NCBI GenBank assembly: GCA_900155495.1
Contig: FTLJ01000184.1
Coordinates: 56,452-120,451 of the forward strand
DNA length: 64,000 bases
Direction of reading: 5' to 3'
Source of the DNA: Porogramme epimiltina
Taxonomy: Eukaryota; Basidiomycota; Agaricomycetes; Polyporales; Polyporaceae
The first letter of the stretch is position 1, and every line of letters starts with the position of its first letter. The notes below the pieces were generated by a model. That model saw only the letters and a program-made list of their open reading frames with translations, made no database searches and had not been told where the DNA came from. This document shows, piece by piece, positions 1 to 64,000 of the stretch. A program made the position numbers and the translations under genes.

Positions 1-117
1 CAAGCTGATGATTCTGCGGTACTGCGGTACACTGGCTAATCATGTCATAGCACCCTATGAAGTGCAGGTTGGAGATATCTTGGACACTCCTCACCTAAAC
101 TCGTCGACAGCACGCGA

Positions 118-2290
118 TCAGCGAGTAGATCCGGCGTCATCCAACCAATCGAGGTTGACCTTTATGACTTTAAGACACGGTGACAACCTGGCAGACTTGA
201 AGATGACACTCTTCAGATCGAATGGTTCGCCGGTGGCCTGTGCATCATAATCAGCCTCGGAAGCCACGCCCTTAAGTAGCGAGACACAGACCATGAATAT
301 GTATCTCTCTTCCGGTCCGGTCGCCGTCTCGTCTGTCACCTACGCCAGCACAGTGCTGTCAGTTGCTCGTGGGTTGCCACGGACACTGTCGAGCGCACGC
401 ACCACTCCGATACCCCTCATGATGGCGTGCGCCATGGCTGAGAGAAGCTGCTTCCGCGGCCTTGACATGTGTGCTTCGTTCGTTGTGGTCCACACGGTGA
501 CTTGGCCTGTCTTCCGCAGCTGCCCCAATTTGTCCTGGGGCGGATCGAGCATGTGAGTGTCCCGTACGTGGTTGTGCGGCTTAGATGAACGATTGCGCCC
601 TCACATTAAAGCGGACTGCAGCCTTCATCTGCTTATCATCCTCTCCGAGCTTCCGTTCGTTGCGGGAGGTATCGAAAGCCGCCTCGTCGGGATCTCTGAG
701 ATCGTTCCCGGCCAACGCATCAGCCATGCTCATCTCGAACGATGTCTCCATAGTATAACTGCTCGGAGCGCCAGTGACCTAGAGAAGAAGGCGTCGCATT
801 AGTATCACACAGACGCGCGCTATATGGCCCGCTTACATTCTGGTCTTGAACAATCACTCGCAGAGGAGGTCTGGAGAGAGATGTGTCTGTGAAAGACGGA
901 GGCGGCTGCGATACGGCGGAGCCGTTCGTCTGCCTAGTATCCTCTTGACCAACGACGTTAGGATCGCAGTGGTCCGGAGTGGTAACCATCTATGAGGGCA
1001 CACACATATTAGTCATGAATAAGAAGTTAGTATATAACACGGACGGCGCTCATGCGCACCCGTTCGTCGGTCGAATGTTCACAAGTTGCAAGCTTATAAG
1101 CGATCTCCTCGGCAGCCTTAGAATGGGCTATGAACAGAGCTTGTAAGATGAGCTGGAAACCACGAGTCCATGGCACGGTGTTTCTATGAACTTCGTTCTG
1201 TAGTAGAGTCTATGCTCCATATGTGAGAGTTTGCCCGGCACTTGGTCGCATGTGAGCTCACGATTTGAGAGTGAGCGCTCTCGACATCACGACGCAGCGC
1301 GTCAGGGTGGATGATGTAAGTACGCTTCCACTCTTCCAACACGTGGATGAAACGGGCGATATGTTGGTTGAATTTGTTGAGGCTAGTCGCAGCCAACTCG
1401 CACTTTTGCCGACGTTCCACGGCATACCTAGAAACCATAATCCATGTCTCATACGTAGAAGCCTAGGAAGATGTAAGTGCTTGTCGCAGAGTGAATGTCT
1501 CGCGAATTGAGCTACCTTCGGCCCCGTCTTAGCTGTCAAACAGGAAAGGAGGGTCTCATCTCCCATGATGGCCGCGATGCTAGGGGCGACATCATCCCTC
1601 AATACAGCCATGGTCGGATTCACCAACTCGAAAGTCTATGAAGATGTCCAGTCGGTACATGTGCATAGAATTGGGTTGCCCACTGAATGTGCACAGGTAC
1701 TCACCAACCTCCAGAAGAGATTGTAGTCGATGATCGACGGATGACCCGGACAGAACAGTCTTTCCCACCAACTCTCTCCTCGGCTCCAAGCCTATAAAAT
1801 GTTGTTACTACCTCACCATGAGAACCGTCGAGGAAGGATCTCGTACCTTGAGCAGGGTACTCCGGTCAACCTTCAACCTGGCGTCCTGCGGAACATCGGC
1901 GTACGACTGCACGAAGGCGAGTATTGCGTCGAAGACTGCATTTTCACACAGGTCGTGGAAACCGCGAAAATCCTTGAAAAGGGAAGGGTAGTCATTGGTA
2001 TAGCCTGCGGCCTCCGAGGCATGTTTGAGCGTGTTCAATATACTAGAACAGACTTCTTCGGTGAAAATACAGCATCTAGGCTGAAGGATCTGCGTGTACT
2101 ATAGATGGTATGCGTGCGGTCAGCGTCGCGCCGTGAAGGTCCACTGCGTACGATACAAACTCACCTCGCGCACGACTCGATCAGGGACCGAGTCACCGCC
2201 ACGCTGAGATGGGGGATCAGGCTGTGTATTCGACTCGGGGTTCCGTTGACCAAAGGCTGCGCACAGAGGGACACAGTAGACGTTAGTCAT
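118..2290 (-). CDS. U2-A: unrecognised 11-exon gene, paralog A (516 aa)
   Basis: I do not recognise this family. Eleven exons join in phase 0 throughout: 2165-2290, 1847-2098, 1705-1791, 1516-1635, 1262-1462, 1060-1197, 837-989, 605-778, 403-534, 292-339 and 118-237, stop included. Every junction is GT-AG and aligns with the same junction in the copies at 12.5, 21.8 and 32.3 kb, which is the main support for the model. The first 300 residues look mostly helical. Exon 5 gives a heptad-like stretch around 'FNQHIARFIHVLEEWK'. The last 160 residues are the best conserved part and include 'MSRPRKQLLSAMAHAIM' and end with 'LPCLKV'-type sequence (here 'LSPCLKVIKVNLDW'). No signal peptide or clear membrane segment is seen. 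The Met start opens exon 1 in all paralogs. This copy has the most diverged N-terminal exon after D. It lies tail-to-tail with where an MDR gene would be, left of the window. Confidence 0.75.
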
Positions 2291-2334
2291 AGCTAGTAGG
2301 AATGAGATGAGAACTGAGAATCACAGAGAGCTCC

Positions 2335-2343
2335 TTTTAAATG
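2335..2343 (-). promoter_or_regulatory. TATA-like element upstream of U2-A
   Basis: On the minus strand the sequence reads ATTTAAAAG about 45 bases before the U2-A start codon. The position suits a core promoter. It differs from the element shared by copies B, C and D. Confidence 0.35.
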
Positions 2344-4440
2344 CCGGGTCTACGACATGTGGAGGATGGCATTACTACACCATGTCGCGAGCGGACTCGA
2401 GTCGGCACGTCCGAACCTAGGAGCGAAAGACGATCAGCGGTGTGACGACAGCCAATAGTCTTGGACAGGCGGGTGGAAAAGAAACCCGAGTGGGGCGGAT
2501 GTATGAAACGATTTATTCGCCGAACTTCGAGGGGCGACCTGATTGGGCAGATGGACGAGTGCGCGCCAGAAAGCCTGAAAAGAGTCGGAAGTGTCCAGCT
2601 CGGGCAATCGAGGGCAGTACCAGTTGGACAAGATATCTGAGACGGTGGGAAACCGGTGGAGGTCTTTGGGCCGTCGCCCGGTCGACGAAGCGAGTGGCCG
2701 GCCGGGGGCATCTTGGGAGCTTAAAAAGGACTTCAAGACGACGTCATCCAGCTAGAAAGAGACGCCGCTATCGCGGGCACTGCGGGATTATTCTGGCTAA
2801 TAGTGCCCCGGGCGATGGGCGGCATTCATAGAGAGCAATGATATTGAGCTCGGGGACGCACCTACGCTACCCCCTCGAGTCCTGAGCCTAGTCTCTCACC
2901 CTCGGCACCATCCCGCCTTGCGCCGTGGGCCCACGTGGCGGACGAGGCCCCTCGCGCAAACCGCGATGGCGATGTCAGGGTCGCCTACTACGGGGCTAAG
3001 CACGCCTCCCTGATCACCAGGCCCACCGTCACCGCCTATGGCCGGCCACCGCCTCGTCCGCGAGGGGACGGCTGTAGTAGCACTGAGAGTCTATTTGCTC
3101 CGACTCGACCCGGGCGAATCTCTGGTGGGTGGCTCGTGCCTGCCAATCAGATCCAGGCGCTTGTTCCCGCTCTCCCTCCGTGCCACTTGTCGTGCACTGT
3201 CTAATACGCTGTCGGACGGGGCGCGCGTCCGACTCGGTGCCCGTTCGCCGGACATCTCCGGCCGCGCTACTGCATATGAGCGCGGTCAATTGACTACCAT
3301 TGGGCCACCAGTTTGAATGCTATGGCACCGCCGCAACCGACGCAGAGGGAAGCCACCGGCGCTGTTAATTTCAATCCCATATCCAGCTTATCACCCGACC
3401 ACGCCGCGGTTTCGGTGCAGTAGGGCAAGCTCTGTGCATTCTGTCAGACTCTGCCAGTGTCAGACGCGTTATAGGTGCGATGACCCTCCCATGACAGGGT
3501 CCCGCCGGATGACATCCATTAAATCAACGCACCCATCATACTCACTGCCCACAGACCACTTGCCAGCGTCCTAGTACGCAATTCCAGCATAATGTTGCCC
3601 AGTCCGCAGCCGCAGCAGGAAGCCCACCACGCGCCCAACGCAGTCTTCATTCAGCGGTCTCTTCTTCATCTACTCACAGCTGTCTATTACATACACCCCA
3701 CCGATGCGCCCCCTCGTCCTTACGTCCTCAATCTTCCCGTCTGTTGTCGCCTCCTGTTAGTGTACGAGATTACGTATTGCGCGAGGTCGAATCACGACGC
3801 GCTGTAGCTTCCGGCATATTCCGTAGAAATTTTGTATTCTCGTTAGTGTCTCCTTACCTTACAAGTCGGCAGACTTGCAACGGACTTATCAAACAAGTTG
3901 ATCCAGTCAAGCGTAGTCCGTGACCAGCCGTTCGGAGCTCGAATCGGAAGTGAAAAAGCGGGTGTAAGTCGCCCCCAAAGCGGTCAAGTCGAACACGTTG
4001 ACACTCCGACAAGGCAAGTCCAAGTCAGGCGCAAGTTGGACTTGACTTAGAGGCCTGACTTGGCGGAGACACTAATTCTCATATATAAGACGCTTACGTA
4101 CGCTCCTGGTACGCGCTTATTCTTTGGCGTCCCTCACTTCCAGCTTCCCCGCCTATCTAGAACAAACTCGCCTTCCCTCCCGCCCGCTACGCCCATTGCC
4201 CGATCGAGCAAACCTACACCTCCCCCCTTGTCAATCGGACGCGAACCAATTGGGTAACAAGGTCGCGTTTGAAGATAGCGTCGCCACCCTACTATGCCAG
4301 CGTTCCCCGCGCCGCCCGCCCGCGCCGCCTGCCATGCGGCGCACGTGGCGCACGAGCCCCGTTCGCTCACGCAGGCGGCAGATATGAGGGGAGCTATCTG
4401 GGCTCGAACCGCCGCGCGGCTTTGTTCTTCTGGTACGCGC
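2344..4440. other. Intergenic duplicated block, no gene seen
   Basis: No supportable gene. At about 2680-2770 there is a segment (GTGGCCGGC, GGGAGCTTAAAAAGGA) that recurs upstream of U2-B near 14.94-15.0 kb and alone at 36.22-36.36 kb, so it is part of the old U2 upstream region. From about 3400 to 3780 the sequence matches blocks at 36.42-36.75 and 38.97-39.29 kb (shared TAATAGGTGCGA-like and ATTCCAGCATAA segments). Short open frames here show no family signal. Confidence 0.5.
3840..4060. repeat. AAGTC/GACTT-rich short-repeat block
   Basis: The motif AAGTC and its complement GACTT occur many times here, including CAAGTCCAAGTC and GGACTTGACTT in opposite orientation. Clustered short inverted motifs of this kind resemble the subterminal region of a TIR transposon. 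I could not find matching terminal repeats, so the element, if any, is not delimited. Confidence 0.4.
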
Positions 4441-4454
4441 CGCCGTCTCACCCT

Positions 4455-4790
4455 CCTCATCTTCGACGGCGCGCGGGGTGCCGTCCGAGTCTTCGGAGCG
4501 CACGTTGTCCACTGCAATGCGGTCTCCTGGGCCGCCGCCGTCCGGCTCAGCTCGTTCCTCGTCACACTAGCTAAACACGCACACCCCAGCCTGGCAGGCC
4601 CTCGTCTTCTCTGAGCACGACGCCGTTCGCGTCCGCGGAATGCTACACGTTGTCAATATCTGGGGACTCGGCGAAGTCACACAGGTGTGGTTGGAGGAGT
4701 GGTTCGAAGAGGACGTATTCAAGGGTCATACTCACAACAGGCATTGCCGCGTTTTCAGCCTCATCCCACACGCACTTGCGTGCTCACGTC
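4455..4790 (+). pseudogene. SEC13: SEC13 fragment (exon 6 region)
   Basis: This aligns with exon 6 of the intact SEC13 gene at 54.06 kb. Recognisable pieces are TCTTCGGAGCGCACG (matching TCTTCGAAGCGCACG), the GCGGTCTCCTGGGCC (NAVSWA) stretch, and the region encoding the G-x-G-E-x-T plus 'EEW' segment near 4660-4710. The frame is shifted and the flanking exons are missing. It is transcribed, if at all, as part of a repeat. Confidence 0.6.
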
Positions 4791-4983
4791 TCCGCGAACA
4801 TTAACGCGTCGCGGGGCCACAGGGAGCCCGCGACAGGCTGCCGGAATACTTTACACCACCCAGCCACGTGTTCAAATGCCGAAGTCTGCTCGTCCGTGTC
4901 CACGCTCAGGCAAATTGCGGGAGCTCGGCCTCGGGGGCCCGTTCGCACGCTCCGACGTCTCTAGCGGTACCGAACGATGCCGA

Positions 4984-5784
4984 TTAACGTACACTGTAGC
5001 CTTCATCGCCTCCGAGCCAATACACTTCGTCTTTACATCCTCTCAACCTCCCTGTCTGTGGTCTCCCGCGCGGGCAGTTCGTCAGTCTTACGGCAATTAA
5101 TCGCACCGGAGACTCTTGGGTAAGGCGTACCATGCCCAACATGACACGTTCAGATACGACGCCGCGCCACCATTCCGCCACACCCTTCTGTGCCCGATCC
5201 GCGCAGCACACGAATATCCTCCGCCCACACCTCCCGCACGACAGGAGAGAGCCCAACGCCGTGTACCGTTTTCTCTCCAGATCGGCCCCGCCAGCGCGGG
5301 CCAATAACTTCACCCCTGCCTTCCCGTAGAGAGCTTGTTTAGCCACCGTGACCCCGCAGCCCCTGACAGGCTCACCCCCGACCTCCGCTCCGACCCCGAC
5401 CCCGAGCTCAACCTCACTCCTAGCAGCCTGAGGTTCCATGCACGGGTCACCATCGCTGCTCCTCGACACTTCGGCGAAGACAAACGCGAGAGTGGTACGG
5501 GCACGGGTGTGGGCTCGCGCGCGGCGAGCGGCCCTTCTCTGCCACTGCGCGCCACCGCGCGCGTTGTCCGCGCGGCCTAGGTACCCCTCTGCGGCGCACG
5601 AGCTTGCGCCTGCATCTGCGAACGCGGCATCTGCGAACGCGAACGCACACGCCCGCCGAAACGTGTGCGTGCGAGCGTCGGCTGCAGGCCGACGTGCGCG
5701 CCGCGTGCTGCGTGGGGCGGCTTCACCATGGCGTAGTGTGCATTCGGGGGAGTAGCTATATGACATTTTTGTTTCACTTTTCAC
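4984..5784 (-). other. Long GC-rich open frame in duplicated block R (266 codons)
   Basis: A 266-codon frame is open on the minus strand, but it lies in very GC-rich sequence where stops are rare by chance. The segment 'FAFADAAFADAG...LGRADNARGG' aligns loosely with the minus-strand frames at 36.95-37.25 kb and 39.56-39.75 kb, which read '(D/N)GAFAD' then 'FVRRWCARVAD'. Those copies have different stops and shifts. This may be a remnant exon of an unidentified gene repeated with the array. I see no known domain and give it low confidence as a real protein. Confidence 0.25.
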
Positions 5785-5789
5785 TACGA

Positions 5790-6080
5790 GGAAGGTGGTA
5801 AATTGTATGGTCTTGGAGGAGATGACTCACTAAATGGCGCCCATGGGAAAAGATAGTGTTTCTCGAGGCTTTGCATGTCATACAAGTGTTGCACCGCACG
5901 GGTCGCACCTACTACTAGTAGTTGCAGAACTGAGAATGTGAACTCCCTACGTGTAACATATACTCTCGACTGATTCGCTTAAAATCATATAAAAGTACAC
6001 GCGTACATGGGGTACAAAAGTAGACAGTGTTGATAGCTCAAGAAACCATCAAGATTTATACGAAAGAATCTGATCAAACC
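5790..6080. repeat. Spacer block S, 3' side of U1
   Basis: A block that recurs between SEC13 fragments and the 3' end of U1 at 26.72-27.06, 37.50-37.89 and 40.33-40.71 kb. Shared words include CACCTACTACTAGTA and TTGC(A/G)GAAC. No coding frame is conserved across the four copies. It marks the SEC13-fragment/U1 junction that has been duplicated as a unit. Confidence 0.55.
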
Positions 6081-6143
6081 TATCATAGCATATGGTCATC
6101 GTTCGCGTCAATATCTAGTGTGGTAACAAGCAGCGTACCTCCG

Positions 6144-8050
6144 TTATACTCTCTCTAAATGTAGTCGATTGTCCCCCAGTGCCAGCGGAACCTAGCTCAA
6201 TCACAGACGTAAGCTGGACGAAGCCATGTGTGAGTGTACCACCGACTAAGCCTTGAGAGGACACAGATAGCGCACCTGACCGCTCCTAAGGCCTTCGGCA
6301 CGCCGCTTGAACTCCATGCTCGGTAAAGCACCCGAAGAGTATTGTTGTCGCCTTTCGAGGGTATCGCGTATTGGCCCCGCCCGGGCATTGAGCGTCGCGA
6401 GGAGCGAGTTGACATACACTGTGGACTCTCAATCAGCAGGAGAGCACCACGGCCGGAGGTAAGGAGGGACGTACACTTGCTGTACACAAAATAGAACCCG
6501 AAATAGACGAAGTTTCCCGGGAGGGCAGTAAACTGCCGTGGCGATCTTCAGATGAATAGGGGTCATGCATGATGAGGGATTGGCGAGACGTACGGTGATC
6601 AGCGAAATCAGCGCGCACACGCTAGTCAAGAGGCCGGTGTTGATGGAGTACCTCATCAGGAGTAACACGACAGAGTCAGACCTGCGGAAATAGTTAATCG
6701 GACGTGTGTCTCATCACCACTGGGGGCGGTAGTGACGGTGAACTAGCCTTCCGACGCCGGTTACCATACTCTTCAGCAGCCAGCATTGAGAGACAGTGAC
6801 GATAGCGTCGGCAGCGAGGTCTACAGCCATACCCGTCCAGAAGCACCACTATGATATTCACTCATAAGTTCTCGTTGAGATTAATAGCAGGGATGGCCCT
6901 CATACCGAGAACTTGTGCACCTCGAAGAGAAGTTGCACGGAGAGCCTATGAGGGTAAACTGCATGAGTAAAGATCCGGGTCGTCAATGATTGGGACTCAC
7001 CCCTTGGCTGCAAAATCTGATATTGCGGGTGTGATTATTCAGTATGAGCTCAGGACATCGATGCCTCAGTCCGCTTACAAAACCCGTCGGCTGATTCCAA
7101 GTTAGACTCGATATTTAATGCATAGGGACAGGATTCTCACACATCGCGAAGAGAGATAGTCCGTTCTAGCGTGATTCAGTGAGCACAGGGGAAAGTGCGT
7201 AGTGAAATGCAATGCTCACGATGACGTATACGGGGATTACCCAATAGCCGCTGCTCACTGGGATGAGGGTCATTATTCCGACTATGTACATCCAGGCATT
7301 CTCAAACGTACGTCGCAGTATTCTTGCACTGAATATTCTGCCAGATAGGATCTGTAAGCCTGTCGTGCCGGTTGAGGACATGTGACCTCGACTCACGCTC
7401 GAACGAAAGTATTACTGACAAGCTGTACAATCGCGAATGACTGTCAACGCTGTGTGTGTATCCTATAAAGTGAAAGCTCTACCGAAACAACGACCATAGC
7501 CTGCACCGCAGTGGAGATCAGTGGTTTCTCCATTGGATAGATCGCGAAGGTGCTCACCGCTAAACTCCTATATCCGTCCAACATGAGCAAGCAAGAAGCT
7601 GTCAGCACAAGAAGCGACTTACCAGATGGGCCTCAGTACTCCAGTCAGATTTCCAAAATCAGTTACAAGGTATTGATACATAGTAATAGTTAAGAAAACC
7701 ATGTGGATCGTGTCAATGAGCCTATTATTGAGTGAGCGATAACGTCAGTTTATAACGAGAAGACGCCAACCATAAGCATAACACCGATCCACGGAGCATG
7801 GCCTCATCTGTGAACTGGTGACTGAAATACAGCCATGTCTGCAGGGTTGTAAGGCCGTAGAATCTAGTCGTGGCGCGTCAGCCGTACTGGGAGGCGCGAC
7901 ATAGACTGGTGGAACATACGCGCAAGTGACCGCGAATCCCAGGAACGTTGCGCCGAGAGTGCTATTCAAGTCGAGTGACATCAGCTCAGGAGGTATCTGG
8001 AAACCCGGACTACTGGCGTTGAAGCCAGGAACGGCGGGTAGAGATGTCAT
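6144..8050 (-). CDS. U1-B: DUF6534-like multi-span membrane protein, intact copy (about 330 aa)
   Basis: Exons: 7920-8050, 7771-7863, 7623-7721, 7558-7567, 7483-7500, 7397-7422, 7220-7337, 7001-7007, 6906-6958, 6748-6848, 6594-6681, 6475-6532, 6276-6418 and 6144-6191. All join in frame. The N-terminus has 'LNSTLGATFLGFAVTC', followed by 'YGLTTLQTWLYF' and 'LIDTIHM', and the C-terminal part has 'RYSINTGLLTSVCALI' and 'SKLYVNSLLATLNAR'. These are hallmarks I know from Agaricomycete DUF6534 proteins, predicted seven-helix membrane proteins of unknown role. Exons of 10, 18 and 7 bases are unusual but needed for phase. The intron after 6748 starts with GC rather than GT; copy D has GT there. The last exon is uncertain: reading on from 6276 instead stops at 6245. 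The gene lies head-to-head with the SEC13 copy to its right. Confidence 0.75.
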
Positions 8051-8985
8051 GGGGGAACTTGAAGTGAACGCGCAACGAAGGCGACCGGAGATTGCGAGGT
8101 CCTGGAGGGGGGGCGTTGAGCAGTTGGGAGATCAAACTGCGAGTTTATGAAGGCGGTAGTGGTTAGAGTTTGTTCGAGAGCGAACTTTGAGAATGGAACG
8201 AAGATACCGTGAACGTCGACGAACATGTGTCTTACCGCGGGCAGCACTCTTGGGCAAGGGGGCTGCCGTTCGACGATGTCCGACGGTTTATAATCCCAGC
8301 AGAGAGCGGCCGTCCTGTCCACTGGAGAAGTCGAGGTGGCAGCGCCACTCGTCACATCTGTCGGCCGTCTGATAGCAACGGTGCGTCTTGCGGGGTTTGG
8401 GAACGACGATCTCCCTCCGGAGGTAATGAGCCGTGATGCCGAGGCTGTGCGAGATTAGAAAAGTACAGCTATGTCGCCTCCTGCTGGAAGTAAGAGTTAC
8501 TAACATGGGCCTGTATCAGCAGGAGACACCCATTACGATACTACAGATCTATTTGACGTACTGGCATTGCTCATATCGTTCACCGGAAGATGAACTTTAC
8601 GAAGGGGCTACTTCCACCTCACTGTTGTTCGACATACACGCTGTCGCAGGTCACCAAGGGCATGTGGTCAGTTCACACGGACAAGGATAGGTTTGAGCCC
8701 CGCGTGAAGGGTAGGAGCCACTTCGTGCATAGAACGAACACAAGTTTATCAAGTTCTGTCTAAAGCCCCAACCACATGATGATCTTCAATGGTCAGTAGC
8801 GAGATTCGAAGCGATAATGGGAAAGCTCACATAGGCTCTATATATTTGAGAGGGAAAAAATCATAACAGAGTGAAGCGGCGAATGGCGGGTTCGAACTGT
8901 TGAGGATCATGATGGAGGCGTGCTTCAAGCTTGACTCAGGGATGCCAAGGAAGCGCGCTGCATAGGAAACTCGAACCGGTTCGGT
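8051..8985. repeat. U1 upstream region, conserved in three copies
   Basis: The sequence 5' of U1-B matches the region 5' of U1-D (29.03-29.88 kb) and a solitary copy at 45.17-45.72 kb. Shared words include TTTGTTCGA(G/A)(A/G)GCGAA, TGTATCAGC(A/G)GGAGAC and AAGTT(T/C)TAT. It is the shared promoter interval between U1 and SEC13. A minus-strand frame in it ('HYLRREIV') is broken by a stop in copy D, so I do not call a gene. Confidence 0.5.
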
Positions 8986-8989
8986 TGTC

Positions 8990-9970
8990 CCCGTTGAGTT
9001 GAACTAGCCTCCGTAACACTTACCCATAGGATCGTACATCTCTCAACACGCTTCAACCTCCTCTCAGCCGTCCTGACTCCTCCTCATCAGACCTAGCTGA
9101 ACGACTACGGGAAATGACTCGCAAACAGGCTCCCCTGATACCCGGTGAAAGTTTCCTACGTGGTCGACGGCGAGGCGCAGCGGTTTTGTGCTCTCATCAA
9201 GCCCTGCAAGTCTAATCCGGCAGTCCACCTAGGCACACGCGAAGTTCAGCCAGATTCTCTGGTTGCATTCGTGCGACCAGAGTGTCAGTCAGAAGGCGCA
9301 GTGCGGCGGGAAATCGGGCGCAGGTGGCTGGTCAAAGGTCAAGGAGCACACGCTTCTGGTACGTCAACAGCCCAAGTCATGGTCTATGTTCCTGACGCCT
9401 CCTAGTAAACCCAGCTTAATAGGCACCCTACTACACTATGAACTGGGTGCAATCCTCACCTATATGTCCTCAGAGAGTATCATCTCTTCCCTCACCTTCA
9501 AAAGTACGTCCCATACCTCTTAGTGTACTCATCTAAGCCCTATCCTTACTCAACCGTCTTTCTCCCGTTTCCGCCCCAAGTATGAAGCGCTTGGCCTTTG
9601 TTGCTCGCGTGGCTGCATCACTGCCGCGTTACAGGTGCGCTCATTCGCCTCCCTTCTCCCCACCTTCGGTCGTTTGAGGGGTGGGGCATCAGAAATGTGT
9701 GCTTACACGCTGTCGGCGTGTTGGCAGAATAAAACCATTCTCAACTGGATAAAAGACAAGCCCTCTGCGCCATCGCACAAGACCGTGCTCGATTCCGTCT
9801 CGTGGCCTATTGTCTCCGCGACAGGCAGGCTCCCCGACATCGTCTGGCGCGCCTAGTGGTCGCCCTCAGTTCCTCGCTGTATCCTGCGGTGACGCTGAGA
9901 TGGCTATGTGGAAGAAGGGCCTCAAAGGGCCTATTGGAGCTCGCGTGAGCGAGGTGGCGAGTTAGGGGTA
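8990..9970 (+). pseudogene. SEC13: SEC13 pseudogene, copy B
   Basis: This follows the exon order of the intact gene from exon 3 (CTACGGGAAATGACTCGCAA, matching YGKRLAT) to the last exon (AAGACCGTGCTCGATTCCGT, then the region of the final stop near 9963). Exon 3 has lost bases, exon 4 is frame-shifted, and most of exon 6, including the second and third quarter of the propeller, is deleted. The 3' flank GGGACTTTCAAGGAACCGCGGA matches the flank of the intact gene. It cannot give a WD40 propeller. Confidence 0.85.
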
Positions 9971-10430
9971 GGGTGGGGACTTTCAAGGAACCGCGGAAGG
10001 TTTTAGCATACCAAAGGCAGGGTTGTAGACTATACGAACAGTACGTACATCGATGTTTCCGAACCATTTTTTACGCTTTGAAACGCAATATATTTTGAGC
10101 ATACTGAGTGACTCTCGGCATAACAGGCTCACCTCAATTACACATTCGCCGGCTCGGCGTCCGATGCCTCCTTCCTTCGCAAACACCATTCCTGCCCTGG
10201 TCCTCTAGTGCCGGCTCACGGCATCTACTACAGCCCGGGGTTTACCTATCTCATCATATCACACCCCGGGACGATCAAGCTCTCATCTCATTCGAGGGCC
10301 GATAAAGGCGATGCTGATACAGCAAGACGGAGATCCCGCCATTGATGAGTAAGCCCGAGGCGACCCGCGCAGGCCACCACTGTGGCAACCCAGGGCTACG
10401 CACAGGCACAAAGTACGATGAGGGATGGAT
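9971..10430. repeat. Spacer P between SEC13 and MDR
   Basis: An intergenic block shared with 30.70-31.30 and 46.99-47.55 kb. Shared words include ACTTTCAAGGAACCGCGGA, CGTCCGA(T/C)GCCTCCTTCCT and GCCCGAGGCG(A/G)CCCGCGCAGGC. Frames are not conserved between the copies, so I see regulatory or neutral sequence, not a gene. Confidence 0.5.
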
Positions 10431-10438
10431 GTATAAAG
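10431..10438 (+). promoter_or_regulatory. TATA box of the MDR gene
   Basis: GTATAAAG lies about 120 bases before the ATG at 10557. The same position in the other copies is weaker (GTGTATAGAGG near 31.17 kb; ACGTATGAAGGG near 47.43 kb), where the gene is broken. Confidence 0.5.
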
Positions 10439-10556
10439 GGCTGACGAGGAAGTGCTGTGAGATTCAGTACGTTCAGTCTTTCCTCACCTCATGAACACTG
10501 GTATTTACTTCACTTGACTCACTTCAGAGCCACCACGTTCTACCCCCTCCCCTGCA

Positions 10557-12059
<1,503 letters not shown>

Positions 12060-12472
12060 ACTCGGCGCACTGTGTGAACAGATTCCAAATGTGACATCAT
12101 TTCTATGACTCCGATACAACTCCGCACGATAGCATTGTCTCGCAACGAGAACCAGGCGAGGGAAACTTTGCGGGCCATACCCACATATCCGAAAGCTACG
12201 GTCAGACCGGATGGGATAAAATACGGGTCGGCCCTCGCAGTTTGGCACCCAATTGTTGTATACTTCCGAGAATCAGGATGATACTGCGGTACACTAGCTA
12301 TTCCTCTGCTATAGAGTGCAGGTTGGAAGTATCCAAGATGCTTGTCACCTAACCTCGTCGATAAAGCCCTCCTACTCGGAGTTGTCCATGTTACATACGA
12401 TACCAAGGCTACCCTAGATCAGCGAAAGGGGTATGTGGGACTACACTGCGTAGTAGCACGCCAAGCACAAGA
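12060..12472. other. Tail-to-tail intergenic region MDR/U2-B
   Basis: About 410 bases between two convergent genes. It is conserved in copy C (21.33-21.77 kb), for example TTCCAAATGTGA and TCTCGCAACGAGAAC, and its end matches bases 1-117 of the window. No gene is seen. It must hold both 3' ends. Confidence 0.5.
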
Positions 12473-14693
12473 TCACCGACTAGATTGGGCGCCGTCCGGC
12501 CAATCGAGCTTGACCTTGATGACTTTAAGACACGGTAACAACTTGGCAGACTTGAAGAGGACGCTCTTCAGATCGAATGATTCGCCGGTAGCCTGTACAT
12601 TATAGTTGATCTTAGAAACCATGCATCCTTGGCAGGACACACGAACCATGATGATGTATCTCTCTTCCGGTCCTGTGGCTGTCTCGTCCTTCGTCTAGTG
12701 GGCCAGCACGGTGTCATTAGTTACTCGTTGACCACCACGGACGTGGTAGAGCGCACGCACAACTCCAATACCCTTCAGGATGGCGCGCGTCATGGCTGAG
12801 AGAAGCAGCTTCCGCGGCCCTGACATGTGAACTTGGTTGGCCGTGGTCCACACGCTGATCTGGCCTGTCTTCTGCAGCTGCCCCAGTTTATCCTGTGAAA
12901 GATCAACAACGTGAGCATGAGTACGGAGGTTGTTGCGCCGGCGGAGCGGAGGATTACACCCTCACATTGAATTGAATGGTAGCCTTCATTTGCTTGCGAG
13001 CCTCTCCAAGCTTCCGTCCGTTACGAGAAGTGTCGAAAGCCGCCTTGCCGGGGTCCTCAAGCCCGTTCCCAGTCAACGCGTCGGCCATGTTCATTTCGAA
13101 AAATATCTCCATGTCATTACCGCTCATGGTGCCAGTAACCTACAGAAAGCGACATCGTATTAGTAGTGTCATAGAGACGCGCCGTTGCAACTCTGTGCAG
13201 TCTACATACTTGCTGGTTCCGAAAAGTCACTCCCGGCGGAGGTCCGAAGCCAGAAGGGCCCGAGCAAGATGAAATCGGGTGCAATACATCGAAGCTGTTT
13301 GCCCTCAAATGCTCTACCATGCTAGTGGTGCAGGAATTTAAAACAGTATTCATCTATCCCGATGCACGCGTATTAGTCGTGAACAAGGAGCCAGCGAATA
13401 ACGCATACGAAACCCACGCGTACCCGTTCGTCCGAATGTTCACGATTCAAAAGACCATCAACAATCTGCTTTGCAGTAGAATGGGCGATAGACAGGACTT
13501 GAACGGTGAGCTGGACGCTGCGAATCCATGATCCAGTGTTCCGAAGAATTTCGTTCTATAGCAGAGTGTTGCGCCATCATAATTTGCTCGGCACTTGATT
13601 GCGTGTGGACTCACCATTTGGGAGTGAATATGAGCACTCTCGACATGAGGTGGTGCGCCAAGCGAACCAGCGACAGTCTCCCGTTCTTCCAACCTGCAGA
13701 TGAGGCTGTCGATACCTCGCCCGAGTCCGTCAAGATTCTCTGCAGCCGAATCGCACTTTTGCAGGCAATTCACGGCATATTGGTGAATCGTGGTCCATGT
13801 CCCATCATGCGTAGAGCCCTAGGAAGATATGAGTGCTTGTTGTAGAGCGATAATGTCGCGAATGAGGTACCTGCGGCCCGGTCCTGGCCATCAGATGAGC
13901 AAGGGGTGTCTCATTCTCCATGACGGCCGCGATGCTAGGGGCAATGTCGCCCTTCAACACAGCCGCAATCTTTGACAACTCCGACATCTGAAAAGCAAAA
14001 CGCTAGGTTATGGAATGCTTATGTCGCTTCCTGAACCCGCTCAAAGACTTACCATCTTCTTGACAAGATTCAGGTAGTTGGAGCAATCTAAGGACGACAG
14101 AGGATCAGGAGAGATCATTGTGTCCCACCGCATTTCCCCGTGGCTCGAAGCCTGGTGAGCTCCATTACTACCACTCTGAGACCACGAGGGTTGTCAAGGA
14201 AGGAGTTCGTACCTTGATCCTGTCAATGTTTTGAGAGCTATCCTGCGTACCGGCGCGCGACTGCACGAAGGCAAGCGTTGCACTGAAAGCAACCTCTTCC
14301 CACAGATCACAATGACCACGAAAGTCGCTCAAAAGGGAAGGTCGGGAACTTTCATGGCCTGCAAGTGTCAAGGTACGCTCGGTGACCTCATTCACTCTAG
14401 AACGGAATTGTCCGTAGAACGTTGGGCCGCTACCTTGAAGGATGTGCGAGTACTACAGATAGTATACGCAAGGTCAACATGAGTCACACGGAGATCAACA
14501 AAGCATACAAACGGACCTCACGCACAACCTTCTCCCAAAGGGGTGTCGCGAGATCGGAGGCCAAGTCGCCGGCGCCCTGAGTGGGGGGTACATGCGGTAC
14601 GAGACTAGAGTGCTGGACCTGCTCGGTAGGGGCACTCGAGGGGGTCCGTTGACCTAAGCTCGCGCATGGAGGGGCACTGTAGAAATAGGTCAT
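12473..14693 (-). CDS. U2-B: unrecognised 11-exon gene, paralog B (528 aa)
   Basis: Exons: 14517-14693, 14213-14452, 14053-14151, 13871-13987, 13615-13818, 13424-13555, 13210-13353, 12966-13139, 12761-12892, 12647-12694 and 12473-12592. All are phase 0 and open. It is clearly the same protein as U2-A, C and D: the N-terminus has 'PSSAPTEQ' and 'PLWEKVVRE', exon 2 'GHCDLWEE', exon 5 'NLDGLGRGIDSLI', exon 8 'NMADALTGNGLEDP' and exon 9 'DKLGQLQKTGQISVW'. At exon 6 a donor candidate present in copy C (GTGAAC) is TTGAAT here, but the downstream donor CGG|GTACGC keeps the frame and exists in every copy. Exon 7 uses CAA|GTATGT, shifted three bases from copy C. These compensated changes argue for a working gene. 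Function unknown. Confidence 0.78.
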
Positions 14694-14744
14694 AGGGAGT
14701 GAGGTAAGAGAGTGGGCGGAGCGGTGGGTAGAGCGAGCTGAAGG

Positions 14745-14766
14745 CTGGCGTACGGCTTTATGGGGG
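14745..14766 (-). promoter_or_regulatory. Conserved U2 upstream element (TATA-like)
   Basis: TGGCGTACGGCTTTATGGGGG on the plus strand, about 55-75 bases upstream of the U2-B start. The minus strand gives CCATAAAG followed by CGTACGCCA. The same element occurs at the same distance before U2-C and, weaker, before U2-D. It probably holds the core promoter. Confidence 0.5.
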
Positions 14767-14769
14767 TCT

Positions 14770-17700
14770 GATGACGCGACGAAAGCACAACTCGGAAACA
14801 GCAGCCGGCGCAAACATGCGTCTAGGGAGGTACGATGACAGTAAACCTTAGCGGTCGAAGTCATCTGCGAGAGAGATCTTGAACTCCTGTGGGAAGCCGA
14901 TGGAGATCTCTGGGCCGAGCCCAATCGACGAATCGGAGAGTAGCCGGCCAGGGGCACGGGGGCTTAAAAAGGAGATATTCGTCGTCCAGCGGATGGTACA
15001 AGGAGCACACTGAAAGATATCCGGCTGTTGCGCTCGGGCTCTGAAGCTAAGGATTATTGGGGCCAGTGCGCATGTCCCGGACCCGGTCACTCGCGAACGG
15101 TGATGAACTCGCGAACGCACCGCGAACGACCCGCTCTGCCCAAAATCCGCCCTCCCCCTTGGGGCACTCGACCTTCCTTTACAGGAATCCGCGCGCGCGC
15201 GTCCGGATCCACTGTCTATCTTCCCCTCCGTCTTCGCCGCGGCTCGGGGGCGCTGGCGGTCCGCCCTCCCTATCCAGAACTCACATTCCCCGTTCAGGAT
15301 CTGGCGTGAGTCTGTTGCCTTGCTTCCCTTCCGCCGTCGCCGCGGCGGGCCCGCGAGCACGAGCTCGCCCAGAGACGGGAATCGACGTACCTCGCGCCCC
15401 ACGCACTCTCGCACTCATTCGTTCTCCAGGCCTCGCTGGTACGGGCATTCCCGAGGCGGGTTTTCGGACTTTGTTTCCTCGTTTTACCTTAATCATTCAA
15501 GTTCATTCGCATTCCCACGTGATAAAGGGTGATCACGCACTTTCATCCATGTTCATCCATGTTCATTAGATTTTCATTACAGCTGGTTGCAAGTAGGTAG
15601 ACCGCGACCAAAAACGTTCGTCTAGGAAGTTTTCAAGTCCGCAGGCTTATATCATTTAGGCGCCTATCAATGACGTCACTTATCTGTTCCCCCAGTGCGG
15701 CGCAGGTCAACGAAGTTGCACAACACTGTAGATAGCTCCTGTTCGTAGATGTGTCCGGGTATGCATGCAGCATAGTTTTCAGATACAAGCAGATACTCTT
15801 CACCGCATTTTCTTCTGAATACGACGGTGCACGCTGCTAAGTAGGGGTCTGGGACAACTTAGTCTTACCAGGCCTGGTCCAGCCCAGTGGTCGAGTAGAG
15901 CAGTAAGCGCTAATTTGACAAACGCTGGCGCGGCCTGAAGATTTCTAGACGAACGTTTTTGATCGCGGACGAACGGGCCGCTCGCGACTGCGCGGCTACA
16001 GAGGGCAGTGGCGGCTCGCGTGAGATCGATCAGATCCATGCCCTTAGGCTCGTCCCCAGCCTGTTCGGCGTGATGGGAATTCAAACTCAGACGTGCTTTC
16101 GCCGAACACGAGTTGCCCAAATTTCACACTCCGATGATCCCGCTCCCGATTTGGGCTTCTCGCTTACCGACTGGTCTCGAGTCTACCATGCCCTACTCCC
16201 GCGACTCAACGCGAGCCGCGGCGCCCTGCCCGATCACTGGCACTTGCCCGCTTCCTTGGTGACGTTCTTCTATGTCTTGAGTCACGGCCGATGTCCGTTC
16301 ATCTATCCACGCTTTCGAAGGTTTCCGTGCCGTCTCCGGCGGGGATGGGGTAGAGAGCGCGGCCAACTGATCCTCCATCTGGCATGGCCACGACTACACG
16401 CACCGATCGATGCCACATCTCGGCCCAGTCTGCGCTCGCAGCAAGAAGCTCATCCCGCCGCGGCCAACTCCTTCTTCTTTCGTCAATCTCCCCTTCATCC
16501 CGCAATTTCAATCTATTGAACCCCGCCGGAGCTCCCCCCTGCCCTCCACCATCTGCCGTCGCCCATCAGCTGGACGGAATTGAATTACGGGGACCCACCC
16601 ACGGTTTCCCCGCGCCCACACTCGCGTCCCCACACCCCTTTGTGACCGGCACGCGAGGCGCACGAGAAACATCGCCCCGCACGAGCGAGCTCACCCTGCC
16701 CTGCCCTTCTTCTGTTCTAGATCCGCCCCACCAACCTCTGCCAGCTTCGCTATCGCGAGTGCTCAACGCCGGCGCGCGGGGCATATCCGGCCACCACGGC
16801 CACCACGAGCCTCGCTCCCAACTTGAAGGCGGGATCACCGCGGTCCTCCTCCGCCGCACTGACAGCGGCGGCGCACTCAGGCTGCGCATGAGCGCAGCGC
16901 ACACAGTGTCCGCCACTGGAGATTCGCGTGAATCAAGCATATCTTCCCCGAGGTGGGGAGGGTGGCCGGCTAGGCTCTACTAGATTATTTTGGCTAGTGC
17001 ATACGAAGGCTTGCAACCCCAAGTCGGACTCGGGTGGGCGGTGTTCACGGACTCTATCCGGCAAATATACAGCAGGTTACAAGCCGATAGACCTCGATCA
17101 ATGCGTTCGTATAGAAACCTTCAAGGTCCGCTAGCGTCAGTCAAATCTAGGCCATAACACGGGTCGGGTAAACCCGCAGCGGGTGCGGGTATAAACCCGC
17201 GCGGGTGCGGGTAAGGGTGCCCGGTGAGGGACCCGCGGTGTACCCGTACCCGTCCGTGCGGGTGGTGAGGAAACCCGCGGGTACCCGCAGCACCTACTTA
17301 ACGGTCTGGGACAGTTTGACAAGGGTCATCGAATCTGTGCGCGCGTAAGCTCTCTCGTCTCCAAGCGTAACCACCCCGCATCCTACCTCGCTCGCTACAT
17401 TTCCGTCGCCCTCCAGGCTCCCAGTCCCCGACATAACGGCACGAATTCCTCTCCCACTTCTCCCGCGAGCGCGCCGCCTCCCCAGCTACAGCCCACGGGC
17501 ACATCCGTCGCCTCTATCTCTCCCCTGCCGTGCTCCGCCAACCCCCGTCCACGCCCGTGCTCCGACAGGGGCCCCGCTGTGAGCGCGTGAGGAGGAACAA
17601 GAACGTGGGTCGTGCGCACTGTGGCCGCCTGGTGGGCGGAGCTCGGACTCCTCACGCTCGCCGCGCTAGACTTCCGCACGCTCGGGCTCGGGCACGGACC

Positions 17701-17780
17701 CGGGACACCGCGGCGAGAGCTGGCGCATGCCCGAGCTTTGAAAGGGCCCGTTGGGAGCCCAGTAGCTGTCGTGTTGGATA
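14770..17780. other. GC-rich duplicated intergenic region, no supported gene
   Basis: From 14.93 to 15.01 kb lies the U2 upstream segment seen also at 2.7 and 36.2 kb. The rest is GC-rich with overlapping open frames on both strands (longest about 200 codons at 16384-16983 plus) that share no family features. The 16.69-16.75 kb part resembles block R elsewhere (TAGATCCGCCCCACCA). I could not support any exon structure here. Confidence 0.4.
17152..17293. repeat. CGGGT/ACCCG short-repeat cluster
   Basis: About 140 bases made almost only of CGGGTA, GCGGGT and their complements TACCCG, ACCCGC in both orientations, so the strand can fold on itself repeatedly. Such clusters often mark ends of DNA transposons in basidiomycetes (inference). 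No partner terminus was found. Confidence 0.6.
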
Positions 17781-18010
17781 TTATGCTGCATTTGCATAAG
17801 ATGCGGAAGCGTCCACCGGTATTAGGATGCTGAAGAAGATATAAGTTCCCATTGCTTGAGACATCCCAAATCTTGAGAGTCCGAGTCGATGGGCATCAAC
17901 TTTCAAGTGGCCGCTGGCCGGGGAGGCGGCGACGGGCGTCACAAGCGAAATCCATGTAGTTGGGGCACGTGACACATTTGACGTCATGAATGATGACACA
18001 GACATTTGAC
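17780..18010 (-). repeat. Inverted copy of the SEC13 5' region
   Basis: The reverse complement of 17.79-18.005 kb aligns with the plus strand at 25.59-25.80 kb (shared CATCATTCATGACGTCAAATG and GATTTCGCTTG-like words). At 25.8 kb this sequence leads into SEC13 exon 3. Here it points the other way, directly next to a plus-strand SEC13 fragment, so an inversion or foldback occurred. Confidence 0.6.
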
Positions 18011-18039
18011 ACGGCCGCGTACCCTAAGGATATTAGTAC

Positions 18040-18350
18040 ATCTCTCAACACTCTTCAACGCCCTCTCAGCCATCCTCCTCATCAGACCCAGCTGAACTCC
18101 TACGGGAAATGACTCGCAACAAGCTCCTCTGATACCCTGGTGAAATTTTTCGACCTAGTCGACGGCGATGCACAGCGTTGTTGTGCTTCATCAACTGCCA
18201 TGCAAGTCTAATCTAGCAGCCCGCGCAGACACACGCGAAGTTTAGTCAGGTTATCTAGGCACATTCGGACAACTAGAATGTCGTTCGGAAGGTGCAGCCC
18301 TGCTGGAAACTGGGCGCGGGCGGCTGGCCAAAGGTCAAGGAGCACACGCA
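18040..18350 (+). pseudogene. SEC13: SEC13 5' fragment, copy C
   Basis: Covers exon 3 (CTACGGGAAATGACTCGCAA) and part of exon 4 up to GGTCAAGGAGCACACGC. It then stops abruptly and continues as intron 1 of the MDR gene at about 18355. The frame is broken (CTCCTCTGATACCCTGGTG instead of the SSDRTVK codons). Everything from SEC13 exon 5 to MDR exon 1 has been deleted. Confidence 0.75.
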
Positions 18351-18769
18351 CCTCAGTGCTTGCCGTCGCTGACCCGGTTTTCCAGGCCACTGTGGGCCCA
18401 GAAAGTCGGGATAATCCCTACTTACAAAGTCGGGATTAAGTAGGGACTATCCAGACTTTAAGTTAGGGAAATCCCTACTTCTGTCACGCGGAAAGTCAGG
18501 AAAATCCTGACTTAAAGTTACGCGAAAAGTCCGGTAAATCCCTGCTTTATTTTCCCTATCCAGACTTCATATGTCGGCGCTTCCTAGCCGCCTGCACGCG
18601 GCAGCTGCCATCCGTTTTGTCCTCGCCACGGGGCACTCCATTGGTGCTCACACGCTGTAGGAAGTGAACAATATATATTATGGGTGTATACGAGGAGCTG
18701 TACATCACAGAAGGGTGCTACGAGACGCAGAAATGGCCCTTATACTCTGGCGCTCTAGTCCCTGCCCCT

Positions 18770-18845
18770 CCCGCCGCGCCCGCTCGCTGCGCCCGCCCAC
18801 CGCGCCCGCTCGCTGCGCCCGCCCACCGCGCCCGCTCTCCAGCAG
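18770..18845. repeat. Tandem repeat inside the CACTA-like element
   Basis: About two and a half copies of a 28-base unit built from CCGCGCCCGCTCGCTGCG followed by CCCGCCCA. No coding role is evident. Confidence 0.7.
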
Positions 18846-19245
18846 CCCCTGAGCCCCCTCGCTCCTCCGTGCTTAGTGCGTGGTCGTCCTCGGGGTGCAT
18901 CCCTGCGTAGGAGGCACGTGCGTCAGGTTCTGGTTGCACGAGACAAGGAGGGGGGGAGGGATCACACCGCGGTCTGCGCCTCATGCGCGAAAGGGGAGGG
19001 GCAGCGGCGCGCGAAGCTGCGCATGCACACGGGTGGTCGAGGAGACAGGACGCGCGAGCGAGAGGGGAAGAAGTGGGCGAGAGGAGAAGAACATACCCGT
19101 GTCGAACTGCACGTCGCGTAAGGGGATTAGCGTGCAATGCGCTCGAGCGCGCGCGCGCTCCCTGGGTGCGAGGAGGGCGCGCGCGCGGAATTGGTCAGTG
19201 ATAGAGCAGACGGGGGAGCAGCAGCGAGAAGAGATAGACACGCAC

Positions 19246-19540
19246 CATGGTGTCGAGGCGGTCAAGGAGCTCGACGGCCTTGTTGATCGCGCCCTTCACA
19301 TCGGCCTCCTTGCCCACATCGGCCTTGAGCACCGCGGCCTTGGGGAAGTGCGCGAGCGCCTTCTCTGCGGACAGGTTGATGCCGACGAGGAGCACGTTCA
19401 CGCCCTCCTGCGCGAGTAGGAGCGCCGACTCGAGGCCGATGTCGCTGTGCACAGGAAAGTCGAGGGGAGTTGAGGGCGTGAGCGGAGATAGAGATGGGGC
19501 GATGGCTCACAATCCAATACCGGTAATGAGAGCATAACAA
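19246..19540 (-). pseudogene. Captured short-chain dehydrogenase/reductase (SDR) fragment
   Basis: On the minus strand 19246-19444 reads as one exon with 'IGLESALLLAQEGVNVLL', 'AAVLKADVGKEADVKGAI' and 'LDRLDTM', the classical SDR nucleotide-binding half. A further short piece upstream (19515-19540) gives 'ALITGIG' before a GTGAGC...TGCACAG intron. The Asn-Asn-Ala-Gly and Tyr-x-x-x-Lys parts are absent, so it is only the N-terminal third. Keeping an intron shows capture from genomic DNA, not from mRNA. It lies wholly inside the TIR element. Confidence 0.75.
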
Positions 19541-20138
19541 GTGCTTCAGTGCTCGGTGAAATCGTGTAGAATAACGACGGCGCACCTTATCAGGCCCTGC
19601 CTAAGTCTTCCCGAATGTGGGCTCCCATTCTCCTCGTACTTGTACCTCTGCCACACTCCCTGGGTTTCAGCGCCATGTTCCGTGTCCTGTGCTCTCACGT
19701 CCTGTAAGAGCCATGCACGTTAGTACATTTAAGTTTTAACAGGCCCTGGAGCGGAGAAATTTGAAGGTTCCGCCGTAGTTATTGTTGCCCCAGATCCAGC
19801 TGCCGCAACAAGTCAAGATATAGCCAGTGTTGAGCACAGCCCAGAGTAGCAGCAGAGCATAAGAGAATCAGAGCAGATCCAGACCAAACCCAGAGTTGTC
19901 AGAAGAAGAGAGAAGGCGCATTATGAGCGAGTCAGAGCGACAAGTCCACACAGCCAGTCGGCGTCGTCAAGGGTGCTGTCACCCCTTCAAGCTTAAGCGC
20001 CAGTGACATCAGGGCGTCTCGCGACCATCACGCCCCACTACCTTTTCCGGAAGGGCAACTTCAGCCAGACTTAAAGTCGGGATGTGGGATAATCCAGACT
20101 GAAAGTCAGGGGTTTCCCGACTTCTCAGGCGCACAGTG

Positions 20139-21330
20139 AGGATCTATCGTCCCTGGCGAGACTGTTGTGTACGATGAGTCGCAGACGATTGACCTTGACG
20201 CCGTCTCACTGGAAGGCGGTGTGCTGCTCAAGATGCTTTCGTTCCTGGTCGATCCAAACCTTCGCCAACAGGCGAATGATCTAAAAAGGTCACAGTCTGA
20301 GGAGAGCGTAGCAAGTTCCTTAAGTTCACTGTTTCCTATTCCTCCGCTGACCCCCACCCCACCCTTCCCGTTATAGGAACCTCTGGCGCCTGGGGAACAG
20401 TGAGCACATACACTCCACAACGCTGTGCTTCTAAGAACGGACATCCCCGGACAGGATAGAGAACAGGGGCGTGGGAGTCGTACTTCGCTCTGTGAAACAA
20501 GGAAGGTCTTCCGTGGCTGGCGTATCTAGGCGTCCTTGGTATGACTGGCATGACCGCACACTATGGGTGGGAGGGTTTGTGCGACCGAAAGTGAAGAAGG
20601 TGCGTCTCTGTGCAATCATCCATAGGATCACAGTGCTCATAACAGCCCAGGGTGATGTGTTCGTCTCAGACGCGTCTAGAGCTGTCGGAGCGTGAGTGTT
20701 TGCTTTACACACGTTGTTTGGAACTTCTTCCAACTGTGCACCCTCGCAACGTCGTCGTACAAGTCGCGAAGTTGGCCGGATGCAAGGCCATCGTGTTCGT
20801 GGGCTCAGACGCGAAGGCCGACTACGCATCTTCCTTCGGCGTGGACGTCGCATTCAATTACAAGACTGCTTCGATCAAGGAAGTCCTTGAAAAGGAGGGC
20901 CCCCTCAATTAGTGCGTACGTTCTTCCGCATTGCGATCGCGTATGTCGCTCATGATTTTCCTAGTTACTGAGATAATGTTGGTGGAGCAACGCTCGAGGC
21001 TGCTACAGACTTCGCTACCCCACACTCCCGAATCATTGTGCGTTCCACTTTGCTTCCTTCTTATCCACACCGTAGCTCACCACAGTCATATGACGCACGA
21101 ACATCTCAACTCACAACAACGCGGAACCGTACAACGTGAAGAACCTGCAGTTGTGATTGTGGAAGGAGATCTGCATGTACGGCTTCCTGGTGTTTACGCT
21201 CACGAAGAGCGGACGATGCCTGCGCGAGTCGTGCGTGGGGCATATCGTGCCCGAGCTTGAGAACGTGCCTCAGGGTATCGTGGACCTGCAACTGGGTAAT
21301 AGGGGTGGTGGTAGATGCAGATGAGTAGAT
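20139..21330 (+). pseudogene. MDR oxidoreductase pseudogene, copy C
   Basis: Aligns with exons 2-9 of the intact gene at 10.56 kb. Exon 2 is nearly open. A deletion joins the end of exon 4 to exon 5 out of frame near 20.50 kb. Exon 9 has a stop in the leucine-rich part (GTTGTGATTGTGG near 21.15 kb) and deletions after 21.20 kb. Exon 1 is missing, and the intron 1 acceptor lies on the far side of the transposon (18355-18387). Not functional. Confidence 0.85.
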
Positions 21331-21769
21331 GCAGCATGCTCTGTGGGGAGATTCCAAATGTGATTAAGTTTCGATGGCTCTGATACAACGCGTCGAGACC
21401 CGCTGGCGGGAGCCGACTCCGCATGGATGATATTGTCTCGCAACGAGAACTACGCCGGGAAAACTTAGGGGGTCATATCCACGTATTTGAAAGCTACGAT
21501 CAGACCCGAAGGGATAAATTATAGGTCGGCCCTCGCGGTTGCGCATCTAGTTATTGTATACACAAGCTTATGATACTGCGGTACACTAGCTACTCATCTC
21601 ATATTACACTATGGAGTGCAGGTTGGAAGTGTCCAAGATGCTTGTCACCTAACCTCGTCGACAACTATTCGAAGTCGTCCGTATTACATACGATAGGAAG
21701 GCTACCCTAGACCAGCGAAAGGAGTATACGGGACTATACACTGCGTAGTATCACGCCAACTTTACAGGA

Positions 21770-23992
21770 TCACCAAGTAGATTCTGTGTCGTCCGGCCAA
21801 TCGAGTTGGACCTTGATAACTTTCAGACACGGTGACAACTTGGCAGACTTGAAGACGACGCTCTTCAGATCGAATGGTTCGCTAGTGGCCTGTGCATCAT
21901 AGTCAGCCTTGGAAGCCATGCTCTTGGGAAGACACGAACCATGATAATGTATCTCTCTTCTGGTCCTGTGATCGTCTCGTCTTTCGTCTAGGACGCCAAC
22001 ACAGTGCCGTCAGGCACTCGTTGGCTGCCACGGACGTTGTCGAGCGTACGCACCACTCCGATTCCCCTCATGATGGCGTGCGCCACGGCTGAGAGAAGTG
22101 GCTTCCGCGGCCTTGACATGTGAACTTGGTTGGCCGGGGTCCATACGGTGACCTGGCCTGCCTTCTGCAGCTGCCCCAGTTTATCCTGGGAAGAACCAAG
22201 CATGTGAGCATTCGGTAGGTGGTTGTTCTGCCAGGATGGAGGATTACACACTCACATTGAAGTGGACGGCAGCTTTCATCTGTTTATGATCCTCTCCGAG
22301 CTTCCGTCTGTTGCGGGTAGTATTGAAAGCTGCCTCATCGGGATCCTTGAGGCCGTTCCCGGTCAACGCATTGGCCATGTTCATTTCGAAAGACGTCTCC
22401 ATCTCGTTATTGCTCTGAGTGTCGGTAACCTAGAGGAAGGGGCATCGCATTAGTGTCACACCGAGACATGCCGTTGCAGCCCTATATGCGCCACTTACCT
22501 TGTCTTGAACAATCACTCCCAGCGGAGGCCCGAAGCCAGATGTGTCCGAGGAAGACGGGGGCAGGTACGATGTAGCAGAGCTGTTAACCTGCATATCGTC
22601 TTGACCAACAACGTTATGGTCGTAGCGGTCCGGAGCAGCATCCATCATGATCTAACCCGATGCACACGTGTTAGTCATGAACAAGGAGCCAGCGTATACC
22701 GCATACGACACCCATGTACACCCGTTCGTCCGAATGTCCACGGTTCACAAGGTCATAAGCGATTTTCCCTGCAGTAGAATGGGCGATGGAAAGGACTTTT
22801 ACAGTGAGCCGGACACCGCGAATCCATGGCTCAGTGTTTCGAAGGACTTCGTTCTATAGCATAGCAGAGTATATGCGCGTCAAAACTCGTCCAACACTTG
22901 GGTGTGCGTGGACTCACCATTTGAGAGTGACCATGAGCACTCTGGACATGACTCGGTGTGCCAAGTGAAATAGCGAAAGCCTTCCACTCTTCCAACGTGC
23001 GGATGAGGCTCTCGATATCTCGCACGAATCTGTCAAGATTCTCTGCAACCGAATCGCACTTTTGCCGGCATTGTGTCGCATACGAGTGAATCGTAGTCCA
23101 TGTCCCATCATGCGTAGAAGCCTAGGAAGACGTGAGTGCTTGCCGTATAGAGATAATGTCGCGAATGAGGTACCTCCTGCTCCGTTCTAACCGTCAGATG
23201 GGAAAGGGGGCTCTCGTCATCCGTGATGGCCGCGATGCTAGGGGCGATATCGCCCTTCAAAACAGCCGCGATTTTTGCCAACTCGAAAATCTGAAAAAAA
23301 AGTCGGGTCATGAAGTGAGTGCGTTGCCCAATGAACGCACATAAAGTCTTACCAACTTCTTGAAGAGATCCCGATAGTTGGAACTATATAAGGACGACAG
23401 ATGACCAGGAGAGATCATCGTGTCCCACCATATTTCCCCCTCCCTCCAAGCCTGGAAATTGCTGTTACCACTCCCCAGAGTCCACAAGAACAGCTGAGGA
23501 AAGGGTTCGTACCTTGAACAGGGTGCGCCTGTCAATGTTCTGAGGGTTATCCTGGGTACCGGCGCGCGGCTGAACGAAGGAAAGCACTGCGCTGAAAACA
23601 GCCTCTTCCCACAGATCACAGTGACTACGGAAATTCCTCAAAAGGGAAAGGCGGGGATCATGCTTTGCAAGCCTCAAAGTGGGCTCGGTTGCGTTCACTC
23701 TGGAACAGAATTGCTCGTAGAACGTCTGGCCGCTCTCTTGAAGGATGTGCGTGTACTGTAGATAGTATGTGCGCGGTCAACGTCACGCGGAGGTCCACAT
23801 AGTATAAGTATACAGACGTACCTCACGCACAACCTTCTCCCAAAGCGGCCTCGCGATATCAGAGACGAAGTCGTCGGTGCGCTGAGTGGGCACATGCGGT
23901 GCTAGTGGGTATTGGGCCTGCTCGGTGGGGGCACTCGAGGGGGCCCGTCGACCGAAGCCCGCGTATGGAGGGGCACTGTGGAAATCTGCCAT
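21770..23992 (-). CDS. U2-C: unrecognised 11-exon gene, paralog C (530 aa)
   Basis: Exons: 23822-23992, 23513-23755, 23353-23451, 23174-23290, 22918-23121, 22722-22853, 22499-22651, 22256-22429, 22054-22185, 21940-21987 and 21770-21889. Every junction is GT-AG and phase 0. This is the cleanest copy. Visible features are a Pro-rich N-terminus ('PSSAPTEQAQYPLAPHVP'), 'ARPLWEKVVRE', a tryptophan-rich exon 3 ('WREGEIWWDTM'), a probable coiled segment in exon 5 ('NLDRFVRDIESLIRTLEEW'), a Ser-rich linker in exon 7, and the conserved tail with 'NMANALTGNGLKDPDEAAF' and 'MSRPRKPLLSAVAHAIM'. For exon 6 a second donor 27 bases upstream would give 521 residues. I do not recognise the family. The neighbour on its 3' side is the broken MDR copy C. 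Confidence 0.8.
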
Positions 23993-24040
23993 GGGGATGA
24001 AAGTGAGAAACTGGGCAGAGCGCTGGGCAGGGGGCGAGAC

Positions 24041-24060
24041 TGGCGTACGTCTTTATGGGG
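24041..24060 (-). promoter_or_regulatory. Conserved U2 upstream element (TATA-like)
   Basis: TGGCGTACGTCTTTATGGGG, almost identical to the element before U2-B, about 50-70 bases upstream of the U2-C start. Confidence 0.5.
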
Positions 24061-25590
24061 TCCGAGGAGGTGACCCAACTACAACTTGAAACGGGACTAA
24101 TGCACACACGGGCCCCCGGCGGTGCAGACTGGCATCCCGGAGGTTCGTACTATCGTGGAAGGAGCTGTTCAACGTTAAAGTTGACTGGGGAAAAAACCGA
24201 CTAGATGTCTCCTGCTGCTTGAGGCCTAGGCCCAGGGCGTGCTCCGGAGTCCGGCCGTCCGAGGGCCACCCCTGCCATTGCGCGACTCATCGCATTCGAA
24301 GATGCAAAGTCAACGTCGACGACAGCAGGCAGCCGACCCGGGCGTCCGATTCACCCGCCTCCGAGCCTGAGCCTCCTTCCTGCGCCTCTTCTCGCGCTCT
24401 TGGTGAATCACCGCGTCATCGTCCGGGTCTTGGGGCGCGCTGCTCAGTGCGGGCGCGACCCCGGGTCAGCACCGGCTCCCACCAGCGTCCGCGCGGTGGC
24501 GTCGACGATTCGGTGTCGGGGGACTCCGAGCGCCGAGCATCCGACCGACCCCAAAGTCGTCAAACGAGCCGGCTGCAGGTCTAGACTCTGCAAACCTCTC
24601 GATCGACAACGCAAGCTCCTCCTTCGTGAGTGGCGCTTACTGGACGTTTGCGTCTGGCGGGTTCGAGTCTGACGGAGCGGGAACCGCCGGATGGTACTGC
24701 GGGCTGTGAGGGGAGGGGAGAGGCTGATGCTGTGGCGCGCTCGCCGTAAGGAAGAGGCCTTTCCCGTGTGCGAGAGGCTGGGGAAGGACCAGTCCCGCGA
24801 AGATTGTAGGGATCAGACCATAAGTAGCGCCTATTAGGAACCCGGCGGCAAGGTCGGATATCTGAGATATCATCTCCACAGTACTCGTGTCCGAGATACC
24901 TTCGCGTCCGCCGCCCATCCCGGGCCTTGCCGCAGAACGCGAAGCTCGCCCGCAGCCAATGCAATCTTCACGCCTCACTCCTCCGGACCTCCATCATACC
25001 CACAGCTGTCTGCGGTGGGTCCCCCCGATGTGTCCCACTGCCCTAGCTGTCTCGAACTGCCGCGTACCTTTTCTCTTCCAGCTTCGCCCCACCAGCGCCC
25101 CGTGCAGTGCCAATGCCGTCGGAACCCGCGTTCGCAGCGGGCGGCTCGGGTCTTGGCGGAGAGTGTGCATGTCTGCGAGTGATGATGCGTCATTCTGTGT
25201 CGCCGAAGTCGGGATTATCTCGCGGCCCATCAACGTTGACGTATACAGTGCACTGAACGTACAGCAGAGGGTCGGGACTTGCCGAGCATGTATGAGTGTG
25301 ACGTCTAGCTAGATGCACGTCTATAACGCGTCTAGCCTCTATTTTGGTGACGATGTTGACGAAAGGCGCAGCCCGCTAGATTGATACGGCGACATGGCTG
25401 GAGGGGCTATGGCGTGTTGCATGTCACGTACGTACCGGGCAGCGCGGAATATAGGGTGCTCACAGTAGCTACACATGCGTTCAGGTTCTGTGCCGTTAGT
25501 ACTGTCTGTATACCCCCACTAGGCCATGCACTCTTCTTGATCGCCCGGTCTTTGTCGGAAGCACTGGTGACTGGACTCCGTAACCGCGGC
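24061..25590. other. Intergenic duplicated region, no gene seen
   Basis: GC-rich from 24.22 to 25.15 kb. Part of it (TACCTTTTCTCTTCCAGCTT-like sequence near 25.06 kb) belongs to block R, also present near 5.26, 36.91 and 39.44 kb. Open frames up to 140 codons overlap on both strands without conserved motifs. No exon structure could be supported. Confidence 0.4.
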
Positions 25591-26710
25591 CGCGTCATCA
25601 TTCATGACGTCAAATGGGTCACGTGTCCTACGCCCATGAATTTCGCTTGCAAGTTGCGACCGACGTCTCCCCACCACCCATCGACTCTCGAGATTCGGGA
25701 CGCCGACGTCCAGGACTCCCAAACAATAGGAGCTTGTCTCGCGTTTAGCACCCTCATCTCGGCGGACATCTACGCAAACCCGGCATAATGCCCAACAAGA
25801 AATAACTTTGGACTCGCAATGGGCACTTTGGATAAACGGCGACTCAAGGTCTTCGAATTCAACGTGGTGGACGCCGGAGGGTGAGGCGCAGTGGCTGAAT
25901 GGGCACATACGCAAGGGGTATGTAGTGTATCATCTGAGTATACTGTATTCTCTAACGCAGCGTGCCCTCGCAGACGCGCGCGGACAGTCTAGTAGTAGGT
26001 TGCACAGGCACATCCAAAATTCCTTGCGGCGGGAGGGGATGTCATCTGGAAAGCACACCAAGGGCGAAGTCTGGGCGCCGGTGGGTGATTGGAGGTCAAA
26101 GAGCATATGGTTCACAAAGATTCAGGTACGTGTCAACAGTCCAGATCCTGGTTTATGTACCTAACGCTCCCCCTGTCAACTCCGTTCCATCGGCAACCTA
26201 TGGGTAGTGTGCAATCCTCGCTCGTGCGTTCTCGTAGGGCCTCCCTATCTTCACGTCAAAAGTACGTCCTTACATCCTCTAGTACACCAACCTATGCATT
26301 AGTCTTCCGCGACTGTCTCCTTCCCTCCTCTCCCGTCAACACACACCGCCATTTCACCCTCCCCACAGCATTTGCCTACCCCTCGCATCCCCGAACGATA
26401 GCACCTAGGCCACCCACGTCTCCGAAGCGCACGCCATCGACTACAATGCCGTCTCCTGGGTCCCCGCCATCCAACCCAGCTTGCTCCTCGCACCCCAGCT
26501 ACATACGCACCCCGTCCAGGCCCCCGTCTCCGCCATGGGCGCGATGCGGCTCGTGTCCGCTGAATGCTACACGTTGTCAAGATCAGGGGCCCCGGTGAAG
26601 CCACGGCGGAGTGGTTGGAGGAGTGATTTGAAGAGGGCGTGTTCGAGGACCATGCTGACTGGGTCGTCGACGTCGTGTGGGCGTCCAACATCGGCCTCCC
26701 CAGGTGCGTT
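25590..26710 (+). pseudogene. SEC13: SEC13 pseudogene, copy C/D
   Basis: Begins with the exon 2/intron 2 region, has exon 3 remnants (GTGGTGGACGCCGGAGGGTGAGG with an in-frame stop), exon 4 and the intron 4 sequence near 26.12 kb, and exon 6 from about 26.38 to 26.70 kb (GTCTCCGAAGCGCACGCCATCG). It ends at the exon 6 donor CCCCAGGTGCG. The last exon is absent. Several shifts and stops make it non-functional. Confidence 0.8.
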
Positions 26711-26714
26711 TTTT

Positions 26715-27060
26715 CGCCATCCTTTTTGCCCCCTTATACCCCTCCATCCTTATCATGCGCTCCATAGGGGTGACAGCTGCAAGACAACGATTACCTTTAA
26801 TAAAATGACACTTAGCGGCTATAGGCGGCGTCCCTCGAGGGTGTACGTGAAATACTATAGATTCTGTGCTGCGTATAGTGCCCATCTGCTAGTAGTCACC
26901 ACAGAACCTCGAATGTGCATTTCCCACATGTAAAATGTGTTCACAAGTAATGCCTACACAGACTTCGCCCAACATATACCACTTGTAAACGTGCACGGCG
27001 TACGAACACAGTCCAAAAAGCCCCACAGCAGGTTCACATGAAAGGAGCTCGATCAAACCT
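26715..27060. repeat. Spacer block S, second copy
   Basis: Same block as 5.79-6.08 kb; shared words include GTGTTCC and CTACTAG-like strings and TTCGAATGT. It again joins a SEC13 exon 6 end to the U1 3' end. Confidence 0.5.
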
Positions 27061-27061
27061 A

Positions 27062-29025
27062 TTATAGCGTTTGGTCATCGTTCAAGTCAACCTCCAATGT
27101 TGTACAGCGAGCTCACCTCCGTTGCAATTTCTGGGGATTGAGTCGATTGCCCCCAAGTGCTGGCGGAACTTAGCCCAACCACCGACGTAGGCTGCGCGGA
27201 GCCATCCGTGAGCGTAACATTGACGGAGCATGTACAGCATACACGGAGCGCACCTGACCACTCTGAAGGGCTATTTCTCGCGTCTTGAACGCCATGCTCG
27301 GCAAAGAATACGAAGGGCGTTCTCGTCGCCCTTCAAGCGTGGTTCGCACCGCCCCGGCCCGTGCATTGAGCGTTGCGAGGAGAGAGTTGATATACACTAT
27401 AGGCTGCAAATGAGCACCCGCAAGTGTGACACTCTGGGCAGCGAGGGACGCACGCTTGCTATACACGAAGTAGACCCCCAAATAGACGAAATTTCCTGGG
27501 AGGGTAGTGAACTGCGGTGGCGATCCTCAGATAAGTACGAGTCACGCGCAATGAAGGATTGGCGAGACGTACGGTAATCAACGAGATCAGCGCGCACACG
27601 CTGGTCAAGAGGCCGGTGTTGATGGAATACCTCATCAGAAGTAACACCACAGAGTCAGACCTGCAAAAGCGGTGAATATCGCATTTGTCTCGTGGTCACC
27701 AGAGGCCATAGACACGAGACACCGACCTTTCAAGGCCAGTGACCATCTGTCTTAATAGCCAACATTGAGAGACAGTGACGATCGCGTCGGCAGTGATATC
27801 TGCAGCCATACCGCTCCAAAAGCACCACTACGGTATAAACTCGTGAATTCTTGGTGGAATTAACAACGGGGATGAACCTCGTACTGCGAACTTGTGCACC
27901 TCGAAGAGGATAGGAACGAAGAGTCTGTAAAGGTGGAATATGTGGGTCAAAATTCGCTTTGTGGAATGGTGTTGACTCACGCCTTCGCTACAAAATCTGA
28001 TATTGTGAGTGCGACTATTTAGTACGGGCTTGGAACATCGACGTATTCAGCCCGCTTACAGAAGCCATCACCTAATCGAAGTCAGACGTCACTTTTAGCA
28101 CATGAGGACGGGGGTCTCACACATCGTGGCAAAAGAGAGCCCGTTCTGGCGCGATTCAGTGAGCCCAGGGGGAGGTTTCGTAGCGAGAGGCGGAACTCAC
28201 AATGACGTATACGGGGATCACCCAATAGCCACCGCTCACTACCGTGAGAGTCATTATCCGGGCAATGTTTGTCAAGGCGGTCTCACACGTACAACGCAGT
28301 ATTCTTATACTGTATATTCTGTCAGACAGAGTTTGTTAGCCTATCATCCGGGTTTGGGAAAGGAGGTGATGAGTCACTCACGCTCGGACGAAAGTGTTGC
28401 TCACAAGCTGCATGAGTGTCAGCGCCCTGTGCGTATCACTTGGTGCTGGAAACTTACCGAAACGACAACCATTGCCTGCGTCGAATTGTGTCTCAGACGT
28501 GTCGTCGTTGTGCGGATCGAAAGGGTGCTTACCGCTAAGCTCCTATACATGCGCAGCATGAGTATTGTCATCGGTTCGAGGCAGAGGTGCGCCTCACCAA
28601 ACGGGCTTCAGTACACCGGTGAAATTTCCAAAATCAGTTACAAAATACTGATACATGGCGATGGTCAAGAAAACCATGTGAATCGTGTCAATGAGCCTAC
28701 CGTTTGGTAAGCGACAATGCCTGTCTACGATGAAAGGCTGCTCACCATAAACATGACACGGATACGCGGAGCACGGTCTCGCGGGGGAACCGGTGACTGA
28801 AATATAGCCATGTCTGTAGGGTCGTAAGGCCGTAGAAACTAGTCGCGGTACGTCAGTCATATTGAAAGGAGGGATGTATACTGGGGAAACCTACGCGCAA
28901 GCGATTGCGAATCCCAGGAACGTTGCGCCGAGCGTGCCATTCCGGTCGAGTGACATGAGTTCAGGAGGTATCGGGAAACCTGGACTGCTGGCGTTAAAGC
29001 CAGGAATGGTCGGTAGAGATGTCAT
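27062..29025 (-). CDS. U1-D: DUF6534-like membrane protein, possibly decaying copy
   Basis: Starts at the same methionine as U1-B ('MTSLPTIPGFNASSPGF'). 'GTLGATFLGFAIACA', 'YGLTTLQTWLYFSHRF', 'LIDTIHMVFLTIAMY', the 10-base exon GAGCTTAGCG, 'GGYWVIPVYVI', 'WCFWSGMAADITADAI', 'MRYSINTGLLTSVCALI' and 'INSLLATLNARAG' all sit in frame at the positions expected from U1-B. Two problems: the 7-base micro-exon plus the following exon (ending 'FEVHKFA') do not add to a full number of codons here, and the final acceptor before the last codons (at about 27.08 kb) is weak. It may be a recent pseudogene or use a different splice site. Role unknown, expected in a membrane. Confidence 0.6.
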
Positions 29026-29880
29026 GGGGGCAAGCGAGGGGAGGAGGTGAACGCGCAAAAAAGGTGACCCTGGACAGCAAGGTCCTCCAAGGGACGTTGA
29101 ACAGTCAAGAGGTCAATCTGCGAGTTTATGAAGGCGGAATCGGTTAGGGTTTGTTCGAAGGCGAAACTTGAGAACGGAACGAAGATACCATGAACGTTGA
29201 CGAACATGTGCCTTGCTGCTGACAGCACTCTTGGGCAAAAGGGCCGCCGTTTCATCGATGTCCGATGGTCTATAAATCGCTGCGTCGGGCGGCGATCCTG
29301 TCCACCGGGGGAACCGGCGTAGCTGTTCCGCTTGTCAGGGCCGTCGGCCATCCGGTAGTAGTGGTGCTTCCTGCGGGGTTTACTTGGGAACGACTATCTC
29401 CACTCGGAGGCAATGAACACTAGTGTCAAGGCGATGTAGCGCAAGTACAGTTGTGTTGCATTCTGTTAGAGCCAAGTGTTTCTGATATGGGCTTGTATCA
29501 GCGGGAGACCATAGCTACTCAATTTGACGTACAGAGACTACGCATGTCGTTCACCAGGGGGAACTTTATGGTGGGAGTACTTCGGCTTCATTGTTGTTTG
29601 ATATTGGGATGTCGCGGATCAGTAAGGGCGTGTGGATGGTTCACACGGACAAAGCCAAGTCTGAACTTAGAGCGAAGGATAGGGGCAGCATAGGGCGCCG
29701 CGATTCGCGAAACAAACGTAAGTCTAACAAGTTCTATATGCAACCTGAACGGCACAATAAGCATTCATAGTCAATGACGGCGGCCGCATAGATATCGGAA
29801 AACTCACGTAGGTCAGATATATAAAAAATCACGACAGAATGAGGTGAGGTTCGAACTTCGAACTCTTGACGATCATCGAC
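29026..29880. repeat. U1 upstream region, copy D
   Basis: Matches 8.05-8.98 kb along its length (TTTGTTCGAAGGCGAA, CATGAACGTTGACGAACATG, TTGTATCAGC). No gene is called; a minus-strand frame runs into a stop near 29.38 kb. Confidence 0.5.
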
Positions 29881-29984
29881 GTGTGCGTCAACGATCAACT
29901 CGAGATCAAGTTCCAGGACGCCGGGTAGACGCGGTAAACCCGAACCGGTTCGGCTCATCATGGATGAGTCGAACCAGCCTCGTC

Positions 29985-30690
29985 AATGCCTGCTTGCCTT
30001 CGAAAGTACGTCCCCGCACTTTTAGTGTCATAACCCATGTGTTGGCCTTATACACCTGTCTTTTCCCTACTTCTCCAGTCGACGCCTGCCTCACTCTCGC
30101 CAACCCGTCGCGTTCACAGACAATGGCCCTTAGGGTACTGAGGTCTTCAATGGGCAAGCAATCATGCCATTAGTCACAACGTAGTCACCTGTGCTCCGCC
30201 AACCAGTCAATCAGCCAAATACTTCTCCATCTAGGCCCCCGCCTTTGCCTCGAGCATGAAGCGGTTTGCGCCCGCGGGATGCGACAGCATAGTCAAGATC
30301 TGGGGCTCCGTGGCCCATGCGCTTGCATCGCTGCCGTGTCGTGGGTACGCTTATTCACCTTTCTTCTCCACATCTTCCCACCCTCGCCAGTGTGATGGTA
30401 GGGAAGGAGTATCGAGGACACGTGCTTACGAGCTGCCGGCGCGTTTGCAGGACATCGTCATTCTCATTTCACCCCAAGACAGTCCTCGCTGCACCATGGC
30501 ACAATACCCACGTTTGACCCCGCAACGTTCGACTCCGCATCGGATTCCGTCTTCTCATGGCGTACAGGCTCTCCGACATCGTCTGGCGCGTTTAGTGGTC
30601 GCTTGCGGGCAACATCCCCGCCGTAACCTCAGGCAGCGGCAAGATGATGATGTGAAAGAAGGGCATGAAGGACGTATGGCAGCGAGAGAA
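29985..30690 (+). pseudogene. SEC13: SEC13 pseudogene, copy D
   Basis: The 5' region jumps straight from the upstream flank to intron 5 (TTCGAAAGTACGTCC), so exons 1-5 are lost. Exon 6 starts again near 30.24 kb with 'MKRFAPAGCDSIVKIWGS', aligned to '[18 protein letters not shown]' of the intact gene, then breaks. The last exon is shifted and ends near 30.69 kb (GAAAGCTAGGAG). Not functional. Confidence 0.8.
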
Positions 30691-30694
30691 AGCT

Positions 30695-31300
30695 AGGAGC
30701 AGAGTGGGGGCAGAGGAGCTGCGGACGGTTTTAGCACGTCAAAGGCAGGATTGGAAGCTACACGAACAGTGCGTACGTCGATATATATTGTCATCATAAC
30801 GTCTGTCCCTGATGCACGGTACAGGTGGGCGACCTAAGTCACGTTCGGCATGATATGCCCACTTCAGATCATCTATCATTATGTGTTAGTCGTCCCAGCG
30901 TCCAACACCTCTTTCCTCCGGCAACACCACCTCTACCGTAGTCCTCTAGGACCGGCTCACGATGTTCATCACATCCCGAGGTTCGCCGATTTCGTCATAT
31001 CGCACCCTAGGAAGATCGAGCTCCCCATCCCACCCGAGGCCCGATAAAGACGCTGATGATAAAGCAATACGGAGACCTGGTCATGAATTAATAAGCTCGA
31101 GGCGGCCCGCGCAGGCTACAATTGTGGCAGGTCAGGGCTACGTGCAAGCACAGAGTGCAGTGCAGGATGAGTGTATAGAGGATTAACAGAGTAGTGCTGT
31201 GGGGGTTCGGTATGTTCAGTCTTTCTTCGCTTTATGAAGACTAGCATTCGCTCAACTCGACTCGCCTCAGAACCTCTGGGTTCGCCGCCTTCTCCCACCA
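30695..31300. repeat. Spacer P, copy D
   Basis: Matches 9.97-10.56 kb. It contains the degenerate TATA position and the 5' untranslated part of MDR copy D. No gene seen. Confidence 0.45.
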
Positions 31301-31759
31301 TGACCCCAATGAAGAACGGGTGCATCGTATTCATGAAGTACCCCGGCTTAGGTAATGTCTATGCCGCACCCATCATGCTTGCCGTCGCTGACCCGATGTC
31401 ACAGAACACATCGTCCCTGGAGAGACTGCCGCGTACGATGAGTCGGGGACAGTTGTCCTTGGCGCCGTACACAGAACTGCGACAGCATCTCGACGTACAA
31501 CACCGCGGAGCCGTACAACGTGAAGAACCTGTAGTTGCCGTTGTAGAGGGGGATTCATATCTACGGCTTCCTGGTGTCCACGCTCACGAAGAAGTGGGGC
31601 GATGAGTTATCCCAGATGATACCCGCGTGGGTGGCGAGTGGGGAGATCGGGTACATGGAGCGCGTCGTGCGTGGGTTAGAGAACACGCCACAGGTGACCG
31701 TGGACATGCGTCTGTGGGATAACTTTGGGAAGTGTGTCTTGGTGGTTGCAGACGAGTAA
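31301..31759 (+). pseudogene. MDR oxidoreductase internal-deletion pseudogene, copy D
   Basis: Exon 1 is intact ('MTPMKNGCIVFMKYPG') with its donor, and intron 1 keeps an acceptor. Exon 2 breaks off at GTTGTCCTTGGCGCCG and is joined to the start of exon 9 (AACTGCGACAGCATCTCGAC). Exons 3-8, about 1 kb of the intact gene, are gone. Exon 9 is then open to its normal stop ('STLTKKWGDELSQM', 'GNFGKCVLVVADE'-like end), but the junction puts it out of frame with exon 2. Confidence 0.85.
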
Positions 31760-32312
31760 CCGTGATGCACTTCGTAGAGGTTGGGGACAGAGTCCACTGG
31801 CAAATGTAATACTGTATGATTGACATTACTCAGCTACATGTCGCTGACTCCTGGCTGTGACTGACTAGTCGTACTCCTATGGCAAGGATGCGTGGCAGAC
31901 TTCTGAAGTCATAGCTGTGTATCTCAACGAACGTAATATTGTAATATCTAGGATAGTTTTCGAGGTAGTAGAATCCGGCCGATGAAGTTGAGGTGGTCTC
32001 GCACCCCGCGCATCGTTGTAGGAAGGCTAAGCAGCCTGCTCTATGTCCCGGAATGCTGAGCAAGCTGCAACAAGCTTGACTCCCTTCTTATGAGAAGTGA
32101 TGTTATAGTGTAGTGCCTATAATTGTTGAAATTCGCTTCCAAATCTCTGACGTTATTTCTTCTAGTCACGTGCCCTATTGTCCCAATCATCAGAGAGGCG
32201 GGGGTTATGACACTGCTTTCGTAAGACTACCGGAGATTAGCAACACAGATCTCCGAGACTACAACATGTAATAGCACTGGCCATGCACATCAACACACGG
32301 TCACCCAGTAGA

Positions 32313-34567
32313 CTAGGCGCCATCCGACCAGTCGACCTTGACATCTATGACTTTAAGACACGGCAATAGCTGAGCAGACCTGAAGAAGACACTCTTCAGG
32401 TCAAATGCTTCGCCAGAGGCCTGTGCATAGCAACAGGCGTAATCAGTCTCGGAAGCCACACATCCTTGGCGGGACACACGAACCATGAATATGTATCTCT
32501 CCTCCGGGAGTCCGGTGACTCTCTTGTCTTTCGTCTACGTCGGCCACACGTTCAATACCGTCAAGTATTCTCAGTCACTCACTGGCCGCCACGGACGTTG
32601 CAGAGAGCACGCACCACTCCGATTCCCGTTAAAATGGCACGCGCGATGGCCGATAGAAGTTGCTTCCGCGGCCTTGACATGTTGACTTTGTCAGTAGTGG
32701 TCCAGACGTTGACCTGGCGCGTTTTCTGAAGCTGTCCCAATTTATCCTGGAGAAAACCAGGCATGTGAGTGTTCCGTAGGTAATCATGCCGCCTAGACGA
32801 AGTGTTAAACTCTCACATTGAACCGAACGACAGCCTTCATCGGTTTACTATTCTCTCCGAGCTTCCGTACATTACGGGAAGTATCGAACGCTGCTTCTCC
32901 GGGATTCTTGAGCCCGTTCCCGGTCAACACATCGGCCATATTTATCTCATAAAAGGTCTCCATCTCAATACTCCTTGGAGGGCCAGTGTTCTAGAGAAGG
33001 AGGTTTCGCATTAATGTCACACCGAGGCACACTGTTGCAGCCCTGTACAATCTACATACCTGTTTCGGAAGCGTCGCCCCTGACAAGGACCCGAAGCCAG
33101 ACGCGCCCGAGCAGGATAGGGGAGGGCGCAACGCGTTGAAGCTGTTCGCCTGGAAATACTCTTGACCGCCCACGCTGGTGTCGCGGGGAGCTGAAGTAGC
33201 ATCAATCTATGTCGATGCACGCGTATAAGCCGCGCAGAAGGGGCTAGCCATATAGCACAGATCACGCCCATGCTCACCCCTGCGCCCGTCGAATGTTGAC
33301 AATTCACAAGGTCACAAGCAATCTGCCCAGCGGTAGAATGGGCAATAGAGAGGGCTTGTGTGGTGAGCTTGAGACCACGAATCCATTCTACGGTCTTTTG
33401 GAGAACCTGGTTCTGTAGCAGAGTATTTGCGATGTCAGAATTTGCCCGGTACTTGGTCGTTTGTGTGCTCACCATTTGGACGTGACTATGAGCACCCCTA
33501 ACGTGATACAGCGCGCTATGTTGACCGGCGAAAGCAGTCCACTCTCCGAAGATGTTGATGAGACTGTTGACATACTGTTCGAATTTACGAAGGTTATTTG
33601 TGGCCAGATTACACATTTGCTCGCATTTCATGGTGTATTGGTGAATTGTTTCCCTCGACCTATCCGTATAAACCTGCGATGCTGTGAGTGCTTGTCGCAG
33701 AGAGATGACGTCTCAATATGAGCTACCTCCTTAGCCGACGAATAAGAAGGAGGGCTCTCAGTCCGCGCAATGGCCATGATGCTCTTGGCAACGGGTCCAT
33801 ATAATATGTGCAAGGTGTCTTCGAACCCAGACATCTGAAACGACGTTAAGTCCATACATGTGAATGACATTATGCGACACGATGAATGCACACGAGGGCT
33901 CACCAACGCTCGGAAGATATAAAGACCGTTAAGATGATGTCCTACCCACGGACAGCTAGGATAGAGTGTATTGAGAGGTTGAACTGTTCTATCAAACCAG
34001 ATCTCCCCTTCCTTACGAGCCTAGAAAGTATTATCACTATGTGCGTCACGGGAAATATTGGGACTTACCGCAATTAGGTTGTCAAAGTGAGAAATCTCGG
34101 GGTTGAATGACGAGAGTTCAGGAGGCCTGTGATAGTCTTGCACAGGCCGAGCAGTGATCGAGTCCACGAGGTTAACTGTTACCTTTACCACCACATTTGA
34201 CCATAAAGCAATGCAGTCGGCGAAGTGCGTGATAGAAAATTTGACGGAGCTGAGGTCGATACCCGCCGCCGCTAACTCAGCATTGACTCGTTGAAGGTAT
34301 ATTTGGTTTGTTGGAGTTGGAAAGATGTTCTTGTACTACATGGAGTATATGTGCAGTTAGCGGCGTGGGGGTTCACAGTGTGCACGAGCGTACCTGCTGC
34401 ATAACCTCCCTACATTGCGATGTCGCGGAATTGGAGTCCGAACAGTCGGCGTGCTGGGTCAGGGGCACACGAGGTGCAAGCAGGTGCTCGGCATGCTGCG
34501 CAGGAGCACTTGGGGGCGACCGCTGACCGAAGTCGGCCCATGGAGAGGCACTGCAGAGATGAGCCAT
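32313..34567 (-). CDS. U2-D: unrecognised 11-exon gene, most diverged paralog (537 aa)
   Basis: Exons: 34394-34567, 34069-34335, 33904-34020, 33727-33834, 33473-33673, 33278-33412, 33060-33206, 32817-32990, 32615-32746, 32484-32534 and 32313-32420. All are phase 0 with GT-AG borders. Exons 1-4 share little sequence with the other copies beyond length and a few anchors ('FGQRSPPSAP', 'EGEIWF'), yet remain open. Exons 5-11 align easily ('IAHSTAGQIACDL', 'DKLGQLQKTRQVNVW', 'MSRPRKQLLSAIARAI'). A TAG four codons early shortens the C-terminus. Being open over eleven exons despite this divergence is strong evidence for selection on the protein. Exon 5 uses a CATCGCAG acceptor; the CACTCACAG just before it would bring a stop. 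Confidence 0.75.
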
Positions 34568-34613
34568 GGGGATGAGGTGATGAGGTGAGGAGAGTGGTGT
34601 GTAGAGAGCGAAG

Positions 34614-34632
34614 CTGGCGGACGATTTAACGG
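34614..34632 (-). promoter_or_regulatory. Weak copy of the U2 upstream element
   Basis: TGGCGGACGATTTAACGGA, at the same distance from the start codon as the elements of U2-B and U2-C, with changes in the TATA part. Confidence 0.35.
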
Positions 34633-37200
34633 AATTCCAATGAGGCGTTTACAGCTCGACGGAGCGAAGACATTAGACAGCACGTCGAAGAAAATGTTGA
34701 GATGTCTCGCTGGAAGAACATGGCAACCTGCCTGGAAAGAACACGTAAGGGGTCGCGCCGCGCCTGACGCTTCATAACCGCGTCGTGATCGCCTATCTAC
34801 AGCTGCTAGTCTAGGAACACAGGTTATTGGAACGCCGTGGGCAAGACAGACGCTGTGCGAAATGGGAAAAACGCTCGCGGGCAGCACGCGTTGTGATCCG
34901 GCCGAGATATCGCCCAGATATCGCATGCGCCAAAAAGACCGTGTATCAGGGAAGCAAAAAACAATCGGCGATTCCCGTACACGCCAGAGCCATGTCATGA
35001 CTCGTCTGCGACTCGGTGTCCCGCAGTATGTCCGACGTCTACAGTCTACGACGCCGTGCAGTCAGCCCACTCGACGGACAAGTACCGCACTACCCCTTCA
35101 TGCTATCAGTACTCGTCAAAGTACAATATTCACCCTCCTATGCCATCCCAACAATGATTTGCGCATGCTATGACTGTGAAGACCATGGCACTTGGAATTC
35201 TTGGAGGCTAGTACGCTAACTTCAGCAGAAGCGGAGCACTACGTCGCCCCTGAACCTGCGTTATCCAGCAGCGAACGTTCTGGCGGAGCGGTAAAATAGC
35301 ATTGTTCGGACATTGTACATAAGGAGCTATATCTGAGGTTATATCTACACACACGCGATGTAGATGCAACCTCAGACACCAGAAGAGAGATAGTGAGCCA
35401 AAGAGCACTCCGTGTATCTCCACTGTGCGAGCTTGCTGTCTCGACACAGTGAGACACAATGGCCCTGCTTGGTATGCATCATGCTAACGAACCTAAAACA
35501 ATTGCCCGCAATCGGCGGAAGGACTGAGTCATCGGACGCCCCGGGCCCCCCCAGAGGCGCGCGAGAAGTACACCCGCCTAGCACCCAGCGTGGGCAAGGA
35601 GGCTATGCGTATGTGTAATTACAGGCACTCTGAGAATGCTGTATTGAGCCTGTCGAGAATGAGGGGTGAGCGCCGTGCCTGCATCAGTGAGCAAAGAGCA
35701 GAGAAGACAAAGATATTTTCGATCGCGGAAGCTGAGTTGTGACACGCAACGTGACCTCGTGACACAAGTCACGCGAGTAGCGGGTGCCTCGTGATGGTCA
35801 CTTCCTACCCGACGCGTGCTCCAAGTCACGGTTTCGCCTCACGACCGTTATTCCTCCTCTGTGTGCTCTGTTGCAAGTGCGTCCGCGCAGGAAAACGACT
35901 TTGATCCTTCTTTGAAAATGCAGCATATCCAAGGCACAACGCCACTCTCTTCACATCACGTAGGGAGCTTCCCATCTTCGGTGGCCAACGCCGCACGCCA
36001 AACACGCTTTAGACGACCATCTGAGAGCACGATCAACTATCCCCACTACGGCGAGAGGGTATTCTGGCGGCGCACAGGTGTATATGAAAGATGAAGACAT
36101 GCCAACATCCGGATTCCGAGAAGAGCGCATGCTGCAGTCACGTAAGTGGTCCGTCTGTCAATACTACAGCGAGCGGCGCGCCGGCCAGTAGAAGTATGCA
36201 TGATGACCTATGATATCTCTAGGGTGACGGGCATTTGGGAAGCCGATGAGTTCTCTGAGCTATCGCCCTATCCACGAAGGGAGTGGCCGGCTGGGAGCAT
36301 CTTGGAGCCCAAAAAAGTAGACGTGCGTCTTCCAGCGGATGGTTAGAGGTGCACACGGAAAGAGACCTCGGTTCCCACCAATGTGAAAGCTCCGGCACGG
36401 CCGACACCCAGCCACGCCTCGCCTTCGCGGGAATACGGCAAAGACGCCGTCAGACCCGTAATAGGTGCGACAATCCTCCCACAGAGTGCCCCCAGATCAT
36501 TACATAACTCAACGCGCCCGTCATACTCATCCGCAGACCACTCATCCTATGCTATTCCAGCATAACTTTTTCCGCAGCCGACCCAAGGACCACGCGTCTC
36601 GGCCGACTCACTCTACACATCTCCGCCGACGCCTCGTGCACTGCGCGGTCTCCTCTTCACCTACCCACAGCTGTCCATTGCCTATTGCACCCCGCCGATA
36701 CGCCCCCTCGCCCTTACGTGTTGTCCTCAATCTTCCAGCCTGTCGTCGCCTATGCACAAGACTAGTACGTTCAAAGACAATGTCACCACCCCTGTGCCAC
36801 CCATCCCTTGTGCCAGTGTACCCACATGCGACCGACCCGCATGGCGCACGAGTCCTACCCGCCCTCACCGCGCCCACACAAGAAGAGCTAGCCCACGTTG
36901 TCGTGTACCTTTTCTTCCGATCCGCCCCCGCCAATGACGTCGCGCAGGCGCTCAAGCGCTCATGCCTCGTGGTCGGCGCCCGGCACAGCTCCAGCCACCC
37001 CGTCCCCGTCCCCGCCCCTGGGCGGGCTCGAGGCCCGCCGTCGCGATAGCGGCAGGCGCGCTCCGCGCGGGGCGCCCGCGATCGGCGCCACCCGCGATCA
37101 TGTCCGCGACGCGCGCGCACCAGCGGCGCACGAACTTGGACACGAGCGCCGTGTCAGCGAACGCGCCGTCGAGTCGCGTGCGCGCGGGCATCCTGAGGGG
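34633..37200. other. Intergenic region with U2-upstream and R-block copies
   Basis: 34.63-36.20 kb shows nothing I can assign; small frames only. At 36.22-36.36 kb lies a lone copy of the U2 upstream segment (GGGAAGCCGATG, GGAGTGGCCGGCTGGGAGCATCTTGG-like). From 36.42 to 37.20 kb is block R, matching 38.97-39.75 kb closely (TCCTATGCTATTCCAGCATAA, GCACAAGACTAGTACGTTCAA). Confidence 0.45.
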
Positions 37201-37263
37201 TGCGAATCCCCAAAGCTTCGGGTACACGTCAACAACCCAGGCCGTAGTTTGTGCTCCTAACAC
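36952..37263 (-). other. Possible remnant exon in block R ('FVRRWCARVAD' frame)
   Basis: The minus-strand frame reads 'RTRLDGAFADTALVSKFVRR' followed by WCARVAD. The copy at 39561-39749 reads 'RTRFNGAFADAVLMCEFVRR' plus the same WCARVAD. Differences fall mostly at single residues, so the two may descend from one coding exon. No domain is recognised, and GC-rich composition makes chance frames common. Confidence 0.3.
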
Positions 37264-37495
37264 GCACTAACAGCCTTTGTTTCACGGGCGCCGCACGAAC
37301 TGGACGATATCTCGCCGGGCACGCCACCGGCTGTTGGACGTGGTCTCTTAGGCCCCGCCGACCAACTCGCTCCACGGCAGAGTGATTTGAGGAGCAGTTC
37401 GAAGAGGCCTAGGGTGCGTTCGGAGCCACGCAGACCGGGTCTACGACGTCGCGTGGGCATCCAACAGCGTCCCCCGCAGCCGCACCACTATTCAG
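37205..37495 (+). pseudogene. SEC13: SEC13 fragment, copy E1
   Basis: Starts in exon 4/intron 4 (GCTTCGGGTACACGTCAACA), then holds pieces of exon 5 and exon 6 (GAACTGGACGATATCTCGCC; AGACCGGGTCTACGACGTCGCGTGGGC for the VRDVAWA part). Large deletions between them. Non-functional. Confidence 0.65.
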
Positions 37496-37889
37496 TCCCA
37501 GGGGTGTTCTCTTTGCCCCCTCATAACCCCCTGAACATGCGCCCCCTAGGGATGATGACGAGATGGAGGTAATGGAAAAGAGAACGTGGTGAACTGCCTG
37601 GTCTTGGTGACGACCACTACCAACCAAATGACACTCATGAGCTATAGACGGTGTTCCTTGAGGGTGTATATAATGTACAAATGCCGTACCGCATGCGGTG
37701 CCCACCTACTACTAGTACTTGCGGAACTTCGAATGTATATTCCCCACATGTGCAATACATCCACGAATGATATATACACAGACTTCGCCCAACATATATA
37801 TAATTGGTAACCGCGCACCGCGCACGAACACAGGATATCGATAATACAAGAAGCCTCCGAGGTTGACACCAAAGCCTGACCAAACAATT

Positions 37890-38300
37890 CATGGTATTTG
37901 TTCATCGTTCGAGTCGATCTCTAATGTTGTAACAACCGGCGCACCTCCGTCGCAATCTCTGGGCCTTGAGTCGATCGCCCCCACGTGTTGGTGGTTCTTA
38001 GCCCGATCACGGACGTAGGCTGCGCGCAGCCATTCGTGAGTGTAATGTCGACGAAGGATGCAAAGCGCACAGGAAGTTCACCTGACCGCCCTTAAGGCCT
38101 TCGTCTCGCCTCTTGAACTCCATGCTCGGCAAAGAGCTGGAAGGGTATCCTTGCCGCCCATCAAGGGTGCTTCGCACCGCCCTGGTGCATGCATTGAGCG
38201 TCACGAAGAGCGAGTTGACATACACTATACATGGCCGGAATGCGATTTGGAGCGACGATCCACAGAATAGGGGCAAGCGTCGTCTCTTGGCATAATGGCA
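37890..38300 (-). pseudogene. U1 3' fragment, copy E1
   Basis: Contains the last three U1 exons: 'VYVNSLFVTLNACTRAVRS' and 'MEFKRRDEGLKGGQ', then the short 3' exons ending in TGA at 37890-37892. Upstream the match stops at about 38.23 kb and runs into unrelated sequence. The rest of the gene is missing. Confidence 0.75.
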
Positions 38301-39744
38301 TGCCTTCACTTTTCATATAGACTTGCGCGCCGCCGCGTCCGGGTCTCTCTCCACCTCCTAGTATGGATACTCGGGACCGGGGTGGCGATGATGTGGATTG
38401 TGTGCCGATACGCACTTCCATCATAGGAGGTGGTTTTCCGAGCTCTCAGATGGTCGTTCAAGTTGTCTTGTACGTGGAGTTGAAGGATTAGGAGGAAACG
38501 TGTTGGGGGAAATAAGGGTGACTACAAGGTCCAGGGAAGATGGGGGTATGCTGCATGCTCGAAGAAGGATAAAAAGTCGCTTTCCCGTACGGATGTACCT
38601 GCAAAGAGGAACAACAGCCGTGAAGCGTGAAGCGAGCGGCGAAAGCGAGCGGAGCACCCTACGGCCGGGGCAGTAGGAGGCGACGATGTGACGAGGCCAG
38701 TGGAGCTCGCGTGACTTATGCTCACGCTGTGTGTCACATTCAAGCTCGGGCGATTCCGGGGCCCGAAAGAGAAGACATACGTCATCCAGCAGCCCGGATC
38801 GTACGAGGAGCCCACGGACAGACTGGGCCCTACCCGGCGCCCGCTCGCTCCCGAGTCCCCTGGATATTGTGTTGACGTCTGCGAGTGGACGTCCACGTCC
38901 ACGCTTGCGAGGTGCCCGTCCTCCACACCCGCCAATTTGAACGCCGCGACACGGCCACGACCGAGGCAGAGGCCGCGGCTTCGCGGTACGACAAAGACGC
39001 CGTCAGACCCGTAATAGGTGCGACGATCTTCCCACAGCGTGCCACCCGATCATTAAATCAACGCCCGTCATACTCGTCCGCAGACCACTCATCCTATGCT
39101 ATTCCAGCATAACTTTTCTCCGCAGCCGACCTAAGGACCGCGCGTCTCGGCCGACGCACTCTACACATCTCCGCCGACGCCTCGTGCACTGCGCAGCCTC
39201 TTCTTCATCTACCCACAGTTGTCGATTGGCTATTGCACCCCGCCGATACTCCCCCTCGCCCTTACGCGTCTGTCCTTATGCACAAGACTAGTACGTTCAA
39301 AGGCAATATCGCCGCCCCAGCGCCACCCTTCCCTGTGCCGGCGCGCCCCACGCGACCGACCCGTATGACACATGAGCCCTGCCCGCCCCCACCGCAGGCC
39401 GCCCGCCCGAGGAGAGCTAGCCCAAATCGTCATGTACTGTACCTTTCTCCCCAAATCTGCCCCACCATCACTCGCCAAGGCCGTCGCTCCAGCGCTCAAG
39501 TCTCGTCGTCAGCCACCCCGTCCTCACCCCTGGTTGGATCCTAGGCCCGGGTCGTCATCGCTATCGCTTGGCGCTAGAATAGGGGTAGGCTTGCGGGCAT
39601 GGGCGAGTGCACGCGGGAGGCCCGCGAACGCCGCCACCCGCGTTGTCCGCGACGCGCGCACACCATCGGCGCACGAACTCGCACATGAGCACCGCGTCTG
39701 CGAACGCGCCATTGAACCGCGTGCGCGCGGGTGTCTCGAGGAGT
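38301..39744. other. Intergenic, unknown sequence then block R
   Basis: 38.30-38.96 kb matches nothing else I can identify in the window and has no convincing gene. 38.97-39.74 kb is block R (second good copy), ending at the SEC13 junction GGAGTACCAACTTACAAAGC. Confidence 0.4.
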
Positions 39745-40330
39745 ACCAACTTACAAAGCTGGTACGTGTCAACAACCTAGGTCGTGGTGTGTGCTCTTAA
39801 CATGCCGTAGTTTAACATGCCGTAGTGCCTGTGCACCATCGGAGGGCACCATCTCTGTCTTCCCCTTCAAAGCGGGTCCTCGCATCCTCCAGTGGGCCAG
39901 CCCGGGCCTATGCCTTAATCTTACACAACTGTCTCATCCCCTCTTCTCTCGTCAACACGTGCCACCATCTCGCCCTCTCTACCTACCACTCGTATCCCCA
40001 GACGACAACACCTGTGACCTCCACGGCGGGCATACCGTCGGCTCCAACACGGTCTCCTGGGCCCCACCGACCGACTTGCTTCTCGCACCTCAGCCAAACA
40101 CGCTCCCCGGCTAGTCCCCGGCCTTCATCGCGAGCGCGATGCGCCCCGTGTTCGCGGAATGCTACCACGGTATCAAGATCCGAGGCCTCGGCGATGCCGC
40201 GGAAGAGGGGTTCGAGGAGCAATTTGAAGAGGGCGCGTTCAGGGCCACGCAGACCGGGTCTGCGACGTCGCGTGGGCGTCTAATATCGACCTTCCTCGCA
40301 GCCGCACCCCTGTTCAGTCCCAGGTGTGTT
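39745..40330 (+). pseudogene. SEC13: SEC13 fragment, copy E2
   Basis: Starts at the same exon 4/intron 4 point as the copy at 37.2 kb (GGTACGTGTCAACAACC). Exon 5 part GAGGGCACCATCTCTGTC is exact, and the intron 5 donor is damaged. Exon 6 runs from about 40.00 to 40.32 kb with shifts. It ends at the CCCAGGTGTG donor. Shared breakpoints show that the R + SEC13 fragment + S + U1 segment was duplicated as one piece. Confidence 0.75.
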
Positions 40331-40715
40331 CTTTTTACCCTCCCATAACCCCTCGAACATGCGCTCCCTATGGACGACGACGAGTTAGAGGTAATGGGAA
40401 AGAGGATGGTGGTGAATTGCCTGGTCTTGGAGACGACGACCACTACCAACCGAATGACACTGATGGGCCGTAGACGGCATTCCTCGAAGGTGTATGTAGT
40501 ATACAAATGTTGTACCGCATGCGGTGCCCCCCTACTACCAGTACTTGCGGAACTTCGAATGTATATTCCCCACATGTGCAATACATCCACGAATGATATG
40601 CACACAGACTTCGCCCAACATATACAACTTGTGCATGCGCACGGCTTAAGAACACAGGATATCGATAGTCCAAGGAGCTTCCGAGGCCCATATGAAAGAA
40701 GTCTGATCAAAACTA

Positions 40716-41340
40716 TCATAGCATTTGTTTATCATTCGAGTCAATCTCTAATGTTATAACAACCAGCGCACCTCCGTTGCACTCTCGTGGCATCGAGTCG
40801 ATTGTCCCCCAGTGCTGACGGAACCTAGTCCAATCACCGACGTAGGCTGAGCGCAGCCATTCGTGAGTGCAGCGTTGATGAAGCATGCAAAGCACACAGA
40901 GAGTTCACCTGACCGCCCTTAAGGCCTTCGTCTCGCCTCTTGATCTCCATGCTCGGCAAAGAGCCCGAAGGGCATTCTAGCCGCCCTTCGAGGGTGCTTC
41001 GCACCGCTCCAGCCCATGTATTGAGCGTAGTGAGGAGCGAGTTGACATACACTATGTCGGACGGGAATCGTACCAACCGCAAAGAGAGATAGCCTGTTCT
41101 GGTGCGATTCAGTAAGCACAGGGGGAGGTTCGTAGTGAGAGACGGAACTCACGATGACGCATACAGGGATCACCCACTAGCCACCACTCACTGGGGCGAG
41201 AGTCATTATCCGAGCAAAGTTTGTCTAGGCAGTCTCCCACGTACAATACAGCATTCCCACACTGAATATTCTGCCAGGTAGAGTTCATTAGCCCACCGTC
41301 CGCATTTGAGAATGAGGGCATCGAGTCACTCATGCTCCAA
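40716..41340 (-). pseudogene. U1 fragment with internal deletion, copy E2
   Basis: Holds the last exons ('YVNSLLTTLNTWAGAVRS', 'MEIKRRDEGLKGGQ') and, directly after 41.05 kb, sequence from the exon 7 region (CAATATTCTGCC-like and CATCACCCACTAGCCACC). Exons 8-12 between them are missing, so the gene is broken. Confidence 0.75.
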
Positions 41341-41436
41341 CGAACATGTTGCTCATAAGCTGCATAGAAATGGGAGGGGATTCAGTCGCGGTCTCGCGAT
41401 ACTGGTGGTCAAAGGCCGGGACTGAATGTATTGCTT

Positions 41437-41600
41437 ACCAGACCCAACTCAACTCCTACGGGAAATGACTCGCAACAACCTCTTTCATCGGATATTGAAG
41501 ATTCTCGATGGGGTCAATGGCAGAACACTGAAATGACCGTACGCTTAAGCCAGGGTGGTGGCTGGTCGGGGATCAAGCAGCATATGCTCGTATCTTCCCG
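41437..41600 (+). pseudogene. SEC13: SEC13 exon 3/4 fragment, copy E3
   Basis: ACCCAACTCAACTCCTACGG and GGGAAATGACTCGCAACAAC match exon 3, followed by a damaged exon 4 piece (GGTGGCTGGTCGGGGATCAAG for GGWSKIK). It ends where unrelated sequence starts near 41.60 kb. Confidence 0.7.
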
Positions 41601-41989
41601 GTGCAGTCAAAGCACTAAAAACGGCCATGGAGGCCTACGGGATACGTTGCTCGCGTGCAAAAACCTGCCCGTGGCCCTCTGTACAGCCCCGATGTCTGAT
41701 TGATTCAGCACTACACGTACGCATTATGCGGGTATTACAGAAATATGCTTCCAATCGGGAATCTATGGACGCTCTGCAAAGATGGCACATTGAATCTATA
41801 AATGCTGTGCTCAAGACAGTTGTTCCTGAGGATGGGCCCTGCCCGCCAAAGCTATGGGAACAGCTTCGCATCTTCAGAGAGTACGTGCACACGTCCATCT
41901 CGAAATTGGCTGATCTACATCCGTATCATCTGGCTGATCTAACGAATGCGCTTACAGCGGCGTCGAAACTTGTGTCGCAACTGCGGTAG
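41555..41989 (+). CDS. Unrecognised open frame, probably the truncated end of a helical protein
   Basis: From about 41.69 kb to the stop the frame gives a compositionally normal, helix-rich segment ('MRVLQKYASNRESMDALQRW', 'LWEQLRIFREYVHTSISK', 'LTNALTAASKLVSQLR'). Unlike most frames here it is not GC-driven and has no Arg/Pro bias. Its upstream part runs into the SEC13 fragment, so the real 5' end is missing or uses introns I cannot see. It has no match among the other repeats in the window. It lies 425 bases from the convergent HET gene. Function unknown. Confidence 0.4.
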   Translation: MVAGRGSSSICSYLPGAVKALKTAMEAYGIRCSRAKTCPWPSVQPRCLIDSALHVRIMRVLQKYASNRESMDALQRWHIESINAVLKTVVPEDGPCPPKLWEQLRIFREYVHTSISKLADLHPYHLADLTNALTAASKLVSQLR

Positions 41990-42413
41990 GAAGACCGGTA
42001 CAACTTCCGCGAGGCGATCTGACAAACGATGAGCACCTCAGGTAAGCTCATCGGCTTTCTAGCATTTAGGATGCCGTTAACTTTATGTATCAGAAATTCG
42101 TCTCCGTTATTCCACAGACACCCGATTTGATGCCGGCGCGGGGCGCGTGGAGTGCCTAGGGACCACCCGCAAGGAGGTCTTGTTCGCCGTCTACCATTGG
42201 ATCGCCTATAGTATAGCTTTCGCTGCGGTCGGGGCTTCGCCGCAAAACAAACTGAATTTGCATACCAAATGGACGACTCGGACGGAGGGTAGTATTACAA
42301 AAAGGAGTCGGAAAGTGAGTACGTAGCTGCGAGAGTCGCCCCTGGAGCGAGGCGCGAGAATTCACGAACAGAACGGACCAAGAGCCCATAGGAGGCTCAT
42401 ATAGTGCAAGGTG

Positions 42414-44439
42414 TTACAAATACCAGTTTGAGGGCGAAGGAGTAGGAGCCTGACGTTGGAGCAATGCATGTAGTGGTACATCTGTATTGTCCTGCATATC
42501 ATCGTAAGCGCTCCCGGCAAGCCCGAGGCCGAGCACAAGGGCCGGAGAATATGGGCAAGGTGTGAACTTGAGCCGGATCCTGCGTACGGTACTAGGAACG
42601 CCGAACTCGTGCTCGCAGTTGGTCCAATTGTCAATGTGGTCCCTGTCGCAATTGTGTTCATAGTGTCCAAAGCCCACATTCCACATCTTAGGATCAATGG
42701 CCTCGGCCCATGCGAAGTGGACTTCCGGAGACCGCGTGCTGGTGAATGAAACCGGTTTTTTGCATGTTCCGAGGATGATGCGCATTGCCTCCTGTGACAT
42801 CGTGTTTTGCCATATAATCAGGATTACGGCTTCTAAATGCGGCCCTGGGGACTCCAGCACCTTGGTCAAGGGGAAGAATTCGAGCGCACCGAGGGTCTGT
42901 ATCAGTGTTCGGGGAATACGGTAGTGCGTGGGCGCTTTGTCGGGTAAAAAACGCTGGAGGAGGTGGGCGCCATCTGTACGCCCCACCGTAACCGCGGACG
43001 GTTGGGCGATGATATAAATGTTGCGCCACGTGGTGGTGATGGGATTTCCCCGATAGCACATGTTGTTGACGTCACCGAGAGAGACTAGCCTCTTCGACCC
43101 ATAGTGCCCGGATGTAGTATCCTTCTTATAAAATGCCCAAGAGATGTAGTAGACCTCGCAGGACTCTTCTTGGTCTGGTAGGATGGGATTTTTCGGAGCG
43201 GGGTGAAGGAAGAGGCCAAGGCTGTCATGGCCCTTTTCGGAGGCGTCCGTGCACATCAGTATTGCTATGGTCATCTCCTCGACCTTGGCGACTTGGATTC
43301 GGCATTTCATACCGTACGGCGTGAGCTCGAGCGATGGGCATTTTCTGCGGGATTGGCCACCGGAAAATGTATTGCCGATGTCCTGGGGGAGGAGGTAAGT
43401 TATGTAGCAAGCCTGAAGACGGATTACATGCAATGTGAGAGACGCGTACCCTCTCAGACAGATTGCTTCCTGCTATCTGAGGTGCCACTGTCGGTGTCTC
43501 ACTGGTCGGGGAGAAAACCACTGCTTTCGACTCTCGAAAATCGTGCGGCGACTGAGCAAATAGGAATACCACGTGGCTCTCCGGATCGTGGGAGCGCTTG
43601 TGAATATCGGAGAGAGGAACCGGGATTCGTTGATGTTCGGAGGCGATGTGACACGGGTAACCCCATGCGAACAATGTAGTGTCAACACCTTGCTTGACTA
43701 GCTCTGCCTGCAGCCTCTGAAACGCTTGTCTCCCCTCGCCGTACAGCGTCGGCATATTGACATCGAAGAGACCAAGGAGGCAATAGGCTTCGTCTTCAAT
43801 GCGCGTCGTTTTTCGATTGGCCGCCCATGACATCCGCTTCGCGATCGAGGCGTCCACTCGGAAATCCTGCTCACGGATGAGATAACCCCTGTCTATCCCT
43901 GTGCTTTCCATAAGGAGATCGCAGAGGCTATGTTTCGTCCCGATTTGTTCCCACGACCGGGAGAGGAAGATGACAAATGCCGGGGCCAGAAGCTCCTGTA
44001 ACGTCCATCCACGCTTGTGCCACCGTGCGTTCTGGAACCCTAGCCCTTTATTACTTTGCTGAGGGTCCAAGTCTTGTTTGTCGACGTCTTCGAGATGGAC
44101 GTAGCAGACCTCGGCGAAGGCGTACCAATTGAACATGGAGTTGATCGCTTCCGAAAGCTCTGTGCTACTTTCCTTGTTGATGCAACACGAGTCTATCCAG
44201 ACCCATTTGTATCCCATGCTCTCGGCCAACTCACAGCATCTACGGATCTTCTCGCCGACATGATCGCGGGGGTTCTGATCGCACCATTCCTGCGTGATTT
44301 TCTGGATATCCTGGAATGTCTGTTCACCTCCACGCTTGACTGGAGTCCAGGTGTGGGAGAGGATGGCGTAGCCTCCAGGGATAGCGGCAGAGTAGACGAA
44401 GTGATGTAGCTCGGCGCGAGAGGTACTGAGGACCCACAT
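42414..44439 (-). CDS. HET-domain protein (652 aa)
   Basis: Two exons, 43450-44439 and 42414-43382, join in phase 0 across a 67-base intron (GTACGC...CCCCCAG). The HET domain is complete: 'YAILSHTW' near residue 24, 'GYKWVWIDSCCINKES' near 80-95, 'RGWTLQELLAP', and 'YCLLGLFDVNMPTLYGEG'. HET proteins mediate vegetative incompatibility and related cell-death responses in fungi (family knowledge). The C-terminal half carries the basidiomycete HET-associated region ('ELTPYGMKC', 'GRTDGAHLLQRF'), with no NACHT, ankyrin or WD repeats. The start is the Met of 'MWVLST', shared with the gene at 57.56 kb. That paralog has no intron at this position, so one gained or lost it. Partner and ligand are unknown. 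Confidence 0.9.
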
Positions 44440-45169
44440 CGAGTCACAGCTGTGCTGATGAGATGTTGGTGAGAGTAGTGATCTGAAGGTTGTGTACACT
44501 CACTGTATCGATGCAAGAAGACTAACGGGCGATGGTCCTTTGAGCAATGAGATCGGAAAGCTGAAGGGAAGGACGCCCAGGGAATCTGGAGAGGTCAGCT
44601 TGAGAGAACTCTACTTAACGAACGTGATAGGAGACGAAGAAACTTCGCTCGAAGACTCGTTGAAGCATGAGGAACGGTTGAATGCACAGTGACTTCCTAA
44701 TTAAGAGCTGCGTACTAAGCACGCCTTCACAAGGTTTGCACGAGGCGGAAAAGAACCAGCAGTGCATTCAGTACATGGCAGATGGCAACGGGCATCATCC
44801 TCCCATTTCATCAGCAATGTGTCACGCGGCTCGGGAGCGGCTTATAAATAAGCCCGGGGCTTGGGCGGGCTTACAGGCTTGTGGGCTTAGGCGGGCTTGG
44901 GAGTGGGCTTGGAGCGGGCTTGGAATAGTACTCATTGGGGCGAATTCTACGAATATGCTGACAAAGAAAACAAGGTCTTATTGACATCGTACACTACTGG
45001 CAGCGGCGTAAATACATGTGGCCTCGGGCGGGCGCCGGAACTGAGAGGTGTACTTCGGGATCGCGTAGTAGTGCGTGTAGAACGTACTCAACGACCTGCA
45101 GTCATACGGGCCCGAGGAGGCGTTGCGGCGTCGACCTGATGCATCGTCAAAACGACGACGCACCGCCTG
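44440..45169. other. HET upstream region with a GGGCTT short repeat
   Basis: No gene seen. At 44.85-44.93 kb there is a run of GGGCTT-based units (GCGGGCTTGGGAGTGGGCTTGG), preceded by TTATAAATAAG, which could be a TATA box for either strand or the end of a small transposon. At 45.04-45.14 kb a minus-strand frame ('STFYTHYYAIPKYTSQFRR') looks protein-like but has no supporting copy. Confidence 0.4.
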
Positions 45170-45720
45170 TCAGATCTGTCGGTCATTCGGTAGTAACGGT
45201 GCTTCCTGCGGGCTTTAGGGACGATCCGCCTTCGGAGATAATGGAACATGATGTCGGGGAGGTGTGGGACGAGAAAGTACTGATGTGTCGCCTGCTGATG
45301 GAATTAAGTCTTTCTACATAGGCTTGTATCAGCAGGAGACATGTATTATGATACTGTGTATCTATTTGACTTACCGAGTCCCGATATTACTCATGCCGTT
45401 CACCGGGAGGTGAACTTTACAGTGGGATCACTTCTGCCTCAATGTCGTTTGATATAGGGACTCTGTCGTAGACGTGTCGATGGTTCACACGGAAAAAGAC
45501 GAGTCTGAACTCCGAGCGAAGGATAAGGGCCGCATTGGGCGCGAAACAAACGCAAGTTTATCAAGTTCTATCCATAACTCGAACGGCATGATGAGCATCG
45601 ATAGTTGTATTGATAATGGAAGAGCTCACGTAGGTTCGACACATAGAGAAATCTATTGAAAATCTTGACGGAATGAGGTGGGGTTCGAACTCTTGACGAT
45701 GGATGTAAGCGTCAACCCGA
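45170..45720. repeat. Solitary U1 upstream segment, copy E4
   Basis: Matches 8.35-8.97 kb (GGCTTGTATCAGCAGGAGAC, TTCACCGGGAGGTGAACTTTAC-like sequence). The U1 coding part that should lie to its left is absent; the match stops at about 45.17 kb. Confidence 0.6.
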
Positions 45721-45799
45721 GACCAGCATCCACGATGTCAAGGAGACAGAATGCATGGAAATTCGGACCGGTTCGGCTCACTACAGGCGAGTTGAACTG

Positions 45800-46985
45800 A
45801 TCCCGTCAATGCCTCCACTGGCAGTACCTCGCATCGTCGAACATGCCACTTCGACATCTTTCCCCCATTCCCCTTACCAGACCCAACTGAACTCCTATGG
45901 CAAACGACTCTCAACAACCTCTATTAAAGGTCTTCTAGGTAGAACGGTCGTACGCTTAAACCGCGGTATGTGGTGCCCTCATTCAAATAAATGTCCTTTT
46001 CTGACACTGCTTGTGCATTCAAGCCATACACGTCTAGCCTGGCCATCCATATAAGCATGCACACAGTTAGTTCAGACAGGTCTGCCATGTCCGCACGACC
46101 AGAATGTTGTCGCTCGGAAGATACACTAGGAGAGATATTGGGCGTGGGTGGCTGGTCGCTTTCGGTCGAAAGTCATGCAACACACGCTTCACAAAGCTTG
46201 CGCCAGGTGCGTTTCCATAGTATATGTCTTGACATACATTCCTAACGCGTCCCAGTAAATTGGTCTCACGGGCACCCCATGAAATGGGCGCAACCCTCGC
46301 CTATATGTGTGTCGTCGGAGTGCATCATTTCTGTGCTCGCTTCCAAAAGTAGGTCCTGGCACCTCTTAGTGTCATAGCCCATGTCCTAACCTTACACAAC
46401 TGTTCTATCTCCAACTCTCAAGTCGACGCATGCCTCAAGGCTCACTTTCACCTCCCACCGCTTCTTCCTACCCCCGCATCTACAGCCAACGGCCCCTAGG
46501 ACGCTGAGGTCTTCGATGGGCAATCAGTCATTCCCCCAGCTAGACCCCAGTCTCAACGTCAAGCAGTTTGCATCCGCCAGATACGACGACATTGTCAAAC
46601 TCTGGGACTTCGCGGTCCGTGTGCCCGCATTACTGTTGCGTCCTAGGTACGCCCATTTGCCTTTCTTCTTTCCACCCTCCTGCACCATCGGCTGCATGAG
46701 AGGGGGAGTATCGCAGACGTGTACTGACGACCCGTCGGCGTGTTTGCAGGACAGCCAATCTCGTCTGACAAAAAGACACCCACCGCGCTGGGGTACAATA
46801 CCATGTTCTGCTCTGCGTCAATATCCGACACCCACACTACGATACACGGCATCGTCTGGTGCGTCCCCTGATCGCTCATGAACAGCATTCTCGCCGTGTC
46901 CCGCGACGATGGCAAGATGAGGCTGAGGGATAAGGACCTGGAGGGTGTATACGGAGTGCGCGCGAGTGTGGTGACGAACTAGGAG
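45800..46985 (+). pseudogene. SEC13: SEC13 pseudogene, copy E4
   Basis: Exon 3 region at 45.88 kb (CAACTGAACTCCTATGGCAA), exon 4 and intron 4 near 46.15-46.25, exon 5 near 46.27, exon 6 near 46.50-46.65 with 'VKQFASARYDDIVKLWDF' still legible, and the last exon to a TAG at about 46.98 kb. Small indels break the frame many times. Confidence 0.8.
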
Positions 46986-46989
46986 TGGA

Positions 46990-47548
46990 GCAGGGACTTT
47001 CAAGGAACCGCGGAGGGTTATAGCATGTTAAGGGCAGGGTTGTACACTGCACGAATCTTGCGTACGTCGATATTTCCCAACCATCTAGTGTCACAACGTC
47101 TGTTCCTAAAACACAGTGTAGGCTGGGCGTACTGGACACCGTCCGGTATAACAGGCCCACCCCAAACCATCCATCATTACACATCCGCCGTCACGGCGTC
47201 CGACGCCTCCTTCCTCCACCAACACCTTTCTGCCCTAGCTCTCCAATACCAGCTCGCAGTATCTACTACAACCCGATGTCATATCAAGCTCATTTGAGGC
47301 ACGATAAAGACGATGACGATAGTGCAAGACGGAGAACTGGCCGTAGATGAGTAAGCCCGAGGCGGCCCGCGCAGGCTAGGGCTACGTGCGAGCACAAAGT
47401 ACGGCCCAGGATCAGGATGGACGTATGAAGGGCCGATGAGGTAGTGCTGTGAGATTCGGTACGTTCAATCTTTCTTCACCTCACAAAGACTGGCATCCAC
47501 TTAACTGGACTCGCTTCAGAACTATTAAGTGCAACGCCTTCTCCCGCA
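46990..47548. repeat. Spacer P, copy E4
   Basis: Matches 9.97-10.56 kb, including ACTTTCAAGGAACCGCGGAGG and ACGGCGTCCGACGCCTCCTTCC. No gene is called. Confidence 0.5.
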
Positions 47549-48130
47549 ATGGCCCCAGTTAGGGACGGGCGCGTCGTGTTCATGAAGTACCCCGGGCCAG
47601 GTAATACCTACGATGTGCCCATTATGCTTGCAATCGCTGACCCAACTTTCCAGGATGCATCATCACTGGAGAGACTGTTGTGTACGATTAGTCGGAGACG
47701 AATGACCTCGACGCCGTCTCGCTACAGGGCGGGATGCTGTCGTTCTCGATCGATCCAAACCTTCGCCATCGGACGATAGAGCCCAAAGGGTCGCAGTATG
47801 AGGAGAGCGTAGTAAGTTCCATAACCATATTACTCCCTATTCCTCCGCTGACTCCTTCCCCCTAGAAATGTGGACACCTGGCGAACTGCGAGCACATACG
47901 GCCTACAACGATGTACGACCAAATCCAGACATTCCCGGCCAGGATGGAGAGCAGGGGCGCTGTTATCCGCCCTGCGGATTTCGTATTCCAGTTCGGAGAC
48001 CGCTTCTGGAACATCTTCGTCGTATTCGCCCTACGGATGGGTCTATGGTTCGTGTTGGCTATATGGCGCTCTCAGCACTTCTTGCTCAACGCCGTGTCAG
48101 CCGTAGCACGACTTGAACAAGCACCCGTAT
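47549..48130 (+). pseudogene. MDR oxidoreductase 5' pseudogene, copy E4
   Basis: Exon 1 is intact ('MAPVRDGRVVFMKYPGPG'). Exon 2 has an in-frame TAG where the intact gene has GGG (TACGATTAGTCGGAG), plus a deletion that removes the 'VLLKM' codons. Exons 3-4 are legible to 'GDRFWNIF' near 48.02 kb, then similarity ends. The catalytic and cofactor halves are missing. Confidence 0.85.
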
Positions 48131-48629
48131 CCGGCCACCACCAAGGTACCGGCACGGAAAAATCGAACTACGCACGACCTGGAATGGGTCATCGTAGTAG
48201 TGGTACGGGTAGGATGCGTCGCGCAGGGAGTGTGTCTGGTGTCGCATTGCCAATGCGCACCCTTTTGACGGTGTGTTCTTCATGCGATGGTGTCTATTCT
48301 GTCACTCATCTCCCTTTGTGCGCACAGGAACACCCGCCTTTACATTCAGTGGCTCGTTGTGGAGGATGCTACACGAGACGATCTGGTCCCACAGGCTGTG
48401 GCAGAACGCGCACGTCAGCCTAGTCCGGTCATCCTCGGGCACTGTTACATGCCCGAAGAGTATCATACGCAGCTATATAGTATAAGAAATATATTTCATT
48501 GCACAGAACCATTCAGAGGGCGCGGAACGATCACAAGAAAGAGGGCTGCAGGGCGTGCACGGCAGAGGACGCGGCTTGGGCATGGGCGTGCGTGGAAGAG
48601 GATACAACGTGGACGCGGATGAGGGCGTT

Positions 48630-48960
48630 TGAGGTGACTCGCCGTGTGCCAGCAGGGACATAGCTATGGGGATGGGGAGGGAATGGGTGTGCGCATGTAT
48701 CGGGGGGCGGGATATGTCATGGGCGTGGATAGGATTGGTTCGCGCGACTCGCCGTGTCCCGGTAGTAACATAGCTATGAACATAGATGAGAATGGGGATG
48801 GAATAGGTGTACTTGCGCATGGGGGAGATGGCGTGGTGGATGTGTACAGGAGGGTCGCGAGTTGAGGTGGCTCGTTGTGTATGATTCTGCGCACGGGTAG
48901 CGACTTAGTCATGGGTATGAACTTGGATGAAGATAGGGACGGCGCGACGGGCGTGGGCGT
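48630..48960. repeat. Degenerate tandem repeat, unit about 110-125 bases
   Basis: Three imperfect units, marked by GACTCGCCGTGT at 48.636 and 48.746 kb and GGCTCGTTGTGT near 48.87 kb, each followed by AACATAGCTATG-like or CTTAGTCATGGG and then GATGGGGATGG-like and GGTGT sequence. All three unit starts agree within a few bases in layout. Confidence 0.65.
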
Positions 48961-49849
48961 GCCGTGTGGAGGAGGAGACGACGCGAACTGCGAGAGGGTG
49001 TGTGTGAGGTGATGACTTGGGTGCTGAGGACGGCGGTTCGCCACAAGCTACGACTGTGAGCGTGTTCGGGGGTGACGTCTTGGTCGGCGGGAGCACGTAT
49101 GACGGGGCGGGTCGTCGTAAACTAGTTTCCGGCGCGCGCGGGGATGATGACTCGGACGACGATGGCACTGGTTCATCTGGCGGACCACGGCTGTAGGTGT
49201 GTGCGGGGCGATGTCTTGGGCGGCGGGGGCATGTATAGCGGGGGCGGGTTGTCGTGGGTGATGGATTCCAGCGTGTGTGTAGAGTCAGAGGATGGCGCTT
49301 CCGGGAGTATGATCCTGCAGGTCGACGTTGGAAGGGGGAGGGCCGGAGAGGCGAGGCGGTCGTCAGAGACGGGGGCGTCCTGCGCATCAAGCGTGTCAGG
49401 TTCCCTAGGTACAGAATCTCGTCGAGCGTGCTATCGAAGGGATCGATCGACAGGCATGGCAGCGCATCGTGCATTTTCGCCGTTTCGTCCGATTTGAGGT
49501 GGTGAGGGACGTCGTGCGCCTACAGACCCTCGTCGAACTCGCGGAGTGAATGGAGGACGCGGTTTGCTGCGCTGGCGGTGGCGCAGGGCTCGGAGATCGT
49601 CGCTTTGTGCGCGTCGCTGTGGCCTGTGGAGCGTGCGCTGATTGTGGGGATGGGGTAAGTCTTCAGCGTAAGGGGTGGCGAGGTTCGCTTTACTCGAATT
49701 GGGCATAGTCTGGGGGCGGCTAGTATAAGGGCTAACAGTGGGGTGTACGGGGATAGCAGGAGGCCGGTGCGGGGAGGTGATGGACGTAAGTGGTCGGTCC
49801 CGTCCTAGTCGACGACGGAGGGGACGTGAGGCGGTTTCGTCGACGCGTC
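48961..49849. other. Ambiguous coding region, strand not resolved
   Basis: On the plus strand an exon-like frame (49.53-49.65 kb, 'RTRFAALAVAQGSEIVALCA') ends at a good GTAAGT donor and can be preceded by a GTGGTG...CTACAG intron. On the minus strand a 189-codon frame (48905-49474, 'LPCLSIDPFDSTLDEILYLG') overlaps it. Both cannot be right, and neither matches a family I know. Confidence 0.3.
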
Positions 49850-50410
49850 CATCCGAAGAACGAGGAGGCGGCGAGAGTTGAATGTTTGCCCTTTGCTGTA
49901 TCTCGTCGAGACGAAGCTTGCGTTTTGCATCTATGGACGCACGCGTACGGGGGGGGGCAGTCTATGATGCGGCCCTTTTCGAAGTTGTGCGAGCCATCGG
50001 CCTGGGACGTGAGGCACTCCACGTTGATGCCTATGGATTGAGAAAGGGGGCCACGGAGACTGTCTTTCGTCCCGATCTGGTGCCACCCCAGGGAGAAAAT
50101 GACAACGTTTGACGGTCCTAGAAGCTCCGGCAAGGGGCATCCACGCGTGCGCCATCTCGCCCTCTGGAACTCCTCATCCTCGCCGTAGGGATCGTTGCGC
50201 TCCGCGATCCCGCAGCACCTGTGTGTCTTCTCACCGACCCGATCCAAGAGCTCTCTCCCGCGGTGTTTCACTCGTCGTTTATCTTCCGGACGTCCTAGAA
50301 AGTCTCGTCGAGTCCAAGTGGGAGATGGCATGGCGTATCCTCTGGGGACAGTGGTAGAGTCGGGGAAGTTGTAGAGCTCAGCACAAGCGGTACTGAGGAA
50401 CCGCGTTGGT
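49850..50410 (-). pseudogene. HET-domain pseudogene
   Basis: The minus strand aligns with the HET gene at 57.56 kb: GCTGAGCTCTACAACTTC at the N-terminus, CCCAGAGGATACGCCAT for the GGYAI codons, then 'RWRTRGCPLPELLGP' for 'RWHARGWTLQELLAP' and 'WHQIGTKDSLRGPLS' for the following segment. The invariant 'WIDSCCINKE' block is deleted and the N-terminal part is frame-shifted. Similarity ends near 49.85 kb. A dead copy. Confidence 0.85.
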
Positions 50411-53400
50411 TCTATTAGTGGGGTGGGGAGGGTTGGTGGGCGCGTTGACGGACAATGTTTGTGAACTCACCGGGAGGATGCTCAAGTCACTGTGTGTCCT
50501 TCGATTGTCGGTAGAGCGGGATCGGATGGGTGTAGAGAATACGACAGATGCTGGGGAAAGGTAGGCTCCAAAGTATGCTCTTCGCCATGAGGGACGACCA
50601 AAACGTTGTCGTTCGAACGCTCGTATGGGCGACTCGAGCGCACTGGATGTGCACAGGAGAGGGGTGGATTGTGAGACGGAGAAAGGCTACGTCGGCCGCT
50701 GTGTGGCACCGATCCTTCTCGGTTTCAGGCCGGCGTGGATTTGCTTATCCAGAGCTTGCTGTGAATCGCCCACCGCTGCGCCCATGTCGACCAGACCGTA
50801 GACACAACGGATGAGATTGTGAAAGAATGGGGATGTTCCCGGGCCATTTTCCTGTAATTGAATGAGGTTGGTACTCAACAGTAGGGACTGATGAACACGA
50901 CGAACCGATATCCCCTCGTCTCTGCGATCCCGATGCACTTGGAGCACCCGGGTATGTCAAACAAAACATCAAAAAGCAGTCTTTGCAAATGATGAACGAA
51001 CTTACAATGTGCTGCATGGGGAACTATCTCCGGGGATTGTCCATGGATGGCAGCGGGGGAGGCGAACGGTCAAAAGTTTGAAACGGGATCCGAAGCTGAG
51101 AGCTCCTGGGCCGAGGAAAACGGAGGATCGCAGCTGGTGGGCATCTTGGGTGCTGCGTTCGGAGGTTCATGGTTAAAGAGAGGAAAGCGTAATGTGTGGA
51201 GGCGTGCGAGGTGGTGGTAGGGATTCCGCTGGAGGGTTGCCCGTCGTTTCGGCCTCCATGCCAGTGGCAGCGGCCCGCCGCCCAGTCTTGGCGCTCAGGC
51301 CTGTTTTGTCCCCAGACATCGGGAACATGCATATGCTCACCACCGTCACTGTGCGCCCACTGCCTGCGAGCCCCCCTTGGGGCTTGAAAGATTTACATCT
51401 CCCCCACAACGCACCAACTATGTGTCCCAGCCTCGCCATTGTATGGCTATCGTCCCGCGCTGTTGCCAATCCAGCTTGTCTGTCGTGCTACCGCATACTC
51501 AGGTGAGCTCTTCGAAGTCTCGGACTCCTCAATACTTGCCAGTAACTCACAGGCATTAAACAGGAACACCTACCTTTGCGCTCAGATACGCTCTCCTCAA
51601 CTGCGGCTGGTGTTGGCCGCCTCCCTGCTTCCACCGCCTTCTTGCAACATGTTGTCCATTGGTCTTCGGCCCACTCGCTCATCACATACGCCTCGCGGAT
51701 CCTCGCAACTAGATTCAGACTGGGACATGCTGAAGGGATAAGGTATAGTGCGAGAGATGGGGAGTCGCATGGGCGAACGGTGCGACTGCGGAGTAATGAT
51801 CGTCCTTGGTGCGTCTCCCCCCGCTTCCCTGGCCTTCCTCTCAACATGCCTTCTATTGCAGATCCCTCGCAAACGCGCGCGTACATTGTCCCTGTTAACA
51901 TGTGTACGAGTAGACGGCTTCGCCGTGTTCGTGTCACGTCTGGCCGCTGCGCCATCTACACTCACTCCGTCGCCCCAACGGTCCGAGGAGCGCGCCATTC
52001 TTCAACTCACCGCCTCTTTCTCAAGTTTCGGCGCGCTCTTCTTGGTACAGCCTCGGCCCTCGCAATCAAGCTCGTGCGCCACGGTGAGGGCGAGTGGGCG
52101 AGTACGTCCACCCATTGATCGTCGTATCCTCCCGACGGCGCAGGCGACTGTCAAGCTATCACTGGCTTAGTCTGTCACCGGTGAGTGTTTCATTACTGGT
52201 CAGGTATCTTGCGTCATGGTTGCCATATCTTGTAAGCTCTTCTGTCTCATTAGCAGGGCCCCCAGGTGGAACATCAGACGTGGGTGCGCGCCGAACGGCT
52301 ACGTGACGGTAAGCGTTGGTGGATCATAGGGCATACATATATGAGATTTCTATCAAAACTTCGTTCATCATTTCTGAAGAGGTCGATGTTCATGTCGACG
52401 CGAGAGCATCGTACAAGATCGACAAACGGGTAGACCCTTTATGCTAAAGCGAAGACTTTGAGCCGCGCTCGCATGCGATTGAGTCGGTCAACGTCTTTGA
52501 CAGCTCGACTTTCGTCCCTAACAAGATCTATCCAGGTACGCTACCAGGGCCGCCTTCTTGAAGTAGTGTCATCCTGATGGAAAGCTTAGAAGGACCGCCC
52601 ACCCTGCAGGAGCTACTACGGAGAAAGCCCCCGACAGCCCATTGCGGGCCGCGTCATTATGTGAGAAAGGGGCGGCGCAAGTCCGCGTTGTCTGCTGCCG
52701 CAACGAAGGTCGACTCTAGGTGGGCACGGGCGGCGGGCCGGGTCCGGAGAGAAGTTCGTGCCTTCCAGCGATCGAATATCTGCAAATGGGCGGGGGAATC
52801 CTTCGCCGCGGTGCGTGGTGATGCGCGATCGTGCCCAGCCGTGCGCGGCGTTTTGAAACGTGTGCGCCTTCGTGCGGTGTGCGCAATGCTCACCTTCCCC
52901 TCTCCGGTCGTATAGGATATCCTTCTCCAGATCAAGTGAGTTATACCTTGCCCCTACCTCACCCACAAGGCCAGGTCGCGTTGATTCACCATTCATCATT
53001 CAACTATGCACTCTTCATGTCGCAGCATGATGAAAGTGAGAGATGGCCAGATGGTAGGCCGCGGGTAAATGACATCGTGTCGACTCGATGGACTACTTCG
53101 GTGCGTCTCTTCCTCTCCAGTCCGTTTCTGCCCATGTTCGCTGCGTCTTTCCCACAGGTGATCGCACCCGGCTTCTCAGCACAGGTCGAGACGTGACAGC
53201 TCGACTCGTGTCCATGGTCCGTTTGCCGCGACACACAGTAGAGCACAGATCTCCCCCTGCGGTGCCCCTTCCTGGGTCGGAAGCTCCAGCCCGACCATTA
53301 ACATCGCCCCGACTTTGTGCTCTACGAAGCCTTACACCGGGTTCTCGGAGCGCACAAATGTCCGTACGCGACGCTGTACGGCTTGCAACTGCATGCTTGC

Positions 53401-54062
53401 AACGCTGTCATAATAGAACATTAGGAAGGCGCGGTAGCCAGCACCCCGAAGCCATGGACAGCTCCTGCCTGCGGGCCGCTGTCGGCCGGTTTCGCTCCGC
53501 GCAACACCGACGTCGCTAAACAAACAGCGGGTTCAATAACCGCGCCACGAACCTATAGGGCTCGACACGCTCAGATGAGGTAAGGGTAGCCAGCGATAGG
53601 AGTTTCTCGGGGTTACCTGATGAGAGTGCCTGTTCGTTGCCTGTGTCCACATGAGCGGGTTGTGGACCATGTTGAAACTGAAGCCGTAGTCAAGAAACCG
53701 CGCCACTGTACACAATATACTTATTTTCCCTAACATATAGTCCACACAAGTTTCTGTGTGTGTGCCCTCGGTTGTACAAATGCCGATCTGTAGTACTCAA
53801 TGTGTTGCAACCTCGCGATAATATGAACTGATCCATAAGTTGATACGCTAGTAGCAAGGGGATGCCCACGCTATCGCGAGGAATCATCGAAGTGCAACAC
53901 GATCCCAGCTGGGGGGGGATGCATCACGTGACAGGATTGAACCGGCTCAGCTCTCCACCATCGAGTTGGACCAGCCTCGTCAGTGTCCATACGTTACTGC
54001 CCTCCACGTCGCCTAACACATCCCACTCCTCCCCGTCCTCTTATCCGTCCTCGCTGTCAAAC
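50411..54062. other. Gene-poor stretch, no supported gene
   Basis: Open frames up to 180 codons (51576-52118 plus) occur, with possible splice sites, but none repeats in the window or shows a motif I know. 53.86-54.06 kb is the SEC13 upstream region; it matches the sequence before the broken copies (GATTGAACCGGCTCAG, TTGGACCAGCCTCGTCA). Confidence 0.4.
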
Positions 54063-55519
54063 ATGGTGAGCACACTGAAATCTCATTGTGAAAGTATACT
54101 CACAATTTCCTAGCCCTCTGCAACAACAGGGGAGCCCGTTCCCATCGAGACGTCCCATGAGGACATGATTGTATGTCTCGCGTCCAATATCCTTACCCCG
54201 GCGTGCATTTACGCGAACACAGCACGATGCCCAACTGGACTACTACGGAAAACGACTCGCAACATGCTCCTCAGATCGGACAGTGAAGGTTTTCGACGTG
54301 GTGGATGGCGAGGCGCAACGGTCGAACGGGCATACACTCAAAGGGTACGTGATCTACAAGCCATTCAAATATGTGCCCATTTTCGACGCGATTTCCGCTC
54401 TCCCCTCCTATAGTCACACAGGACCGGTCTGGCAAGTCGCGTGGGCGCATCCAAAGTTCGGCCAGATCTTGGCGTCATGTTCGTACGACGGGAAGGTCAT
54501 CATCTGGAAGGAGCAGCAGGGTCAGGGACCGGGCGCGGGTGGGTGGTCGAAGATCAAGGAGCATACGCTTCACAAAGCTTCGGGTGCGTGCCGGTAGCTC
54601 GTCTCTTCGCCTATATTCTTGACGCATCCCAGTCAACTCGGTTTCATGGGCACCTCATGAACTGGGCGCAATCCTCGCCTGTGCATCCTCGGAGGGCACC
54701 ATCTCTGTCCTCACCTTCAAAAGTACGTCATTGTACCTTCTAGTGCACTGCCATATGTCTTAGTCTTACACGACCGTCTCCTTCCCACTTCTTTCGTCAA
54801 CACACATCTTCGTCTCGCTCTCCCCGCCGCATCTCCCTACCCCTCGCGTCCGCAGACGACGGCACCTGGGGCGCCGACGTCTTCGAAGCGCACGCCATCG
54901 GTTGCAACGCCGTCTCCTGGGCCCCCGCCGTCCAGCCCGGCTCGCTCCTCGCTCCCCAACCCAACACACTCCCCGGCCAGGCACCCGTCTCCGTCCCAAG
55001 CGTGAAGCGCTTCGCGTCCGCCGGGTGCGACAACGTAGTCAAGATATGGAGCTTCAGCGAAGCTACGCAGGAGTGGATCGAGGAGGACGTGCTCGAGGGC
55101 CACACCGATTGGGTGCGCGACGTTGCGTGGGCGCCCAACATCGGCCTCCCGCGCAGCTACATTGCCACCGCGTCTCAGGTGCGTTTGTTCGGGTCATGCT
55201 CTACCCCCTCCTTTCCCCATTAGCTCGCGGCCGGAGCATCGGAACTATGCGCTTACGACCTGTCTGCGCGCGTTCGCAGGACAAGACAGTCCTAATCTGG
55301 ACAAAAGACACCCCCACCGCGCCATGGCACAAGACGGTGCTCGACCCCACGACTGGCTCCGTCTCCCCCGCGCCGGGCAGGTTCCCCGACGTCGTTTGGC
55401 GCGTCTCGTGGTCGCTAGCGGGCAACATCCTCGCGGTGTCGTGCGGTGATGGAAAGGTGACCCTGTGGAAGGAGAGCCTGAAGGGCGTGTGGGAGTGCGT
55501 GAGCGACATGACGAGCTAG
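54063..55519 (+). CDS. SEC13: SEC13, COPII coat and nuclear pore WD40 protein (334 aa), only intact copy
   Basis: Seven exons: 54063-54065, 54114-54170, 54223-54344, 54414-54583, 54633-54722, 54856-55178 and 55280-55519. They sum to 1005 bases with no frame error. Sec13 pairs with Sec31 in the outer COPII cage for ER-to-Golgi vesicles, and with Nup145C-type nucleoporins in the pore Y-complex (family knowledge). Diagnostic segments are '[18 protein letters not shown]' near residue 21, '[19 protein letters not shown]', '[18 protein letters not shown]', '[10 protein letters not shown]', '[14 protein letters not shown]' and '[20 protein letters not shown]', matching six WD blades. The start codon forms an exon alone, followed by a 48-base intron. 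Length is normal for the family. It stands apart from the array, whose nine SEC13 copies are all broken. Confidence 0.93.
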
Positions 55520-57556
55520 GAGTGGGGCAGGGACTTTCGAAGAACGACGGACGGCTTCAGTATGGCACGCGCGGGACTGTAGACCACACCGATGCGTACG
55601 TCAATATTTTAAATATTTTTGCTATGGTGAACGTCTTTGAAATACGGTATGTAGGGCAGCGGTGGCTGCGAGAAAGTAACTTTTTTATCCTATCCTGGAG
55701 ACTTTTTGCATACCCTTCGATTTCCGCCTCGACCAAGGGCAGCAGAGGCTCCCATGAAAGTACTTTTCATTCGGCCCTTGCGCCTTCAAGCTTCAACACT
55801 TCCTGATGCCATTCCCTGACGCGCGCCGGCTTTTGCGAGTTCAGGCCGTGCATCTCCCAACACACTTCAAGCTGCCTTCTGTCCTCCTAAGCCCTTCAAC
55901 ACCCCCTTGTCTGTAGTGGACATTTGAATATTGACGAACAAGCAGAGGAACGCGAGCGCTTTCTATGCTCAAACGAGCGTGGTGCCCGCGATGCGGTCTG
56001 TGCTACCGGGCCCCTCATTAGTGAGATTCGCCGTATCATACGACGCGTCATGAAGGCTGCCTGAGCATAAACGCTATTCTCACTACGTGTCCGTGGGGTG
56101 ATCGAGGCGATGATACAGCACTGGGACCAATGTAAGACCCAACCACGTGGTTTCGCCGCCCAAGTAGGTCTGAAGCTTCTCGCTGTGAATTTCGGGCAGA
56201 AGCAACCTGAGGATAGCCATGGCACGTGTTTGAGGGCAGGGAGCGGCTGAGAGCAATAGATGCAGGTTGGATCTTTATGATTGAAGAAATATGATCATGC
56301 ACGCCTCAGACTTGCTCTCGTGGCGAGGAGGAAAGGGTGAAGCTGGAGGGCCTGTGGACACGGTCCGGCGGCGATGTTTCTTTCTGACTCGGAGTTTCCA
56401 TACAAACTATTTCCTAGCCTTCTTTGGCTGCTGTACACACAAATATGTCTGTCGTCTTTCTCTCATACACACCCGGCAAGCCGCGATTGTCCTTGAAGTG
56501 TCTATGTGCTCTGGCGAGGATATGACGAATTACCATACGTGTCACGACGTCGGATGCACAAACATCAGGAATACAGCCTTGACGCATCATTATTGCACAC
56601 TCCACTACTCCGCCATAGGGAGCCAGGTAGATATTAGAATCCAGCGAAGGCTGCACACACGCGAAGACCTTGCAGGAGCCGTGAAACCAGCCGAGAGTTT
56701 GCAGGCAACACGCAGGTTTCTCATACCTTTATATCGACGTCTCGCGCAGCACTTGAGAATAAAACCTGCCTTCCTGGTGTGAGATGTACATGGAACCCGC
56801 CTTATTGGCCGGGGTCCCCGAGCACATTGGCGGACACGAGGTTCGAGACGGGAGCGTGTTGAACACATGTGGAAATTTAGAAGCCATATAAGCGCTCACA
56901 TTGGTCACGGTAAATATCCTCCTCTAGTTGTGACATGTTAATGACCATATCAGATGTTATAAGTTTTGTTACAAACCCACTAGTTTTCCCCGCCACCGTA
57001 GGCCGGTCCAAACATCTCTCGCCTGCATTCCCTACCCATCGCACGGAGCTGACGAACTACACCCGGTAGCCTGTCTTGCTTCTCTCCACACCCTTTCCCA
57101 TTACCTCTTCGTGGCCATCATCAGCCCCCCGCTCATGTCCAATCCCCGGAAACACGCCCCTTCCAGCGATCGGATGTAACTCCGTTCACACCAGCCCAAA
57201 CCCTCAGAACGAGCATCATTCCGTGCTTTCATGACGGTCTGTGCGAACGAATTCTCTCTTCAATTGGACCGCGGTTCAATACCGCCGAGAAATGAAGTGT
57301 GACGGCTCCTCCCTTGCTCCATAGGCTCTATTGCGAGGCGAGTAAGAGTTCATACAAGTCTTTGGTCTCGAACCCCCTCCCCCTCTTCCAACGGCTTGCT
57401 CAGCGCGCAAATACGCCTACGTGTCTGTCTCTGTATCTCCTCCAACTATTCCGCGAGGTTCTAGGCTGGAGTCGTAGAAAACATTATAATAGAACAGTGA
57501 GTCGTCACACTCTGCCCCTCAGTGTCCACCAACATCTTCCCCCTCTCAGCGGCTCG
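55520..57556. other. Intergenic, no supported gene
   Basis: 55.52-55.60 kb matches the 3' flank of the SEC13 copies. On the minus strand at 56.08-56.22 kb a short frame starting 'MAILRLLLPEIHSEKL' looks protein-like but ends after 45 codons. A plus frame at 56291-56782 contains a Cys/His-rich run ('YHTCHDVGCTNI', 'HHYCTLH') that may be chance. Nothing else is seen up to the HET gene. Confidence 0.4.
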
Positions 57557-59896
57557 ATGTGGGTCCTTAGCACGGACCGTGCCGAGCTCCACTACTTTAC
57601 CAACCCCGCCGCCATCCCCGGAGGCTACGCCATCCTCTCCCACACCTGGGCTCAGAGTCCCGACCGCGAGGAGACATTCCAGGATGTCCAGAAGATAAAT
57701 AGGCAATACAGAGACACCGAAGAAAACCCGCGCGATCATGTTGGGAAGAAGGCTCGTCAGTGTTGTAAGATCGCGAGGCGCGACGGATACAAATGGGTCT
57801 GGATCGACTCGTGTTGCATCAACAAGGAAAGCAGCGCGGAGCTCTCAGAGGCGATCAACTCCATGTTCAACTGGTACGCCCTCGCTGAGGTCTGCTACGT
57901 TTTCCTCGAGGACGTCCGCGCAGAGGATGACCCCTTCGCTATGGATTCTGAGTTCCGGAGGGCGCGATGGCACGCACGTGGATGGACCTTACAGGAGCTC
58001 CTGGCACCGGTGTTCGTGGTCTTCTTGTCGCAGAAGTGGACACAGATCGGGAACAAGTACGATCTCCGCGTTCCCCTTTCGGAGTGCACAGGCATCAATA
58101 CAGAGTACCTCACCCGTGAGCGGGACTTCCGCGTGGATGCATCAATCGCGACGCGGATGTCATGGGCGGCAAGTCGCAAGACGACCCGTGTCGAAGACGA
58201 AGCGTATTGTCTTCTCGGTCTCTTTGACGTCAATATGCCGACGTTGTATGGCGAAGGGCGTCAGGCGTTCCAACGACTACAGGCGGAGCTAATCAAATCA
58301 CACATCGACACGTCACTGTTCGTCTGGGGCCACTGGTACAATTCCAGTCACGATCAGAACGAACAGGCCTCTCTCTCTCTCGTCCATAACAGCTTCCACA
58401 ACCCCGATGTCCCGCCCATATATCTTTTCGCTCCCTCCCCGAGCCACTTCTCCGGGAAGTCTAATGCATACCAGACACCGCAATCTCAGACTGGTGCTGA
58501 ACATCCATCATTCGAACTCACACCTTATGGCATGAAGTGTCGTTTCCCGGTGGCCGAGGTGGACGGGATTACCATAGCTATCCTTGTTTGTCAGACCGAC
58601 TCCGAATATCTTGGTCTCCTCCTTCATCCTGCGCTGGGAGACAAGGTATTAGATTCCTCTCGCACACTTTACTACGTATCGTGGGCGTTTCGTCTTCCAA
58701 ACGGATCGTTATATCGGGGCCGCAGGGTGGCATGCCTCGGTGGAGACCTCTACAACCTCCGCTTCCGCGGAAATCCTGTCGAACCGGAATGGCGCGATAT
58801 CTACATCATGGCTCATCCTCCTACATCCGGACGTACGGATGGCGCCCACTTTCTGCAGCGGTTCCGTCCCGACATCGCGCTTACACCCTTCCGCATTCCC
58901 CGGACGCTGTTGCAATCCTTGGGTGCGCTCGGATTCCTTCTCGACTCGTGGACGATCAACAAGGACCCTGCTTCGACGGACGTCATATCGCTAACATGCG
59001 AGAACACAGCGGTCATGGAGGGGTTTCGCGTTCTCCTTGGGTCGTGCATGAGAGCGTCGACTGGTGGCTCACATCCGTGCCACTGGGCCTGGGTCGAACA
59101 CTACCATCGTGCGACGTGGCGACGAACCTGGACGAAGGTCGCGCACGACTGCGCGACGGACCATATTTCTGACTGGGACAACTGTGAGCGCGAGTTCGGT
59201 GATACGGAACGCACAATTCGACTCGTGTTCGAACCTTGCCCGCATATCCCTCAACGAACTCTCGTATTTGGCCTCGAGCTCGCTGGAAACGTTTACGACA
59301 AGATCCAGAAAGATGCGAATGTTTACCTTCCACCAGCGCACCACTCGCCTCCACCCCCGTCCCCGTCCCCATCCCGGTCCTCGACCTCGACACACACTGC
59401 CCCCACTCATCCAGACCTGTCTGTTGGTTCTCGAGGCGGCACTCTCCACATCTCTTCCCCGCCCCCTGTCGACTCTCACAATGGCGACGTGCAGGAGCAG
59501 ATACGGCAGGTGTCCGATTCCGTCCAGAATGCTCACGTGACAGGCGTCACGGAGCTCAATGGGCTGATTCACAACCTCCAAGTTCTCCACTCCCGGCTTC
59601 TCAGCAGCCTAGACTCACAGCACATGGGACCAGCTCGCTCCCCGACGCCTCAGCTACACCAAACTTCCAACCCCCCACCTGTCGTCAATGAGAACACATC
59701 GCGTCGACCCCAGGAAACGACCCGTTGTGGCGGCTCCCGGCCGGCCTCGCATGGCGAGAAGGCGCGTGCGTCGCGTGCCAGCCCAGCGTCGACCCAAAGG
59801 GCATCTTCCCCACTTGGTGGACCTTCGTTGGTGGAGAAACCCAAGAGTCGAGTCTTCCGCCGGTTTCTGTGTCTCGATCACTTCATGGACACGTAA
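57557..59896 (+). CDS. HET-domain protein (779 aa), intronless
   Basis: Start chosen at the Met of 'MWVLSTDRAEL' because HET proteins of this group begin there and the minus-strand paralog shares it; the open frame extends 86 codons further upstream but lacks conservation. The HET domain spans about residues 20-240 with 'YAILSHTW' (24-31), 'GYKWVWIDSCCINK' (77-90), 'RGWTLQELLAP' (141-151) and 'YCLLGLFDVNMPTLYGEG' (217-234). The HET-associated region follows to about 580 ('ELTPYGMKC', 'GRTDGAHFLQRF'). The last 200 residues are Pro/Ser/Thr-rich and look disordered, with a possible short helix ('NGLIHNLQVLHSRLLSSL'). No nucleotide-binding or repeat module is fused. Expected role: non-self recognition leading to growth arrest or cell death. 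Confidence 0.92.
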   Translation: MWVLSTDRAELHYFTNPAAIPGGYAILSHTWAQSPDREETFQDVQKINRQYRDTEENPRDHVGKKARQCCKIARRDGYKWVWIDSCCINKESSAELSEAINSMFNWYALAEVCYVFLEDVRAEDDPFAMDSEFRRARWHARGWTLQELLAPVFVVFLSQKWTQIGNKYDLRVPLSECTGINTEYLTRERDFRVDASIATRMSWAASRKTTRVEDEAYCLLGLFDVNMPTLYGEGRQAFQRLQAELIKSHIDTSLFVWGHWYNSSHDQNEQASLSLVHNSFHNPDVPPIYLFAPSPSHFSGKSNAYQTPQSQTGAEHPSFELTPYGMKCRFPVAEVDGITIAILVCQTDSEYLGLLLHPALGDKVLDSSRTLYYVSWAFRLPNGSLYRGRRVACLGGDLYNLRFRGNPVEPEWRDIYIMAHPPTSGRTDGAHFLQRFRPDIALTPFRIPRTLLQSLGALGFLLDSWTINKDPASTDVISLTCENTAVMEGFRVLLGSCMRASTGGSHPCHWAWVEHYHRATWRRTWTKVAHDCATDHISDWDNCEREFGDTERTIRLVFEPCPHIPQRTLVFGLELAGNVYDKIQKDANVYLPPAHHSPPPPSPSPSRSSTSTHTAPTHPDLSVGSRGGTLHISSPPPVDSHNGDVQEQIRQVSDSVQNAHVTGVTELNGLIHNLQVLHSRLLSSLDSQHMGPARSPTPQLHQTSNPPPVVNENTSRRPQETTRCGGSRPASHGEKARASRASPASTQRASSPLGGPSLVEKPKSRVFRRFLCLDHFMDT

Positions 59897-60089
59897 TGAA
59901 CGTAGCTGTATTGTAGCAGAATATGTATTTTGGGCACCCTTTTTGATAACATTTACAGATTTACTCTGGCTATGAGCTAAGCAGCACGAATGGCTACGGA
60001 CACATGCTCGCACTCTTGTTGAGGATGTACACCGCGGGCTTGTTTACTAAGGCAAGCCGCAAGTAACATCTAACGTTGCAGGTCGAAGG

Positions 60090-60750
60090 GCAGAGAGCGG
60101 TGTGCGTTCATGTGGACCTGTGGTGTCCTCTGGCTTAGGCGGAGCTCGAGGTAAGTACAAGAAGTCTCTCAGGCCGCTCAGAAATATAACCCCTAGCATT
60201 TATTATTCAGGCACGCTTGCGGAGGTCGGCGAATATATCGATGAGCTCCTGATCATGGACGAGGGTCCATGGACGGCGTAGAGGCTTGCGGATGTCATCC
60301 GCCACGTGACGATCAGCCTCAAGTTCAAGTTCACTCTAGTGTTTCTCGGTTCGGTGATCAAGAATACGATCGACGGCGCGTGCGCGTATCTGCCGAATCC
60401 AAGGAGACTACACACAACGCATTGCTCCCCGTCTCCGTGCCCTCCATAGAATTCACCCCAGCGTCCGAGGCTCCCCTTGTCGCGCTCGCGTTCAAGCTCG
60501 AGCGAGGACGTGTCGACTAGTTGACGTATGCGGGTGTGCTAAGGCATGATGCGGAAGGGCCAGGTCATCTTCCACGCGCGGACGGGCAAGAAGACCGAAG
60601 TTCCCGGCTTGTACGGGTGCATAGTGGCGGGATGGAGGCGAGTCATGAACTATGGCTGTAATAAGTTCCGTGACTCATGAGCTCTGGGGAGATCTGTGCT
60701 ATCTTCAGTATCGACTGTGCTTCTAGAGACACCTTCACCGACGGCACTTC
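60090..60750 (+). pseudogene. MEF1: Mitochondrial elongation factor G fragment
   Basis: Frames give 'LAEVGEYIDELLIMDEG', then after an in-frame TAG (60278) '[14 protein letters not shown]', '[18 protein letters not shown]', 'FTPASEAPLVALAFKLE' and, past a frameshift, 'GQVIFHARTGKKTEVPGL' and 'SSGEICAIFSIDCASRDTF'. This is the order in mitochondrial EF-G1, covering the end of the G domain and domain II. A GTAAGT...TTATTCAG intron seems kept at about 60.15-60.21 kb. The GTP-binding start and domains III-V are missing. A dead, gene-sized fragment with retained intron, so DNA-mediated duplication. Confidence 0.8.
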
Positions 60751-62936
60751 GTTGGAGCGGAGGGCAGTGGCATGGAGCGTGAACGAGGCAAACGGGAGGA
60801 CGAGATGGGATGTCCTGGGAAAAAACGGCATCGGCGCCGGACAAGACGACTTCGCGCGGAAACATCAAGACCCTTTGCTTTCAGGAGGACGGCCCGGGGC
60901 TTGTACGCGTAACGCACACAAGATCCCAAGTTGAAGTGGGGCCGGCCATCATCAAAAGGTCACTATTACAAGTGCCACTTTCAACAACTAATTCGACTGG
61001 ACTTGTCACATCGTGCAGCCGTTTTTACGATAGAACTTTATTTCTCGGCATCCCTCCTCCACACTACTCTACTTTACAACTCACCACACTAATGGCGAGA
61101 GCGCCGCCTGCTGGCTCAGCCGGCGGGCGCCCCCCCGGGGCCCGTGCCGCGTCCTCCACCACATTATTCTCGGCTTCTGTCCAGCGACCCCCTAGTCTTC
61201 CGCACCCTGTAGCTACCTTGTTGTTCATGCCTACCATAGGGCTCGGCCCTCGAGGGGAATAAACGCAGATACCAAAAAAACCTAATTCTGTCTATTTCGC
61301 ACTATTTCATACTATGATGGCAGATCTGTACATTTAATGTTTTTAGCACACATATTCTAATAGCCGAGCTCAGTATAATGCATTAGCACACACTTGTTAT
61401 CAAGTTGTAACACCTGTTTGTAAAGTTGCACATATATACACTCTAGTCTCGCACGCACACATCAGAACTTCCCCATTTGTCTTAAGTGGTGATGTGACAC
61501 GGACCGGGAGGTCTGCTGGGGCGAGGGTCACGGAGCGAGTCGGGCAAGCGTGCGCACGGGGAGCGAGAGATGAGAGAGAGGCCGAGGCCGAAGGCCAAGG
61601 CAAGAGGGTAGTAGGAGGCCGGAGGCGGACGTGTGAGGCTGTCGATAAAATAACGGTGTGGCGAAAATACTAAAGACGAGTGCGCCGATGCGCGAGCTGA
61701 GAAGGGGCGACGAAGACGAGTGAGCCGGAAGGTGACAAAACAAAGCTGGGATTCGTCTGCTCGAAGGCAGGGATTAAATACATACAGGAGGGACCGAAAA
61801 CTGTGTGGATAAACGGTGCATGAGCCGGCGAAACACAGGAAATACGGGCGCGAGAGAACGATCGGGACGGGGTTGTGGTGCGGCGTCGTCCGGAAGATGA
61901 TCGTGCTTTTAGGGTGCGCGCGCGTCGCGCACAGTCGTTTTGAGGGCGGTTGCACTGGGCAGCCGCGCAGGATGCACATCAGTGGTCTTATCAGCTCTTA
62001 TCGCGTCTTATCACGTCTTATTTCGGCCTTTAAGACGGCTGAGACGAAAGCTGTAAGACGCCTCTGTTTTCGAAATAAGACACTTTAGGCGTGCAAGTAT
62101 AAGTGACTTGGTTCCTTGAGCGGCGATGCGGGTCCGCACGCCAATCCGATTCTCTAGAAGTGGGGTATGATGAGGATGTCCAGGGAACCTCCAGGCTCTT
62201 CCCCAGTCACTTCATAGCACATCTTTCCTCGTCCTCATCCCCTGTAGACGCACATCCTGTTATAGCTAGTATATATACGCTCTATGTACCCCCTTTACAC
62301 TTCTGCGCAACGGTATGGACCCGCACCTACAGCGCACCCCCAGGGCGAGCCGCCCTGCCGGGTTTTAGCCACATAATCCCAGCCCTGTGCTCGCTCCGCT
62401 CCCCGGTGGCCGTGCGTCGCTAGCGTGAGCTTGTCTCGCCTCATTATGCAGTTTGTAGGTTTTGCTGAGATTTCACTGCCGAGAATTCGAGCACACGGCG
62501 GACGTATGGGCACGCAGAGGGAGACAGCAGGAGACCCGAGTGCGAGCACAGATAGAGATAATATTACACTTTCAAGGAAAACAGATGCACAGCGGAAAAC
62601 AATGCGAGTACAAGTGAGCAGCGCAGAAGTACGCTTTCCTATACGATACACACGCTAGCTGACGGCAACAACAGAGGCGAGGGGCACATGAGGTGAGGAC
62701 AGCAAAAGATAATGTAATCGGGGTTGGAGTCACCCGTTCGTGCGGTCGTACGGGTCATACAGTCGTAGACGTGCAGTCATGCACCAGTCGTGGCAGAGGG
62801 GGGGGAGAGAAGAACAGTTGCGGAGGCACCACAGAGGGCTTCGCGCACGGTCGCCTGGGACCGGGCTCACGCCTACATATCCTCCTTCTTCGTCGCTCGC
62901 GTTGTTCACCACCACCGCGTCCACCACTTCCAGCAG
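60751..62936. other. Intergenic, no supported gene
   Basis: 60.75-61.26 kb holds frames without recognisable family ('APDKTTSRGNIKTLCF' near 60.84 kb). 61.26-61.45 kb is AT-rich. 61.5-62.6 kb has GC-rich frames on both strands without conservation. No exon structure could be supported. Confidence 0.4.
61985..62090. repeat. TCTTAT/AAGACG short-repeat cluster
   Basis: CTTATCAGCTCTTATCGCGTCTTATCACGTCTTAT is followed by inverted relatives TAAGACGGC, GTAAGACGCC and AATAAGACAC. Direct and inverted copies of a six-base word within 105 bases resemble a transposon end. No partner end is seen. Confidence 0.5.
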
Positions 62937-64000
62937 CTAGGCACCCGCATCAGAGTCCACGTCCGCGTCCGCCTCATCGGGGTCTGCATCGGCGTCGACC
63001 TGCCCGTCAACCTCCTCCCCGTCCGCATCGACGTCCATCAAATCTGACGACTTGGACTTGCCGTCCGACCCGCGCCCCGATCCAGCCCCCGACCCACCTT
63101 TCCCGCGCAGCGTCGGCGAGCGCGACGAGGAGCGGCTGCTTCCGCTCGCGCGAGCGCGGGTGCAGGTGGTGGTGCTCGTCATCCTCCTTCGCGCTCGGCC
63201 CGGGCAGCGTCACGATTCCGGGGGGCGTCGCCCGCACTGCGTCGAGGGCGAGGAGGGGTGGTACGGCGGGCGGACGTCGCGGTCGTAGTCGCGGTCGTGG
63301 CGCGTGTAGCTGCTAACGACAGCAGGTGCGTGCCCGTCGGCCCGAGCCGCGTGCCCGCTGGGTCAGGTGCACGGCGAGCTGTGGGGAATGGTGCCCAGAG
63401 TGACCGTTGATATAAGTGGGGTCGGGATAATTTGAGTGCTGCAGGGGTCATGAGACGGGCTGCAGGGCAGACGAGAGGAGGGCACTTACAGAGAAGCTGT
63501 AGTAGCGTCCGTGGTTGCGGTCGTCTGCGTCGCGGTCGTTGCGTGCGCGTTTTGCGGGGGGTGGGCGTGCCTGGGCCGATGAGGGGACTGCCGTAGCCGG
63601 CGTCCATGCTGCCCGCGCGGGCGCAAACGCGGCTGGAGGTGGCAGAGGCGGGAAGGGGGAGTGCGATAGACGAGAACTGGGAGCCAAAGGGGAGCCTGTG
63701 GCTGTTGGAGCGCGAGTCGTGGGGGCAGGAAGGCTGGGATTGGGAGCCGTGCTGTTGCAGCGACAGGAGGTAGGCGGCGGCGTTTGCGGAGGGGATGGAG
63801 CTGACCTGGATGGGCTGGCCACCACTGTCGGCGATGATGCGGGAGAACCGAGCGTAGATGTTGGCGGTGCGGACATTGGCTTGAGGGAACTAGCGTTCGA
63901 ACTCGGCCCACTGCTCTTGGAGCATGCGGAGGCGGGGTCCCGAGCCTGTTCTGCGCGTTCCGCGCAGCTGTCGGAATCGAGGATGCGCTTGCGGGCTGTC
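62937..64000 (-). CDS. Ser/Pro-rich protein, 5' end beyond the window (partial)
   Basis: The exon 63490-64000 is open to the window edge in one frame and ends at a clear donor (TTCTCT|GTAAGT). It encodes a Ser/Pro/Ala-rich, probably disordered stretch ('SAPPTSTLGSPASSPTVV') and then a basic patch ('PAKRARNDRDADDRNHGR'). Downstream exons are less sure: 'HSNYPDPTYINGHSGHHS' fits after an ACCCCTGCAG acceptor near 63.44 kb, and an acidic C-terminus ('DLMDVDADGEEVDG', then Asp/Ala repeats) ends at 62937. The composition suits a nuclear regulator, but no DNA-binding domain is inside the window, so I give no function. Confidence 0.45.

Follow-up and report, generated by a model that had tools for sequence, protein, structure and literature searches.

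How can an orphan gene family be told apart from a run of neutral repeats? Orphan families are common in fungi, most of them short and hard to prove real. The stretch of DNA analysed here (the window, 64,000 nucleotides), which appears to come from a polypore-like fungus, was originally predicted to hold a four-copy family, here called U, whose members each splice into eleven phase-0 exons with GT-AG borders. Gene models bore this out at all four loci, each on the minus strand and with a single terminal stop. U1 (118..2290; 521 aa), covered by gene model, alignment and selection tests, has its exons at 2290-2165, 2098-1847, 1791-1705, 1635-1516, 1462-1262, 1197-1045, 989-837, 778-605, 534-403, 339-292 and 237-118. 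The gene model of U2 (12473..14693; 533 aa) has exons at 14693-14517, 14452-14213, 14151-14053, 13987-13871, 13818-13615, 13555-13409, 13353-13210, 13139-12966, 12892-12761, 12694-12647 and 12592-12473, and that of U3 (21770..23992; 535 aa) at 23992-23822, 23755-23513, 23451-23353, 23290-23174, 23121-22918, 22853-22707, 22651-22499, 22429-22256, 22185-22054, 21987-21940 and 21889-21770. U4 (32313..34567; 541 aa), the copy with the most diverged N-terminus, was modelled with exons at 34567-34394, 34335-34069, 34020-33904, 33834-33727, 33673-33473, 33412-33266, 33206-33060, 32990-32817, 32746-32615, 32534-32484 and 32420-32313. The predicted gene ends stood; the predicted codon counts (516, 528, 530 and 537) gave way to 522, 534, 536 and 542, including the stop. 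Likewise, the count of four holds for the window, and a fifth open copy, U0 (G000:C150:45844-47910, window-equivalent -10607 to -8541), lies outside it, ~10.7 kb upstream. In U0, an in-frame deletion took out intron 7 and left exons 7 and 8 fused. The five copies were confined to one array on one contig, and we found no sixth copy or relic on that contig or in genome searches that scored the best candidates only. U as a transposable element gene was rejected, given this single array and the lack of any Pfam domain.

The eleven-exon model came from a site-by-site reading of splice sites. A simple comparative gene finder, which required all copies to be open at the same columns, recovered only part of the model, four exons of which the first begins within exon 8. 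All 49 modelled introns of the five copies have GT-AG borders, a figure that is partly by construction because the models were built by seeking such sites. The five copies have their splice sites at homologous positions, except for a few that are some codons off the homologous column, shifted by whole codons. Exons 8–11 measure 174, 132, 48–51 and 108–120 nt, respectively, and differ between copies by whole codons only, as had been claimed for the conserved half of the gene. The splicing of intron 10 is the least certain, since its length is divisible by three and it is stop-free in four of the five copies; read as coding, it would leave U3 frameshifted. Mobile introners were considered as the source of the introns and rejected: introns from different positions showed no match to one another when the shifted numbering of U0 is taken into account. 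Nor did any U intron match elsewhere on the contig.

We then asked how selection acts along the protein, using maximum likelihood. dN/dS was 0.62 for the whole of U (2dlnL 46.8 against 1), 0.31 for exons 8–11 (2dlnL 70.5) and 0.78 for exons 1–7 (2dlnL 9.8), which excludes the value near 1 over all exons expected had the original prediction been wrong. For exons 5–7 alone it was 0.82, and neutrality was not rejected. Branch by branch, exons 8–11 gave 0.32 for U0, 0.34 for U1, 0.40 for U2, 0.33 for U3 and 0.24 for U4, with 2dlnL between 5.7 and 23.6; these five tests are nominal, and the weakest (U2, 5.66) fails correction for five tests. In exons 1–7, neutrality was rejected on no single branch (2dlnL at most 3.75). 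The residues of exons 8–11 (~157 codons) are under purifying selection, nominally in each copy separately; in exons 1–7 (~380 codons) the frame is kept and the residues are almost free. Because exons 1–7 lack a single-branch rejection and exons 5–7 lack any, function at the level of residues stays putative in these two thirds of the protein. A comparison of models M2a and M1a detected no positive selection in U (2dlnL 0.69 for all exons, 0.35 for exons 1–7 and ~0 for exons 8–11), and the class to which 59 listed sites in exons 1–7 belong has a dN/dS of 1.08, which is no evidence for it. The tree of the five copies is 3.4 substitutions per codon long, with short internal (0.02–0.03) and long terminal (0.10–0.50) branches.

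Contrary to what had been proposed, the array around U is not otherwise decayed. It holds five DUF6534-type genes, all open over ten assigned exons, with a dN/dS of 0.35; these exons were assigned by hand, and the comparative gene finder over-split the model. Among them are two minus-strand membrane-protein genes that match PF20152 above the cut-off, T3 (6270..8050, ten exons open, with small exons between 7220 and 6944 outside the model) and T4 (27248..29025, ten exons assigned and all open). Across the genome, DUF6534 had 84 matches at E <= 1. The other neighbours come closer to the wrecked state ascribed to them. Five of the six copies of MDR, a medium-chain dehydrogenase/reductase-like gene, are broken or fragmentary, among them plus-strand relics beside U3 (20140..21294, with stops) and U4 (31472..31756, a C-terminal part with two stops) and an N-terminal fragment with one stop (47653..47778, plus strand). 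The copy beside U2 (10661..12056, plus strand) has no stop in its matches. SEC13-like relics form 11 clusters, in nine of which one match or more contains a stop; eight clusters lie inside the window, at 9085..9929 (plus strand, with stops) and near 4420-4732, 18059-18348, 25760-26704, 30163-30628, 37418-37501, 39989-40323 and 45815-46952. An apparently intact SEC13-like gene with WD40 domains (54181..55516, plus strand) is a possible source of these relics, and is, with the stop-free MDR copy, an exception to the picture of wrecked neighbours. None of ten loci examined beside MDR copies on contigs C323, C290 and C472 held a relative of U.

Could the open frames of U themselves be an artefact, with short introns fitted so as to skip the stops of neutral repeats? 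Short introns, picked as GT-AG and phase 0, do give such freedom, and the near-neutral residues of exons 1–7 would suit this account. Yet exons 1–7 contain no stop in the five copies, against ~32 in neutral simulation, and all 200 simulations gave at least 19 for the five copies together. Exons 8–11 have none either, where ~8 are expected under neutrality. Indel lengths contrast sharply: 102 of 114 exon indels are multiples of three, compared with 40 of 106 in introns, in pairwise counts whose pairs are not independent and from which 12 border-crossing indels were left out. Together with the homologous splice sites and the rejection of neutrality in exons 8–11, this leaves the artefact strongly disfavoured, and it upholds the earlier argument that open frames with indels in threes are not neutral. 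U is protein-coding, its frames and splice sites being kept past the neutral expectation, and its copies appear to be retained through selection on the protein. A different doubt concerns novelty, for U may descend from a known family, as an offshoot that has evolved too fast for the homology to be detected. The family changes fast, the protein search relies on 5-residue words in common, and the best HET-domain relative listed is only 54% identical, so the collection, which includes polypore proteins, may lack a very close species. Against this, the most conserved 155 residues had 338 word-sharing candidates, none at E <= 1, and profile searches of Pfam, NCBIfam and PDB gave no significant match and nothing consistent across copies. 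Weak single matches in Pfam (best E 0.039), NCBIfam (0.068) and PDB (1.1) were dropped as copy-specific or not significant. Searching a set of 5.8 billion proteins with U, we scored 7995 candidates sharing 5-residue words and found none at E <= 0.01; U also had no significant relative elsewhere in its own genome, and we found no description of the family in the literature. We give the offshoot an even chance. The prediction of an undescribed, lineage-specific family with no known domain agrees with these searches, in that U appears to be an orphan or lineage-restricted family with no detectable homologue in the protein collections searched.

The original prediction also suggested that the copy number of U may be favoured, and here the DUF6534-type gene is a competitor. 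Being better conserved (0.35 against 0.62 for the whole of U), open in all five copies and alternating with U along the contig, it could be the favoured one; U would have ridden along and been kept through an acquired use, or not yet lost. This is a possible account, if somewhat the less probable one: pairing is incomplete, as no DUF6534 copy adjoins U3 and no U lies between T0 and T1; DUF6534 fragments without a gene exist (37582-38229 and 40402-41365), and no U fragment was found; and constraint is seen in every U copy on its separate branch. Two HET-domain genes on the U contig (window 43228-44499 and 57407-59893) suggest by analogy that U could be a component of allorecognition, or heterokaryon incompatibility. 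In Neurospora crassa, most of the lineage-specific genes located near telomeres are reported to form clusters with 61% of the HET-domain genes (PMC10684091). U resembles these genes in lacking a recognised domain, in being restricted and locally duplicated and in having HET-domain genes in its region, and differs in belonging to a basidiomycete, in being large and intron-rich and in the constraint demonstrable for each copy (PMC10684091). HET-domain genes are, however, so many in the U genome (the best 150 of 364 candidates were scored, in 41.9 Mb) that proximity means little by comparison, and the two genes lie at least 9 kb from the nearest U copy. None of the five U proteins matched PF06985 (the HET domain) at E <= 10. 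Allorecognition genes often show positive selection, and none was detected in U. We consider such a role unlikely.

We return to U as a genuine coding family. It is likely, from the sequences compared here, that U comprises five old paralogues, constrained in a C-terminal module and loosely constrained at the N-terminus, multiplied together with the DUF6534-type gene in an old cassette. The copies would have arisen early and within a short time of each other, inside a cassette where U was accompanied by SEC13-like pieces and by genes for a DUF6534-type membrane protein and an MDR enzyme. Every U and most of the DUF6534 copies would then have been retained, and most of the MDR and SEC13 pieces would have decayed. 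The U protein is probably soluble and intracellular, judging from its lack of a strong hydrophobic segment (hydropathy maximum 1.18–1.40 over 19 residues) and of any obvious N-terminal signal. The exon 5–6 piece of U4 was predicted with moderate confidence as two long helices (mean pLDDT 61.1, in a model that includes 20 intron-derived residues), and prediction of the exon 9–11 piece failed to yield a fold (pLDDT 37.8). The function would reside in the C-terminal module, which would most probably serve in binding or as an adaptor; the mostly helical, fast-changing N-terminus may set specificity or be a mere spacer. The likeliest role for U, tentatively and with the balance against it, might be that of a signalling or recognition partner whose diverged copies each perform a slightly different task. 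More doubtful still is a two-gene module of receptor and partner, multiplied as a cassette. In it, U would engage the DUF6534-type seven-helix protein, or the signalling chain of that protein, through its conserved C-terminal module, and the drifting N-terminus would supply a separate partner or trigger for every copy.

Tandem families that evolve by birth and death form head-to-tail arrays that mix live genes and relics. The U array is likewise head-to-tail and mixed, but differs in that all five copies of U are live and no relic of it was found. U and DUF6534 share the array and are both open in five copies with the frame kept; DUF6534, in contrast, is a membrane-protein family matched genome-wide, whereas U lacks such a hydrophobic segment and no sequence relation was found (no match of the five U proteins to PF20152 at E <= 10). 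The five diverged copies of U provide an internal test that needs no outside homologue, in which each copy yields its own measure of selection. The constraint falls on a single module of ~157 codons, with two thirds of the protein nearly unconstrained, and this module offers a defined target for studies of expression, structure and deletion. The seven-helix proteins of DUF6534 (PF20152), which are enriched in Polyporales, have been put forward as a new class of GPCR in fungi (PMC12842992). U links an orphan family to these poorly understood receptor-like proteins of polypores and, if the module of receptor and partner were true, this orphan receptor class would gain in U its first dedicated partner.

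The window (G000:C150:56452-120451) occupies the right-hand portion of contig C150 (120,451 bases) in an assembly of 41.9 Mb and 926 contigs. Based on a five-way alignment and exact site-by-site gene models, its four copies of the orphan gene U (U1–U4; 118-2290, 12473-14693, 21770-23992 and 32313-34567) lie on the minus strand, each with 11 exons and 10 introns of 48-80 bases, all phase 0. Starts and stops match the original prediction, although its codon counts fall 5 or 6 below the present models. A DNA search of the genome recovered a fifth copy, U0 (C150:45844-47910), with 10 exons, exons 7 and 8 being fused through an in-frame deletion. That deletion, at ~46.34-46.58 kb of C150 and thus outside the window, took out the last part of exon 7, all of intron 7 and the first part of exon 8; the fused exon is open. 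All 49 introns of the five copies have GT-AG borders, partly by construction of the models, and 35/49 carry CTNAY within their final 45 bases. Judging from exon lengths, the adjoining DUF6534 genes differ from the uniform phase 0 of all ten introns in every U copy. Intron 5 of U4 (region 33266-33673, minus strand) and intron 10 of U0, U1, U2 and U4 contain no stop and span a multiple of three bases, so some transcripts could keep them. In U0, U2 and U3 (three of the five copies), an ATAAAG with GTACGCCAG after it lies a short way upstream of the start codon and is a possible core promoter.

Of 114 exon indels, 102 had lengths divisible by three, against 40 of 106 intron indels; these counts cover all ten, non-independent pairs of the five copies and set aside 12 indels that crossed an exon/intron border. 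We simulated neutral decay on the fitted tree, starting from an ancestor resembling U3 (200 runs, stops summed over five copies). Exons 1-7 accumulated a mean of 32 stops (minimum 19; still 20, minimum 9, at half branch lengths) and exons 8-11 a mean of 8.3 (minimum 2). The five real copies contain no internal stops.

Pairwise dN/dS between copies (NG86) was 0.46-0.58. By maximum likelihood it was 0.62 for the whole gene, 0.78 for exons 1-7 (2dlnL 9.8 versus 1), 0.72 for exons 1-4 (9.2) and 0.31 for exons 8-11 (70.5). A dN/dS near 1 over every exon, named in the original prediction as an outcome that would count against it, is excluded by these values; exons 5-7 alone (0.82, 2dlnL 2.5) did not differ significantly from 1. 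Leaving out the fast copy U4 left the pattern unchanged (0.65, 0.81, 0.95 for exons 5-7 and 0.33 for exons 8-11). On single branches, exons 8-11 gave 0.24-0.40, with 2dlnL of 5.7-23.6 against neutrality in all five copies in nominal tests, the weakest of which, U2, would fail correction for five tests; exons 1-7 gave 0.66-0.97, and neutrality was rejected on none of the five branches. Tests for positive selection in U detected none. Stops and frameshifts are thus barred over the full length of U, as is required upstream of the constrained C-terminus, and residues of the first two thirds drift. U4, whose exon 2 is 44-50% and introns 1 to 3 are 48-64% identical to other copies, is the extreme case of this drift. 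The copy tree is almost star-like; the duplications are therefore old and close in time, and the copies have diverged separately since.

The view that U has no known domain and may be lineage-specific was borne out within the collections covered. The five-copy alignment gave 7995 candidates among 5.8 billion proteins, none at E <= 0.01, and a consensus of the most conserved 155 residues gave 338, none at E <= 1. This search covers annotated proteins sharing 5-residue words with the query, and its outcome is informative because the collection is rich in polypore proteins. Pfam, NCBIfam and PDB yielded scattered, insignificant matches only. No copies beyond the five appeared among the best candidates scored in the genome or by HMM search of the contig.

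Successive U copies are 9.3-12.4 kb apart, separated by opposite-strand MDR (dehydrogenase/reductase-like) copies, SEC13-like pieces and DUF6534-type membrane-protein genes (T0–T4). The decay originally ascribed to the SEC13 and MDR neighbours holds for most of those sequences. At least one stop occurs in 5/6 MDR copies on C150, and 9/11 SEC13-like relic clusters on the contig include one or more matches with a stop, although some of these SEC13-like matches extend across introns, which makes any single stop weak evidence, and the query was in part an approximate sequence. However, the MDR copy at 10661-12056 (plus strand) is stop-free in its matches and the SEC13-like gene at 54181-55516 (plus strand) is apparently intact. 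MDR relatives also occur on contigs C323, C290 and C472; those at ~44-60 kb of C323 (loci L022, L025-L028) are tandem minus-strand genes related to the array's MDR, and the stretches examined there showed no relative of U or DUF6534.

U is not, as first proposed, the sole live family of the array. Each of the five DUF6534-type genes matches PF20152 above cut-off, their ten assigned exons are open in all five copies, and dN/dS over these exons is 0.35 (2dlnL 101); two families, not one, are therefore kept. DUF6534 3' fragments lie at ~37582-38229 and ~40402-41365. The main rival account of why U copies exist is that they hitchhiked with the DUF6534 gene, which we regard as plausible but somewhat improbable. 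The minus-strand order is U4, T4, U3, U2, T3, U1, T2, U0, T1, T0; U3 is without a DUF6534 neighbour, and no U separates T1 from T0 beyond it. The boldest reading, a role for U beside the DUF6534 receptor-like protein, is a long shot.

Two HET-domain genes lie in the window, at 57407-59893 (plus strand; Pfam HET E 2.6e-12; a single open frame of 829 aa) and 43228-44499 (minus strand; E 6e-13). The latter seems to extend into a different frame at 42414-43472, resembling a frameshifted gene, and the regions of both genes form inverted partial repeats. In a protein search with the window's HET-domain gene, the named proteins among the 120 matches listed were mostly from Ganoderma, Epithele, Dichomitus, Earliella, Trametes (genera of Polyporales) and similar fungi, with a few from ascomycetes; the host is accordingly most likely a polypore. 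The HET family is strongly expanded genome-wide (at least 150 matches; 150 scored of 364 candidates). PMC8955403 likewise places Ganoderma in Polyporales. HET genes close to the U array recall the Neurospora case (PMC10684091), but this proximity carries little weight because HET genes are so common in the genome.

U proteins have 502-541 residues, a pI of 5.9-8.5 and no strongly hydrophobic stretch. Exons 5-6 are predicted, with moderate confidence, to be helical (the modelled piece includes 20 intron-derived residues); structure prediction of the C-terminal module gave no fold. We infer that U is a soluble intracellular partner protein with a functional C-terminal module, kept in several diverged copies. 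As read from sequence, the family is real, lineage-restricted within reach of the searches and selectively kept in each copy. U would be ordinary as one more tandem family without a known role; its interest is that of an orphan family carrying its own internal test of function.
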